A DNA stretch of 64,000 bases from Beroe forskalii (lineage: Eukaryota > Ctenophora > Nuda > Beroida > Beroidae). The first letter of the stretch is position 1; each line of letters starts with the position of its first letter. The position numbers were made by a program, and so were the translations under genes. Positions 1 through 64,000 of this stretch are shown here, in pieces. Location: assembly GCA_011033025.1 (NCBI GenBank), contig WFMF01000042.1, forward strand, positions 434,501 through 498,500, given 5' to 3'. The notes beneath the pieces were generated by a model. The model searched no databases and was not told where the DNA came from. It saw only the letters and a list, made by a program, of their open reading frames with translations.

Positions 1-319
1 CCCATAAAGATTGCAGACTCTAAAACTTACATATCTTGGAGCTCAAGAGGAGATAATTACTTAATTAGAAACTAACCGACAAACTAAACATGTTACATTG
101 ATACTCTTCTGAAGGAAGCTCGCAAATCTCTTCCATTTGTTCGAAAGTCACACCTAACACATAATGAAATAGCTCTACATCCTAACGTCCAAGTGTCAGG
201 TCACTGATATGACGCTCAGGTGACAACTGTGAGTTAAGTGAGCTAGGAGTTGCTGAGTCTGTAGTAGTTACTAATAGTGTTTAGCAGGTGTTTCTGATCA
301 ACACTTTCAATTTCATACG
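1..319. other. Unique sequence, no gene seen
   Basis: AT-rich unique sequence before the first minisatellite. I see no long open frame, RNA gene or element ends in it. Confidence 0.5.
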
Positions 320-955
320 AGTCAAAGCTGAGTCAGTTAATATAAATCAAAGCTGAGTCAGAGAATACAAATCAAAGCTGAGTCAGTAAATACAAATCAA
401 AGCTGAGTCAGTGAATACAAGTCAAAGCTGAGTCAGTAAATACAAATCAAAGCTGAGTCAGTGAATACAAATCAAAGCTGAGTCAGTGAATACAAATCAA
501 AGCTGAGTCAGGGAATACAAGTCAAAGCTGAGTCAGTAAATACAAATCAAAGCTGAGTCAGTACTCAGTGAATACAAGTCAAAGCTGAGTCAGAGAATAT
601 AATTCAAAGCTGAGTCAGAGAATACAATTCAAAGCTGATTCAGAGAATAGAAATCAAAGCTAAGTCATTGAATACAATTCAAGGCTGAGTCAGAGAATTC
701 AAATCAAAGCTGAGTCAGTGAATACAATTCAAAGCTGAGTCAGTGAATACAAATCAAAGCTGAGTCAGTGAATACAAGTCAAAGCTGAGTCAGTGAATAC
801 AAATCAAAGCTGAGTCAGAGACAAAAATCAAAGCTGAGTCAGTGAATACAAATCAAAGCTGAGTCAGTGAATACAAATCAAAGCTGAGTCAGTGAATACA
901 AATCAAAGCTGAGTCAGTGAATACAAATCAAAGCTGAGTCAGTGAAATCAAGTCA
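320..955. repeat. 25-bp minisatellite, about 25 copies
   Basis: Tandem units of about 25 bp with the core TCAAAGCTGAGTCAGTGAA. Copies differ mainly in the AGTCAG(T/A)(G/A)A portion. One unit near 565 carries a short partial duplication (GTCAGTACTCAGTG). Non-coding. Confidence 0.95.
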
Positions 956-984
956 AAGCTGGGCCTTATTATGTGAATTTTAAA

Positions 985-1180
985 CTGCGAGCTAGAGAAT
1001 GCGGATTCTAAACTGAGCTAGAGAATGCGAATTCTAAACTGACCTAGAGAATGCGAATTCTAAGCTGAGCTAGAGAATGCGAATTCTAAGCTGAGCTAGA
1101 GAATGTGAATTCTAAACTGAGCTAGAGAATGCGAATTCTAAGCTGGTCCTGTAAATGCGGATTCTAAGCTGGTCCTGTGA
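985..1180. repeat. 26-bp minisatellite, about 7 copies
   Basis: Units contain GAATTCTAAACTGAGCTAGA. The last copies change to a GGTCCTGT variant. It lies directly after the 25-bp array, but the unit is not an obvious derivative of it. Confidence 0.9.
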
Positions 1181-1499
1181 GTGCTAACCCAGTCTCATGT
1201 CTGTAATCTCATGATTATTGAAGAGAGGGTGCTGCTAAATAACCAGCGGATGAACCAGCAATTTGCTATTGGAAGCCCGGTTAATTAGTTAATTAAGCGG
1301 GACAGCGCATGTTCTGCAATACCAGGGGGACCATATTAACAAGTCCTGGTAATGAGTTATTCAGGCGCTGCGGTGTTAATACGCAGGCAGACCATGAATT
1401 TAAATATCAGTTTCTCAAGCCTCCGTCCCTGATAATTCACTTCATTGTCACACTGCCACTAATGAAAGTAAGCATTGTCTCACTTTCCACTCGCAGCTC
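1181..1499. other. Unique spacer
   Basis: Unique sequence between arrays. The short plus-strand frame from about 1309 has no recognisable protein features and I do not call it a gene. Confidence 0.4.
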
Positions 1500-1539
1500 T
1501 CACTTAAAGTCAGAGTGGTTCACGTTAGAATGGTGCAAA

Positions 1540-1695
1540 TTAGAGTCGTGAAAGTTTGAGTGGTTACTGGTTATTGTTAGAGTGGGTTTAGTTAGAGTGG
1601 GTTTAGTTAGAATGGTTCAAGTAAGAGTGGTTTTAGTTAGAGTGGTTTTAGTTAGAGTGGCTCAAGTTAGATTGTTCAAGTTACAGAGGTTAAGT
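1540..1695. repeat. 15-16-bp degenerate minisatellite
   Basis: Repeated GTTAGAGTGG(G/T)TTTA units with drifting length, about ten copies. Confidence 0.8.
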
Positions 1696-2035
1696 TAGAT
1701 AAGATCTACTTAGATAAGATTAGAATATGCGGTTCCCTACACGAGCCCATCAAAGCAGGGAGGGAAGGAGCGGGCGGCATTTGGGGAGGAGACGTAGGTA
1801 CAATGGGTTCCATTTCACAGACCATTGACTTCAGGGAGGCTGGGTTATTGACTTCAGGCTGCGTGATATTATTATGGCTTGTCAGAGGGGGACTTCAAAG
1901 ATACACTTGACAGTTCAACCGCGAACAAAGCAATCAGCAGAACAATGACCGCCCTAGGTTCACGAATACAACTATACAATGTAGATAGCTGCCTAATAGT
2001 GTCATATGGTGGAGCCTATACAACTATACAATATA
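1696..2035. other. Unique spacer
   Basis: Unique sequence. I see no gene or element boundary in it. Confidence 0.4.
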
Positions 2036-2039
2036 CCTG

Positions 2040-2565
2040 GCTTATAAGCTTATAGTGTCTATCTCAAAATATAGTGGAGCCTATCTTTACCTACCAATCT
2101 TATAGTATCTATCTCAAAATATAGTGGAGTCTATCTTTACCTACCAATCTTATAGTGTCTATCTCAAAATATAGTGGAGCCTATCTTACCTACCAATCTT
2201 ATAGTGTCTATCTCAAAATATAGTGGAGCCTATCTTTACTACCAATCTTATAGTGTCTATCTCAAAATATAGTGGAGCCTATCTTTACCTACCAATCTTA
2301 TAGTATCTATCTCAAAATATAGTGGAGCCTATCTTTACCTACCAATCTTATAGTGTCTATCTCAAAATATAGTGGAGCCTATCTTTACCTACCAATCTTA
2401 TAGTGTCTATCTCAAAATATAGTGGAGCCTATCTTTACCTACCAATCTTATAGTATCTATCTCAAAATATAGTGGAGCCTATCTTTACCTACCAATCTTA
2501 TAGTGTCTATCTCAAAATATAGTGGAGCCTATCTTTACCTACCAATCTTATAGTGTCCATCTCAA
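2040..2565. repeat. 50-bp minisatellite, about 10 copies
   Basis: Unit contains CAATCTTATAGTGTCTATCT followed by CAAAATATAGTGGAGCCTAT. Copies are more than 95% alike by eye, so the array looks recently homogenised. Confidence 0.95.
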
Positions 2566-2569
2566 GATA

Positions 2570-3250
2570 ATATAATGAAGTGATGAACCCTATATCGATC
2601 TTTACATACACCATTTGCCTATAGGTGCCTAGATACAAAGTACATAATACAATGTAAAAGTGTAAAGTAGGTATCTGCCTACCTACCCATACAATATAAA
2701 TTATACAGCTATACAGTACCTATACATTATGCACCTATAATCCATACATATACTTGTATGAAATACAAGTATAAATATACTTGTACGAAGGTACATCAAT
2801 CCATACCTTGGTACATTTTGAAAATACGCAATTTTATTTATCGAATTCAGTTGAAAAGTTGAAATGATGTTAAAATTGAAAAAGGATGAGTAGGTTCATT
2901 GGAAAGTTGATGCGGTCTCAACCGGCAAAGACGCGGAGATAATCTACCTGCCTCAAGCTTTTTCTATCAATAATTGCTGTTTAAAAACTTGCTGAAATAG
3001 GTACCAATGAACTACCAATGAAGTGAAATAAGTACCTACCACTGAACTGGTGAAGGCATCAGAAACAACAGCACTAAAAGGTAGCAAAGTGTAAATGTGA
3101 TACCAAACCCAGGGGGGAGGTAAATCAAATTACACATTCCTCATTAAAAAGTAATTACACGAGGGTAGGTATTCCTTATCTCAGGTTATTATCAAATGAA
3201 ATGCCACACTCTGAGAGGAGTAGCCACGTGAAGAAGAGACCATGAAAGAG
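2570..3250. other. Unique AT-rich spacer
   Basis: AT-rich unique DNA with many TAC/GTA-rich short motifs (2590-2830). No open frame of interest. Confidence 0.4.
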
Positions 3251-3254
3251 GCAC

Positions 3255-4995
3255 CTGTGTCAGGGGAGTTAATTAGTAGCCTTCCAAATCTGTAACCTGT
3301 GTCAGGGGAGTTAATTAGTAGCCTTCCAAATCTGTAACCTGTGTCAGGGGTGTTAATTAGTAGCCTTCCAAATCTGTAACCTGTGTCAGGGGGGTTAATT
3401 AGTAACCTTCCAAATCTGTAACCTGTGTCAGGAGAGTTAATTAGTAGCCTTCCAAATCTGTAACCTGTGTCAGGGGAGTTAATTAGTAGCCTTCCAAATC
3501 TGTAACCTGTGTCAGGGGAGTTAATTAGTAGCCTTCCAAATCTGTAACCTGTGTCAGGAGAGTTAATTAGTAACCTTCCAAATCTGTAACCTGTGTCAGG
3601 AGAGTTAATTAGTAACCTTCCAAATCTGTAACCTGTGTCAGGGGTGTTAATTAGTAGCCTTCCAAATCTGTAACCTGTGTCAGGGGAGTTAATTAGTAGC
3701 CTTCCAAATCTGTAACCTGTGTCAGGAGAGTTAATTAGTAACCTTCCAAATCTGTAACCTGTGTCAGGGGTGTTAATTAGTAGCCTTCCAAATCTGTAAC
3801 CTGTGTCAGAGGTGTTAATTAGTAGCCTTCCAAATCTGTAACCTGTGTCAGGGGTGTTAATTAGTAGCCTTCCAAATCTGTAACCTGTGTCAGGAGAGTT
3901 AATTAGTAGCCTTCCAAATCCAACCTGTGTCAGGGAGTTAATTAGTAGCCCAAATCTGTAACCTGTGTCAGGGGAGTTAATTAGTAGCCTTCCAAATCTG
4001 TAACCTGTGTCAGGAGAGTTAATTAGTAACCTTCCAAATCTGTAACCTGTGTCAGGGGTGTTAATTAGTAGCCTTCCAAATCTTTAACCTGTGTCAGGGG
4101 TGTTAATTAGTAGCCTTCCAAATCTGTAACCTGTGTCAGGAGAGTTAATTAGTAGCCTTCCAAATCTGTAACCTGTGTCAGGGGAGTTAATTAGTAGCCT
4201 TCCAAATCTGTAACCTGTGTCAGGGGAGTTAATTAGTAGCCTTCCAAATCTGTAACCTGTGTCAATTAGTAGCCTTCCAAATCTGTAACCTGTGTCAGGG
4301 GGGTTAATTAGTAGCCTTCCAAATCTGTAACCTGTGTCAGGGGAGTTAATTAGTAGCCTTCCAAATCTGTAACCTGTGTCAGGGGTGTTAATTAGTAACC
4401 TTCCAAATCTGTAACCTGTGTCAGAGGTGTTAATTAGTAGCCTTCCAAATCTGTAACCTGTGTCAGGGGTGTTAATTAGTAACCTTCCAAATCTGTAACC
4501 TGTGTCAGGAGAGTTAATTAGTAACCTTCCAAATCTGTAACCTGTGTCAGGGGTGTTAATTAGTAGCCTTCCAAATCTGTAACCTGTGTCAGAGGTGTTA
4601 ATTAGTAGCCTTCCAAATCTGTAACCTGTGTCAGGGGTGTTAATTAGTAGCCTTCCAAATCTGTAACCTGTGTCAGGGGAGTTAATTAGTAGCCTTCCAA
4701 ATCTGTAACCTGTGTCAGGGGAGTTAATTAGTAGCCTTCCAAATCTGTAACCTGTGTCAGGAGAGTTAATCAGTAACCTTCCAAATCTTTAACCTGTGTC
4801 AGGAGAGTTAATTAGTAGCCTTTCAGATCTTTAACCTGTGTCAGGAGAGTTAATTAGTAGCCTTCCAAATCTGTAACCTGTGTCAGGGGTGTTAATTAGT
4901 AGCCTTCCAAATCTTTAACCTGTGTCAGGGGTGTTAATTAGTAGCCTTCCAAATCTGTAACCTGTGTCAGGAGAGTTAATCAGTAACCTTCCAAA
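3255..4995. repeat. 42-bp minisatellite, about 41 copies
   Basis: Unit of 42 bp containing TTAATTAGTAGCCTTCCAAA and TCTGTAACCTGTGTCAGG. Variants at the GGGGA/GGAGA/GGGGT positions recur in blocks (for example a GGAGA copy followed by GGGGT copies), which suggests block-wise amplification. A few units are truncated (near 3930 and 4265). Confidence 0.97.
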
Positions 4996-5033
4996 CCTGT
5001 ACATTATCCACTTGGTACTGCATTCTGTGGAGT

Positions 5034-5153
5034 CATGTCAGATGAACTTCTACCTTAGAACCTTACAATTGATAAGAGAGGTGCAACACACATGTCAGAT
5101 GAACTTCTACCTTAGAACCTTACATTTACAATCGATAAGAGATGTTCAACACA
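5034..5153. repeat. Two-copy direct repeat of about 60 bp
   Basis: The segment beginning ATGTCAGATGAACTTCTACC occurs twice in tandem (about 5034 and 5092), diverging at the 3' end. It sits exactly between the 42-bp and 27-bp arrays. Confidence 0.8.
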
Positions 5154-5209
5154 TGGTGCGTAGAGGACAATGTGTTCAATAATAAAGCAATAAGGATGAG
5201 AGTAACTGA

Positions 5210-6440
5210 AGACACACTTACCTATTAAGAACCTACCAACTAACTTACCTACTAAGAACCTACCATCTAACTTACCTACTAAGAACCTACCAACTAACTT
5301 ACCTACTAAGAACCTACCATCTAACTTACCTACTAAAAACCTACCATCTAACTTACCTACTAAAAACCTACCATCTAACTTACCTACTAAGAACCTACCA
5401 TCTAACTTACCTACTAAGAACCTACCATCTAACTTACCTACTAAGAACCTACCATCTAACTTACCTACTAAGAACCTACCATCTAACTTACCTACTAACA
5501 ACCTACCAACTAACTTACCTACTAAGAACCTACCATCTAACTTACCTACTAAGAACCTACCATCTAACTTACCTACTAAGAACCTACCAACTAACTTACC
5601 TACTAAGAACCTACCATCTAACTTACCTACTAAGAACCTACCATCTAACTTACCAACTAAGAACCAACCATCTAACTTACCTATTAAGAACCTACCATCT
5701 AACTTACCTACTTACCAAGAACCTACCAACTAAGAACCTACCATCTAACTTACCTACTAAGAACCTACCATCTAACTTACCTACTAAGAACCTACCATCT
5801 AACTTACCTACTAAGAACTTACCATTCAATCCTTACCTACTAAGAACCTACCATCTAACTTACCTACCAAGAACCCACCATCTAACTTACCTACTAAGAA
5901 CCTACCATCTAACTTACCTACTAAGAACCTACCATCTAACTTACCTACTAAGAACCTACCATCTAACTTACCTACTAAGAACCTACCATCTAACTTACCT
6001 ACTAAGAACCTACCATCTAACTTACCTACTAAGCACCTACCATCTAACTTACCTACTAAGAACCTACCATCTAACTTACCTACTAAGAACTTACCATCTA
6101 ACTTACCTACTAAGAACCTACCATCTAACTTACCTACTAAGAACCTACCATCTAACTTACCTACTAAGAACCTACCATCTAACTTACCTATTAAGAACCT
6201 ACCATCTAACTTACCTACTAAGAACCTACCAACTAACTTACCTACTAAGAACCTACCATCTAACTTACCTACTAAGAACCTACCATCTAACTTACCTACT
6301 AAGAACCTACCATCTAACTTACCTACTAAGAACCTACCATCTAACTTACCTACTAAGAACCTACCATCTAACTTACCTACAAAGAACCTACCATCTAACT
6401 TACCTACCTAAGAACCTACCATCTAACTTACCTACTATAA
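5210..6440. repeat. 27-bp minisatellite, about 45 copies
   Basis: Unit CTTACCTACTAAGAACCTAC plus CATCTAA. Because 27 is a multiple of three, the minus strand reads open as a 9-residue LVGKLDGRF repeat for up to 129 codons. There is no other support for translation, so I treat it as non-coding. Confidence 0.97.
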
Positions 6441-7064
6441 ACCTACTAGATATTGTCTACTAGTACTGAAGGAGAATCTAACTCTTACTAAAAGTACTAA
6501 CGTGCGACTACTACTAGATAGTGTTTACCAGCGCCCAAGTAATCGTTTATCAAGAAGTGACTAAAGAACGAGTTAATGGGGCCTTCTGTCGAAACACTGA
6601 TCACATACACACACACAAACACACAGAGATACAAACATACAGAGTACAAACATACAGCAGGCATAGAATAAGAGGATATCAGTTATCTGATATTGGGGCT
6701 AATGAATGACTTAGACACCAACTAAGCTGCTACATAGTAAGATAGTGTTCTGCCACACATGCCTAATGCATATCTCCCAGCAATTATCAGTAACAACTGT
6801 TCGGGGGTGATTGTCTCTCTCCACTTCTCTACTGCAAATCCCATCAAGTGAGGAATCAATCTAACGAATTACTAAATAATCTGTAAGGGAGTCTGGAAAC
6901 AGGTAACCTGTTTTCTTCTCCTCCGATAATGCGCGCTAATCAGCAGAAAGCAGCTGTGCCTGGTGAAAGGGATTTACTAATAGAGTATAACTACACTAAT
7001 AGATCACTGCTTCGTTAACAGTAACATCACCAGGAGAATCATTAACTGCCCTTAGTCGAGAGGG
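6441..7064. other. Unique spacer
   Basis: Unique DNA with a short ACACA-rich stretch near 6605-6640. The plus-strand frame at about 6521-6709 has no recognisable features. Confidence 0.4.
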
Positions 7065-7970
7065 CTAGACTATTCCAATAACTTCTGACACTAGCTACCT
7101 AGCAACCTATGCTGGACACTTCAAATAACTTCTGACACTAGCTACCTAGCAACCTATGCTAGACTATTCCAATAACTTCTGACACTAGCTACCTAGCAAC
7201 CTATGCTGGACACTTCTAATAACTTCTGACACTAGCTACCTAGCAACCTATGCTAGACTATTCCAATAACTTCTGACACTGGCTACCTAGCAACCTATGC
7301 TGGACAGTTCAAATAACTTCTGACACTAGCTACCTAGCAACCTATGCTACACTATTCCAATAACTTCTGACACTAGCTACCTAGCAACCTATGCTAGACT
7401 ATTCCAATAACTTCTGACACTAGCTACCTAGCAACCTATGCTGGACACTTCAAATAACTTCTGACACTAGCTACCTAGCAACCTATGCTAGACTATTACA
7501 ATAACTTCTGACACTAGCTACCTAGCAACCTATGCTAGACTTTTACAATAACTTCTGACACTAGCTACCTAGCAACCTATGCTAGACTATTCCAATAACT
7601 TCTGACACTAGCTACCTAGCAACCTATGCTGGACTATTCCAATAACTTCTGACACTAGCTACCTAGCAACCTATGCTGGACACTTCAAATAACTTCTGAC
7701 ACTAGCTACCTAGCAACCTATGCTAGACTATTCCAATAACTTCTGACACTAGCTACCTAGCAACCTATGCTAGACTATTCCAATAACTTCTGACACTAGC
7801 TACCTAGCAACTTCCTACCTAGCAACCTATGCTGGACACTTCAAATAACTTCTGACACTAGCTACCTAGCGTCTTAGCAACCTATGCTGGAAACTTCAAA
7901 TAACTTCTGACACTAGCTACCTAGCAACCTATGCTGGAAACTTCAAATAACTTCTGACACTAGCTACCTA
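7065..7970. repeat. 47-bp minisatellite, about 19 copies
   Basis: Unit contains AATAACTTCTGACACTAGCT then ACCTAGCAACCTATGCT. Two unit types alternate, CTAGACTATTCC and CTGGACACTTCA, which hints at a dimeric higher-order unit in the first half. Confidence 0.96.
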
Positions 7971-8764
7971 TGCCTGTGAGGGTCCTACATCCCAGAGGTG
8001 GTTCATTGTTAACTAAGCTGCTCAGTGCTCAATCTATAAGCACTGAGCTCTTTACATAATGTACAGAAAGTACAGGATGTTACTCTAATTCGTGACACAA
8101 TTGGAAAATCTTAGTTCATAAAGAAAAATAAATAATTACCATTCAACATTAAATGACCATTCAACGTTGATCGTCATCATCAGTAGTTCCTAATGATATA
8201 AGATTGATTGAAAAGAATCTTAATCCTACAACACTAATCTACACAATGTCACAATAAACTTTGAGGAATTACTGATGATGACATCGAATGTAGAACAGTC
8301 GGTTTCCACTACATCTGCTCCACCTCGTGTCAAAAATTAGGGGAGAGTTCAGAAAGCAACAAATCAGGCACATCAGAACGTGGGAGACGTGAGCTAAGTG
8401 AAGGAGCACAGAAATAAACCCTCAGAACTCCTGAACAAGAACAATGAAGGAATTCAGGCCACTTTTCATGGGAAGAAGCCATAAAGTGCGAACATTGCCT
8501 CAAATAGCTCGACACAAAGAAATAGCGCGTATAAAAAGTTCAGAATTCTAGTTATTACGCTCAAAAACCGAGGAATTTGTACCTCAAGCACTATTGTGCT
8601 GCTCATTGAAAATAATCCAATAATCCTAAGGGAACGGCTCTTATTACAGAAAGTGTCTACGACACTGTGACGTCCTCTCTCATGGCTACTGGGTAACTAG
8701 CCGCTACTGCCTTCTGCTCTAATTACAAGCATTAACGTGCCTTTAATCAGTTAATGAGAGGCAA
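7971..8764. other. Unique spacer
   Basis: Unique sequence. A minus-strand frame at 8330-8515 (61 codons) has no splice or domain support. Confidence 0.4.
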
Positions 8765-9470
8765 TCATAAGCTAGTAATTGTTGCTAAGTAACAGGTTGC
8801 TAGTAACTGTTGCTAAGTAACAGGTTGCTAGTAATTGTTGCCAAGAAACAGGTTGCTAGTAACTGTTGCCAAGTAACAGGTTGCTAGTAACTGTTGCTAA
8901 GTAATTGGTTGGTAGTAATTGTTGCTAAGTAACAGGTTGCTAGTAACTGTTGCTAAGTAATTGGTTGGTAGTAACTGTTGCTAAGTAATTGGTTGGTAGT
9001 AATTGTTGTGAAGTAACAGGTTGCTAGTAATTGTTGCTAAGAAACAGGTTGCTACAAACTGTTGCCAAGTAACAGGTTGCTAGTAACTGTTGCTAAGAAA
9101 TAGGTTGCTAGTAATTGTTGCTAAGTAACTGTTGCTAAGTAACAGGTTGCTTGTAATTGGTGGTAAGTAACAGGTTGCTAGTACAAGAGGTAGGTAGTAA
9201 CAGGTTGCTAAGTAACAGGTTGCTAGTAATTGTTGCTAAGTAATAGGTTGCTAGTAATTGTTGTGAAGTAACAGGTTGCTAGTAATTGTTGCTAAGAAAC
9301 AGGTTGCTACAAACTGTTGCCAAGTAACAGGTTGCTAGTAACTGTTGCTAAGAAATAGGTTGCTAGTAATTGTTGCTAAGTAACTGTTGCTAAGTAACAG
9401 GTTGCTTGTAATTGGTGGTAAGTAACAGGTTGCTAGTAACTGTTGCTTAGTAACAGGTTGCCTAGTTGCT
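8765..9470. repeat. 28-bp minisatellite with a higher-order duplication
   Basis: Units of about 28 bp (GGTTGCTAGTAACTGTTGCT plus AAGTAACA). A block of about 180 bp at 9001-9180 recurs almost identically at about 9257-9435, so a multi-unit segment has been duplicated as a whole. Confidence 0.93.
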
Positions 9471-9474
9471 GCCT

Positions 9475-10735
9475 GGCAACAGAAGGAGCAACCAGTTATA
9501 AATGTAATTAGATATGAGACCTTGCCAATATACCTGAACTGAGACAGGCCGTGTTAAGTTTTCTAAAGTAGGTACCTAGGTACCTAGTGAATTAGAGACT
9601 TTGGTATCACCTCCAAGCTTTGTAGGAAGCCTTCACAACGATGAATTTCATTTCACAATTCATATTTCCCGCAAGATGATACCTACTGTGAATTGTGAAA
9701 ATAAAGTACGTGAAGTACTTCTTCTTCTTGGATGGAGATGGGAACAAGTGAAGACTTTTGTAATAATCATAGCCGTGGCTGGAAATGACCAGAACCTCTC
9801 CTGAGTTCCTCTGAAGTGACAAAACAAAAGAGCGATTAAAAGTTGAATAAATTCACTTGTTATAGTGTTTACAGAATCTTACTATAATGTTCATTGCGGT
9901 TTAAAATCCTGTTATTACAAGTTATCATCAATTACTATTCATCAACTATACGGAATCAAACTAAAAGAATTGAGGATTAATTGAAAATGCTTTCTTCGTA
10001 AAAAATGATGTCTGATATTGCAAAATCACAATGAAGTTAAAGCATTAATGACTACTCACTAGACACTACGTGCCCACAAAATTAATCTCTAATTAGTAGT
10101 TAGTAGATTAAACCGGAATTATTTTTAAACAGTTCAAATCCAAACCGATAAAAGAAGTACAAAAGTACAAAAGCTGCCCTTACAAAATGGGATATAAATA
10201 AAAATATGTCTTGAAGGCCAGTAATTGTGGTTTAGTGTTAAAATAACTCCGTTGGAAGTATTCGAGTGTAGTGCACACTTATTTTCGTATTTCTTGGAGT
10301 AGTAGGGAGAGAATTAGGTGGATATTTTCTCGTTTAATTGAAATTTGGTAAGAAAACTCTCATTTTGTCGCTAGTTCCAGGATCCACCTCCAACAGAAAG
10401 AAAGCCTTTCAATAATCAAAGTTCACAAAATACCCTATATGTACAACTGTACAACTGACTGTACATTGCATACCCTGAAGAGTGTACCTACCGCTGTGGC
10501 TGTACAATGTATACCTAATACCCTGTACAGTGTACAGTATACCTACAATGTATACACCCCGTTAAACTGTTTTCAGCACTAAACGGAACGATGGCAAACT
10601 AACAGCGCTTCCGGACCTTATCACCTAATAAATTTCTTCACGTGCCAAAGAAATTTCATTTACCTCGGAAAGTCAGAAGCCGTAGAAAGCAATAGGAAAG
10701 TAGGAAAATAGCAGCCTTTTTCCCGGAACTTCCGA
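9475..10735. other. Unique DNA downstream of the coiled-coil gene
   Basis: Mostly unique AT-rich sequence. It includes a GGTACCTAGGTACCTAG motif near 9570 and a TGTACAGTGTACAGTATAC-rich stretch at 10440-10560. I see no exon. Because the minus-strand gene ends at 11264, this would be its 3' flank or 3' UTR; I cannot place a poly(A) site. Confidence 0.4.
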
Positions 10736-10739
10736 GCTG

Positions 10740-11290
10740 TGAAATGCCGTGTTCTTGTAAGCCTTAAGTACAATGTTATGTTCTTGTAAGCCTTACAATG
10801 CAAGAGGGGGTTTTAGAGAAATGTCACTGCTCGGCGCACTAAGCGAGAGTTTTAGCTTTTTAGTGAAATTTTAAGTCCTTGTAAGGGGGGGTGACTGTTT
10901 CTAGCTACTGCCTGGTGCACTCTGCGAGGGTTTTAGTGAAATGTTAAGTTCTTGTAAGGGGGGTGACTGTTTCTAGCTACTGCCTGGTGCACTTTTTGAG
11001 AGTTTTAGTGAAATGTTAAGTTCTTGTAAGGGGGGGTGACTGTTCCTAGCTACTGCCTGGTGCACTCTGCCAGAGTTTTAGTGAAATGTTAAGTTCTTGT
11101 AAGGGGGGGGTGACTGTTTCTAGCTACTGCCTGGTGCACTCTTTGAGAGTTTTAGTGAAATGTTAAGTTCTTGTAAGGGGGGTGACTGTTCCTAGCTACT
11201 GCCTGGTGCACTCTGCCAAAGTTTTAGTGAAATGTTAAGTTCTTGTAAGGGGGGTGACTGTTCCTAGCTACTGCCTGGTGCACTCTGCGA
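10740..11290. repeat. About 71-bp minisatellite growing from the last exon
   Basis: About six to seven units containing TAGTGAAATGTTAAGTTCTT then GTAAGGGGGGTGACTG and CTGCCTGGTGCACTCTGC. The last unit runs into the terminal exon of the minus-strand gene: on the minus strand each unit carries the CGCAGAGTGCACCAGGCAGT piece that in the exon encodes the last codons and stop. The copies differ in the length of the G run. Confidence 0.93.
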
Positions 11291-11449
11291 GAGTTTGACT
11301 TTCCTCTCCTGCTCAGAAGAGAGGGTCTGGAATAGCTGGATGATGTTTTTAAGTCCTGCCTGGTGCTCCCTGTACTCTGCCAGAGCGTTGTCTCTCTGTA
11401 CCACCAGCTGTCTCAACACCGCCTCCTCTCTAGCTACCTCCGCAGACAT
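11264..11449 (-). CDS. Coiled-coil gene exon A, probable last exon
   Basis: 186 nt, phase 0 in, 61 codons and a TAG stop. It begins MSAEVAREEAVLRQLVVQRD and ends KLSQSAPGSS. Acceptor CATGTGTCAG. I call it terminal because the frame ends in a stop and no good donor is visible. The last codons and stop lie inside the first unit of the 71-bp array, so the C-terminus may have been created by array growth; an unrecognised donor just before it is the alternative. Confidence 0.7.
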   Translation of the reverse strand: MSAEVAREEAVLRQLVVQRDNALAEYREHQAGLKNIIQLFQTLSSEQERKVKLSQSAPGSS

Positions 11450-14400
11450 CTGACACATGAACCTTCAATTCCCAGGAATTCAAATGGGGGGGGGGAGAGA
11501 AACCCTTCAATTCCCAGGAATTCAAAATGGGGGGGGGGGGTATTTTGAAGGTTAAATTACTTCTATACCAACAGCCGTACGGCCAATGACAGGAATAGAA
11601 GGATTCAAGAGTAATCAAGCCAGTGACGGTTAAGGAAGTGTAATCCATACTTTCTTCGCCCGCGACTTCGCTGAAATGGGCAGCTCCTCATTTAACCCTC
11701 CCGCACAGTTTCCTGTACGCTCGGCTGAGTGAACCGTCGGGCTGCATAGGCTCAAGATGAATCTCTCACCCTTAGCTCAGTGGCGCTGGCCGGGATTCGA
11801 ACCAATGATCTTTCGATCCTGTGCTCAAATCGATACCACTACACCAATGACCCTTAAAACCCTTCAATTCCAAGGAATTCAAATTGGGGGATTACAAACC
11901 CTTCAATAACCAGGAATTCAAATGGGGGTGCAAACCCTTCAATGCCCAGGAATTCAGATGGGGGAGAAGAAACCCTTCAATTCCCAGGATTTCAAATGGG
12001 GGTGCAAACCCGTCAATTCCCAGGAATTCAAAGGGGGGGGGTACAAACCCTTCAATAACCAGGAATTCAAATGGGGGGTTGCTAACCCTTCGATTCCCAG
12101 GAAGTCAAATGGGGGTGCAAACCCTTCAATTCCTGAACAGGAATTCAAATGGGGGTGCAAACCCTTCAATAACCAGGAATTCAAATGGGGGTTGCAAACC
12201 CTTCAATTACCAGGAATTCAGATGGGGGGGGAAGAAACCCTTCAATTCCCAGGATTTCAAATGAGGGTGCAAACCCGTCAATAACCAGGAATTCAAATGG
12301 GAGTGCAAACCCGTCAATAACCAGGAATTCAAATGGGGGTTGCAAACCCTTCAATTACCAGGAATTCAGATGGGGGGGAAGAAACCCTTCAATTCCCAGG
12401 ATTTCAAATGGGGGTGCAAACCCTTCAATAACCAGGAATTCAAATGGGGGTTGCAAACCCTTCAATTACCAGGAATTCAGATGGGGGGGGGAAGAAACCC
12501 TTCAATTCCCAGGATTTCAAATGGGGGTGCAAACCCGTCAATAACCAGGAATTCAAATGGGGGTGCAAACCCGTCAATTCCCAGGAATTCAAATGGGGGG
12601 TTGCTAACCCTTCAATTCCTGCACAGGAATTCGAATGGGGGTGGAAAATTCAGATGAGGGGTACGATAAGTTCTATAAATTCACGATAGTCGATAAATTC
12701 AGATGGGGGTAAGGAATTTAAGCAGGACTTGGTAAAGCAGTAAGGGTTTAGATGATGGCGGCGAGGTGTGGGGGTAGAGCAGTAGTGTAGGGGTATGTAC
12801 CAGCGAGGGCCAATCCCCTATGTGCTATGTGTAGGAGCTGCAGATAGGGCAGTATATAAGAAATAACTGTGTGTCTACTCTATCAGGATACCCCCCAGTA
12901 TGATAGAGTAGTAACAGTGTATCTATTCTTTAGAGTACCCCCCCCCCCTTAGTACTTTAGTATCATAGGAGCTGCTGAAAACACAACGTACCTCCTTGTG
13001 AGCGGCGTTATCGTTCCTCAGCTGCTCCAAAGCCTGTTTCTTAGTAACATTACAGCTGGCTTGCAGCACGGCGCGCTTACTGTTGCAGACCTGCTCCTGC
13101 TTCCTTGCTTCACTCTCCAACCCTCGCATCTTGCGGAACAGCGCCCTCTCAGTGTTACCAGCCTTCGACATGTCCTCCTGTAGAATAGAGGGGTGAGAAC
13201 AGCGCCTTCTCAGTGTTACCAGCCTTCGACATGTCCTCCTGTAGAATAGAGGGGTGAGAACAGCGCCCTCTCAGTGTTCCCAGCCTTCGACATGTCCTCC
13301 TGTAGAATAGAGGGGTGAGAACAGCGCCCTCTCAGTGTTACCAGCCTTCGACATGTCCTCCTGTAGAATAGAGGGGTGAGAACAGCGCCCTCTCAGTGTT
13401 ACCAGCCTTCGACATGTCCTCCTGTAGAATAGAGGGTGAGAACAGCGCCCTCTCAGTGTTACCAGCCTTCGACATGTCCTCCTGTAGAATAGAGGGTGAG
13501 AACAGCGCCCTCTCAGTGTTACCAGCCTTCGACATGTCCTCCTGTAGAATAGAGGGGTGAGAACAGCGCCCTCTCAGTGTTACCAGCCTTCGACATGTCC
13601 TCCTGTAGAATAGAGGGGTGAGAACAGCGCCCTCTCAGTGTTACCAGCCTTCGACATGTCCTCCTGTAGAATAGAGGGGTGAGAACAGCGCCCTCTCAGT
13701 GTTACCAGCCTTCGACATGTCCTCCTGTAGAATAGAGGGTGAGAACAGCGCCCTCTCAGTGTTACCAGCCTTCGACATGTCCTCCTGTAGAATAGAGGGG
13801 TGAGAACAGCGCCCTCTCAGTGTTACCAGCCTTCGACATGTCCTCCTGTAGAATAGAGGGGTGAGAACAGCGCCCTCTCAGTGTTACCAGCCTTCGACAT
13901 GTCCTCCTGTAGAATAGAGGGGTGAGAACAGCGCCCTCTCAGTGTTACCAGCCTTCTACATGTCCTCCTGTAGAATAGAGGGGTGAGAACAGCGCCCTCT
14001 CAGTGTTACCAGCCCAGCCTTCGACATGTCCTCCTGTAGAATAGAGGGGTGAGAACAGCGCCCTCTCAGTGTTACCAGCCTTCGACATGTCCTCCTGTAG
14101 AATAGAGGGGTGAGAACAGCGCCCTCTCAGTGTTACCAGCCTTCGACATGTCCTCCTGTAGAATAGAGGGGTGAGAACAGCGCCCTCTCAGTGTTACCAG
14201 CCTTCGACATGTCCTCCTGTAGAATAGAGGGGTGAGAACAGCGCCCTCTCAGTGTTCCCAGCCTTCGACATGTCCTCCTGTAGAATAGAGGGGTGAGAAC
14301 AGCGCCCTCTCAGTGTTACCAGCCTTCGACATGTCCTCCTGTACAATAGAGGTGTGAGAACAGCGCCCTCTCAGTGTTACCAGCCTTCAACATGTCCTCC

Positions 14401-17400
14401 TGTAGAATAGAGGGGTGAGAACAGCGCCCTCTCAGTGTTACCAGCCTTCGACATGTCCTCCTGTAGAATAGAGGGGTGAGAACAGCGCCCTCTCAGTGTT
14501 ACCAGCCTTCGACATGTCCTCCTGTAGAATAGAGGGGTGAGAACAGCGCCCTCTCAGTGTTACCAGCCTTCGACATGTCTTCCTGTAGAATAGAGGTGAT
14601 AGAAACACAGCAATCCTGAAGCTGAACAGTAATTTTCTCCCCCTGGCTCCCAGTTATCAGTAAACTTATAACGCAATAAGAAGACGAATAGGTACACTTC
14701 TCCATAGAGTCCGATGAAGTAGGTACTTACGAATAGGATCCACTTCTACATAGATTCCAATGAAGTAGGTACTTACGAATAGGATGCACTTCTCCAATGA
14801 AGTAGGTACTTACGAATAGGATGCACTTCTCCAATGAAGTAGGTACTTACGAATAGGATGCACTTCTCCAATGAAGTAGGTACTTACGAATAGGATGCGC
14901 TTCTCCATAGAGTCCACCCTCTTTTCGTTTTCTCGTGCCAGCTGTGAGAGTTTTGGCTGCCACTGGTTGGCTTTGGTTTGCCGCTGGGAGATGTGTGCTT
15001 TCTGCCGGGCAATATGGTCCTGCGATAAGCAGAGACTGAGAGTGGAGCAAGCAATGAGATCACTCCTAGTGGAACAAGCAATGAGATAACTCCTAGTGGA
15101 AAGAGCATTGAGATAACTCCTGGTGGAACAAGCAATGAGATAACTCCTGGTGGAACAAGCAATGAGATAAACCCTGGACACTAGTGACAATCCCATTATT
15201 AACCTGTGGATGACAGCCTGCCAGTCTTATAAGGGGTTATTCATAAAAGTAATCCGGTGAGTATATACTCAAATTTTAAGCCAAAATCCGGTTTTCTTAT
15301 TCATAAAACAGGTAATCCGTGAGTCTGAGACGGCCGTGAGTCTTGACTCGTGAGTTTTGACTTACAATCAATTTTGGCTTCATTTTTCGGATCAGTGGCT
15401 CACGGTTCTGGATTACTGGCTTAGAATCATGGATCACTGGCTCAAAATTTTGGATCACTGGATCTGAGTCTCGGATTTCTGACTTATGAGTCTCGGATCA
15501 TCGGATAACACTGGATTACGAGCGGCTCAGACTCAAAACGGAGTTATTCATAAAGTGAGCATATTCTCAAAATTCTGAGCCGACGGGTAGTGCCAGGATT
15601 TTTTGGATTACTTATGGATTACCGATGCAAATTAACGTAAAGAAAGCAGAAAAACGGTTTCATGAATGTCAAGTACCGTAAGATAATCGTTCAAATGGTA
15701 AATTTAGCGTTCAGGTAGAAAACTGTATTCAATTAACAGCTGAAATTCGTGTTTCACAAAGACATAAAACACAATTTATGCACATTTCATCTATATTATT
15801 GTCCTAACGGCAACGCTTCAAACACTCAAATAGTTATACACACTATGAAAGGTCTGGATGTAAAATCAAAACGCATATAGTGAAATATGGTGAGAGCGCA
15901 ATGAAACACCGAACCGTATATAAATTCCTTATCTCTGTTTGTTAACTCCACCGTATGTATTCGATCATAGACTTGTGTGCCTCAACGAATTTTCATTGAA
16001 GGTCAGTGGTCACGTGCGCGCGTCACGTGACTGCGCTGAACCAATAGCAGAGGAGATAATTGAAACGAGTAACCGTAGTTTATCTTCGTTTCCACTTTCC
16101 ATCACGTTCGTATCAATCACGATTGTTTTTCGCACATTTTATCTACGGTATATAAACGGTATATACGGTAACACAAGGTAAAATAGAGATAAAGAACACT
16201 ATGGTATTATAAGTGGTGCCACTCAGACACGGTTGATTACTCCATCCGTGTGTTACCATGTTTGTTTTGTGTCCTGGTTTATTTCTGATTAAGCGATCGA
16301 AATGGCAGTTTTCATAGTATGTGATTTGAGCTCTTGTGTCAATTGTTTATCAAATGCTTGGTAGTAGCGTGCTTTCGTTTTGTTTTCGACAGTATCAAAT
16401 TTTCATAGACATTTGAGGCCAGAATACCCGTGCAACTTAATCGTCGAAGTGATCTATGTTTGCTCCATTCGTGCTATTAGACCTCAACTTTTACATTTGC
16501 CATTTGATCGTCGTTCTTTTGAATTTATTTGTTGGATTTACCTTTACACGATGATGATGTCACATTTTAGTATTTTAGCTTTTACGAAATTATGATAGGT
16601 GATATAAGACTTGTCAATTTACCCGTTTCGATCATGCAGTTATCCAGCAGGCTTATTAGTTTATTGTTACTTTTAGTGAGCCGACACTGAGCCGTACCGC
16701 CGAATGATCCAAAAAATTGAGTTCCAGCTTCGCAGACTTAAAAAAGAAGCCAAAATGTGCAATCCACTTAGTCGAGACTCAAAATCCCGTGATCCGGAAC
16801 TCAATGCGCGGCAAGCCGAGACTCAATGCGCGGCAAGCCGAGACTCATAATCCAGTAATCCGGTACTTAAGTCGGTGATCCAAAGGACTGAGCCAACGAG
16901 CCATTATTTTAAGCCAATGATCCGAGACTCGCTGTAATCCAAGCCATGAGCCAGAGACTCACGGCTTGGATCGTGTTTATGAATACAAAATTTCTGACTT
17001 ACTTCTTTGAGTCTCGGATTTGAGTCTCTGGCTTAAGTCTCAGTCTCATTCTTATGAATAACCCCTATAGTGACTATCCTATCATTAACCTGGACTCTCA
17101 TTTCGTTGGTGTGGATGACTGCCTGATTGTCCACGTGGACTCTGTTCTCGCTGAGTTTCCGCTGCTCCTCCCCCACCTTCCCCAGCAGACAGTTCACATC
17201 CTGCAGCTTTCTGCCGTACTCCCGCTGCTGCAGATTCACAGCTCGCTCATTGTCCCGCGCTTCCTTCCCTCGCTGCCTGAAAGTTACTATTCAGTGAGGG
17301 GGTGGGGCTTTCTTCCCTCGCTGCCTGAAAGTTACTATTCAGTGAGGGGGTGGGGCTTCCTTCCCTCGCTGTCTGAAAGTTACTATTCAGTGAGGGGTGG

Positions 17401-20400
17401 GGCTTCCTTCCCTCGCTGTCTGAAAGTTACTATTCAGTGAGGGGGTGGGGGCTTCCTTCCCTCGCTGCCTGAAAGTTACTATTCAGTGAGGGGGTGGGGC
17501 TTCCTTCCCTCGCTGCCTGAAAGAGGGGGACTGGGGGACTGGGAGGGGACTGGGGACTGGGAGAGGACTGGGGACTGGGAGGGGACTGGGGACTGGGAGG
17601 GGAGTGGGGACTGAGAGGGGAGTGGGGAATGGGAGGGGACTGGGGACTGGGAGGGACTGGGGACTGGGGAATGGGAGGGGACTGGGGACTGGGAGGGGAC
17701 AGGGGACTGTGAGAGGACTGGGGACTTGGAGGGGACTGGGGACTTGGAGGGGATTGGGAGGGGACTGGGGACTTTTAGGGGAGTGGGGGCAAGGGCTGCC
17801 TGAGACGTTATCATTCAGGACTCAGGAGGAACTGGGAGGGAACTGAGAGCAGCCAGTCCTTCCCTCCCTGCCTGAGAGTAACTATTCAGTGAGGGGAGGG
17901 ATTAGGGACTAGGAGGGATACAACCAAATTGGGGTCGTAGGGAGTAGTTAAGGGAGTAGTAAACTAGGGGACTTTATGGATGATCTAAAGGTAACATACA
18001 GTATACCTGCACTATTTTCAATACATAGAAGCATTACCACAGCTCAGGAACCTGGTTTTGTTGTGGTAGTCCTTCTCGTAGCTCTGCAGCTGGGTTTTGA
18101 GGTGCTGGTTCACGACCTCAGCCTCCCGCCACTGGGAGAGTCTCTCCACTGCCTCCTCCCTCCTCCTCTTCTCGGTGTCCTGAGGGAGCCTGACTTAAAA
18201 CCTAACCCAAACCTATGACTCTAGCCCAAAGAGAGTTGCTCCTCCTCTTCTCGGTGTGCTGAGGGGAGCCTGACTTAAAACCTACCCAAACCTATGACTC
18301 TAGCCCAAAGAGAGTTGTTCCTCCTCTTCTCAGTGTCCTGAGGGGAGCCTGACTTAAAACCTACCCAAACCTATGACTCTAGCCCAAAGAGAGTTGCTCC
18401 TCCCTCCTCCTCTTCTCGGTGTCCTGAGGGGAGCCTGACTTAAAACCTACCCAAACCTATGACTCTAGCCCAAAGAGAGTTGTTCCTCCTCTTCTCAGTG
18501 TCCTGAGGGGAGCCTGACTTAAAACCTACCCAAACCTATGACTCTAGCCCAAAGAGAGTTGCTCCTCCTCTTCTCGGTGTGCTGAGGGGAGCCTGACTTA
18601 AAACCTACCCAAACCTATGACTCTAGCCCAGAGAGAGTTGCTCCTCCTCTTCTCGGTGTCCTGAAGGGAGCCTGACTTAAAACCTAACCCAAACCTATGA
18701 CTCTAGCCCAGAGAGAGTTGCTCCTTCCTCCTCTCGGTGTCCTGAAGGGAGCCTGACTTAAAACCTAACCCAAACCTATGACTCTAGCCCAAAGAGAGTT
18801 GCTCCTCCTCTTCTCGGTGTCCTGAGTGAGAATCATACTGCAGAAACTATAAACGAAGTACAAAAGTCGACCACACGTGATCCAATGTTCAGAAGAGAAG
18901 GTGGTTGCTTTGGCATTACTTTGCCTGTCACCACATGGGGAAGGACTTCTTGCTCCATACAAGAATACTGCCACCCTATAGTCTACCGACAACTGCTCAC
19001 CAAAACACTACGGTTCTCCGGTCGCACAGGAAAAATAGGCGATGGTTCCTGGTTACTGGTTAGAGTTAGGAACGGCAGGAACGCACCTCCTTCCGCACTA
19101 CAAGAAGACTGCCACCCACCCTAGATATAAGTTACCCTGCACACTAGAGTTACTATAGTTACCCTGTATAGTTGCTACAGTTACCCTGCGCTTCAATGAC
19201 AGTCAAAGCCTGACCTGTGAAACCGCGATGGGAACTGCGATTAAACAAAGTGGGACACGTCTTCATTTCCTGTGATGTTACCTTGATGTGCTTTTCCTTT
19301 TTAGATCTTTCCAGTCGTAGTTACCTTAATGTGCTTTTCTTTTTTAGACCTCTCCAGTCGTAGCTGGGCTCCCACTTCTTTCAGCTGACTCCCTAGTTCG
19401 TGGTGTTCTTTAGCCTGAGCAGTACAATGTGCAAAAACTGGGAAATAGGAGGGGTATGAGGGGTTTAGAGGGGAAGGAGGGGATAGGAGGGGGTAGGAGG
19501 GCGTGGGAGGGGAAGGAGGGGGGAGTAGGAGGGGTATAATGGCTTAGGAGGGGGTTGGAGGGAGAAGAAGGGGTAGGAGGGGATAGGAGGGGGTAGGAGG
19601 AGATAAGAAGGCGGTAGGAGGGGTTAAGAGGGTTAGGAAGGGGGTAGGAGGGGATAAGAAGGCGGTAGGAGAAGGTTGGAGGGAGTGGGAGGGGTAGGAG
19701 AGGGTAGAAGGTGGAAAGGAGGGGAAGTAGGAGGGGTATAATGGCTTAGGAGGGGGTAGGAGGAAGAAGGGGTAAGGGGACTGGGGGAGTAGGAGGGGTA
19801 GAAGGGAGACGGAAGGGGTAGAAGTAACAAATTGAGTAGGTAAGTACTTGGTTCTAGGTAGGTAGCAACTTAGTAGGTTGGTAAGTTGGTACTTCATAAG
19901 GTAGGTAAAACTTAGCAGGTAGGTAATTTGATAGTTAATTAGGTAAGTAAAACAACTTCACGTTTTACAATAGCTTTTGCACCTTATCTCTAAGCTTTTT
20001 CTCAAACTGCAAGCCAAGTTCTTCAGCTTCGATCATTATCTGATCCATAGCACTCAGGATTGACTGGTATCTCTGCTCTGTAGCCGTCCTGTAATTACAT
20101 TAATTAGTGATTGATAAGATTAATTAATAATGATCAATTAATTGAATTGAACTAGTTTCTAGTTGTGATCTGTTCAGTACCTACAGAGTACAGAACCCAT
20201 ATTTCGCGCTAGATTGTAATTTAATATTGCATTGGAATTCACCACTGAATATGATACTAAGAATGAGCCCCATACTCTTTAACTAAGTACAAACTTACAA
20301 ACACAAATCTTGAAGTTGCCATGGTAAATTATCGGGAAACTCAACTAATCTAATTAAGGTCACGGCTGCAAAACTTGGACACTTTATGTTACTGTAAGAG

Positions 20401-23400
20401 CTGAAAATTCACTCTTTTCATGCGTAATATACGAAACGGAACCGCGCGCGCCGCAAAGTTAGCAAAGATTTAATGATTTTAGTTCTGGCGAAGGTCCACT
20501 ATTACCTTACCATCTCACTACCCTTTGATTTTACTCGGAATCTTCGAATGTGAAATGCTGCAACCTACATGCAACCAGCTTGTGAAGTAATGTAGCAGGA
20601 GCCCATGTGAATTAGTTACTTAGTTACTTAGATACCACCAACATTTGGCTCATGCAGTAAGACATCGTATGGATATCCTTAGATTAATTAACAGCATTAT
20701 GGTACTGACACCTAACATATCAATGACACCAGCCTGCGGTCCGACGAATCTGGCACCAGTTTGCAAAGCATGGCTGACAGCAGTGAGCAGTCCGAATTAT
20801 CAATGACACCAGCCTGACGTATCACTGACACCAGTCTGACGTATCACTGACACCAGCCTGACGTATCACTGACACCAGCCTGCCGTATCACTGACACCAG
20901 CCTGCCGTATCACTGACACCAGCCTGCCGTATCACTGACACCAGCCTGCCGTATCACTGACACCAGCCTGCCGTATCACTGACACCAGCCTGCCGTATCA
21001 CTGACACCAGCCTGCCGTATCACTGACACCAGTCTGACGTATCATTGAAACCAGTCTAACGTATTGCTGACATCACTGACACCAACTTACGAATCACTGA
21101 AACCAGTCGGACGTATTGCTGACACCAGCCTGGCGTATCACAGTATCACTGACTCCAGTCTGGCGTATTACTGACACCAGTCTGACGTATCACTGACAGC
21201 AGTCTGACGTATCACAAACACCAGTCAGACGTATTGCTGACATCAGTACGACGTATCACTGACACCAGTCTGACGTATCACTGACACCTATCTGACGTAT
21301 CACTGACACGAGTCTGACGTATCATTAACACCAGCCAAACGTATCACTGACACCATTCTGGTGTATCACGGACACCAGTCTGACGTATCACTGACACCAG
21401 TCTGACGCATCACTGAACGAATCACTGAAACCAGTCTGGCGTATCTATGGCACCAATCTCACGTATCACTGACATCAGTCTCACGTATCACTGACACCAT
21501 TCTGGCGTATCACTGGCACCAGTCTGACGTATCACTGTCTGACGTATCACTGACACCAGTCTGGCATTTCAATGACACCAATCCGACGAATCACTGGCAG
21601 CCTGGTGTGACGTATCACTGACATCAGTCTGATGTATCACTGACACCAGTCTGACGTATCACTGACATCAGTCTGACGTATCACTAACACCAGTCTGACG
21701 TATCACTGACATCAGTCTGAGGTATCACTGACACCAGTCTGCCGTATCACTGACACTAGTCTGACATATAATTGATACCAGTCTGGTGTATACCTGACAC
21801 AAGTTTGGCGTATCACTGACACCATTCTAACGTATAACTGAAGCCAGTCTGGTGTATATATGACACCAGTTTGGCATTGCAATGACACCAATCCGACGAA
21901 TCACTGGCAGCCTGGTGTGACGTATCACTGACATCAGTCTAATGTATCACTGACACCAGTCTGAAGTACCAATGACACCAGTCTGAAGTATCAATGACAC
22001 CAGTCTCACGTATCACTGACACCAGTCTGACGTATCACTGACACCAGTCTGGCGTATCACTGAAACCAGTCTGCCGTATCACTGGTATCATTCTGACGTA
22101 TCACTGACACTAGTCTGACGTATCACTGACACCATTCTGACGTAAAACTGACACCAGTCTGACGTATCACTGACACCAGCCTGACGTATCATTAACACCA
22201 GTCTTACGTATCACTGACACCAGTCTGACGTATCATTGACACCAGTGTGACGTATTGCTGATCACACCAGTACGACGCATCACTGACACCAGTCTGACGT
22301 ATTGCTGACACCAGCCTGGCGTATCACTGACACCAGTCTGGCGAACCACTGACACCAGTCTGCCGTTTCAATGACAGCAGTCTGAGGTATCACTGACACC
22401 AGTCTGACGTATTGCTGAAACCAGTCTGACGAATCATTGACACCAGTCTGACGTATTGCTGAAACCAGTCTGACGAATCACTGACACCAGTCTGATGTAT
22501 TGCTGACACCAGTCTGACGTATCACTGATACAAGTCTGGCGTATCACTGACACCATTCTAACGTATTACTGAAGCCAGCCAGGTGTATATCTGACACCAG
22601 TCTGGCATTTCACTGACACCAATCCGACGAATCACTGACAACAGTCTGGCGTATCACTGACACCAGTCTGAAGTATCAATGACACCAGTCTCACGTATCG
22701 CTAACACCAGTCTGGCGTATCTATGGCACCAGTCTGGCGTATTGCTGAAACCAGTCTGACGAATCACTGACACCAGTCTGATGTATTGCTGACACCAGTC
22801 TGACGTATCACTGACACAAGTCTGGCGTATCACTGACACCATTCAAACGTTTTACTGAAGCCAGTCTGGTGTATATCTGACACCAGTCTGGCATTTTACT
22901 GACACCAATCCGACGAATCACTGACACCAGTCTGACGTATCACTGACACCAGTCTGAAGTATCCATGACACCAGTCTCACGTATCACTGACACCAGTCTG
23001 GCGTATCTATGGCACCAGTCTGGCGTATCACTGGCACCAGTCTGACATATCATTGACACCAGTCTGGCGTATCACTGGCACCAATCTTACATATAACTGA
23101 CGCCAGTCTGGTGTATACCTGACACAAGTCTGCCGTTTCAATGACACCAATCCGACGAATCACTGGCAGCCTGGTGTGACGTATCACTGACATCAGTCTG
23201 ATGTATCACTGACACCAGTCTGACGTATCACTGACATCAGTCTGACGTATCACTAACACCAGTCTGCCGTATCAATGACAGCAGTCTGAGGTATCACTGA
23301 CACCAGTCTGACCTATCACTGAAACCAGTCTGACGTATTGCTGAAACCAGTCTGACGAATCATTGACACCAGTCTGACGTATTGCTGAAACCAGTCTGGT

Positions 23401-26400
23401 GTATACCTGACACCAGTCTGGCATATCACTGACACCAATCGGACGTATCACTGACATCAGTCTGACGTATCACTGACATCATTCCGACGTAACACTGACA
23501 CCAGTCTGACGTATCACTGACACCAGTCTGAAGTATCAATGACACCAGTCTGACGTATCACTGACACCAGTCTGACGTATCACTGACACCAGTCTGACAT
23601 ATCGGTGACACCTGAACAACCTATCACTGAAACCAGTCTGACGTATCACTGACACCAGTCTGAAGTATCACTGACACCAGTCTGAAGTATCAATGACACC
23701 AGTCTGAAGTATCAATGACACCAGTCTCACGTATCACTGACACCAGTCTCACGTATCACTGACACCAGTCTGACATATCGGTGACACCTGAACAACCTAT
23801 CACTGAAACCAGTCTGACGTATCACTGACACTAGTCTGACATATCATTGACACCAGTCTGGTGTATCACTGACACCAGTCTGACGTATCACTGACACCAG
23901 TCTGGCATGTCATTGACACCAGTCTGACGTATCACTGACACCAGTTTGGCGAATCACTGACACTAGTCTGACGTATCATTGACATCATTCTGACGTATCA
24001 CTGACACCAGTCTGACGTATCACTGACACCAGTCTGACATATCATGGACACCAGTCTGGAGTATCACTGACACCAGTCTGACGTACCACTGACACCAGTC
24101 AGTTAACATCCTATTTTATTAGGTTTATGCCCTATTTTCTTATGTTTACGTACAATTTTGGTAAATCTACGTCCTATTTTGGTAGGATTACGCATTTACA
24201 CCCTATATTGGTAGACTTACACCCTTTTTGATAGATTTCCCCCTGTTTTGGTTGTCTTACACCCTATTTTGGTAGTCTTACAGCCTACTTTTGTAGGTTT
24301 ACACCCTGGTAGGTTTACACCCTGGTAGGTTTACACCCTGGTAGGTTTACACCCTGGTAGGTTTACACCCTGGTAGGTTTACACCCTGGTAGGTTTACAC
24401 CCTGGTAGGTTTACACCCTGGTAGGTTTACACCCTGGTAGGTTTACACCCTGGTAGTTTGTGAAGTCTCTGACCCCAGTGTTTCCTCAAGACAGGCTGAT
24501 AGGTCAGTAGGAGCAGAGAGTTTCTATAAGCTTGTCGAGTATTCGCATAATACTTGCTCTTTTGTAATGAATTTTCCTAATTCATTAGACAGCACGGTAA
24601 GTGTTAGAGAAATAATCTCCAATAGAGATGTAGGGCAACACCGAGAAGCATGACTTGGCGCAATAAAAGTCAAGAGTTGATAAATAAATAATACCTTTTG
24701 TTCTTAAATGCCACTCATTTTGACATCTTGCAAATCAAAACATTTTATGCATTAACACGACGTGGATTCTAAACTTTTAAATGAGCTTGCCAAATTATAA
24801 ATAAAGTATGGGGGAAGAAAAATAAAATAATTTTACTGTCGCCCAACACAAACAGACCTTGTGAGTGACGTCGACATCAGGACTGCCAATGTAAAATTGC
24901 TTGCTTCAATCCGGCTATTTCTATTCTGAGTCAATATTTCTAGATTCGATAGATCATTGAAAAGATAACAATGTATATTATGCGTTTAGCCCGTAAATTC
25001 AGAATTTTGAGACTATTATTTTCAGTTGAACTTTTTAGAGCAGAAAAAGATGAATTCACTGTGAAAAACAAGAATAGACCGACTCCTCAATAAATTCATA
25101 CCATATTAGTCTCACTTTCAACAAAGGCTACGTATATGGCAGATATTACAAAGGAGCAGCTGGGCGAGAAAAGAGCGTCTTTCACCAAATATCAATTCCT
25201 CAACATTCAAGTTATTTTGTGGCGTAACCAAATTGTAGATTTGGATTCTCAAAGAAATCAGTTTCTTCATGTTTTTAGAGAATAATCCGTGCCAATTGAA
25301 TGTCGATTTGAAGTTAAAATCTAAACGTTTGCAGGGACCATGACAATAAAACTGCTCACTTGCCACGATAAACCGAGCAAAGAAGGCCCCCACAACAAGA
25401 AGCAGAGATGTGTTGGACGGAGAGTCAGTCTGAGAAGCATCTCTCCGCCCCTACCTCTGGAGGTGTGGAAGGCTGTGTTCGACAAGATGCAGATCAGGGA
25501 CAAATTCGCCGCCAGTGAAGCCGTTGTGGAGTTCCACGACTTCTACCAGAACCTGGTAGCTCGCAACGCCGCGAGCTACTTTGCTCACTTCCAGACCAGG
25601 GCAGTAGAACTGTCGGCCTTCCACCATCTGGCTCAGTGCCAGTACCAGCACTGGAGTGAGCTAGCAAACCAGCCCCGAGTTACCTTATCCATCTACCTCT
25701 CCAAACATTGGGTGGTGGCGCAGGATAGCACCAAGGACCCTTTTAAACACGTGACTTTTCAGAGCGAGGAGGGAGACGACTCCTTGCGGCATCTGAAGGT
25801 TAACGCCACTTGCTGGCTCAAGTTCTCAGTGTTCAATCTGCAGCTGCCTACAGGGACCTTCCACTTGTTCTACAAGATGAGGGGCGGCCCCCAGGAGGGG
25901 GAGCACCAATTCAAGGTCCGAGTGGCCCACTCTAAAGTGGGGAAGAGGAGGGGTTATATCCACCCCCGCCATGTGGCAGCTTTAGGGTGTGAGTGGCAGT
26001 GGCTTCCTGTCTACAGGGACTTGGCTTGCACCACACTTCTAACACTCAGCAATGACTTCGAGAGAGGGGGTCGTGTCAGAGAGGTCGCTTTTTACAGTTC
26101 CAACGACTTGTGGACCAGGGACCTCTGCTTCCACAGCCTACAATTTGTTTCCACTTCTGACTTAAATCCTTTTACCATGCAGGTAGACGACTTTTGCTAA
26201 ATCTATTTATTTCCGATTTATTTTAATGAGATTTTATTTAGTAGACTTACTTATTTAAATATACTTACCAATTCCAAATCTTATGTTAGCTCCGGTATTT
26301 ATTTACAATTGAATTATTTTATCATAGCTTCTTAACATTTTATCATAACTTCTTAACATTTTGGCACAACTGTGAATATCTTTAATCTTATCATAACTTA

Positions 26401-28601
26401 TTTAATTTCAGCGTAATATTTAGTATTTTATGATAATATTTAGTATTTTATTTCGCACTACACATAACTTATGAGGCAGATAGTATAGAAGAAAGATTTA
26501 ATCATGGTTTTTTCATATTTTCATTCTCCTTTTGCCGTACAATTTGAAGGATTTGAATTGAGACTTGTCGTTTAACTGATTTGACTTTAATTTGAATGAA
26601 ATTTAACTCAATTAACAAGTAGCTGGCTCTTTCACCCAGCTATCGTACACTGATTAGCAAAGTAATTGTGCAGTACTTACAATACTTACAAAACTTACAA
26701 GGACATTTCTCTTTTCCTTCCTTCTTCCCTCATGTTTTGTAAACTTTTCCTGTTACTTTCTATCCTGAAAATACAGAACTCTCTATATTCTATGAGATAC
26801 CTTAACCATTTAAAAGCAAAACAAGTAAAAAATCACATGCCTGTAGATTTCCCAGTCTAAACTTTTCACCGGTTGATAGTGTTGCGTTTGCTGAGTTGAT
26901 ATGAACCATGGTGCAGCTTCGAGAGTGTGTTAATCTTCTGCTGTAGCTCATTGAACTGCTCCTTAGCATCTTCAGCCTTTGCTCTGTTGAAGGTTAACTT
27001 CAGTAAGTTGATAATATTAATGAAATCAACTATACGATTACATGATGAAATGAAGAATGTGCTTCATCTCCTGTTAGATATGTTACTTTATCAGCTACTG
27101 CCCTGTGAGAACATATTCTATTTTCAGTACTTGTTGTAGTCTTGGTAACACGATCTTTTCATAGTTTCATGTAAAAGCTTCTCATAGATTGAAGATTCTT
27201 GCTTCCATTTTTTGACAAATTAGAGTGCAAATCTTATTAAAGAAAGCTAACCCTCTATACAATACAGGGTACAATACAAAACAGGGTACCTCTATTTGAA
27301 GACACCTGCAGAGTGGTGAAGTTCTCTTGTCTCTTTCAAGAGGGTTCCTCGTTCTCTCACCAACTGCCTCTCCTTTGTCTTAGCCGCCCACTGGCCTTCT
27401 TCAAACACAAGACATATCTCAAAGAAGGTACTAAGTTGCTTGCTTTTGCTGTTTTCTTGAGGTACCTTATTGTTAAAGAAATTATAGGATATAAGGAGAT
27501 AAACTTGAACACATATTGTTTGAACCAAACTATCATTTGTGGAGGAATTTCAACCCTGAAAGTGCAAGCAGATAGGTATTTGCTTGTGAATCAAAAGCAG
27601 TTGTCCACTTTTCAAAAGCAAATGTCTGCTTTTGGGGAAGTGGACATCCACTTTGGATGAAGAAGCTGCAGATCCAACCTTATTTGTTATGTACCTAGAT
27701 GAATAAAGCAGTGACAATTGTCATTCATCTCATTTACAATGCCCTGCAACAGCAACAACAAGAACTTTTTTACTGGTCAGCTTGTGAAAATTTGCATACT
27801 GTCAACCCTTACCATAACCAGGGTTGATTAATGATTTCTTGTTTCGTGTTGATTCACTTGTTGTTTCAGGTTGAATTGTTAGTTTTGGGTTGATTTGTTT
27901 GTTTCGGATCGTTTGGGATCATTCACACAATACATTATCACTTATCATCAAGGGGTTTTCAAGTGATTACTTACATGTTTTGTAACAAATACAGTAACTA
28001 CTGTAAACTTGATTATGAGGGGGGTTAAAAAATACAAAAATTGATAATTTAATATGTTAACAATCCCTTTCAGCTTGATTTGGGGAGGTTTTTTGGCTGG
28101 TTCCTGCTTATAGTATTGACAGATTTATGGGTTAGAGTAATGAATAATTTCATTTGAAGTAAAGTTTTTACTTGTTATTCAGTTAATCTGCAAGGCTGAG
28201 TCCTTTCAGAACAAAATCTCTCTATCTGTACTCAGATAAAATTCATATTGATATTTCTTTTCAAAAAGGGTGCCATTGAAAATGATATTTGAGATTTTAT
28301 ACCAGATTCATTTATTACTGTGATTTTCAATAAAGAAATTCTGTAAGCTACAAATATTAATCTTTTGTTTCACTAATCTTTTGTTTCACTTTAACCACTC
28401 TAATCATCAATCTTCAACCAGCCTTTTTTTAATTTTCAACTGGCCCTTCCATCTAAATTTTCTACTGTTGTTTCTTCCATAAGGTCCCAGAAATTATATA
28501 AAATTGCCCTAATTCAAATAGTTGCTATACCTCCTAAAACACAATAAACATCTTCATCTTCTTACTTCAACTTCAACTGCAAGATTCTTCAGGTGAGTGA
28601 T
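11264..28601 (-). CDS. Coiled-coil protein gene, 10 exons found (5' end missing)
   Basis: I assembled this gene from ten minus-strand segments, each bounded by AG and GT with compatible phases: 28601-28566, 27417-27306, 26981-26870, 20088-19983, 19414-19325, 18179-18038, 17268-17090, 15019-14888, 13177-12992 and 11449-11264. Together they make 1281 nt, that is 426 codons and a stop. The predicted protein is rich in E, K, Q, R and L with heptad-like spacing throughout (for example QLRLERSKKEKHIK and KEQFNELQQKINTL). It is therefore a largely coiled-coil, probably cytoskeletal, centrosomal or ciliary protein, but I do not recognise the family. The first exon is not identified and may lie beyond 28.6 kb. 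The introns are dominated by minisatellites that overlap exon borders. Exons C to G are duplicated in degraded form at 31-35 kb. The gene model is well supported by phase; its function is inference. Confidence 0.8.
11460..11548. repeat. 36-bp minisatellite, first block
   Basis: Two to three units containing CCCTTCAATTCCCAGGAATT followed by a G run. It is the same array as 11862-12655, split by the SINE-bearing insertion. Confidence 0.9.
11549..11861 (-). mobile_element. tRNA-derived SINE within the intronic array
   Basis: On the minus strand, starting at about 11855, the sequence has an A box (TGGTGTAGTGG) and, about 40 bp on, a perfect B box (GGTTCGAATCC), i.e. RNA polymerase III promoter elements. 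The T stem and acceptor stem do not pair well, so this is a tRNA-derived SINE and not a functional tRNA gene. It continues into a unique body to about 11560 and interrupts the 36-bp minisatellite, so the insertion is later than at least part of the array. I could not define target duplications securely. Confidence 0.65.
11862..12655. repeat. 36-bp minisatellite, main block
   Basis: About 22 units of 35-40 bp around CCAGGAATTCAAATGGGGG. Several unit types alternate (CAATAACC, CAATTCCC, CAATTACC, and CAGGATTTC versus CAGGAATTC), and a block of three to four units is repeated as a higher-order unit between 12185 and 12545. It fills the intron between exons A and B. Confidence 0.95.
12656..12991. 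other. Intron remainder between exons B and A
   Basis: Unique intronic sequence with an imperfect duplication of AGTATNATAGAGTA-type sequence near 12875-12955 and a C run at 12940. It begins with the GTACGT donor of exon B on the minus strand. Confidence 0.6.
12992..13177 (-). CDS. Coiled-coil gene exon B
   Basis: 186 nt, phase 0 to 0, 62 codons beginning EDMSKAGNTERALFRKMRGL and ending NDNAAHKE. Acceptor CTCTATTCTACAG, donor GTACGT. The acceptor with the first roughly 40 nt of the exon is repeated about 24 times upstream as a 60/61-bp minisatellite, so many equivalent 3' splice sites precede the true exon. Confidence 0.85.
13178..14600. repeat. 60/61-bp minisatellite carrying a 3' splice site, about 24 copies
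   Basis: On the minus strand every unit contains a pyrimidine tract, CTCTATTCTACAG, and then the start of exon B (GAGGACATGTCGAAGGCTGG). Units are nearly identical; they differ mainly in a GGGG/GGG run that makes them 61 or 60 bp. Sixty-bp units keep a 20-residue frame open, so in-frame inclusion is possible only across them. Confidence 0.97.
14715..14890. repeat. 37-bp minisatellite carrying a 5' splice site
   Basis: About four to five units. On the minus strand each has the end of exon C (GTGCATCCTATTC) followed by GTAAGTACCTACTTC, so the donor is repeated. Two diverged units at 14700-14770 read TCCACTTCTACATAGATTCC. Confidence 0.93.
14888..15019 (-). CDS. Coiled-coil gene exon C
   Basis: 132 nt, phase 0 to 0, 44 codons beginning DHIARQKAHISQRQTKANQW and ending SMEKRILF. 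Acceptor CTTATCGCAG, donor GTAAGT (near consensus). The last roughly 17 nt of exon plus the GTAAGTACC donor are repeated about four to five times downstream. A clean copy of most of this exon is at 30,964-31,066. Confidence 0.85.
15050..15180. repeat. 27-bp minisatellite next to the exon C acceptor
   Basis: About five units of GAGATAACTCCTGGTGGAAC plus AAGCAAT. On the minus strand they form a pyrimidine-rich stretch with several CCACCAG or CCACTAG decoy acceptors directly upstream of the real acceptor. A shorter version with fewer units is at about 31096-31165. Confidence 0.92.
15232..17066. mobile_element. 1.84-kb non-autonomous terminal-inverted-repeat element
   Basis: The left end AGGGGTTATTCATAA is the reverse complement of the right end TTATGAATAACCCCT. 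The flanks carry ATA on both sides (15229-15231 and 17067-17069), and the related copy at about 31,229 reads straight through (GTCTTATAGTGACTATCC), giving an empty site. Subterminal regions are packed with degenerate TGAGTC/GGATCAC/AATCC motifs in both orientations (15240-15620 and 16680-17050), and a second partial end-like motif (GTTATTCATAAAGTGAGC) is at about 15542. No transposase frame is visible, so it would be mobilised in trans. The 3-bp duplication suggests PIF/Harbinger; a TA duplication (Tc1/mariner type) cannot be ruled out. Confidence 0.85.
17090..17268 (-). CDS. Coiled-coil gene exon D
   Basis: 179 nt, phase 1 in and 0 out, including ERAVNLQQREYGRKLQDVNC and ending IHTNEMRVQ before a GTTAAT donor. 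The GCGAG acceptor at 17269-17270 restores phase with exon E; an alternative CAG eight bases upstream would not. The acceptor region is amplified five-fold upstream, and in the degraded copy the donor region is amplified about 20-fold (31.2-32.5 kb). The 1.8-kb inverted-repeat element sits 21 bp past the donor. Confidence 0.8.
17269..17525. repeat. 48-bp minisatellite carrying the exon D acceptor
   Basis: Five units of CTTCCTTCCCTCGCTGCCTG, AAAGTTACTATTCAGTGAGG and a G run. On the minus strand each contains TAACTTTCAGGCAGCGAG and the first bases of exon D, so the 3' splice site is multiplied. Confidence 0.93.
17526..17790. repeat. G-rich GGGGACTGGGAG repeats
   Basis: Degenerate repeats of GGGGACTGGGGACTGGGAGG on the plus strand. 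Many runs of three to five G at short spacing could form G-quadruplexes. This strand is the non-template strand with respect to the plus sense, i.e. the transcribed pre-mRNA of the minus gene would be C-rich here. The low-complexity proline/serine frame on the minus strand is not a gene. Confidence 0.85.
18038..18179 (-). CDS. Coiled-coil gene exon E
   Basis: 142 nt, phase 0 in and 1 out. It starts DTEKRRREEAVERLSQWREA and ends RFLSC plus one base. Acceptor TCCCTCAG, donor GTAATG. The acceptor and the first roughly 20 nt of exon are repeated about eight times upstream as a 79-bp minisatellite (18185-18830). Confidence 0.82.
18185..18830. repeat. 79-bp minisatellite carrying the exon E acceptor, about 8 copies
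   Basis: Units contain CTGAGGGGAGCCTGACTTAA, AACCTATGACTCTAGCCC and CTCCTCCTCTTCTCGGTGT. On the minus strand each ends with GGCTCCCCTCAG followed by the first codons of exon E. Some units have an extra CCTCCCT. Confidence 0.95.
18840..19260. other. Intron between exons F and E, unique part
   Basis: Unique intron sequence with a weak duplication (ACTGCCACCCTATAG/ACTGCCACCCACCCT) at about 18965 and 19108. A degraded copy is at about 33.9-34.25 kb. Confidence 0.5.
19271..19370. repeat. 49-bp two-copy duplication of the exon F donor
   Basis: The block TTACCTTGATGTGCTTTTCC through AGATCTTTCCAGTCGTAG is followed directly by a second version. On the minus strand this duplicates the end of exon F and its GTAAC donor; it looks like a nascent minisatellite. 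Confidence 0.88.
19325..19414 (-). CDS. Coiled-coil gene exon F
   Basis: 90 nt, phase 0 to 0, 30 codons including AKEHHELGSQLKEVGAQLRL. Acceptor TTGTACTGCTCAG, donor GTAACT. The last 49 bp, including the donor, is duplicated immediately downstream (19271-19321). The duplicate would hit a stop if translated by read-through, so only one donor use is productive in frame. Confidence 0.8.
19440..19835. repeat. Purine-rich GGTAGGAGGGG repeat tract
   Basis: Degenerate GGAGGGGATAGGAGGGGGTA repeats, nearly pure purine on the plus strand for about 400 bp, followed by AGGTAGGTA-type repeats to 19950. It can form triplex or G-quadruplex structures. The proline-rich frames on the minus strand are artefacts of the composition. 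Confidence 0.85.
19983..20088 (-). CDS. Coiled-coil gene exon G
   Basis: 106 nt, phase 2 in and 0 out. It reads TEQRYQSILSAMDQIMIEAE and continues as a charged helix ending KKLRDK. Acceptor TGTAATTACAG, donor GTGCAA (weak). A degraded copy (G') lies at about 34.9-35.0 kb. Confidence 0.75.
20089..20700. other. Large intron H-G, unique start
   Basis: Unique AT-rich intron sequence. A degraded parallel copy lies at about 35.0-35.6 kb. No exon seen. Confidence 0.5.
20701..24110. repeat. 22-bp minisatellite, about 150 copies, 3.4 kb
   Basis: Unit GACACCAGTCTGACGTATCA plus CT. Ends are more homogeneous (20,830-21,010 is almost identical CCTGCCGTATCAC units), while the middle is highly diverged. 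Multi-unit blocks recur (for example GACACCAATCCGACGAATCA with TGGCAGCCTGGTGTGACG at about 21,585, 21,890 and 23,145), showing segmental amplification. It is the largest array in the window and fills half of the biggest intron. Confidence 0.97.
24110..24460. repeat. 16-bp minisatellite with a diverged leader
   Basis: Eleven or so near-identical GTAGGTTTACACCCTG units at 24,295-24,455, preceded by diverged longer versions (CCCTATTTTGGTAG plus TTTACA) from about 24,110. Confidence 0.93.
24461..25339. other. Intron sequence and 5' flank of the nested gene
   Basis: Unique AT-rich DNA. Just before the nested gene's ATG there is GTTTGCAG followed by GGACC, which could be a 3' splice site of a 5'-UTR intron. 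No clear TATA or initiator is visible. Confidence 0.4.
25340..26200 (+). CDS. F-box-like protein with PP2/FBA-like C-terminal domain, intronless, nested
   Basis: A complete 286-codon frame with ATG start and TAA stop, clearly more GC-rich and codon-biased (CTG, CAC, AAG) than its surroundings. Residues 36-75 (PPLPLEVWKAVFDKMQIRDK and following) look like an F-box, the motif that docks substrate adaptors to SKP1 in SCF ubiquitin ligases. Residues about 112-280 form a beta-rich domain with CWLKFSVFNLQLPTGTFHLF, which resembles the phloem-protein-2/F-box-associated sugar- or glycoprotein-binding fold. On that reading it would be a substrate receptor for ubiquitination; this is inference from motif shape only. 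It lies on the opposite strand inside the 6.8-kb intron between exons H and G, and being a single exon it could be a retrogene. The antisense frames across it are shadows. Confidence 0.75.
   Translation: MTIKLLTCHDKPSKEGPHNKKQRCVGRRVSLRSISPPLPLEVWKAVFDKMQIRDKFAASEAVVEFHDFYQNLVARNAASYFAHFQTRAVELSAFHHLAQCQYQHWSELANQPRVTLSIYLSKHWVVAQDSTKDPFKHVTFQSEEGDDSLRHLKVNATCWLKFSVFNLQLPTGTFHLFYKMRGGPQEGEHQFKVRVAHSKVGKRRGYIHPRHVAALGCEWQWLPVYRDLACTTLLTLSNDFERGGRVREVAFYSSNDLWTRDLCFHSLQFVSTSDLNPFTMQVDDFC
26201..26869. other. 3' flank of nested gene / intron
   Basis: AT-rich unique DNA with short repeats (CTTAACATTTTATCATAACTT near 26,330; ATAATATTTAGTATTTTAT near 26,415-26,450). No gene seen. Confidence 0.4.
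26870..26981 (-). CDS. Coiled-coil gene exon H
   Basis: 112 nt encoding AEDAKEQFNELQQKINTL and a more polar tail. The AG acceptor just before CAAAGGC restores the codon split with exon I (G then CA). The donor is GTGAAA, leaving CG, which pairs with the G that opens exon G. The following intron (19,983-26,870 boundary) is 6.8 kb and holds the 22-bp array and the nested F-box-like gene. Confidence 0.7.
27306..27417 (-). CDS. Coiled-coil gene exon I
   Basis: 112 nt, phase 0 in and 1 out. It encodes a charged helix containing EEGQWAAKTKERQLVRERG. The acceptor TTCTTTGAG at 27418-27420 was chosen because it restores phase with exon J; a downstream GAAG acceptor (27398) would not. Donor GTGTCT. 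Confidence 0.65.
27418..28565. other. Intron between exons J and I
   Basis: Unique AT-rich intron. It includes an imperfect repeat of AAAAGCAG(T/A)TGTC(C/T)(A/G)CTTTT at 27,593-27,645. No other exon recognised. Confidence 0.4.
28566..28601 (-). CDS. Coiled-coil gene exon J (most 5' found), 12 codons
   Basis: A 36-nt mini-exon between a good acceptor (TTCTCCTTCAG) and a GTAAGA donor, phase 0 to 0. It reads ITHLKNLAVEVE, which continues in frame into exon I. It is the weakest exon in the model because it is so short; one frame is open and the other two have stops. Confidence 0.5.
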
Positions 28602-29639
28602 CTGAAGGAGAATTATTGCTTTTTGCTCCCTCCCTAGACACTAGGGACTACCCAGGTTTCGGCTGGAAGTTCAGTTAAAGACCTGATGGGAAGTTCAAAA
28701 TATCAATCTTAAACAAAATTAAAATCTCAAAATAAGAAGCAGCTAATCCAATTCAACTCAATAATGAATTTTTGTACAAAACTTACGAAATATATTTTTT
28801 GGATTGTATTATGGAAGCTATATTAAACCCATTATGAACTGAAGAAATCTGGAATACAGACCTATCAAAGCCTAATTGTGGTATTTCTTGCTGCTCTAGT
28901 TTCTTGACAAATTGTTCCATGATAACTCAGTTGTTATTTTGATAGATTATAATTATTATTAAGGGGGATGGGGTCCAAGGTCGATTGCAATCGATCACCA
29001 TCACAATATTTTAATATTTGTAGATTCTTGAGTTGACCAATACTTTTAAATTAAAGTTTCAAACTTGACAACACTACTTTATACAATAAAATTTGAGACC
29101 TGAAGATGTCGTAGAATGACGAAATTGATTGTCAGTAAAGAACCACATCATTTACATTTGTATTTGTACCATTGAGTCAAAAGAGAATAAATAAATTACT
29201 CAGGAGTTTTTAGGAATTTTAAATATAATTTATAACAAAAGAATTGTTATACAAATCTCATACAATTCAGCAGTATGTTAATTAGTGATATGTGGTGAGT
29301 TGGGAATAATATGAGCTAATGGTGAGTTAATGATCAGATGATAGAGGTCTGAGGTCTTGTAAGTGTGGTAACCTCAGAGAAACTGATGAAGCTGACTGAT
29401 GATACTAAAATGAGATTTGACCAGTGTGCTGAGAGGAAGTGGGGACAGGGAAGGAAGCAAGTCATGGAATGGGGAAGGGGCAGGGGGGAACTAAGAGGTA
29501 GAACAGGCAAAAGGTGATAGGGTGGAGCAGGGATCAAAAGGTCAAGGATTGCACAGGAGCTCTCTTATCAGTTGTTGTGAATTGAGATAATGCGGGCCTG
29601 CCTGCTCACATCATGGTACTACGAAATAGCGTTCATTTA
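28602..29639. other. Unique sequence upstream of exon J
   Basis: No convincing exon. The stretch at 29,095-29,150 (GAGACCTGAAGATG and GAAATTGATTGTCAGTAA) resembles a dispersed motif also seen at about 39.07 and 58.27 kb. The 5' exon(s) of the coiled-coil gene should lie here or beyond but I cannot identify them. Confidence 0.35.
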
Positions 29640-30490
29640 GAGGGATTGGAGGAGCCTGGTGACAAGAAGTTTCAGAGGATGTAAGTCAAACAGCTGGAAA
29701 AAGCAACTAACAGTGTTTTTGGCGAGATCAGCAAGGAGATATGCTGCAATTCACAGAATCACGCATACCTTACTCAGCATTACTTTCAGAGTAAGAAAAC
29801 CATCACAAAGGAAAAGCTCGGATAATGGCTTGAAACAGTGATCACCATACTTGATGATTTCTGGCTTCCATGGCTTGTCAAAGCTGATGATGACATTGAG
29901 GCATTGAACAATGAGAAGATAACAGACCAAAACAAGATCATCGACCTCCAGAACCAACTAATCAAGAGCAGAACGAGCTCTCGGAAGTGAAGACTACTGT
30001 AGCTACAGAGATGAAGTCCTACTCTGCAGTAGTATCAAAGAGTTGCACGCCCGCTTGCTGCCAAAAGTTTCAGGCAGCTGTTCAGAAAGCAACGGACTCA
30101 GCAAATGGAGCAAGAATATCATTGTATACAGAATTGAGGAGAAAGAAGAAGAGCAACTTTCAGGAAAAGTTGAAGAACTTCTGGCAGAGATTGATGAAAA
30201 GCCTTTTATCAAGAACTGCGCAAGAGTTGGGATGAAGAAGGAAGATTCGGTCAGACCTGTCAGGTTCTCGCTGAATAGCTCTGTCCATGTGCAGCAAATC
30301 CTGAAAAACGCAAGAAAGCTTCGCGCTAAGGATGGGTAAAGATCAATATACATCAGCCCTGATCGGTCTTTGGAAGAATGAAGAGCTTACAAGAAGACTG
30401 TTGAAGAACTAAAGCTGAAGAGATCAAAGGAACTCGACAAAGTTCGTGTTATCAGGAACAGTGGATTGTCAGTTTCTGTAGAGACAGTAT
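29640..30490 (+). pseudogene. Non-LTR retrotransposon ORF1-like remnant
   Basis: Plus-strand fragments in several frames read as one decayed protein. They run from a helical segment with LTVFLARSARRYA, through ATEMKSYSAVVSK, then KNIIVYRIEEKEEEQLSGKV, RPVRFSLNSSVHVQQILKNA, and finally IYISPDRSLEE and AYKKTVEELKLKRSKELDKV after an in-frame stop. The order (coiled coil, an RRM-like N(I/V)(I/V)VY core, a RPV-F block, then SPDRS-EER) is what I know from ORF1 proteins of animal CR1/L2-type and related elements. Several frameshifts and stops make it a pseudogene. No ORF2 follows. A related remnant is at 60.9-61.75 kb. Confidence 0.6.
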
Positions 30491-30950
30491 GCCTGATATG
30501 ATCTGTGAGACTTGAATTTCATTTCACTTTGTAATTTTAAGGGCCATGTTATTGCGTGTGAAGCCTGCTTCATCTACATTAGTTTAGTTAAGTTTAAAAT
30601 TTTGTCATACAACAACACGATTGGATACAATTCCTCGCCACTTATTCACTCATCATGTACCTAACAAGGTACCAATCATAATTAACATAAGGCAGGCTCA
30701 TTTCTTCATAATATACATACAGGTGAAAGCTTGCATTCTGCCACAAAATTCCTATTCTGCTATTATAAAGTCATAACATATCATGTTTTGGTATCCCTTC
30801 AAACTTTATTGACGATCGTGGTTTTGAATTTATTTTCCATTCATTGCTGTACAATATAGTTTGAAAAGTTTATATAAAAAGTGGGTAGGGTTAAGTAATA
30901 TGAACAAATGTGGGAGTCAGTGTCCTGTTGACAGGAGACCCCGAGACCAA
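30491..30950. other. Unique sequence
   Basis: AT-rich, no gene seen. It ends abruptly where similarity to the coiled-coil gene begins at about 30,960. Confidence 0.4.
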
Positions 30951-30962
30951 TGACCATCTGCA

Positions 30963-33900
30963 ACCCTCTTTTCGTTTTCTCGTGCCAGCTGTGAGAGTTT
31001 TGGCTGCCACTGGTTGGCTTTGGTTTGCCGCTGGGAGATGTGTGCTTTCTGCCGTGCAATATGGTCCTGCGATAAGCAGATACTGAGAGTGGAGCAAGCA
31101 ATGAGATCACTCCTAGTGGAACAAGCAATGAGATAACTCCTGGTGGAACAAGCAATGAGATAAACCCTGGACACTAGTGACAATCCCATTATTAACCTGT
31201 GGATGACAGCCTGCCAGCCTGGTTGTCTTATAGTGACTATCCTATTATTAACCTGGACTCTCATTTCGTTGCTATGGATAACCGCCTGGTTACCTGATAG
31301 TGCATGACTAACCTGGACTCTCATTTCGTTGCTATGGATAACCGCCTGGTTACCTGATAGTGCATGACTAACCTGGACTCTCATTTCGTTGCTATGGATA
31401 ACCGCCTGGTTACCTGATAGTGCATGACTAACCTGGACTCTCATTTCGTTGCTATGGATAACCGCCTGGTTACCTGATAGTGCATGACTAACCTGGACCC
31501 TCATTTCGTTGCTATGGATAAATCGCCTGGTTACCTGATAGTGCATGACTAACCTGGACTCTCATTTCGTTGCTATGGATAACCGCCTGGTTACCTGATA
31601 GTGCATGACTAACCTGGACTCTCATTTCGTTGCTATGGATAACCGCCTGGTTACCTGATAGTGCATGACCTGGACTCTCATTTCGTTGCTATGGATAACC
31701 GCCTGGTTACCTGGATAGTGCATGACTAACCTGGACTTTTCGTTGCTATGGATAACCGCCTGGTTACCTGATAGTGCATGACTAACCTGGACTCTCATTT
31801 CGTTGCTATGGATAACCGCCTGGTTACCTGATAGTGCATGACTAACCTGACTCTCATTTCGTTGCTATGGATAACCGCCTGGTTACCTGATAGTGCATGA
31901 CTAACCTGGACTCTCATTTCGTTGCTATGGATAACCGCCTGGTTACCTGATAGTGCATGACTAACCTGGACTCTCATTTCGTTGCTATGGATAACCGCCT
32001 GGTTACCTGATAGTGCATGACTAACCTGGACTCTCATTTCGTTGCTATGGATAACCGCCTGGTTACCTGATAGTGCATGACTAACCTGGACCCTCATTTC
32101 GTTGCTATGGATAACCGCCTGGTTACCTGATAGTGCATGACCGCCTGGACCCTCATTTCGTTGCTATGGATAACCGCCTGGTTACCTGATAGTGCATGAC
32201 TAACCTGGACCCTCATTTCATTTTGCTGGATGATAGCCGCCTGGATTTGCCTGATAGTGCATGACTAACGCCTGGACTCTCATTTCGTTGCTGGATAACC
32301 GCCTGGTTTACCACGTAATTTTGCCGACTAACCTGGACTCTCATTTCGTTGGTGTGGATGACTGCCTGATTACCTGATAGTGCATGACTAACCTGGACTC
32401 TCATTTCGTTGCTATGGATAACCGCCTGGTTACCTGAAGTAGTGCATGACTAACCTGGACTCTCATTTTTCGTTGGGGTGTGGATGACTGCCTGTTTTGT
32501 ATTGGATTTGGGGTTTTTGATTTCCCCCTTCCCTCCCCCCCCCTTTCCCCCCAGCAGACGGTTAAACCCCCAGTTTTGCCGTACTCCCCCAGATTAAAGG
32601 GGCTCTTTTTGGGTTCCCCCCTGCCCCAAAGCCTTTCAGTGAGGGGTTTTCCCTTCCTCGTTGCCTAAAAATTAATTTATTGAGGGGGGGGGGCTTTTTT
32701 TCCCCTTTTCCCTGGGGAAAGGGGGGGAGGGGGGGACTGGGGGGGGACTGGGGACTGAGAGGGGACTACGGGAGGGAGGGGGGAAACCGGAGAGGGGAGG
32801 GGGAAATGGGGGGAGGGGGACTGGAGGGATGGGGACTTGGGGGGGGAGGGGGGGCGGGGGTTTTGGGGAGGGGGGGAAAAGGGGCTGCCTGAGACTTACA
32901 TTCAGGACTCAGGAGGAAACTGGGAGGGAACGAAAAAAAATTCCTTCCTCCCCTGAGAGAATTTATTCAGTGGGGGGAGGGATTAGGGACTGGGGGATAC
33001 AACCAAATTGGGGTCGTAGGAGTAGTTAGGGAGTAATGCTTAGGGGGACTTTAGGATGATCTAAAGGTAACATACAGTATGCCTGCACTATTTTCAATAC
33101 ATAAAGCATTACCACAGCTCAGGCACCTGGTTTTTGTGGTAGTCCTTCTCGTAACTGGGGCTTTTGAATGCAGACCTCTTCTCCTGCTGGTTCCCACTGC
33201 CTCAGCCTCCCGCCACTTCTCAGGAGAGGCCTGACTTAAAACTCAAACTGCCTCCCTCCCTTCCTCTCCATTCCTAGCCTGTCTAGAAAGGAGCCTGGTG
33301 ATGCTGAGGGGAGCTTTAAAAACCTAACCCAAACCTGGCTCTAGCCCAAAGAAAGTTGCTCCTCCTCTTCTCGGTGTGCTGAGGGCCGACTTAAACCTAC
33401 CCAAACCTGACCAGCCCAAAAGAGTTGCTCCTCCTTCTTCTTTGTGCTGAGGGGGTGACTTAAAAAACCCCCCCCCAAAACCATGACTTAGCCCAAAAAA
33501 GAGTTGCTCCTCCTTTTTTGGTCCGGAGCACGGGCTTAAAACCCACCCAAACCTGACTCTGGCCCCAAAAGGGGTTGCCTCCTCTTCTTTAGTTCCAACC
33601 TTTACAAAAATTCCCAAAAAATTTGACTCCCGGAAAAAGGGGGTCCCTTTCCCCCTTTTTTGCTTTTAGGGGGGAATTTACTTAAAACCCAACCAAACCT
33701 ATGACTTTTAGCCCCAAAAAGTTCCTCCTCCCTTCTCCGGGTGCTGAGGGGGGAAACCCGACAAAAACCTTTAAACCCCCCCTTTTGACTCCCCCAAAAA
33801 GGGCCCTCCCTTTTCGGTTTCCCAAGGGGGGGCCGACCAAAACCCCCCAAACCTATGACCCCCCAAAAAAAGTTCCTCCTCCTTTTTCTTGGTGGGCCTG

Positions 33901-35860
33901 AGGAGAATCATCCCAAAAATTAAAAAATAAAAAGTCGACCACACGTGATTCTTCGAAGAGAAGGGGGGGGTGTCTTTACATGGGGAGGGTTTTGCTCCAT
34001 ACAAAAACCCCCCCTTGTCTTGGGAAAATGCTCACCAAAAACTACGGTTCTCAGGTCCGAAGGGAAAAAAGGCGATGGTTTCCCGGTTTCCCGGGTTTGA
34101 GTTTGGGAAACGCAACCCCCCGCACTTTTAAAAAAACCCGAATAGGGTTTTCCCCCGCAAAATAGGTTACTATGGGTTTCCCCCTTGGGTTTCTAACAAA
34201 ATTAACCCCGCGGGGGTTCCCAATTTACAGTCCCTGACTGAAAAACCCTGGGGAAATGGTTAAAAAGACAAAAAAGGGGCACGTCTTCATTTCCTGTGAT
34301 GGTTTCCTTGATGTGCTTTTCCTTTTTTGTCTTTCCCGTCGTAGTTACCTTAATTGGGTTTTTCTTTTTTTGGGCCCCCCAGTCGTTTGGGGCCCCCCTT
34401 TTTTTGTGACTCCCCAGTTCGGGGGTGAGCCAATTTTGTGCAAAAACGGGGAAAAAGGAGGGGTATGAGGGGTTTGAGGGGAAAGGGGGGATAGGGGGGG
34501 TAGGAGGGGGGGGGAAGGAGGGGGGTAGGAGGGGGGGCTTAGGAGGGGTTGGGGGGGAAAGGGAGGAGGGGGGAAGGGGGAGGGTTTAAAAAGGGGGGGA
34601 AAAGGGTTTGGGAAAGGGGAGGGGAGGAGGGGTTGAAAGGGGGTGGGGGGAGGGGAGGTGGGGGAGGGTTGGGAAAGGGGGAAAAGGGGGGGAAAAGGGG
34701 GGTTTGGCTTGAGGAGGGGGAAGGGGGGGGGGATTTGGGGAGTAGGGGGGGTAAAAGGGGGCCGGAAGGGGAAGTAACAAATTTAGGATTTTGGGTTCTA
34801 GGTGGGGCAACTTAGTAGGTTGGTAAGTTGGGGGCTTCAAAAAATGGGGTAAAATTTGGCAGGTGGTAATTTGAAAATTAATTAGGAAAAATTTTACGTT
34901 TTACAAAGTTTTTGCCCTTATCTCAAAGCTTTTCTAAAACTGCAACCCGTTTTTAAATTTGTCATTACCCTGATCCATAGCACCCCGGGATTGACTGGTA
35001 TCTCTGCTTTAGCCCCCCAATTCTTTAAATTGTGATTGATAAGTTTAAATTTAAATTGATCAATTAATTGAATTGAACTAGTTTCTAGTTAGTAGTTGTG
35101 ACTTTCAGTCCCCAGAGTACAGAACCCATATTTCCGCTGGTTGAAATTTTTAATATTGCTTTGGGAAATTTCCCACTGAATATGATACTAAGAATGACCC
35201 CCATATTTTAACTAAATTCAAACTTACAAACACAAATCTTGAATTTGCCATGGAAATTATCGGAAACTAAACAAATCAAATTTAAAGGTCACGGCTGCAA
35301 ATTTGGGAACTTTATGTTACTGTAAGAGCTGAAATTTCCTTTTCATGCTTATACAAAAGGCCGGGGCCCGCAAAAAGTTAGCAAAGGGTTTAATGATTTT
35401 TGTTCTGGGAAGGTCCACTATTACCTTTTCCATCTCACTCCCCTTTTATTTTATCGGAATCTTCAATGTAAAAGCTGCAACCTACATGCAACCAGCTTGG
35501 TAATAATGAAAGGGGCCCATTTAATTAGTTCTTAGTTCTTAGATACCACCAACATTTGGCTCATCCCGTAAGACATCGTATGGATATCCTTGGGTTTTCA
35601 GCATTATGGTACTGACACCCAACATATCAATGACACCAGCCTGGGGTCGGAAGAATCTGGCACCCCGTTTGAAAGCATGGCTGACAGCAGTGACAGTCCA
35701 ATCATTAATGACACCAGCCTGACGTATCACTGACCCGCCCCCTTTACTGACACCATGGTTTATTGACAGCAGTCTGACGTATCATTGACACCAGTCTGAC
35801 GTATTGCTGAAATCAGTCTGACGTATCATTGACACCAGTCTGACTTTAATGACAGGTTGA
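30963..35860 (-). pseudogene. Degraded second copy of coiled-coil gene exons C to G
   Basis: Collinear with 14.93-20.85 kb. C' is clean at 30,964-31,066 but lacks the last codons and donor; D' is at about 32,456-32,600; E' at about 33,110-33,230; F' at about 34,345-34,440; G' at about 34,905-35,010. The introns between them match too (purine tract at 34.44-34.79 kb, start of the 22-bp array at 35.6-35.85 kb). From about 32.5 kb on it is full of inflated C, G, T and A runs and small deletions, so no frame survives. It is either an eroded tandem duplicate or a poorly polished haplotype copy placed in the scaffold by the assembler; the composition of the errors favours the latter. The 15.2-kb element and the exon A and B region are absent. 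Confidence 0.85.
31230..32480. repeat. 60-bp minisatellite carrying the exon D donor, about 20 copies
   Basis: Unit contains ACTAACCTGGACTCTCATTT, CGTTGCTATGGATAACCGCC and TGGTTACCTGATAGTGCATG. On the minus strand each unit has the end of exon D (AACGAAATGAGAGTCCAG) followed by a GTTAGTC donor and a second GTAACC. Sixty bp keeps a 20-residue frame (NQAVIHSNEMRVQVSHALSG) open across units. The intact gene at 17.07-17.12 kb has a single copy. Confidence 0.96.
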
Positions 35861-35864
35861 TAAT

Positions 35865-36395
35865 GCCCCCGTTCTGATAATTTCCCCTATTAACTTGAGA
35901 GTTCCCCTGTTACTGAAGGGTTTTTAATTTGGGTAGTTCCCCCGTTCGTAAGGGGCCCCTGTTAACTTGATAGTGTCCCCTGTTAGTGATAAGGGCCCCT
36001 TTAACTTATTTTCCCCCGTTTGATAGGGTCCTCTGTTAACTTTTATAATTTTCCCCCTTTGTTAGGGGCCCCTTTCTTGATAGTGTTTCCCGTTAGTGAT
36101 AGGGGCCCCTGTTAACTTGATAGTGTCCCTGTTAGTGATAAGGGGCCCCTGTTCGATAGGGGCCCCCGTTTGATACGGTCCCCCTGCTTATTTGTGTCCC
36201 CCGTTGTGATAGGGGCCCCTGTTAACTTTTATTTTGTCCCCGTTGGGGATAGGGGCCTCTGTTTTTCGATAGTGTCCCCTGTTAGTGATATGGTCTCTGT
36301 TAACTTGATAGTTCCCCGTTGGGGAAAAGGGTCCCCTGTTAACTTGATAGTGTCCCCTGTTAGTGATAGGGTCCCCTGTTAACTTGATAGTGTGT
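35865..36395. repeat. About 40-bp degenerate minisatellite
   Basis: Units around GTCCCCTGTTAACTTGATAG and TGTCCCCTGTTAGTGATAGG. The last units (36,320-36,390) are regular; earlier ones look corrupted by homopolymer changes. No counterpart is seen at 20-24 kb. Confidence 0.85.
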
Positions 36396-37554
36396 AACAC
36401 AATTTGAAAAGCATGTAACGTTTAAATACTTAGGAAGTTAAAATGAATTTACTCCCATCTTGACGTTGTTTTTACCTAGGTATACGACCCTGAGTGGTAG
36501 ACCAGGTGGTCCCAAGGGCACTATGAAGCAAACCGCCACTGTGCTCCTTCTCCCAGCCACATTCTGCTCTGCCATTCTTGATCGTTATTTATTTAAATTG
36601 GCCGATCTCTACCTTAGGCTTCTCAAACAGTGCAGTTTGACCATGGGTGTGCTAGAGGTTCGACCAGTTTATGAGGCCTGAATTGCTTCGTGTGGTCAAT
36701 ATAGTTTATAGAAAGCTCTCAATTTGTGCAGTCCAAGCTTTATACAGGATGATTCATCATCCTGTATAGTCAAATTTTGGGTGTGAATGTATAACACACA
36801 CACCCACACTGCACATTGGTATAAGAGTGCCCTATACCATTTATTAACTGTCTAGTTTGCTTTTCTAACCCAGAGACATGGGTTCTACAAATGTGACATG
36901 TTAGATTATTTTCAAATTTAGATATCATCAAATTGTATCTAAGCTCAACCATGAAGAATGCAAGTAAAATATCTAATTTTATAGAAATACTGTATTCATG
37001 ATAATTAATAAGTAAAACGCATCAATTTAACAGATTGCCCACAAATTTCCTTCATTTAACTTGTTATACCCAAGACATTCTATTATAGAGCTTGTATTTA
37101 AATAGTTAAATAAGAACCTTTCAAGCTTACTTTGACTTATTCTAGGCTTGCAGAAATAATTATCCTAACAGCAAGACCTCATTTGTATTTTGTGTGTGTG
37201 TTTTGAATTGTATATTGTGGAGATGAATAAAAATCATTCTTTTTACTAAATCATTCTTTTGTCTGACAAATTATACGATTTTTCCATGGGGCAGGTTACA
37301 ATGGCCAATTAGCGTTATTCATTATTCATGGAGGTGGATCGCATTCAAATTTCAATGATTTTTAACACATTTATTCCGCTGATGGCGATACCTAAAACTA
37401 AAACATAGTGATATTTGATTTAATATAAATCATTATGATTAATAATTGTTTGATAATATTAATATATTTTTACAGTTTATCAAATTCAATATCATGAAGT
37501 TAAATTCAATAAAAAGTTGTAATCCAATTGTTTTCTTAGCTTCAAGTTCAAATT
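36396..37554. other. Unique sequence with a perfect small hairpin
   Basis: No convincing exon. A perfect 10-bp inverted repeat, TACAGGATGA-TTCA-TCATCCTGTA, lies near 36,743-36,766. AATAAA occurs near 37,226. Confidence 0.45.
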
Positions 37555-38220
37555 CAAAGGTTGCTAAACACGTATATCCCTGTGTGGCTCGCGCGGCGCG
37601 CTTCTCCAGCACAGTGTGTCCCGTAGGGAAGCGCGCGGCGCGTACACACACCTATGCGGGCTTAGGAAATTCAAAGAATACTGATTTAATTTTAACCATT
37701 AACGGTGGCGTGTCGAACTCATATAGGCGCGGCTTTTCAATGCGCGGCGTAATAGTGCGCGGCTCGCTGCCTGTAATTTACAGGCGCACTGCGCAGCGAG
37801 CCGCGCACGATTACGCCGCGCACGGAAAAGCCGCGCACATATTAGTTCGACACGCCCCTGTTATTTGCCCTAACCAGGACCCTGGTTACGCGCACGGAGT
37901 GCACGGCGCGGCAAGCGCGACGCCCCTGGTTAGGGGAACCCTTAACCAGGGTGTCGCAAGGCGCGGCGCGCGCGCGTAAAACTAGGGATCTGGTTAGAGC
38001 AAGGGTCGGGTCAGACAAAGGTGCCGCGCGCGTTAAACTATTGCCAGGCGTTGCCTGGCCCCCTCGGCGCGGCCGCCTCGCGCGCACGAAGCTGGAAGCA
38101 GGCAACGTCTGGCTAATAGAATGCGCAAATTTCAGCAAAAATCAATGTTTGCTAAACACGTATATATATCCCTGTTATCGTCGCGGGCGTACACACACCT
38201 ATGCGGGCTTAGGATCAAAA
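37555..38220. repeat. GC-rich hairpin block between direct repeats
   Basis: Two direct copies of GCTAAACACGTATAT ... ACACACACCTATGCGGGCTT lie at 37,562-37,672 and 38,150-38,213. Between them, 37,706-37,857 forms a long hairpin: GGCGTGTCGAACT ... CGGCGTAATAGTGCGCGGCT pairs with its complement on the right arm (arms about 75 bp). The rest (37,860-38,110) is GC-rich with small palindromes such as TAACCAGGACCCTGGTTA. It looks like nested hairpin/MITE insertions in otherwise AT-rich DNA. Confidence 0.7.
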
Positions 38221-38239
38221 TCAATGTAAAGCAAATTAA

Positions 38240-39190
38240 TTGAAACCTTGTGCGCGCACTGTAATTTGCGAGCTCTTTCGACGGGTCTTTCGATCAATCC
38301 ATGTGCACACATACGCTGTACGCGTCAGAGAAGACATTTCTACACCCCATCTGGTCCAGGGAAAGTTTTGTTTTGTCGCTGGAGTTGACATTTCTTCTTG
38401 TGGAGTAGCTGCCGTGTTTATTTTTAGGTGGTATGTGGGTGGTTGGTGCTGTTCAACAATCCAGGGGTTACCTATTTCGTTATATCTCTGTATCTTTTCA
38501 TTCTGTGAAGAATTGTGTGCTTCCTTGACATCACACTTGGTATTGGTTCTTGTCTTGATTCAATGGCAGTGTTGTTATTTTTTTAAATTGGGAATTCTAA
38601 AGTTCTTTTTAAAGTCATCATTGTTGATTACTAGTTCATCTTTCTCTGATGCTGGCATCCTGTAGCTGAAGTTTGTAAACAGACCAACTTTAGCCACTTG
38701 ACTTGCTCACTGTTAATCGCATGGTCTGTGGCTGTTTGCCTCAGAAGTTCCTTGTCATTCCTTTTGGAGTCCTTCTTCTTTCCACACATTTCCTTCTTCT
38801 GCTGTTCAACATGTTCTCTTTTTCCTTTTTTAGCATGCTGCTGATAGTCTTTTGTGCCATACTTTTCTGCTATCACAGTGAAAACAAGTAAACAACATAC
38901 TTGAACTGTGCTACTTTTCATCAACCAGCAAGAGACACTAGCAGACTTTGTGATGAAAAAAAGACCATTGCAATAGATAATCAGATTCCAATCTTAATGA
39001 TATCATATATTTTCGCTATAAGTAGCTTTACTTTAATTGTCTCAGGATGTGTTGAGGCTGCTCCTCGGAGATCCTGAAGATGATTCATAGCTTTTCATAA
39101 AGTCAATCTTAAAGTTATGAATCGAAACTGTCAGTTGATATTGTGGAGTAGTTATTTGGCTTGAATCATAATTGTTACTTTCAATGAAAG
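38240..39190 (-). other. Possible decayed coding fragment, unrecognised
   Basis: On the minus strand there are open stretches that look protein-like but are split by frame changes: 38,924-38,631 (lysine-rich, with LLRQTATDHAINSEQVKWLK) and further frames down to about 38,340 (with WIVEQHQPPTYHLKINTAAT). I do not recognise the family. It may be an old transposable-element or retrocopy remnant. The part at 39,040-39,145 matches a dispersed repeat also at 58.25 kb. Confidence 0.25.
39040..39145. repeat. Dispersed repeat copy 1
   Basis: Shares an ordered set of motifs with 58,244-58,345: GAGGCTGCTCCTCGGAGATC, CTGAAGATGATTCAT and GAAACTGTCAGTTG. It is likely a SINE-like or MITE-like repeat; I cannot define its ends. 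Confidence 0.5.
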
Positions 39191-39235
39191 ACAGCAGTTT
39201 TATTTGAGGATATTCGTTGATATTCGTTGTTGTTC

Positions 39236-40533
39236 ATGGCTAGTGTTCCAGTTACAGCTAGTGTTCCAGTTACAGCTACTGAAGATAATGAAGAAACTAC
39301 TAATGGGTGTTTATCTGAATGCAGTAATGCAAGTTGGAACAACAAGCGGAAATATGTTCAGTCTTATGCATATAATGGTAATAAATCTCCTTCTGTAAGG
39401 TCACCTAGCTACAAAAAGACTGCTGGCTCTAGAAATCAATGTCCCTGTTTACGTGTTGTAAATGATTCATGTTATATAACATGTGAGCTAGTGTTCCAGT
39501 TACAGCTACTGAAGATAATGAAGAAACTACTAATGGGTGTTTATCTGAATGCAGTAATGCAAGTTGGAACAACAAGTGGAAATATGTTCAGTCTTATGCA
39601 TATAATGGTAATAAATCTCCTTCTGTAAGGTCACCTAGCTACAAAAAGACTGCTGGCTCTAGAAATCAATGTCCCTGTTTACGTGTTGTAAATGATTCAT
39701 GTTATATAACATGTGAGTCTTGCAGTCAATGTTACCACTGCAAATGTGTTGGTCTTGGTGAATTGCCACAAACTGCTGTTGAGTTACTTCTAACTTGGAA
39801 ATGTTTCTCATGTTTCAAGCCGACCTTTCATAAACTATCAAAGAAAGCTGAGATTGATTACAGGGCCATTGTGAAAGAGGAAGTACAAAATGCTTGTACA
39901 ACAACAATCAAGGATATGGTTGTTACTGCAACCCAATATAGACTATTGTCAAGGCCACTAAGGGCCTTGTAGAAGAAGTTTCAAGGAAAACGAATGAATC
40001 TGTTAAGACTTTTGCAGAGGTAACGGCCAAGAAATCAAAGGAAGTTCAAAAAGAAGATTGTAGAGGATGTCAAAGAAGCTACAGCTTCCACTGTCATTAT
40101 TGGGGAGGTATGTCGCAAAATGGATACTGACCAAGCAGAAAGGGAGCGCAGAAAATGTAATGTTATTATAAACAGTATTCCAGAACATGGTGGGTCATTG
40201 ACTGGGCAAGAACGCAAGGATAAAGATGTTGAATTCCTTTGTGAAAAGTTAGAGATGAATTTCAATGAAATAAAAAACTGCTTCAGGACTGGTTCCCATA
40301 AAAAGAATTCTGATGGAACAACTAATCCAAGACCTCTGGTTGTGATCATGAAAAATGAGGAAATTGCTAAGTATTGGCATGATTTTGGAAGGGGTTATCG
40401 CATCAGAGGAACTGATTTTTGGGTCAATCCTGATCTTTGCCGGACTGATAGGCATACTTCTTTTTTAGCTCGTCAGGAACGGAGGAGCAGACTGGAAAAA
40501 CGAGTTCCAGTACCAAAAGTAAATCAGCCATAA
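39236..40533 (+). pseudogene. LINE copy 1 ORF1 (PHD-like finger, coiled coil, RRM-like core)
   Basis: Likely start MASVPVTASVPVTATEDNEE. A cysteine/histidine cluster follows (CPC ... CESCSQCYHCKCVGL ... WKCFSC), which fits a PHD-type finger as found in ORF1 of many CR1-group LINEs. Then comes a helical region (KEEVQNACTTTIKDMVVTAT), then the nucleic-acid-binding core with RRKCNVIINSIPEHGG and WVNPDLC, ending VPVPKVNQP. ORF1 proteins bind the element RNA. A 230-bp tandem duplication (39,257-39,486 and 39,487-39,716) shifts the frame before the finger, and further indels at about 39,940 and 40,053 break it, so it is not functional as written. Confidence 0.75.
39257..39716 (+). repeat. 230-bp tandem duplication inside ORF1
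   Basis: The segment starting GCTAGTGTTCCAGTTACAGC and ending TATAACATGTGA occurs twice, head to tail, differing at about one base (AAGCGGAAAT versus AAGTGGAAAT). A smaller 18-bp duplication of the same start precedes it at 39,239. The unit length is not a multiple of three. Confidence 0.95.
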
Positions 40534-40539
40534 CTCCCT

Positions 40540-43500
40540 AAGTCATCAAGAAAGATAAGAAACAGTCTCCTGAATGTTTTCTATACAAATGCTTGTTGTT
40601 TAACAAACAAAATGACTGAGTTGAAGCATCTCATATCAGTGAATCAATATGACATAGTTTGTGTTACTGAAACACATTTCTATGATGGACTTACTAGGGC
40701 AGAATATGAGATTCCTGGTTTCAACCCTTATCGTGCTGACAGGAATTTCAAACTTGATAGGTCAACTAATTACAATCAAATCAGTGAATGTGGAGGTTCT
40801 ATCATCTATGTCAATCAAAGTATTGAGATCCTTGATTGTAAAACAGGGCCAGACTCTATTGCAGTATCTTTTAGAGTGTGACATTGGAAAAGTTTTGATT
40901 GGTTGTGTTTATAGATCTCCTTCATTGAACAAACGCCAAGATTTGAAGCTTTTAGAATTTGTAAAAGAAATTTTCACTGATGAGAATCATATTGCAAAAT
41001 TTTGTTATGGGGATTTTAATCTCTCTCATGTGTCTTGGCAATCAGGTACAATGACAGGTATGAATGATTCTGTCAACAGTACAGTTTGCATGCAAAAACT
41101 GTATTTGGATTTTATTCATGAGTTGGGAGTTTCATGGTTATTAACATCAGAATCTACACGAAGGAGACTAAATAAAGTAACTGGTGTATTGAATGAAAGT
41201 TTACTAGACCAACTTTTGTTCACTGAAGAAAACCTTGTCAATGAATATAAGCTTGGTCCTCACTTAGGCAAGAGTGACCATGTAACTCTTACTACAGAAC
41301 TCAATGTATCACAGTCCTCAAAGTTAGAAGAAAACAAAGTTACAAATGAAGAAAGAAGATGTTGGTCTAAAGTAACCTCTGAGGAGATCCTACAATGGTC
41401 ACATGAAATATCCTGGAACTTAGATCCTGATGAAGTTGATGATATGTCTGTGAATGAACTATGGTCAATAATTTTTGAGAAATTGAATGTTATGTCAGAT
41501 AGAGTTCCACTTCAAAATGTTACAAATAATATTGATATTAATTATAGTGCACCTTGGGTAAATAGATCATTGAAAAGAGCCATAAGAAACAAAAAATAAA
41601 GCCTGGAATGTTTTTGATGTGAATCCTAATGTAAGAAACTGGAGTTTAGCATTAGAGAAGCAACAATTATTTGAAAAGTGTGAATGCAATGCTAGAGTCA
41701 AATATGAGAAAAAGGTTACCAAAGACCTGAAGTATAACTCACGTGCCTTTTCTCCTATTTGAGATCATGTAACAAAGTTAAAGATATTGTTACAAGGCTA
41801 ACCAAACCTGATGGCTCACGCACAACTAATGACAAGGATACAGCTGATTGTTTGGCTGATGCCTTCAGTTCAGTTTTTGTGAGTGAGCCTCATGGTCCAA
41901 TGCCTGAAAGTTGCTATAAAACAGACAATGTGAAGCAATCTGAAAATCTGATGATAACAGTTGATGAAGTGCGCAATGAGTTAAAAAAGCTTGATGTCTT
42001 CAAGAGTTTTGGCCCAGATAAAATTCATCCAAAGCTATTGAAGACATTAGCTGAAAATAGTGATTTTGTAAGTATTATAACAGTTTTGTTTAATAAATGT
42101 GCAAATGAAGCAAATATCCCTGATATTTGGAAGGAAGCAAATGTAGTAGCACTTCACAAAAAGGAATCAAGGAATGATCCTTATAATTACAGACCAGTGT
42201 CCCTCACTTGTATTATTTGTAAAGTCTATGAAAAGTTTATTAGACAGCATATTCTTAATTATGTTGAAAAGGAAATAGTAGAAGATCAACATGGTTTTGT
42301 ACCAAAGAAATCATGCTTATCTAATCTCTTAGAATCAGTTGAGTCCATCATTAGTTTGGTTGAAGAAGGTTTCCCGGACGTGTTGTTTTTAGACTTTATG
42401 AAAGCTTTTGACCAAGTGCCTCATTATAGGCTCCTCATCAAATTAGAAAATTGTGGAATAAGCGGTAATTTGTTAGCTATCATTCAAGACTTTTTATCTA
42501 ATAGAACAATGAGAACAGTAATTAGAGGAGAATATTCTGATATAAAGTATGTTAGATCAGGTGTTCCACAAGGATCAGTCTTAGGACCTTTATTGTTCAT
42601 CCTCTTTATTAACGACCTGCCTAATGAAATTAAAAATGTAACTAAAATCTTTTGCAGATGATTTGAAAATTGTTGTAAATGCTATTAACAGTGATAATAT
42701 CAATGCTGATTTGAAATTATTGGAAAATTGGGAGGAAACATGGCTTTTGAAATTTAATGTTGATAAGTAAAGTTATGCATATTGATATCAATGACAATCC
42801 TATGAATAATTATTTCCTGCACAATAGAACTCTTGAAGAAACATCTGTCGAAAAGGATCTAGGTGTTATGATTGATAATAGATTAAATTGGGATACAAAT
42901 ATTAATAAGTGTATAAAAGATGCAAATAGAACAATTGCTTGGGTTAGTAGAAATGTAATTAATAAAGATATTGATATAATGTTGAGAATATACAAAGCAC
43001 TTATAAGGCCAAAGCTAGAGTACTGTGTCCAACTGTGGAGTCCTGCTGCTCACCATGGGAACTGGGCTACCATCTTGGAGCTGGAAGGTGTCCAGCGCTC
43101 GTTTCACAAGACTGATAAATGGCATTGGTACACTCCCATATAGTGAGCGGCTTGACCAACTTAAATTGACAACATTAGCTGAAAGGAGGATAAGGGTGAT
43201 CTTATAGAGACTTTCAAAGTTGTTAGTAATGAAGTAGACTATGGTAAGGACTTATTTAAACTTGGTAGAAGCAGAAGAAACTTGTTAACTAATAAGTATA
43301 ATACTACTTATTGCTCTAGTGACTTTCGTAAATTGAATGATAGTTTTATATCAGAGAGAGTCAGACCTTATTGGAACAATCTACCTAAATCTGTGAGATG
43401 TATCAAGTGTTAACTCTTTCAAGGCTAGTCTAGAATGTTATAAGAAGGATTGTGGTACTTTAAACCCAGATAACTTTTGGTATGTTTCTTCTTTGGTACT

Positions 43501-43627
43501 AGAAAAAATAGAGGGAAGTAACTATTTATCTAATAAAGAGAAGTTTAATGATTACCTGATGAGTAATCCGTTTGTGGCCAAACGAAAAGGGATAAATATT
43601 AGTCATTTATTTGCAGCATCACCTTGA
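40540..43627 (+). pseudogene. LINE copy 1 ORF2 (APE endonuclease and reverse transcriptase), frameshifted
   Basis: The endonuclease part has DIVCVTETHF, YGDFNLSHVSW and SDHVTL, matching the catalytic E, D/N and SDH positions of apurinic-type nucleases. The reverse transcriptase part has RPVSLTCIICKVYEKFI, DQHGFVPKKSCLSNLL, FLDFMKAFDQVPH (motif A), SGVPQGSVLGPLL (motif B) and, across a frameshift, FADD (motif C, a YADD variant). The C-terminus has KDLGVMIDNRLNW and the CR1/L2-like RLINGIGTLPYSERLDQLKL. It would nick DNA and copy the element RNA at the target. Frame breaks lie near 40,870, 41,598, 41,752, 42,655, 42,768, 43,100 and 43,398. The frame opens upstream of the first ATG and overlaps the ORF1 stop. 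Confidence 0.85.
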
Positions 43628-44010
43628 TTTTTATATTGATATTGAATTGATATTTTGTTAATCTCTTTTTCTCATGTCAGTTCCTGTTTTCATGGTATGA
43701 TTGTATATATTGTTGTTTCTGGAAGGGTTTTTATCTTATAGCAGCTGACATGAGATATCTTTTGTGCATTCATTTCATAGGTTTTTAATTTGGAAATCAC
43801 AATTATCAAATGCATGCTACTTTTAATTTAAGTTATTTCAATTCATTTCTATAATATAAAATTGACTCCTATTTATTCTATGAAATGTTTCAAAATGTTA
43901 TTGATAAATGGACACCTGTGTTTAAAGGTGTGTTCTTAATGTAAACCAATGAATTGAATATTGTAAAGATTTGTGATGGTTCAATACCATTAATTTTATC
44001 TTATCTTATC

Positions 44011-44762
44011 TCTCTTAGAACTTTTTTGAAATGTGTCCTTGTTTTGAAAGATTTTTGAAAGATATGGATTCCTATCTACCAAGAATTGAACAAAATAGGT
44101 TTAAGTACAAAGGCTGTGTACTTAAATCTGTTATTTGTGATCCAAAGGAGAGCTTTGACCTGATCAATATATATTTAGTTCAATGGGAATTCTATAATAT
44201 TCTGATTATGTAAAATATGTTAGTGTTCAAAATATATTAGTTTCAACATATTTCACTTTATAACACAATTTACTTTAATATTTCAACATATTTTACTTAA
44301 TTCAGGTCATGAGATTATGAGTTTTAACATCATGAGTTTGGTATACAACACAATTCATGAGGTGATGTCTGTGAAAGTATTCAATATTCTCGAGGGTTGG
44401 AACAAGACCTTGTGACCAACCTAATGAAGACTTCTTTCAACTTTTAAAAATAAAGTGAACAAAAATGACCCATTTGATTACAGTTATTCAGCTGCTTTGG
44501 AAATCAGAATAGTTTATAGTTGTTACGATATAAACACTAAAGTCACCACATTAGAGGCCAACTTGTGGACTCAAAGCTGAAGTTCTTCTAATTCTATCCA
44601 CAACCCACTAAGAATGGATTCTAAAATCAGTCCATCAGTATCATAACCATAATACCATATCACACCAAAATAAAGACAAGCTCCCTCATTTCCTTCACCA
44701 AACTCAGTGATAGCCAAAAAGAAGGAAAACTTGTTGAAATCAAGTTCTGTTATTAACATGTG
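44011..44762. other. Spacer between the two LINE copies
   Basis: AT-rich unique DNA with short open frames on both strands (plus 44,031-44,213; plus 44,455-44,576; minus 44,571-44,759). The plus frame at 44,455-44,576 reads DPFDYSYSAALEIRIVYSCY and then TLEANLWTQ, which faintly recalls part of the ligand-binding domain of Cys-loop receptors, but there is no clear splice site and I do not call a gene. Confidence 0.3.
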
Positions 44763-45288
44763 ATCTTGCAGTCATTTACACCAAATGTGTCTGGATGCAC
44801 AAACTGCTGTTGAGTTACTTCTAACTGGAAATGTTTCATGTTTCAAGCTGACCTTTCATAAACTATCAAAGAAAGCTGAGATTGATTACAGGGCCATTGT
44901 GAAAGAGGAAGTACAAAATGCTTGTACAACAACAATCAAGGATATGGTTGTTACTGCAACCCAACAGGCTATTGTCAAGGCCACTAAGGGCCTTGTAGAA
45001 GAAGTTTCAAGGAAAACGAATGAATCTGTTAAGACTTTTGCAGAGGTAACGGCCAAGAAATCAAAGGAAGTTCAAAAGAAGATTGTAGAGGATGTCAAAG
45101 AAGCTACAGCTTCCACTGTCATTATTGGGGAGGTATGTCGCAAAATGGATACTGACCAAGCAGAAAGGGAGCGCAGAAAATGTAATGTTATTATAAACAG
45201 TATTCCAGAACATGGTGGGTCATTGACTGGGCAAGAACGCAAGGATAAAGATGTTGAATCCCTTTGTGAAAAGTTAGAGATGAATTTC

Positions 45289-46568
45289 GGCACATTACCA
45301 CTTGTGCAAACCGCCGATTCGGCGCCTATAGGCGCCGAATCGGCGCCTATAGGCGCCTATAGGCGCCTATAAGTTTTTCGGCGCCGATTCGGCGCCTATA
45401 GGCGGTGCCGCTTTTTCGGCGCCTATAGGCGCCTATAACTGACATTTTCATTTTTCGGCGGTCATCGGCGCCTATAGGCGCCGATAAGCGCCGATAAGCG
45501 CCTATGGACCGCCTATCGGCGCCGTCGGCGCTTTTCGACCGCTTATCGGCGTTTATATCTCGGCGCCTATAGGTGCTCTATAGGCGCCTATAGGCGCCGA
45601 TATTGGATTTCTAGCAATCTATGTTATTCCTCTTTTCGATGAATTAAGACAGTCATGAACTGGCGAGGATGAGTTTTATTAGCTGAGCTCCGAGTCTATG
45701 ACCTATATTCATTGGCCTAAATTCTATAGGCGCCTATAGGCGCCTATAGGCGCCGATGAATTAAAGTAGTCCTAAATTGGCCCGCAACATCGTTGGGTCA
45801 GGATTAGGGCTAAACTTGGGGTTAGGGTTGGGTTAGGTTAGGGTTAGGCTAGGGTTAGGGTTAGGGTTGGGGTTAGGGTTAGGGTCAGGGTTAACCCAAA
45901 CCCTAACCCAAACCCTAACCCAAACCCTAACCCAAACCCAAACCCTAACCCAAACCCTAACCCAAACCCTAACCCTAACCCAAACCCAAACCCAGACCCT
46001 AACCCTAACCCTAACCCTAACCCTAACCCTAACCCTAACCCAAACCCTAACCCTAACCCCAACCCAAACCTTAACCCTAACCCCAAACCCTAACCTGACA
46101 TACCGTGAAACGAAAGCGCACGCCAATTTAGGACTGTTTTAATTCATCGGCGCCTATAGGCGCCTATAGGCGCCGAAAAAAGGCGGAAGAACACAGATTG
46201 CTAGAAGGCACAATCGACGCAAAATCGGACGAAGAAAGAGTATCGGCGCCTATAGGCGCCTATAGGCGCCTATAGGCGCCTATAGACGGTTGAAAACATA
46301 GGCGCCGATAAGCGGTCGAAAAGCGCCGACAGCGCCGATAGGCGGTCCATAGGCGCTTATCGGCGCTTATCGGCGCCTATAGGCGCCGATGACCGCCGAA
46401 AAATTGGAAAATGTCAATTATAGGCGCCTATAGGCGCCTAAAAGCGGTACCGCCTATAGGCGCCGAATCGGCGCCGAAAAAAACTTATAGGCGCCTATAG
46501 GCGCCTATAGGCGCCGATTCGGCGCCTATAGGCGCCGAATCGGCGGTTTGCACAAGTGGTAATGTGCC
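45289..46568. mobile_element. 1,280-bp foldback element with telomeric-repeat core and 8-bp target duplication
   Basis: Flanked by perfect direct repeats TGAATTTC (45,281-45,288 and 46,569-46,576); copy 1 of the LINE has a single TGAATTTC at the same place. The ends are inverted: GGCACATTACCACTTGTGCA on the left and its complement on the right, with arms alike for roughly 300 bp. The arms are built from the perfect palindrome GGCGCCTATAGGCGCC and its variants (GGCGCCGATAAGCGCC, GCCGATTCGGCGCC). A second inner inverted pair (about 45,724-45,780 and 46,125-46,180, sharing GATGAATTAAA ... GTCCTAAATTGGC) brackets the telomeric core. No transposase is encoded. An 8-bp duplication is compatible with Merlin, hAT, P-like or Mutator-like elements; the GG terminus would suit Merlin or Mutator better than typical hAT. 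Confidence 0.9.
45803..46096. repeat. Head-to-head telomeric repeat, (TTAGGG)n then (CCCTAA)n
   Basis: The plus strand reads TTAGGG-type repeats (with TTGGGG and TTGGG variants) from about 45,803 to 45,892, then switches at CAGGGTTAACCCA to CCCTAA/CCCAAA-type repeats until about 46,096. It is the core of the foldback element, not a chromosome end. The frames of PN, TLTQ and VRVWV repeats here are artefacts. Confidence 0.95.
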
Positions 46569-46848
46569 TGAATTTCAATGAAATAAAGAACTGCTTCAGG
46601 ACTGGTTCCCATAAAAAGAATTCTGATGGAACAACTAATCCAAGACCTCTGGTTGTGATCATGAAAAATGAGGAAATTGCTAAGTATTGGCATGATTTTG
46701 GAAGGGGTTATCGCATCAGAGGAACTGATTTTTGGGTCAATCCTGATCTTTGCCGGACTGATAGGCATACTTCTTTTTTAGCTCGTCAGGAACGGAGGAG
46801 CAGACTGGAAAAACGAGTTCCAGTACCAAAAGTAAATCAGCCATAACT

Positions 46849-49800
46849 CCTAAGTCATCAAGAAAGATAAGAAACAGTCTCCTGAATGTTTTCTATACAA
46901 ATGCTTGTTGTTTAACAAACAAAATGACTGAGTTGAAGCATCTCATATCAGTGAATCAATATGACATAGTTTGTGTTACTGAAACACATTTCTATGATGG
47001 ACTTACTAGGGCAGAATATGAGATTCCTGGTTTCAACCCTTATCGTGCTGACAGGAATTTCAAACTTGATAGGTCAACTAATTACAATCAAATCAGTGAA
47101 TGTGGAGGTTCTATCATCTATGTCAATCAAAGTATTGAGATCCTTGATTGTAAAACAGGGCCAGACTCTATTGCAGTAGAGTGTGACATTGGAAAAGTTT
47201 TGATTGGTTGTGTTTATAGATCTCCTCCATTGAACAAACGCCAAGATTTGAAGCTTTTAGAATTTGTAAAAGAAATTTTCACTGATGAGAATCATATTGC
47301 AAAATTTTGTTATGGGGATTTTAATCTCTCTCATGTGTCTTGGCAATCAGGTACAATGACAGGTATGAATGATTCTGTCAACAGTACAGTTTGCATGCAA
47401 AAACTGTATTTGGATTTTATTCATGAGTTGGGAGTTTCATGGTTATTAACATCAGAATCTACACGAAGGAGACTAAATAAAGTAACTGGTGTATTGAATG
47501 AAAGTTTACTAGACCAACTTTTGTTCACTGAAGAAAACCTTGTCAATGAATATAAGCTTGGTCCTCACTTAGGCAAGAGTGACCATGTAACTCTTACTAC
47601 AGAACTCAATGTATCACAGTCCTCAAAGTTAGAAGAAAACAAAGTTACAAATGAAGAAAGAAGATGTTGGTCTAAAGTAACCTCTGAGGAGATCCTACAA
47701 TGGTCACATGAAATATCCTGGAACTTAGATCCTGATGAAGTTGATGATATGTCTGTGAATGAACTATGGTCAATAATCTTTGAGAAATTGAATGTTATGT
47801 CAGATAGAGTTCCACTTCAAAATGTTACAAATAATATTGATATTAATTATAGTGCACCTTGGGTAAATAGATCATTGAAAAGAGCCATAAGAAACAAAAA
47901 TAAAGCCTGGAATGTTTTTGATGTGAATCCTAATGTAAGAAACTGGAGTTTAGCATTAGAGAAGCAACAATTATTTGAAAAGTGTGAATGCAATGCTAGA
48001 GTCAAATATGAGAAAAAGGTTACCAAAGACCTGAAGTATAACTCACGTGCCTTTTTCTCCTATTTGAGATCATGTAACAAAGTTAAAGATATTGTTACAA
48101 GGCTAACCAAACCTGATGGCTCACGCACAACTAATGACAAGGATACAGCTGATTGTTTGGCTGATGCCTTCAGTTCAGTTTTTGTGAGTGAGCCTCATGG
48201 TCCAATGCCTGAAAGTTGCTATAAAACAGACAATGTGAAGCAATCTGAAAATCTGATGATAACAGTTGATGAAGTGCGTAATGAGTTAAAAAGCTTGATG
48301 TCTTCAAGAGTTTTGGCCCAGATAAGATTCATCCAAAGCTATTGAAGACATTAGCTGAAAATAGTGATTTTGTAAGTATTATAACAGTTTTGTTTAATAA
48401 ATGTGCAAATGAAGCAAATATCCCTGATATTTGGAAGGAAGCAAATGTAGTAGCACTTCACAAAAAAGGAATCAAGGAATGATCCTTATAATTACAGACC
48501 AGTGTCCCTCACTTGTATTATTTGTAAAGTCTACGAAAAGTTTATTAGACAGCATATTCTTAATTATGTTGAAAAGGAAATAGTAGAAGATCAACATGGT
48601 TTTGTACCAAAGAAATCATGCTTATCTAATCTCTTAGAATCAGTTGAGTCCATCATTAGTTTGGTTGAAGAAGGTTTCCCCAGTTGACGTGTTGTTTTTA
48701 GACTTTATGAAAGCTTTTGACCAAGTGCCTCATTATAGGCTCCTCATCAAATTAGAAAATTGTGGAATAAGCTGTAATTTGTTAGCTATCATTCAAGACT
48801 TTTATCTAATAGAACAATGAGAACAGTAATTAGAGGAGAATATTCTGATATAAAGTATGTTAGATCAGGTGTTCCACAAGGATCAGTCTTAGGACCTATA
48901 TTGTTCATCCTCTTTATTAACGACCTGCCTAATGAAATTAAAATGTAACTAAAATCTTTGCAGATGATTTGAAAATTGTTGTAAATGCTATTAACAGTGA
49001 TAATATCAATGCTGATTTGAAATTATTGGAAAATTGGGAGGAAACATGGCTTTTGAAATTTAATGTTGATAAGTGTAAAGTTATGCATATTGATATCAAT
49101 GACAATCCTATGAATAATTATTTCCTGCACAATAGAACTCTTGAAGAAACATCTGTCGAAAAGGACCTAGGTGTTATGATTGATAATAGATTAAATTGGG
49201 ATACAAATATTAATAAGTGTATAAAGGATGCAAATAGAACAATTGCTTGGGTTAGTAGAAATGTAATTAATAAAGATATTGATATTATGTTGAGAATATA
49301 CAAAGCACTTATAAGGCCAAAGCTAGAGTACTGTGTCCAACTGTGGAGTCCTGCTGCTCACCATGGGAACTGGGCTACCATCTTGGAGCTGGAAGGTGTC
49401 CAGCGTCGTTTCACAAGACTGATAAATGGCATTGGTACACTCCCATATAGTGAGCGGCTTGACCAACTTAAATTGACAACATTAGCTGAAAGGAGGATAA
49501 GGGGTGATCTTATACAGACTTTCAAAGTTGTTAGTAATGAAGTAGACTATGGTAAGGACTTATTTAAACTTGGTAGAAGCAGAAGAAACTTGTTAACTAA
49601 TAAGTATAATACTACTTATTGCTCTAGTGACTTTCGTAAATTGAATGATAGTTTTATATCAGAGAGAGTCAGACCTTATTGGAACAATCTACCTAAATCT
49701 GTGAGAGATGTATCAAGTGTTAACTCTTTCAAGGCTAGTCTAGAATGTTATAAGAAGGATTGTGGTACTTTAAACCCAGATAACTTTTGGTATGTTTCTT

Positions 49801-49937
49801 GTTTGGTACTAGAAAAAATAGAGGGAAGTAACTATTTATCTAATAAAGAGAAGTTTAATGATTACCTGATGAGTAATCCGTTTGTGGCCAAACGAAAAGG
49901 GATAAATATTAGTCATTTATTTGCAGCATCACCTTGA
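46849..49937 (+). pseudogene. LINE copy 2 ORF2 (endonuclease-reverse transcriptase), frameshifted
   Basis: Open from before the ATG at 46,924 to 48,345, covering the whole endonuclease (DIVCVTETHF, YGDFNLSHVSW, SDHVTL) and the linker. It then breaks by loss of one A in an A run at about 48,290, with further single-base indels at about 48,463, 48,680, 48,802 and 48,943. The last frame, 48,969-49,937, holds the post-catalytic region (LKFNVDKCKVMHIDINDNPM, EYCVQLWSPAAHHGNW) to a normal stop. Copy 1 is intact at most of these positions, so the breaks are private to each copy: recent decay or sequencing error. Confidence 0.88.
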
Positions 49938-50695
49938 TTTTTATATTGATATTGAATTGATATTTTGTTAATCTTTTTCTCATGTCAAGTTCCTGTTTTC
50001 ATGGTATGATTGTATATATTGTTGTTTCTGGAAGGGTTTTTATCTTATAGCAGCTGACATGAGATATCTTTTGTGCATTCATTTCATAGGTTTTTAATTT
50101 GGAAATCACAATTATCAAATGCATGCTACTTTTAATTTAAGTTATTTCAATTCATTTCTATAATATAATATTGACTCCTATTTATTCTATGAAATGTTTC
50201 AAAATGTTATTGATAAATGGACACCTGTGTTTAAAGGTGTGTTCTTAATGTAAACCAATGAATTGAATATTGTTAAGATTTGTGATGGTTCAATACCATT
50301 AATTTTATCTTATCTTATCTTCTCTCTCTTAAATGTGTGGTGCATTTATGAATACCTACAAATTGAAGAGCTGTGCTGTCTGTTTGAGCTTGAAGTCCGT
50401 GATTATGTTAGATTGTAAGTAAATTATTTCATTATTATTTGGGATTCATTTAATACCAGTGTGTTGAAATTCAATTTCACAAAGTGCTCTAGCATAAGCG
50501 AGCGAGTTACAACAAATTAAAACACAAGGTTAATCGTCTTACTTTGTCAAACGTTATCATCTTGAGTCTTTGAGTGTGAGTTGGAGTGCTCTACCAGTGT
50601 TACCACAGGGAGCTTGATACCATTCATTTAATATACATTAAATACTTCTTGAACCTTAAGGTATAAAACCAACATTTGTCCCTATGGTTGTTCAG

Positions 50696-50807
50696 ATATG
50701 GCCAAGCCTGGCGAGCTTAGTGGATGTCCCTGCTGAACGGCATGTTAAACAAGGAACTGAAGCTGAGAGGTTCCGGTCATTCCGAGCAGCTATTGGGTCA
50801 AATGTTG
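50696..50807 (+). CDS. Candidate exon, unrecognised
   Basis: Preceded by GGTTGTTCAG and open in one frame (WPSLASLVDVPAERHVKQGT, then EAERFRSFRAAIGSN), with a possible GTATAC donor. Another candidate exon ends at 50,417 with a strong GTAAGT donor (YLQIEELCCLFELEVRDYVR) but its phase does not join this one directly. I do not recognise the protein. It could be part of a gene disrupted by the surrounding insertions. Confidence 0.25.
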
Positions 50808-51239
50808 GTATACCTACAAAGTGTGTTTCTCAACACAACCCCAGATTAAAGTAATGTTGAATGGCAAAGTCCCTCATGGTCTCATTAACTTTTTGAATTG
50901 AATGGAATGTCATGTTACCAGTTTCCTTGTTTACCAGTTACTCTAATAGCATGAACTCTGGGCAAAATGGTACCACAGGAACACGACAAAAATTAGCCTC
51001 CATTAGCCTCCATGGATGCTGAGTGGAGGCTGAGTGGAGCCTGAGTCGAGGCTAAGTGGAGGCTAATTTCAAAAATTAGCCTCCACGGAGGCTAGTGGAG
51101 GCATGAGGCTAATTTTTGAAAAATAGCCTCCACTATGGTGGAGGCTATTTAGCCTCCACCCAGCCTCCACTAGGCTCCACTTGGTTCCACTCAGCCTCCA
51201 CTCAGCCTCCATGGAGGCCACCCCTTCACAAAAGTTGAA

Positions 51240-52480
51240 ATCCATTTCCCATAGGGAGGATAAGGCCCAGAGCGAGGATAAAAATTTTTCTACCAGCAAA
51301 AATTTTCAAATTTGAAAAAAAACAAACAAAATTTGGTGATAAGTAGTGGAAAAATTGTGAAATTGTCATCTCTTTTTGAGATACATGCTATAAGACTTGA
51401 AACCAACAAACCAAATTAGGAAAACTAAGGATCATATTCGCTTTTCTGGGATCATCTTTGGTTGTCCAAGAGCAGAAAGGGATAGCTGAAAGGGAATGTC
51501 TTTGATAAAGCCGAAGATTATCACGATTGCTGTGGTGATGACTATTATTTTGATATTCAATGAGAACGAGGATTAATAAGCAGCATGCGTATGATTTTTA
51601 TCCATCAACAAATGTATAAAGGGCAAGACAATACATTATATGAAGATATGACTTCTTCAATTCAATTCAATTCAATTATATGTTTTACAGCACAATTGGA
51701 TAAAATATAAACTGCTTCTAATTATAAAGGAGGCTTTATCTAAATTGGATAAATTGATTGTCTATTGTCTTGGACAAGCGAAGATTAAGTGCAAATTTTA
51801 ATTGTGATACTGTGAAAAATTGGACTGAAATGAGGCAAATATCCTACTGAGACGGCAATTCCAATTTCGATTTGCTCCAAACGTCTGGCTTCTGGGAGCT
51901 AACGCTCCCACATCCCAGGCCCCGCCAAATAAGTTTTATTTTCGCTTCTGTAAACATTTCTCATACCAAAGAACTGATATGCTAATATATCAAAATTAGA
52001 CATGAATGACTGAATGACAGTAAAGTCTTAAGACGGCAATTTGTTCCAAATGTTTGCCTTCTGGGGGCTGCTGCTCCCAGACCCCCAACATTGCCCTTTT
52101 TAAATTAATCAGATACCTTGTTGAGCAAGTTTTACCTCAAAAATTGAAGTACCAAAGATGAAAAACCGAAGATGAACTTTCAATTTAGGGAGGATAAGGG
52201 TGGTGATTTTCAACTTATATGAACCTATGATGGAGGCTAAATTTTTGGTTTAGCCCACCCAAAGAACCTCCATTATCGGAAATTTAAAAAGTCATTTTTG
52301 GATTCTATCAGAAGCTATTTTGACAGTGCTAGTGGAGGCTATAGCCTCCAAATGGAGGCTAAAATCATGAGAAAACACAGATAATATGCTAGCCTCCACA
52401 AAATTAAATTTATGTCATGTTTTTACAAAAAGAGTACATTTTGTAACATATACCAAAGTTTCTAATCCAGCTAGTATTAG
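51240..52480. other. Centre of the 2.86-kb foldback element
   Basis: Mostly unique AT-rich DNA with no gene. Two related blocks of about 110 bp (51,848-51,955 and 52,030-52,115) contain palindromic GGGAGC-type stems (CTGGGAGCTAACGCTCCCA; CTGGGGGCTGCTGCTCCCAG). They may be a nested small hairpin element. Confidence 0.45.
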
Positions 52481-52494
52481 GCGCCACCGGCCCA

Positions 52495-53330
52495 CTAAAA
52501 CCACCAGCCCCCACAAAACCTCCACTCAGCCTCACTAGCCCCACTCAGCCTCCACTAGGCTCCCACTCAGCCCCCACTAATTCAGCCTTTAGCCTCCCAG
52601 CCTCCACTCAAGCTCATTAGCCTCCATCCAGCCTCACAACCATCCTCAAAAAACCAAGCCTCCATGGCCCAAAGCTAAGTCATGGTTCCACTGGGCTGGT
52701 GGGGGCAGGGGCCCTAGTGGAGCTGAAACTGAGTAACTAGTGAAGCTGATGGGGGCCCCAAATAAGGAGCCCTGTGGAGGTTAAAGGTCATGGAGGCTGA
52801 GGAGTTGGGGCTGGGTGGAGGTTAGGATGGAGGCTAGTGAGGCTAGGGAACCTAGTGGAGGCGTAAGTTGGACTAAGTGGGGGCCTAGTGAGGCTGAGTG
52901 GAGCCTAGTGGAGGCTGAGTGGAGCCTAGTGGAGGCTGGTGGGTGGTGGAGGCTGAGTGGAGCCTAGTGGAGGCTGAATGGAGCCTAGTGGAGGCTGAGT
53001 GGAGGCTGGTGGAGGCTAGTGGAGGCTAGTGGAGGCTAGTGGAGGCTGAGTGGAGGCTAGTGGAGCCTATTGGATCCTATTGGAGGCTAGTGGAGGCTGA
53101 GTGGAGCCTAGTGGAGGCTGAATGGAGCCTAGTGGAGGCTGAGTGGAGCCTGAGTGGAGGCTAGTGGAGGTTGGTGGAGCCTAGTGGAGGCTGAGTGGAG
53201 CCCTAGTGGAGGCTGGAGTGGAGCCCACAATGGAGGCTGAGTGGAGCCTAGTAGAGGCTGGAGTGGAGCCCTGGAGGCTGAGTAGGGCTAAGGGAGGCTG
53301 AGTGTAGGATAGTTGGAGCTGTCTGAAAGT
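52495..53330. repeat. 21-bp GGAGGCTGAGTGGAGCCTAGT array
   Basis: Begins in CCTCCACTCAGCC orientation (52,495-52,660) and switches to GGAGGCTGAGTGG orientation (52,690-53,330). The 52.5-52.8 kb part has distorted C, G and A runs, like the degraded block at 32.5-35.9 kb, so the base calls there may be unreliable. Confidence 0.9.
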
Positions 53331-53828
53331 TTGAAGCTATATATTGTTTTCACATTAGTACACATAAATCATTTTCAGCAAGAAATTTTGTGTTTTGTAG
53401 GCTCATTGATTTAGGCTCCTCAGCCTCCACTTAGCCTCAACTCAGCCTCCATTAACTCCATTAGCCTCCATTAGCCTCCATATGGAAGCTTAGGCTCCAC
53501 AAAATGACTTTAAATTTCCGTGGGCTAATGGAGGCTAATTCTTGAGTGGAGGCTAGTAGCCAAAAAAATTTGGCCTCCATGATCTGATGGAGGCTGAGTG
53601 GAGGCTGAGTGGAGGCTAGTGGAGCCCCAGGCTGGATGGAGGATAATTAGCCTCCATAGTGGAGGCTATTTTTCAAAAATTAGCCTCATGCCTCCATTAG
53701 CCTCCATGGAGGCTAATTTTTGAAATTAGCCTCCACTTAGCCTCCACTCAGCCTCCACTCAGCCTCCATGGAGGCTAATGGAGGCTAATTTTTGTCGTGT
53801 TCCTGTGGTACCATTTTGCCGAACTCTG

Positions 53829-53970
53829 TACCTACTACAGATGGATGCAGTCTATAGAATGCAGGAGTCTCCACTGTTCTACACACTAATTCTGATGCCA
53901 TGAGGTAATGAATTAGTGCTATTTGTCCTCATTTAATTACATTTAAGCATGTGAAGGGAAGGGTTATAAA
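53829..53970. other. Right flank of the foldback element
   Basis: Contains CTACTACAG followed by ATGGATGCAGTCTATAGAAT and a GTAATG donor-like site at about 53,903; an exon is conceivable (frame MDAVYRMQESPLFYTLILMP then stop) but unsupported. Confidence 0.2.
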
Positions 53971-53971
53971 A

Positions 53972-54115
53972 TAGATAGACACGCGCCTATCGGGTCCATT
54001 TTGGGATACTGCCCGAGGGCGTAAGCCCGAGGGTGGTATCCGGTTTTGGCCCGAGCCCGTAGGGCGAGGGTCTAAACCAATATGGACCCGATCAGGCAAG
54101 TGTCTATATATTATT
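53972..54115. mobile_element. Short hairpin element (MITE-like), about 140 bp
   Basis: TAGACAC ... ATCGGGTCCAT near 53,978-54,000 is inverted as ATGGACCCGAT ... GTGTCTA at 54,082-54,107. Inside, GCCCGAGGGCGTAAGCCCGAGGG and GCCCGAGCCCGTAGGGCGAGGG form further stems. GC-rich in AT-rich surroundings. Confidence 0.65.
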
Positions 54116-54234
54116 ATAGACCCGCATGAAAACTGCAGAGGGTTCTATAACAATTTATACATTTTAACATTTCAAGCATTGAAGATTTGAAGCAGTGCTT
54201 ATAGTGTTGAGACAGTTGCACTGCTCAAAATCGG

Positions 54235-54775
54235 TCAGTAGGAAAGATGGCAGGTGGAGAAGCAGTGGAAGGTATAGTAAGGTTAATAGGAACTCTGAAA
54301 GGCTGGAAAGTGGAAAGCAGCACAAGGTATAGTAAGGTCTATAGGAAATCTGGCAGACTTGAGGCCGAGAAGCAGCAGAAAGTAGAGTAAAGTTTGGGAA
54401 ACCTTGCAGTCTGAGAAGCAACAAAAGGTTTCCTAAGATTGGTAGAGACACTGGCAGGCTGAGATGTAGGAGAAGGTAGAGTTCAGTATGTTTGGAAAGA
54501 AATCTTATAGGCCGACAAACAGACCGCAGCAGAAGGTAGGTTACCTATTAAGGTTAGTAGGAAATCTGGCAGGTGTCAAGCTGACAAGTGGTGCTCAGAA
54601 GGTAGAGTAATGTTGATAAATACTTAAATATATGAAGAGTTTTGTGCTGTAAAAATTTAAAATTGAATTGAATTGAATTGGAAATCTGGCAGGTTGAAGA
54701 ACAGTAGAAGGTAAAGTAAGGTTGATAGAAAATCTGGCAGGATAATTGGCAGCAGAAGGTGGGGGAAAAGTTGGA
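54235..54775. repeat. About 48-57-bp degenerate minisatellite
   Basis: Roughly nine diverged units around AGGTAGAGTAAGGTTGATAG and GAAATCTGGCAGGCTGAGAA. The minus-strand frames are cysteine/proline-rich artefacts. A (TTGAA)n-like stretch (ATTGAATTGAATTGAATTG) interrupts it at about 54,662. Confidence 0.85.
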
Positions 54776-54779
54776 GCAT

Positions 54780-55690
54780 GCGACTGCTGCTCCTGTCACC
54801 TGTGACATCATCAATAGTCACGCTGCAAGGGGGCCTCACTGAGTAACGTATGTCCAATAATCTGGATTCTGGTCCTTAACCTGGACATAGAGGGTCAAGA
54901 GGGGTCTGGCAGAGCAGTGAAATTTGCTAGATAGGTAACGAACAGTTTACTGAACCATAACTTAAATACCGGTTAACCAGTGCTATTTTGCCCAACTGTA
55001 ACCGTAACTGAAACCGAACATTTTGATTTGAAGAAACCTTGATTGAACCGTAAGCGGATTTATTGAGAAATGGTAACCAATAGTTTGCTACTCTGCTTTA
55101 ATTTCAGGAATATGATTTAATATAGCATATTTAATAGTTATTTCGGAGTTGGCAAGCTTTTTAAGTTTAATAACAGTCCCTCAGCACAAATTCGTAACAA
55201 AGATGCTCTCAATCTAAAATCAAAGAAATTTTCCACAATTTTTTGAATTTTGTAATAACCTTCTCTAGCACCCATAATTATTTCCAGCAAAGTATGTCCA
55301 ATAAAGTTTGCAATTTGCATAATATAAATCTCATGCATTTCCTCGTGCAGTTGTGCACACTGCACAGTTGCTTAAGTGCATGTAATATATTTTTTTGAAT
55401 TTTCTGGAAAAATAAAACCAAGTAGTAATCTTAAATGCTCTTAAAATCAATTATCACACTGAATCAATGAGAAATCTTAGAGAGAGAGGCCGACATGTCG
55501 CCACTCCGAGAGTGGCAGATCAGCAGTGTTCTGGATAATTTGAAAAGCATATAGTATAACTTAAAACCCTAGGTAATCAATCCAATGATCCATCATTCAG
55601 ATCCTGTGATGTTGCGATAAATGCAGGACCTGACAATACTCAATTTCAATCTATTTAACTTATTTTGTAATATACAAGCTGTACTGTGCG
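54780..55690. other. Unique sequence with one unrecognised minus-strand frame
   Basis: A 75-codon minus frame at 55,365-55,138 (HTLLEIIMGAREGYYKIQKI and ASLLRICAEGLLLNLKSL) looks protein-like but has no recognised family or clear splice borders. The rest is AT-rich with no features. Confidence 0.3.
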
Positions 55691-55695
55691 ATTTA

Positions 55696-55881
55696 TTATA
55701 CTCTAATATCTAAATGTCCCAGTGTTCTCAAAATATCCTCTTTAGCTATTATTAGCTTAGTAGAAGTTATAATCAATTTCGTCTTCCCCTTCTCATAGTC
55801 CTCCCAGCCATCACACCTCCGTTCCCAGGATGCACTTTTCTGGGCACTGGAACAAGAACTCCGCAAAGTTCTCCGGATAAT
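55696..55881 (-). CDS. Candidate terminal exon of a minus-strand gene
   Basis: 186 nt from a good acceptor (GTTTATATTCCAG) to a TAA stop, 61 codons containing SSAQKSASWERRCDGWEDYE and LIITSTKLIIAKEDILRTLG. AATAAA overlaps the stop (55,692-55,697 on the plus strand as TTTATT), which would suit the 3' end of a transcript. Upstream exons would lie beyond the sequence gap at 56.04 kb. I do not recognise the family. Confidence 0.4.
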   Translation of the reverse strand: MIRRTLRSSCSSAQKSASWERRCDGWEDYEKGKTKLIITSTKLIIAKEDILRTLGHLDIRV

Positions 55882-56037
55882 CTGGAATATAAACATATTA
55901 TTCAATGCAAAATGACTAGAAAAAAGATCAAATTTGTGTTTGTTTTATTTTGAATCTAATCTTAACCAACGACTTAGCCAAAATCAAATCAAATAGGGGA
56001 AAACCTTAATAAAAAATTAATGAAAAAGAACAAAAAA

Positions 56038-56137
56038 NNNNNNNNNNNNNNNNNNNNNNNNNNNNNNNNNNNNNNNNNNNNNNNNNNNNNNNNNNNNNNN
56101 NNNNNNNNNNNNNNNNNNNNNNNNNNNNNNNNNNNNN
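56038..56137. other. Assembly gap, 100 N
   Basis: Exactly 100 undetermined bases, the conventional size for a gap of unknown length. The sequence resumes inside a 39-bp minisatellite, which probably caused the break. Confidence 0.99.
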
Positions 56138-56245
56138 TCCATTGTTTTCCTTACCCTGGCTATATGCTAATATTTTATTGTTTTTCCTTTTCCTGGGCTA
56201 TATGCTATCATTTCTATTGGTTTTCCTTGCCCTGGGCTATATGAG
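56138..56245. repeat. 39-bp minisatellite next to the gap
   Basis: Two to three units of TATATGCTAATATTTTATTG and TTTTTCCTT(G/T)(C/T)CCTGGGC. The same unit recurs at 63,795-64,000. Confidence 0.93.
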
Positions 56246-56465
56246 TATCATGATATGATGCTATTGTTATAGTTATCATTGATAAGTTACTTGAATCTAA
56301 ATTATATGTAAATTTGACATGGGCAATGGGCATAAATAAACTACTGCTGATGCGATATCAAGAACCATTGGGCTATGTATTGAAGTATTTATCTATCGAT
56401 TGGATGGAAGGATCATGGATGGAAGGATCATTCCTTGAAGATGATCTCCATTGATACAATTATTA
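56246..56465. other. Unique sequence
   Basis: AT-rich, with a short direct repeat GGATGGAAGGATCA at about 56,401 and 56,416. No gene seen. Confidence 0.4.
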
Positions 56466-56705
56466 ATAGATTCATTTTTGATTTTCAATGGACATTGCAC
56501 ATGTCCAATGGGTCCAATGGATATAGAACGGATCTATCCGAGTGGATGAAATCGTCACAATAACCAAACCTGGTTTGGTGATTGGAAAATGGACATCAGT
56601 CCGGTATTTTTGTTCAATTAATCCACTGTACCCAATGGATCCATTGCATGCAATGGATCCATTGAATCCAATGCATCCATTGGACACAATGGATCCATTG
56701 GACTT
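56466..56705. repeat. Palindromic CAATGGATCCATTG repeats
   Basis: Repeated CCAATGGATCCATTGGA-type palindromes at 56,630-56,702, with a related inverted start at 56,500-56,522 (GTCCAATGGGTCCAATGGAT). Together they can fold back on the segment in between; possibly another small foldback element. Confidence 0.6.
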
Positions 56706-57175
56706 GGCTTAAGTAGTCACTCAAGCCAGGCAATGTCTGACATAACAAGGTGCAACAGTACCTTGTTAAATTGAAACTTTATTTAACCAGAGGTATATAC
56801 TGTCACAAAAACCAAGGTCCTGCTCCTTGTTAAGGCAAGCAAACACACCGAGCAAACAGAGATATTGTCATAGCATGCGGGAAGCACATCAATTATGCGT
56901 GCTCCTCCTTCATCCATATGCCACGTGTGCTAAGGAGTTTTAAGAATAATACAGGCATAATCCTGCTTGAAGATATTTTTTGAAGTTATCATTACCTAAT
57001 AATGAATGCTCTTGTTAATATGGCGGGAGACTGACCTGATGGTTCAATATGGACATTGTTGTGCCTCATATTCAAATAGCCCCCTTTCTTACCATATATA
57101 TTTTATCCAATGTGCTGTAAAAAATATAATTGAATTGAATTGAACATGCAAGGCAATGGACCCTTCCAGATTAGG
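56706..57175. other. Unique sequence
   Basis: No gene recognised. Contains a TGAATTGAATTGAA stretch near 57,131-57,144 like the ones at 51,660 and 54,662. Confidence 0.4.
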
Positions 57176-58135
57176 CCAGCGCCATAGTAGACGTTGAAAA
57201 CGCCATACTAATAAAATTAGCGCATTTTTATGAGTATTTACGGCAACAAGTCACGTCCCATAAGCTTATTTTGTTACAGGGCGCTAAAAACATTATACAT
57301 TTGGCGCCACACTAACATTATAATCGCATTTGCTGCAACTAGCTTTATTAAAGATATTAAAGATATTCGCCATATTAAGAAAATATTCGCCTTGTTATCA
57401 AAAATATTCATATAGTTTATTTCGCTGTGTTAAGAAAATAATCGCCACATTAAGTAATCCCAAGTAATGTATAGTTTCTTAGAGTTGCAGCTAGTTTTAA
57501 AGTTACTCTCCATACTAAGAAAATAATCGCCTTGTTCTTAAAGTTTTTTTCGCCGAGTTGAAAAGAAAATCGCTTTATGTTATGATAACATGTACACTCG
57601 AGGTTACACACATCAGCCCCAACCAGACTTTGATTCTCATCTGTACAAAATGTGTAACCTTCACTACGGAAACATCTATTATTGATTTCGATTGATCAAT
57701 AAGCGGAAATGAATCGTGTTCGGAATAATATCATACATGAAACCATACAATTTCGGATTCAGATAATTACCCCGGATTTCTACCTGGACAACGACACAAC
57801 TGAAACATCGTCCAATATGTAACATTCTGCGTAATTTTGGCGTTTTTGGCGCCTTTTGTCATGTTAGGTATGTGAACTGCGATAATATAATTTTGCGATT
57901 TTCGTGACATTTGTGGCGTAATATTGACGTCTTTATCGATATAATTTTCGGCGACTTTTATGGCGTTTTGCGATTTTTTGGCTTTTTGCGATTTTTCGGC
58001 GACTTTTCGTGCCTTTTTTGGCGTTTTTCACGACTTATTGGCGTTCTCCCCGACTGCTCGGCGTTTCCCCGACTTTTTGACGTTTTTGCCACAAGTTTTT
58101 GTTATTTTTCGGCGTTTTCTGGCGATATATTGTAA
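57176..58135. repeat. Degenerate GCC/GGCG-spaced simple repeats
   Basis: 57,180-57,570: loosely repeated AAGAAAATAATCGCC(T/A)TGTTA-type units. 57,840-58,130: degenerate (G)GCGTTTT, GCGATTTTT and GGCGACTTTT repeats with a period near 18 bp. Both look like ancient simple repeat or arms of an eroded inverted-repeat element. The short plus frames rich in F are artefacts. Confidence 0.5.
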
Positions 58136-58243
58136 AAGATTATGCGCTCAAGTTAATAAACTGATAAACTTGGCTAAGTTAATAAGTCAATGTAATAATT
58201 AATTTTTAACTTAACAACACCACGTCTTATTACAATCAAATTT

Positions 58244-58345
58244 GAGGAAATGTTGGGCCTGCTTCTTCGAGGTTCCTGAAGATAATTCATGACTTATACC
58301 AATCTTTTTAAAGGCTTGAAATTATGTTTCGAAACTGTCAGTTGG
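58244..58345. repeat. Dispersed repeat copy 2
   Basis: Shares TGTTG(A/G)GGC(C/T)GCT(C/T)CTTCG, CCTGAAGAT(G/A)ATTCAT and CGAAACTGTCAGTTG with 39,040-39,145. Confidence 0.5.
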
Positions 58346-58619
58346 CAATACATCAACGTTTATTGAGAGCTTTGCCCATTATATACACGGCCGTGTTGTT
58401 TTCGCGCTTGCTCTATACGTATAACCATCACTGATGGAGTTACGAAACCAGAGATGGAGTTATATAAACACGCGCGAAAGTCTCTCTCTAGAAACTCCAT
58501 CAGTAGATTTCAAAACTCCATCAGTAGTTTTCGAAAGTCCATCCCTAGATTTATATTCGTATTCTGACACGCTGAGTTACCGAATGTTACAAAACTTAAT
58601 TAAACATGCTTACATTGTT

Positions 58620-58712
58620 TAGTTACCCTGTTTATTTACCCTGTTTATTTACCCTGTTTATTTACCCTGTTTATTTACCCTGTTTAGTGTTTATTTACCT
58701 TTATTTACCTGA
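58620..58712. repeat. 13-bp TTTACCCTGTTTA minisatellite
   Basis: Five regular units of GTTTATTTACCCT followed by two diverged ones. It immediately precedes the CCCAGCCGGC element. Confidence 0.9.
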
Positions 58713-58720
58713 CCCGTTTA

Positions 58721-59859
58721 CCCAGCCGGCACAAAAACGTTTTATATTCGTTTAATAAACGTTTTTTAGGAAACCATAACGGAGCGAAGTAACGTTTAAT
58801 AAACGTTTATTAAACGTTCTTTTGCGTAATGGATAAAACGATAAAACCGGTTTGAATTTAACGTTTAATAAACGTTTCTTGGGAAACGTTTCTTAAACGT
58901 CATACAGAAACGGTAATTAAACAGAAAATGAGGTCTTGCAATTTAGTTTATTTTTGGTTTATAAATCGTTTTCAAAAAAACGTTTTTGATTGGTTTCCCC
59001 GAAACGATAAATAAACCATTTAATTAATAATTGAATCACTTAATTATTTTTAATTCTTGACTTGGGCTCTGAGAGTCCTCCGTCGACCATGTATATGCAG
59101 TATACACATGGCTGTAACAAAAATTATATAACAGGGATGTTATCCACTGTTTTTGCCTTGCAAGGCAAATATTGCTGAGGCTCGCAGGACCAGGGATTAT
59201 ACTTATAAGAATAAAATGTTTCCTTGTGTTTCAATGAAACCTCGTTAACTTCGTTTTCAAAAGGTTTATTTTTGGTTTGAAAAAAACGTTTATATCAAAC
59301 CAAAAATAAACGTTTAAAAAACGTTTATTTTTGGTTTGCAGTAAACGTTTCTCGCCAACCAAGAATAAACTTTTTCGAAACGTTTATTGTTGGTCTTCAA
59401 GTCACGTTTCCACAGAACGTGAAATAAACGTTTCTGTAACGTTTACTTTCGGTTTTAGGAAAACGCTTTTGTGGACCAAAAATTTAAGTTTTTGGAACGT
59501 TTATTTTTGGTTCTGTGCGAAACGTTTCGTGAATACCAACAATAAACGTATTTTAAACGTTTATTTGAGGTTTCCATGAAACGCAATTCCAATCCGAAAA
59601 TTGTTATTGTGTAAACCAAAAATAAACGTTTTTTAAACGTTTATAATATTAATTGGTTTCATATAAACGTTTTGGATGAACCTAAATGAAACGTATCAGA
59701 AACGTTTATTTTTGGGATTTCAATAAACGTTTCTACAGAAACGTTTATTAAACGTATCAAAAACGATTATCCATAACGTTTGACGGAAACCAAATTTAAA
59801 CCAAATATAAACGTTTATTATTGGTTTATTTTTGGTTTGGTTTGAAAATGCCGGCTGGG
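58721..59859. mobile_element. 1.14-kb CCCAGCCGGCA-ended element full of AACGTTT palindromes
   Basis: The left end CCCAGCCGGCA is inverted at the right end (TGCCGGCTGGG), and TA lies on both outer sides (58,719-58,720 and 59,860-59,861). The interior consists largely of AACGTTTATTAAACGTT and AAACGTTTATTTTTGGTTT in both orientations; a less repetitive centre is at 59,010-59,230. No protein is encoded. TA duplication suggests Tc1/mariner-type mobilisation. Confidence 0.8.
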
Positions 59860-59861
59860 TA

Positions 59862-60485
59862 GCGTATTTAGCAAATGTACACATGCACAAAAACGAACAC
59901 CAAATACCAATCAACACAACACATTGTAATTACTGTGTACATTTGCAAACCGTTATATGCTAGACAAGTGTGTCACGTGACGTCTGCTCGTAACACAGGT
60001 ATAGAATGGAATGTGGCAGCTATACATTTTTGAGAGTAATTACAGTTGCAAAATGCAAATGTCGATGTACACCATGAGTGGTACCTAGTTCTTTCGTTCT
60101 CAATTTTGATATTGCTATTATTGTACACTTTGTTTGGTCGGTCCTTCAGTGTTCACATTCCGATGTATTGGTCTGTTGCTGATGATTTACACATTACCAA
60201 TCATGTTATACTCGTACAATTACCATTCAAATGTGAATGGATTCTTGAGAATGTGAGAATGTGTGAGTCTTTAATAATATTCACTTCGTGATTGTATCTT
60301 TTCGATTTGTTTGTACCATTGATTTTGCAAAAGTTTATGGAAATGAACGTTTTTATGCTGATTGCTGCCTCTTCAAAAAAACTTCAAAATGCTTCAGTCA
60401 ATTCACAAATGTGAAGACTAATATAAATAATTCATAAGGTGTCCTGCTAGGGTCTAAATCTGTCCAAATTAAACTTACTTCGAAT
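59862..60485. other. Unique sequence
   Basis: AT-rich, with an unrecognised 81-codon plus frame at about 60,046-60,291. No other features seen. Confidence 0.35.
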
Positions 60486-60487
60486 CG

Positions 60488-60676
60488 GCCGTGTATATAC
60501 TATATAACCACGCGCCAAGAGAGAGGCTTTTATCTTCACATATAGCACTCACTGGCGTTCGTACTATATGAGCAATTAGACACTCACTGCGTTCGCGCCT
60601 AATTGTAATTCACCACGCTGCGCGTGGCGAATTGCAAAAGTCTCTCTCTAGTCGCGTGGTTATATAGTCTATATAC
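60488..60676. mobile_element. Hairpin MITE, about 185 bp
   Basis: GTGTATATACTATATAACCA ... AGAGAGAGGCTTTT at the left is inverted at the right (AAAAGTCTCTCTCTAG ... GGTTATATAGTCTATATAC), arms about 41 bp. The middle has a further stem (CACCACGCTGCGCGTGG). A partial relative with TATATACACGGCCGTG and AAAGTCTCTCTCTA is at 58,378-58,492. Confidence 0.75.
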
Positions 60677-60932
60677 AGTAGTAATTGGAACAAATTTTAA
60701 AATATGGACAATGAAGCGGGTACTGGGTGCCATCTTCAGCTCTACGATCGGCACTACATCGCTATAATTATCAGTTTTTCACTCAACCAAGACAGGTGTA
60801 CAAAACGGTGTACACTGCATAAGCCATAACAGTCCGAATGATGGAATGCTCTATTGAAAAGCTGTGTGTTACTTATCAATCTGATCGCTCTGGTTCTCAA
60901 TCCTATCCTGCTTTATTAATTGCTCGATAGAT

Positions 60933-61750
60933 ATGGCTCAAGCCCGTGCCCCATATCTATCAAACTATAATATTGTAGAGAAAAATATGGAAATATGGAA
61001 GCTGTGTTCAGTGGTGTGTTTGGTGCAAAGTGTTATTAAAGTGGGGGAGATTGCTAAGGTGACGGTGATGAAGTTGGACAAGGTGGCTCCCTCATATCTT
61101 GTTCTGTCAACAGTAAGCGTTCTGCAGAGAAGCAAGGAGATGTTAAGGGCTGCAGCCCTATCTATCGAGCAGTTCATAAAGCAGGAAAGGATTGAAAACC
61201 AGGATGACCTTCGGGAGAGTACAAACTACAATGGAACAGGTGGAAGTTGTGCAAAGCGCCGTGAAGAGTGAATTTCGAAGCTTCAGCGACGGCGTCAAAC
61301 AGGAGAACGACGCGAAGGCAACGACGAAACAGGTGGAAGCTGCTGTCAAGTGTGTGGTAAAGGGCGACGGCAGGAAAAAGGTAGTGGGACTTGTGGACAG
61401 AAATGAACCAGTGCGTGAAAAAGTGAATAATATAATCAAACTTTGTTGTACATCAGGATAACTATTTTTGACATACTGAATGACTGTTTCCATGTTGATG
61501 AGGCAAAGACTGGGGCTGTACGTCCTGTGAAGATTGTGTTTTGCAGGCAATAGCAGTGATGTGGCAGCAGTGGTGTTGCGAAATGTGAAGAATAAGCGAG
61601 GATCACGATCTCCTGATGGGAGCCCGGAAGAAAGAGAACAGAGGAAGGTAATGAGAAGTATGCAGCAGAGACAGAGTAACCACATAATCCTCTCAGAAGG
61701 TGCTGAGTTCAGCATTCCTCTGAACTCAGTCAGCGACGCCAGTTGAGACT
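60933..61750 (+). pseudogene. Second ORF1-like retrotransposon remnant
   Basis: Read with frame changes, the plus strand gives a helical N-terminus (SIEQFIKQERIENQ), then QSAVKSEFRSFSDGVKQEND, QVEAAVKCVVKGDGRKKVVG, NDCFHVDEAKTGAVRPVKIV, and NSSDVAAVVLRNVKNK ... SPDGSPEEREQRKVM. This is the same domain order as the remnant at 29.6-30.5 kb (coiled coil, A-VK core, RPV block, SPD-SPEER). At least two frameshifts disable it. No ORF2 follows; a TCGAC array and an inverted copy of its 3' part come next. Confidence 0.5.
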
Positions 61751-62022
61751 CCCCCATCAACTCAGGCACTGCCACCAGCCCAGATCAGACTGTCCTGTTA
61801 AGACTCAGCCAAGATCTCAAAGGAATGCTGATGCGTCAACTCCTCAGCAGTCTGGTGCTGCCGTGCAGCAGATCTATGTACGGCGATCCTGATAGGAAGT
61901 CGCAGAACATACATCAAGACTCAACTCGAAGACTCGACTCGACAACTCTACTTGACAAATCGACCCGACAACTCGACTTGACAACTCGACTGAACAACTT
62001 GACTCGACAACTGGCATCGACT
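61598..62022 (+). repeat. Left arm of a roughly 430-bp inverted duplication
   Basis: Reverse complement of 63,340-63,771 with few differences (for example an extra GGAGCCC-type change near 61,620). It includes the 3' end of the ORF1-like remnant and the beginning of the TCGAC repeats. Confidence 0.9.
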
Positions 62023-63340
62023 CGATTCGTCGAGTCGAGTCGTCGAGTCGAGTCGTCGAGTCGAGTCTTCGAGTCGAGTCGTCGAGTCGAGTCGTCGAGT
62101 CGTCGAGTCGTCGAGTCGAGTCGAGTCGAGTCGTCGAGTCGAGTCGTCGAGTCGAGTCGTCGAGTTGTCGAGTCGTCGAGTCGAGTCGTCGAGTTGACTC
62201 GACGAGGCGACTCGACTCGACGACTCGACCCAAAGCCTGTGACCCGACATTTCGCCATCAATCCACGACTCGACCGACTCAACTCGACGACTCCACAACT
62301 CGACGACTGAACTCGGAAACTAAATCTTCACATTAAAACTCTGGCCTCTATTCAGATCTAATTTACATCATTTAATGATATCGACTCAACTCGACTCGAC
62401 GACTCGACTCGACGACTCGACTCGACGACTCGACTCGACGACTCGACTCGACTCGACGACTCGACTCGACGACTCGACTCGACGACTCGACGACTCGACT
62501 CGACTCGACTCGACGACTCGACTCGACGACTCGACTCGACGACTCGACTCGACGACTCGACTCGACGACTCGACTCGACGACGACTCGACGACTCGACGA
62601 CTCGACGACTCGACGACTCGACGACTCGACGACTCGACTCGACTCGACTCGACGACTCGACGACTCGACGACTCGACTCGACGACTCGACTCGACGACTC
62701 GACTCGACTCGACGACTCGACTCGACGACTCAACTCGACGACTCGACTCGACGACTCGACTCGACGACTCGACGACTCGACTCGACGACTCGACTCGACG
62801 ACTCGACTCGACGACTCGACTCGACGACTCGACTCGACGACTCGACTCGACGACTCGACGACTCGACGACTCGACGACTCGACTCGACGACTCGACTCGA
62901 CGACTCGACTCGACTCGACGACTCGACGACTCGACTCGACGACTCGACTCGACGACTCGACTCGACGACTCGACTCGACGACTCGACTCGACGACTCGAC
63001 GACTCGACTCGACGACTCGACTCGACGACTCGACTCGACGACTCGACTCGACGACTCGACTCGACGACGACTCGACGACTCGACGACTCGACGACTCGAC
63101 GACTCGACTCGACGACTCGACGACTCGACTCGACTCGACGACTCGACGACTCGACTCGACTCGACGACTCGACGACTCGACTCGACGACTCGACTCGACG
63201 ACTCGACTCGACGACTCGACTCGACGACTCGACGACTCGACGACTCGACGACTCGACGAATCGACTAAACAACTTGACTCGACAACTGGCATCGACTCAA
63301 CTCGACGACTCGACTCGACGAATCGATTACACGTCCAGTC
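62022..63340. repeat. (TCGAC)n / GACTCGAC(GACTCGAC) array in both orientations
   Basis: 62,022-62,215 runs mainly in GTCGAGTCG orientation; 62,380-63,335 in GACTCGACGACTCGACTCGA orientation, with a unique patch between (62,225-62,375). The units are 5 and 8 bp (TCGAC, GACTCGAC), so all frames in both strands are open and give only S, R, V, E, D, T, L codons; none is a gene. CpG-rich. Confidence 0.97.
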
Positions 63341-63771
63341 AAGTCGTCGAATCGAGTCGATGCCAGTTGTCGAGTCAAGTTGTTTAGTCGAGTTGTCGGG
63401 TCGAGTTGTCGGGTCGAGTTGTCAAGTAGAGTTGTCGAGTCGAGTCTTCGAGTTGAGTCTTGATGTATGTTCTGCGACTTCCTATCAGGATCGCCGTACA
63501 TAGATCTGCTGCACGGCAGCACCAGACTGCTGAGGAGTTGACGCATCAGCATTCCTTTGAGATCTTGGCTGAGTCTTAACAGGACAGTCTGATCTGGGCT
63601 GGTGGCAGTGCCTGAGTTGATGGGGGAGTCTCAACTGGCGTCGCTGACTGAGTTCAGAGGAATGCTGAACTCAGCACCTTCTGAGAGGATTATGTGGTTA
63701 CTCTGTCTCTGCTGCATACTTCTCATTACCTTCCTCTGTTCTCTTTCTTCCGCCCCATCAGGAGATCGTGT
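63340..63771 (-). repeat. Right arm of the inverted duplication
   Basis: Inverted copy of 61,598-62,022. At its outer end (about 63,771) it jumps to TTAGCAATCTCCCACTTTAT, which is the complement of about 61,041-61,063. The right arm is therefore an inverted copy with about 535 bp deleted, joined at a GTGAC/GATCAC microhomology. Confidence 0.88.
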
Positions 63772-63789
63772 CACCTTAGCAATCTCCCA

Positions 63790-64000
63790 CTTTATTATAT
63801 GCTAATATTTCTATTGTTTTTCCTTGCCCTGGGCTATATGCTAATATTTCTATTGTTTTTCTTGCCCGCTATATGCTAATATTTCTATTGTTTTTCCTGC
63901 CCTGGGCTATATGCTAATATTTCTATTGTTTTTCCCTGCCCTGGCTATATGCTAATATTTCTATTGTTTTTCCTTGCCCCTATATGCTAATATTTTATTG
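63790..64000. repeat. 39-bp minisatellite, second location
   Basis: Five units of TATATGCTAATATTTCTATT and GTTTTTCCTTGCCCTGGGC, continuing beyond the window. Same unit as at 56,138-56,245, next to the assembly gap. Confidence 0.95.

Follow-up and report, generated by a model that had tools for sequence, protein, structure and literature searches.

The predicted coiled-coil gene on the minus strand of Beroe forskalii contig WFMF01000042.1 is crossed at many of its exon borders by minisatellites that repeat the splice sites themselves. In the 64,000-nucleotide stretch of this contig that we analyzed (positions 434,501 to 498,500; here, the window), arrays detected by TRF straddle 5 of the 13 splice borders predicted for the gene (three acceptors and two donors), and a sixth border is affected in a partial second copy. 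The border arrays themselves are beyond doubt, and they are likely minisatellites of the type described as “mirages” in lancelets. Our preferred reading, to which we assign a probability of about 0.8, is that minisatellites are born at random positions and that those crossing a border are tolerated where an intact splice site is left beside the exon. The gene is notable for how many of its borders are affected and for how many nearly equal splice sites stand in a row.

The gene (11264 to 20088) comprises seven predicted exons that are read from G to A and join into a single frame of 337 codons plus a stop. Exons are lettered A to G by the scheme of the initial annotation, and all coordinates refer to the plus strand although the gene lies on the minus strand. 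Exon G (19983 to 20088; 106 nt) has AG/GT flanks and a phase compatible with exon F, and splice signals and phase likewise define exons F (19325 to 19414; 90 nt), E (18052 to 18179; 128 nt), D (17090 to 17276; 187 nt), C (14888 to 15019; 132 nt), and B (12992 to 13177; 186 nt) and the last coding exon, A (11264 to 11449; 186 nt), which contains the stop codon. AG or GT is canonical at each predicted exon border, and phases are consistent at all six introns. Because exon G starts at an acceptor, it is probably not the first exon of the gene. A Pfam search with the encoded protein returned no family at an E value of ≤1, and a PDB search returned a single match (E value = 0.76) and no credible relative, so the exon model is built on signals and frame alone. 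A genome search for paralogues with a 106-amino-acid query (exons C and B) gave three matches at an E value of ≤0.001, all of them in the two copies within the window.

TRF detected every one of the arrays that the initial annotation had placed on exon borders of this gene. Units combining the acceptor with the exon start are repeated on the minus strand at exon B (13136 to 14596; 61-bp unit), where AG is kept in 24 of 24 cores; at exon D (17259 to 17523; 48-bp unit; 6 of 6 cores); and at exon E (18153 to 18826; 79-bp unit; 9 of 9 cores). Units combining the exon end with the donor are repeated on the same strand at exon C (14684 to 14916; 37-bp unit), where GT is kept in 5 of 5 cores; at exon F (19277 to 19363; 43-bp unit; 2 of 2 cores); and, in the second copy, at exon D (31249 to 32468; 60-bp unit), where GT is present in 18 of 18 intact cores. 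A seventh minus-strand array (10858 to 11296; 72-bp unit) repeats the end of exon A including the stop codon, as the initial annotation had reported, with TAG kept in six of six copies. The units of the different arrays are unrelated in sequence, as judged by eye. The cores were located by similarity, with up to 7 to 9 mismatches allowed, and AG or GT was preserved in all 46 repeated splice cores found in copy 1 and in all 18 found in copy 2, a count from which badly damaged units are missing because the search tolerates limited mismatch. The copy numbers first proposed stand for exons B, C, and F and rise by one each for exons D (6) and E (9); for the exon D donor in copy 2, the similarity search recovered 18 intact cores rather than about 20, compared with 20.3 copies by TRF. 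The remaining 8 of the 13 borders of copy 1 lie outside arrays, and 3 of these have an array 21 to 32 nt away on the intron side.

Other repeats fill much of the space between the exons. TRF identified a 36-bp array inside intron B-A and away from its borders (11857 to 12647), a 27-bp array inside intron D-C (15041 to 15170) that stops about 21 nt short of the exon C acceptor, an 18-bp array inside intron E-D (17526 to 17772), and both a G/C-rich array based on a 10-bp unit (19446 to 19818) and a 42-bp array (19856 to 19953) inside intron G-F. Copy 1 also carries in intron D-C a 1.83-kb element with terminal inverted repeats of about 19 bp (GGGGTTATTCAT) at 15233 to 17065, for which copy 2 has an empty site. 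Arrays cover 54% of the interval from 10858 to 20100. They take up 58% of the bases outside exons, compared with 18.5% of exonic bases, where they are confined to the edges. Among the six introns, the array share is 61 to 95% in four and 14% and 51% in the other two. A tRNA-like stretch at 11780 to 11860 adjoins the 36-bp array and, by eye, may belong to a SINE; ARAGORN called no tRNA there.

The position of a splice-site copy within its array determines whether its use leaves an open frame. In the five border arrays of copy 1, the exon-proximal copy always keeps the frame open, and extension of the exon to any of the 41 alternative copies (23 at B, 5 at D, 8 at E, 4 at C, and 1 at F) always meets a premature stop, in a test that models exon extension to each copy and places introns inside an array outside its scope. 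Units of 61, 37, 79, and 43 bp are not multiples of three and throw the reading out of frame; the 48-bp unit keeps the frame yet runs into stops. These results support one of the three meanings offered in the initial annotation, namely, that arrays are tolerated where one splice-site copy stays usable.

The inner copies also show no sign of coding constraint in arrays B, D, and E, as assessed from the variability of exon-derived and intron-derived columns. Exon-derived versus intron-derived variability was 0.047 versus 0.028 in the B array (24 units), 0.047 versus 0.012 in the D acceptor array (five of six units), and 0.172 versus 0.159 in the E array (eight of nine units), after exclusion of one unit, the most divergent, from each of D and E and with noise from small indels added by the fixed windows. 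Exon-derived columns are therefore no less variable than intron-derived ones, and the inner copies behave as intron.

A simple sequence of events would account for these patterns. Tandem repeats make up about a fifth of the DNA sampled from this genome, and short segments would be copied in tandem and would grow, presumably by slippage or unequal exchange, at largely random positions. Where the duplicated segment happens to span an exon border, the splice site is repeated by necessity. Such an array would be tolerated where the copy beside the exon body, the last for an acceptor and the first for a donor, forms an intact border. The spliceosome would then take the exon-proximal copy, as exon definition would favor, so that the array is spliced out in its entirety with the intron, the protein is unchanged, and the array may be neutral. 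Against this reading, a spliceosome that simply scanned downstream from the branch point would be expected to pick the first AG and not the last. In contrast, arrays lying wholly within exons would alter the protein and be removed by selection.

Whether the arrays meet borders more often than expected depends on the null model. When the array mask, including the stop array, was rotated over 10858 to 20100 and the protection of exon interiors was ignored, a mean of 6.96 of the 13 splice borders fell inside arrays versus the 5 observed (P [≥5] = 0.90). In a birth model, we collapsed every array to one unit, removed the inserted element, excluded the stop array from the events, and placed the units at random, disallowing positions wholly within exons; 2.05 to 2.08 straddlers of 10 arrays were expected versus 5 observed (P = 0.033 to 0.034). 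Restricting the model to the 8 arrays with a period of at least 20 gave a P value of 0.022, adding copy 2 gave 6 straddlers among 11 arrays (P = 0.015), and keeping the element, for 12 arrays, gave P values of 0.005 to 0.006. The two nulls thus disagree, with no excess under rotation and a nominal excess under the birth model, and all of these P values make a bias look stronger than it may be because the gene was picked for its striking looks. Any array lying across a border necessarily repeats that border, and array coverage is enough to explain how many borders are affected; therefore, no process aimed at splice sites is needed. The possibility raised in the initial annotation that a process targets splice junctions is accordingly not borne out, since rotation alone gives 7.0 borders versus the 5 seen. 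A special splice-linked amplification system, which we considered and rejected, is likewise unnecessary, as coverage predicts at least as many border matches as were observed. The birth-model excess (5 of 10 versus 2.1) nevertheless counts against pure tolerance without bias, which does not predict an excess, and a modest birth bias at borders (P of about 0.02 to 0.03 in most variants, post hoc) may exist.

That mild excess keeps alive, as an unlikely reading, a real preference of minisatellite birth for exon borders, for example, through R-loops or stalled forks at the junction of a GC-rich exon with an intron, or through splicing-linked DNA damage. Beyond the P values of 0.005 to 0.034 across the variants of the birth model, it can draw on a GPCR gene about 11 to 13 kb to the left of the window (L010), in which a 43-bp array ends 3 nt past an acceptor. 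The same gene, modeled with phase-consistent exons, also speaks against such a preference, because an array touches just one of its seven borders, and a myosin-head gene (L035) with six family matches has no array in 4.4 kb; these two genes are the whole of our gene comparison outside the window, which is one of small numbers rather than a genome scan. The lack of excess under rotation and the selection of the gene for its looks weigh in the same direction. It is doubtful that minisatellites in this lineage arise preferentially at borders, with their growth tied to transcription or splicing. If they did, introns would be steadily lengthened and splice sites moved. Under such a hot-spot reading, the 24 near-identical B acceptors, of which the last alone leaves the frame open, would point to site choice by exon definition and not by first-AG scanning.

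Three further readings concern the gene and its transcripts. The exon model may be wrong or the gene dead, in which case the arrays would be ordinary intergenic minisatellites; the missing Pfam family, the lack of a credible PDB relative, and the truncation of copy 2 in exon C would suit this reading, but seven phase-consistent exons with canonical borders in a single 337-codon frame make it highly improbable. It is very improbable that the arrays act as a copy-number rheostat, with competing sites partly used, stops sending some transcripts to decay, and array length tuning expression. The intact dinucleotide at 46 of 46 copy-1 sites found and the stop in 41 of 41 alternative uses would suit a rheostat, but recent expansion alone also predicts intact sites, and lancelet mirages are described as leaving splicing undisturbed. 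Barely credible is the idea of a dual role for the AG|GT of donor units, as a donor and as an acceptor, with introns of one or more unit lengths spliced inside an array: the motif does occur at the junction in the F and copy-2 D units, and such dual use has been described for human UBC (PMC10809524), but the F array has only two copies, 43 bp apart, the C donor reads TTC|GT with no AG before the GT, and the acceptor arrays B, D, and E have no GT at the junction.

Random birth with tolerance also fits what is known of comparable repeats in other animals. The initial annotation knew of no named system like this, a statement superseded by the match to lancelet mirages (PMC3087553, PMC3902484) and by human parallels (PMC2630376, PMC2812944). 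Mirages were described as tandem repeats across exon-intron borders in two lancelet globin genes (PMC3087553); the same paper cites a mirage in lancelet Adh3 with 10- to 72-bp units and somatic instability, states that the Adh3 and globin mirages seem not to interfere with regular splicing, and proposes mirages as a source of new introns. PGBD5 and troponin C have joined the list (PMC3902484). As here, the mirages of Adh3, BflGb6, BflGb9, troponin C, and PGBD5 are minisatellite-like repeats over acceptor or donor borders with AG or GT in many units, which in lancelets measure about 10 to 160 bp. Lancelet haplotypes also differ in copy number (six versus three units in BflGb6). The arrays in the ctenophore gene have three of these features: the unit spans a predicted border, both 5′ and 3′ borders are affected, and AG or GT is kept in many units. 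They differ in extent: a single gene here has arrays at five borders, its copy adds a sixth, and up to 24 units stand in a row, compared with one or two borders for each gene in the accounts of lancelet mirages that we consulted. They also occur in another phylum, but lancelets are where mirages were described and not part of their definition. Among the matches listed in the open-access literature, we found no report of mirages in ctenophores.

Human genes offer parallels as well, two of them close ones in CBS. The 31-bp VNTR of CBS (c.1444_1467+7) is present in 16 to 21 copies (PMC2630376), and its unit, going by its name, joins 24 nt of exon end to 7 nt of intron, so that every unit contains a donor, which is also the arrangement in the exon C and exon F arrays. 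The CBS variant 844ins68 is a 68-bp duplication of the intron 7/exon 8 junction in which the “more distal” site is strongly favored (PMC2630376); we read this as the exon-proximal acceptor, although the term used in the paper is donor sites. In contrast to the gene analyzed here, these are two separate loci with one junction each, and 844ins68 adds a single extra copy. A survey of human duplicated genes reported tandem repeats at exon-intron boundaries (162 alignments before curation and 27 intron modifications after it; PMC2812944). It shares with our case the expansion of minisatellites at the borders of recently duplicated genes, but the human repeats often remain exonic or create introns, whereas all inner uses tested here break the frame. 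Dual-specific splice sites lie within the tandem repeat units of polyubiquitin (human UBC; PMC10809524), and intron gain by tandem genomic duplication likewise involves splice motifs inside repeat units (PMC4974935); as described, both concern coding repeats with usable frames, unlike the frame-shifting 61-, 37-, 79-, and 43-bp units.

These observations extend a lancelet curiosity to the ctenophore phylum and suggest that mirages would follow from a high density of tandem repeats rather than from lancelet biology. With up to 24 near-identical splice sites in a row, of which the exon-adjacent one alone yields the protein, the gene amounts to a natural experiment, and the many affected borders and long runs of near-equal sites make it a good test bed for splice-site choice. 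They also carry a warning for annotation, as gene predictors may call false exons inside such arrays.

Copy 2 (30960 to 35840, minus strand), identified by blastn, is a partial duplicate of the gene in the same direction; it is cut off inside exon C and, at its other end, continues past exon G. Between 31.0 and 32.5 kb its sequence is clean and carries the exon D donor array absent from copy 1, in line with the initial annotation, which had confined this array to the second copy: the D donor is single in copy 1, versus 18 found in copy 2, a comparison to be read with the proviso that copy 2 may represent a paralogue, another haplotype, or a misassembly. Thus, since the two copies separated, at least one border array has been gained or lost. 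Between about 32.5 and 36 kb, the sequence is poor, with inflated homopolymers, and its alignment, at about 75%, opens 213 gaps (blastn and homopolymer profile), indicating that positions 32500 to 36000 of the window are probably unpolished or wrongly merged.

The wider assembly (216 Mb in 1134 contigs) provides the background for these comparisons. Tandem repeats account for 35% of the window; across 23 sampled stretches totaling 226 kb, six of which flank the window, the share is 20% (17.5% for periods of at least 10). For comparison, 13% of one ctenophore genome consists of TRF repeats, according to a report whose consulted passages do not mention splice sites (PMC8527503). A codon-model exon finder intended for a genome-wide border test was dropped because repeat codons swamped its training and the gene scored 0.065 per codon. 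One long gene-like stretch beside large arrays (L023) was left out of the border counts, as its borders could not be fixed by eye. In the GPCR gene, an acceptor appears by eye to be duplicated before the TM5 exon, about 40 bp apart (L010:7279-7338), at a site not in the TRF output. Two adjacent matches to the same stretch of the myosin head (positions 104 to 173) lie at G000:C225:1041609-1042105 and perhaps mark a duplicated exon.

Pfam named 3 of 10 sampled reading frames (GPCR, phosphoesterase, and telomerase-like). The last of these, a 659-amino-acid frame about 3 kb to the right of the window (L012:2878-4854, on G000:C492), matches the telomerase RNA-binding domain (E value = 2.2e-5) and, below the family cutoff, a reverse transcriptase (E value = 2.7e-4), and it is probably a TERT gene. 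Family searches of the genome gave 104 homeodomain and 13 innexin matches. GFPs are present in lancelets; the GFP family search of this genome, run with no positive control, gave no match. None of three candidates matched zf-C4, again with no positive control, and ctenophore nuclear receptors lack the zf-C4 domain (PMC3038971). This gene content would suit a ctenophore best, and a lancelet was rejected as the source on the basis of the family searches.

Elsewhere in the window, two non-LTR retrotransposon copies (39200 to 45300 and 46765 to 49937; family assigned by eye) have near-identical reverse transcriptase frames. Degenerate telomere-like repeats at 45819 to 46095, GGGTTA type and then CCCTAA type, stand head to head, perhaps as an old telomere fusion or an insertion, and are flanked on both sides by GGCGCCTATA-type repeats. 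An assembly gap of 100 N occupies 56038 to 56137, and arrays built from GTCGA and related variants, present in both orientations, span about 1.5 kb at 61900 to 63500.
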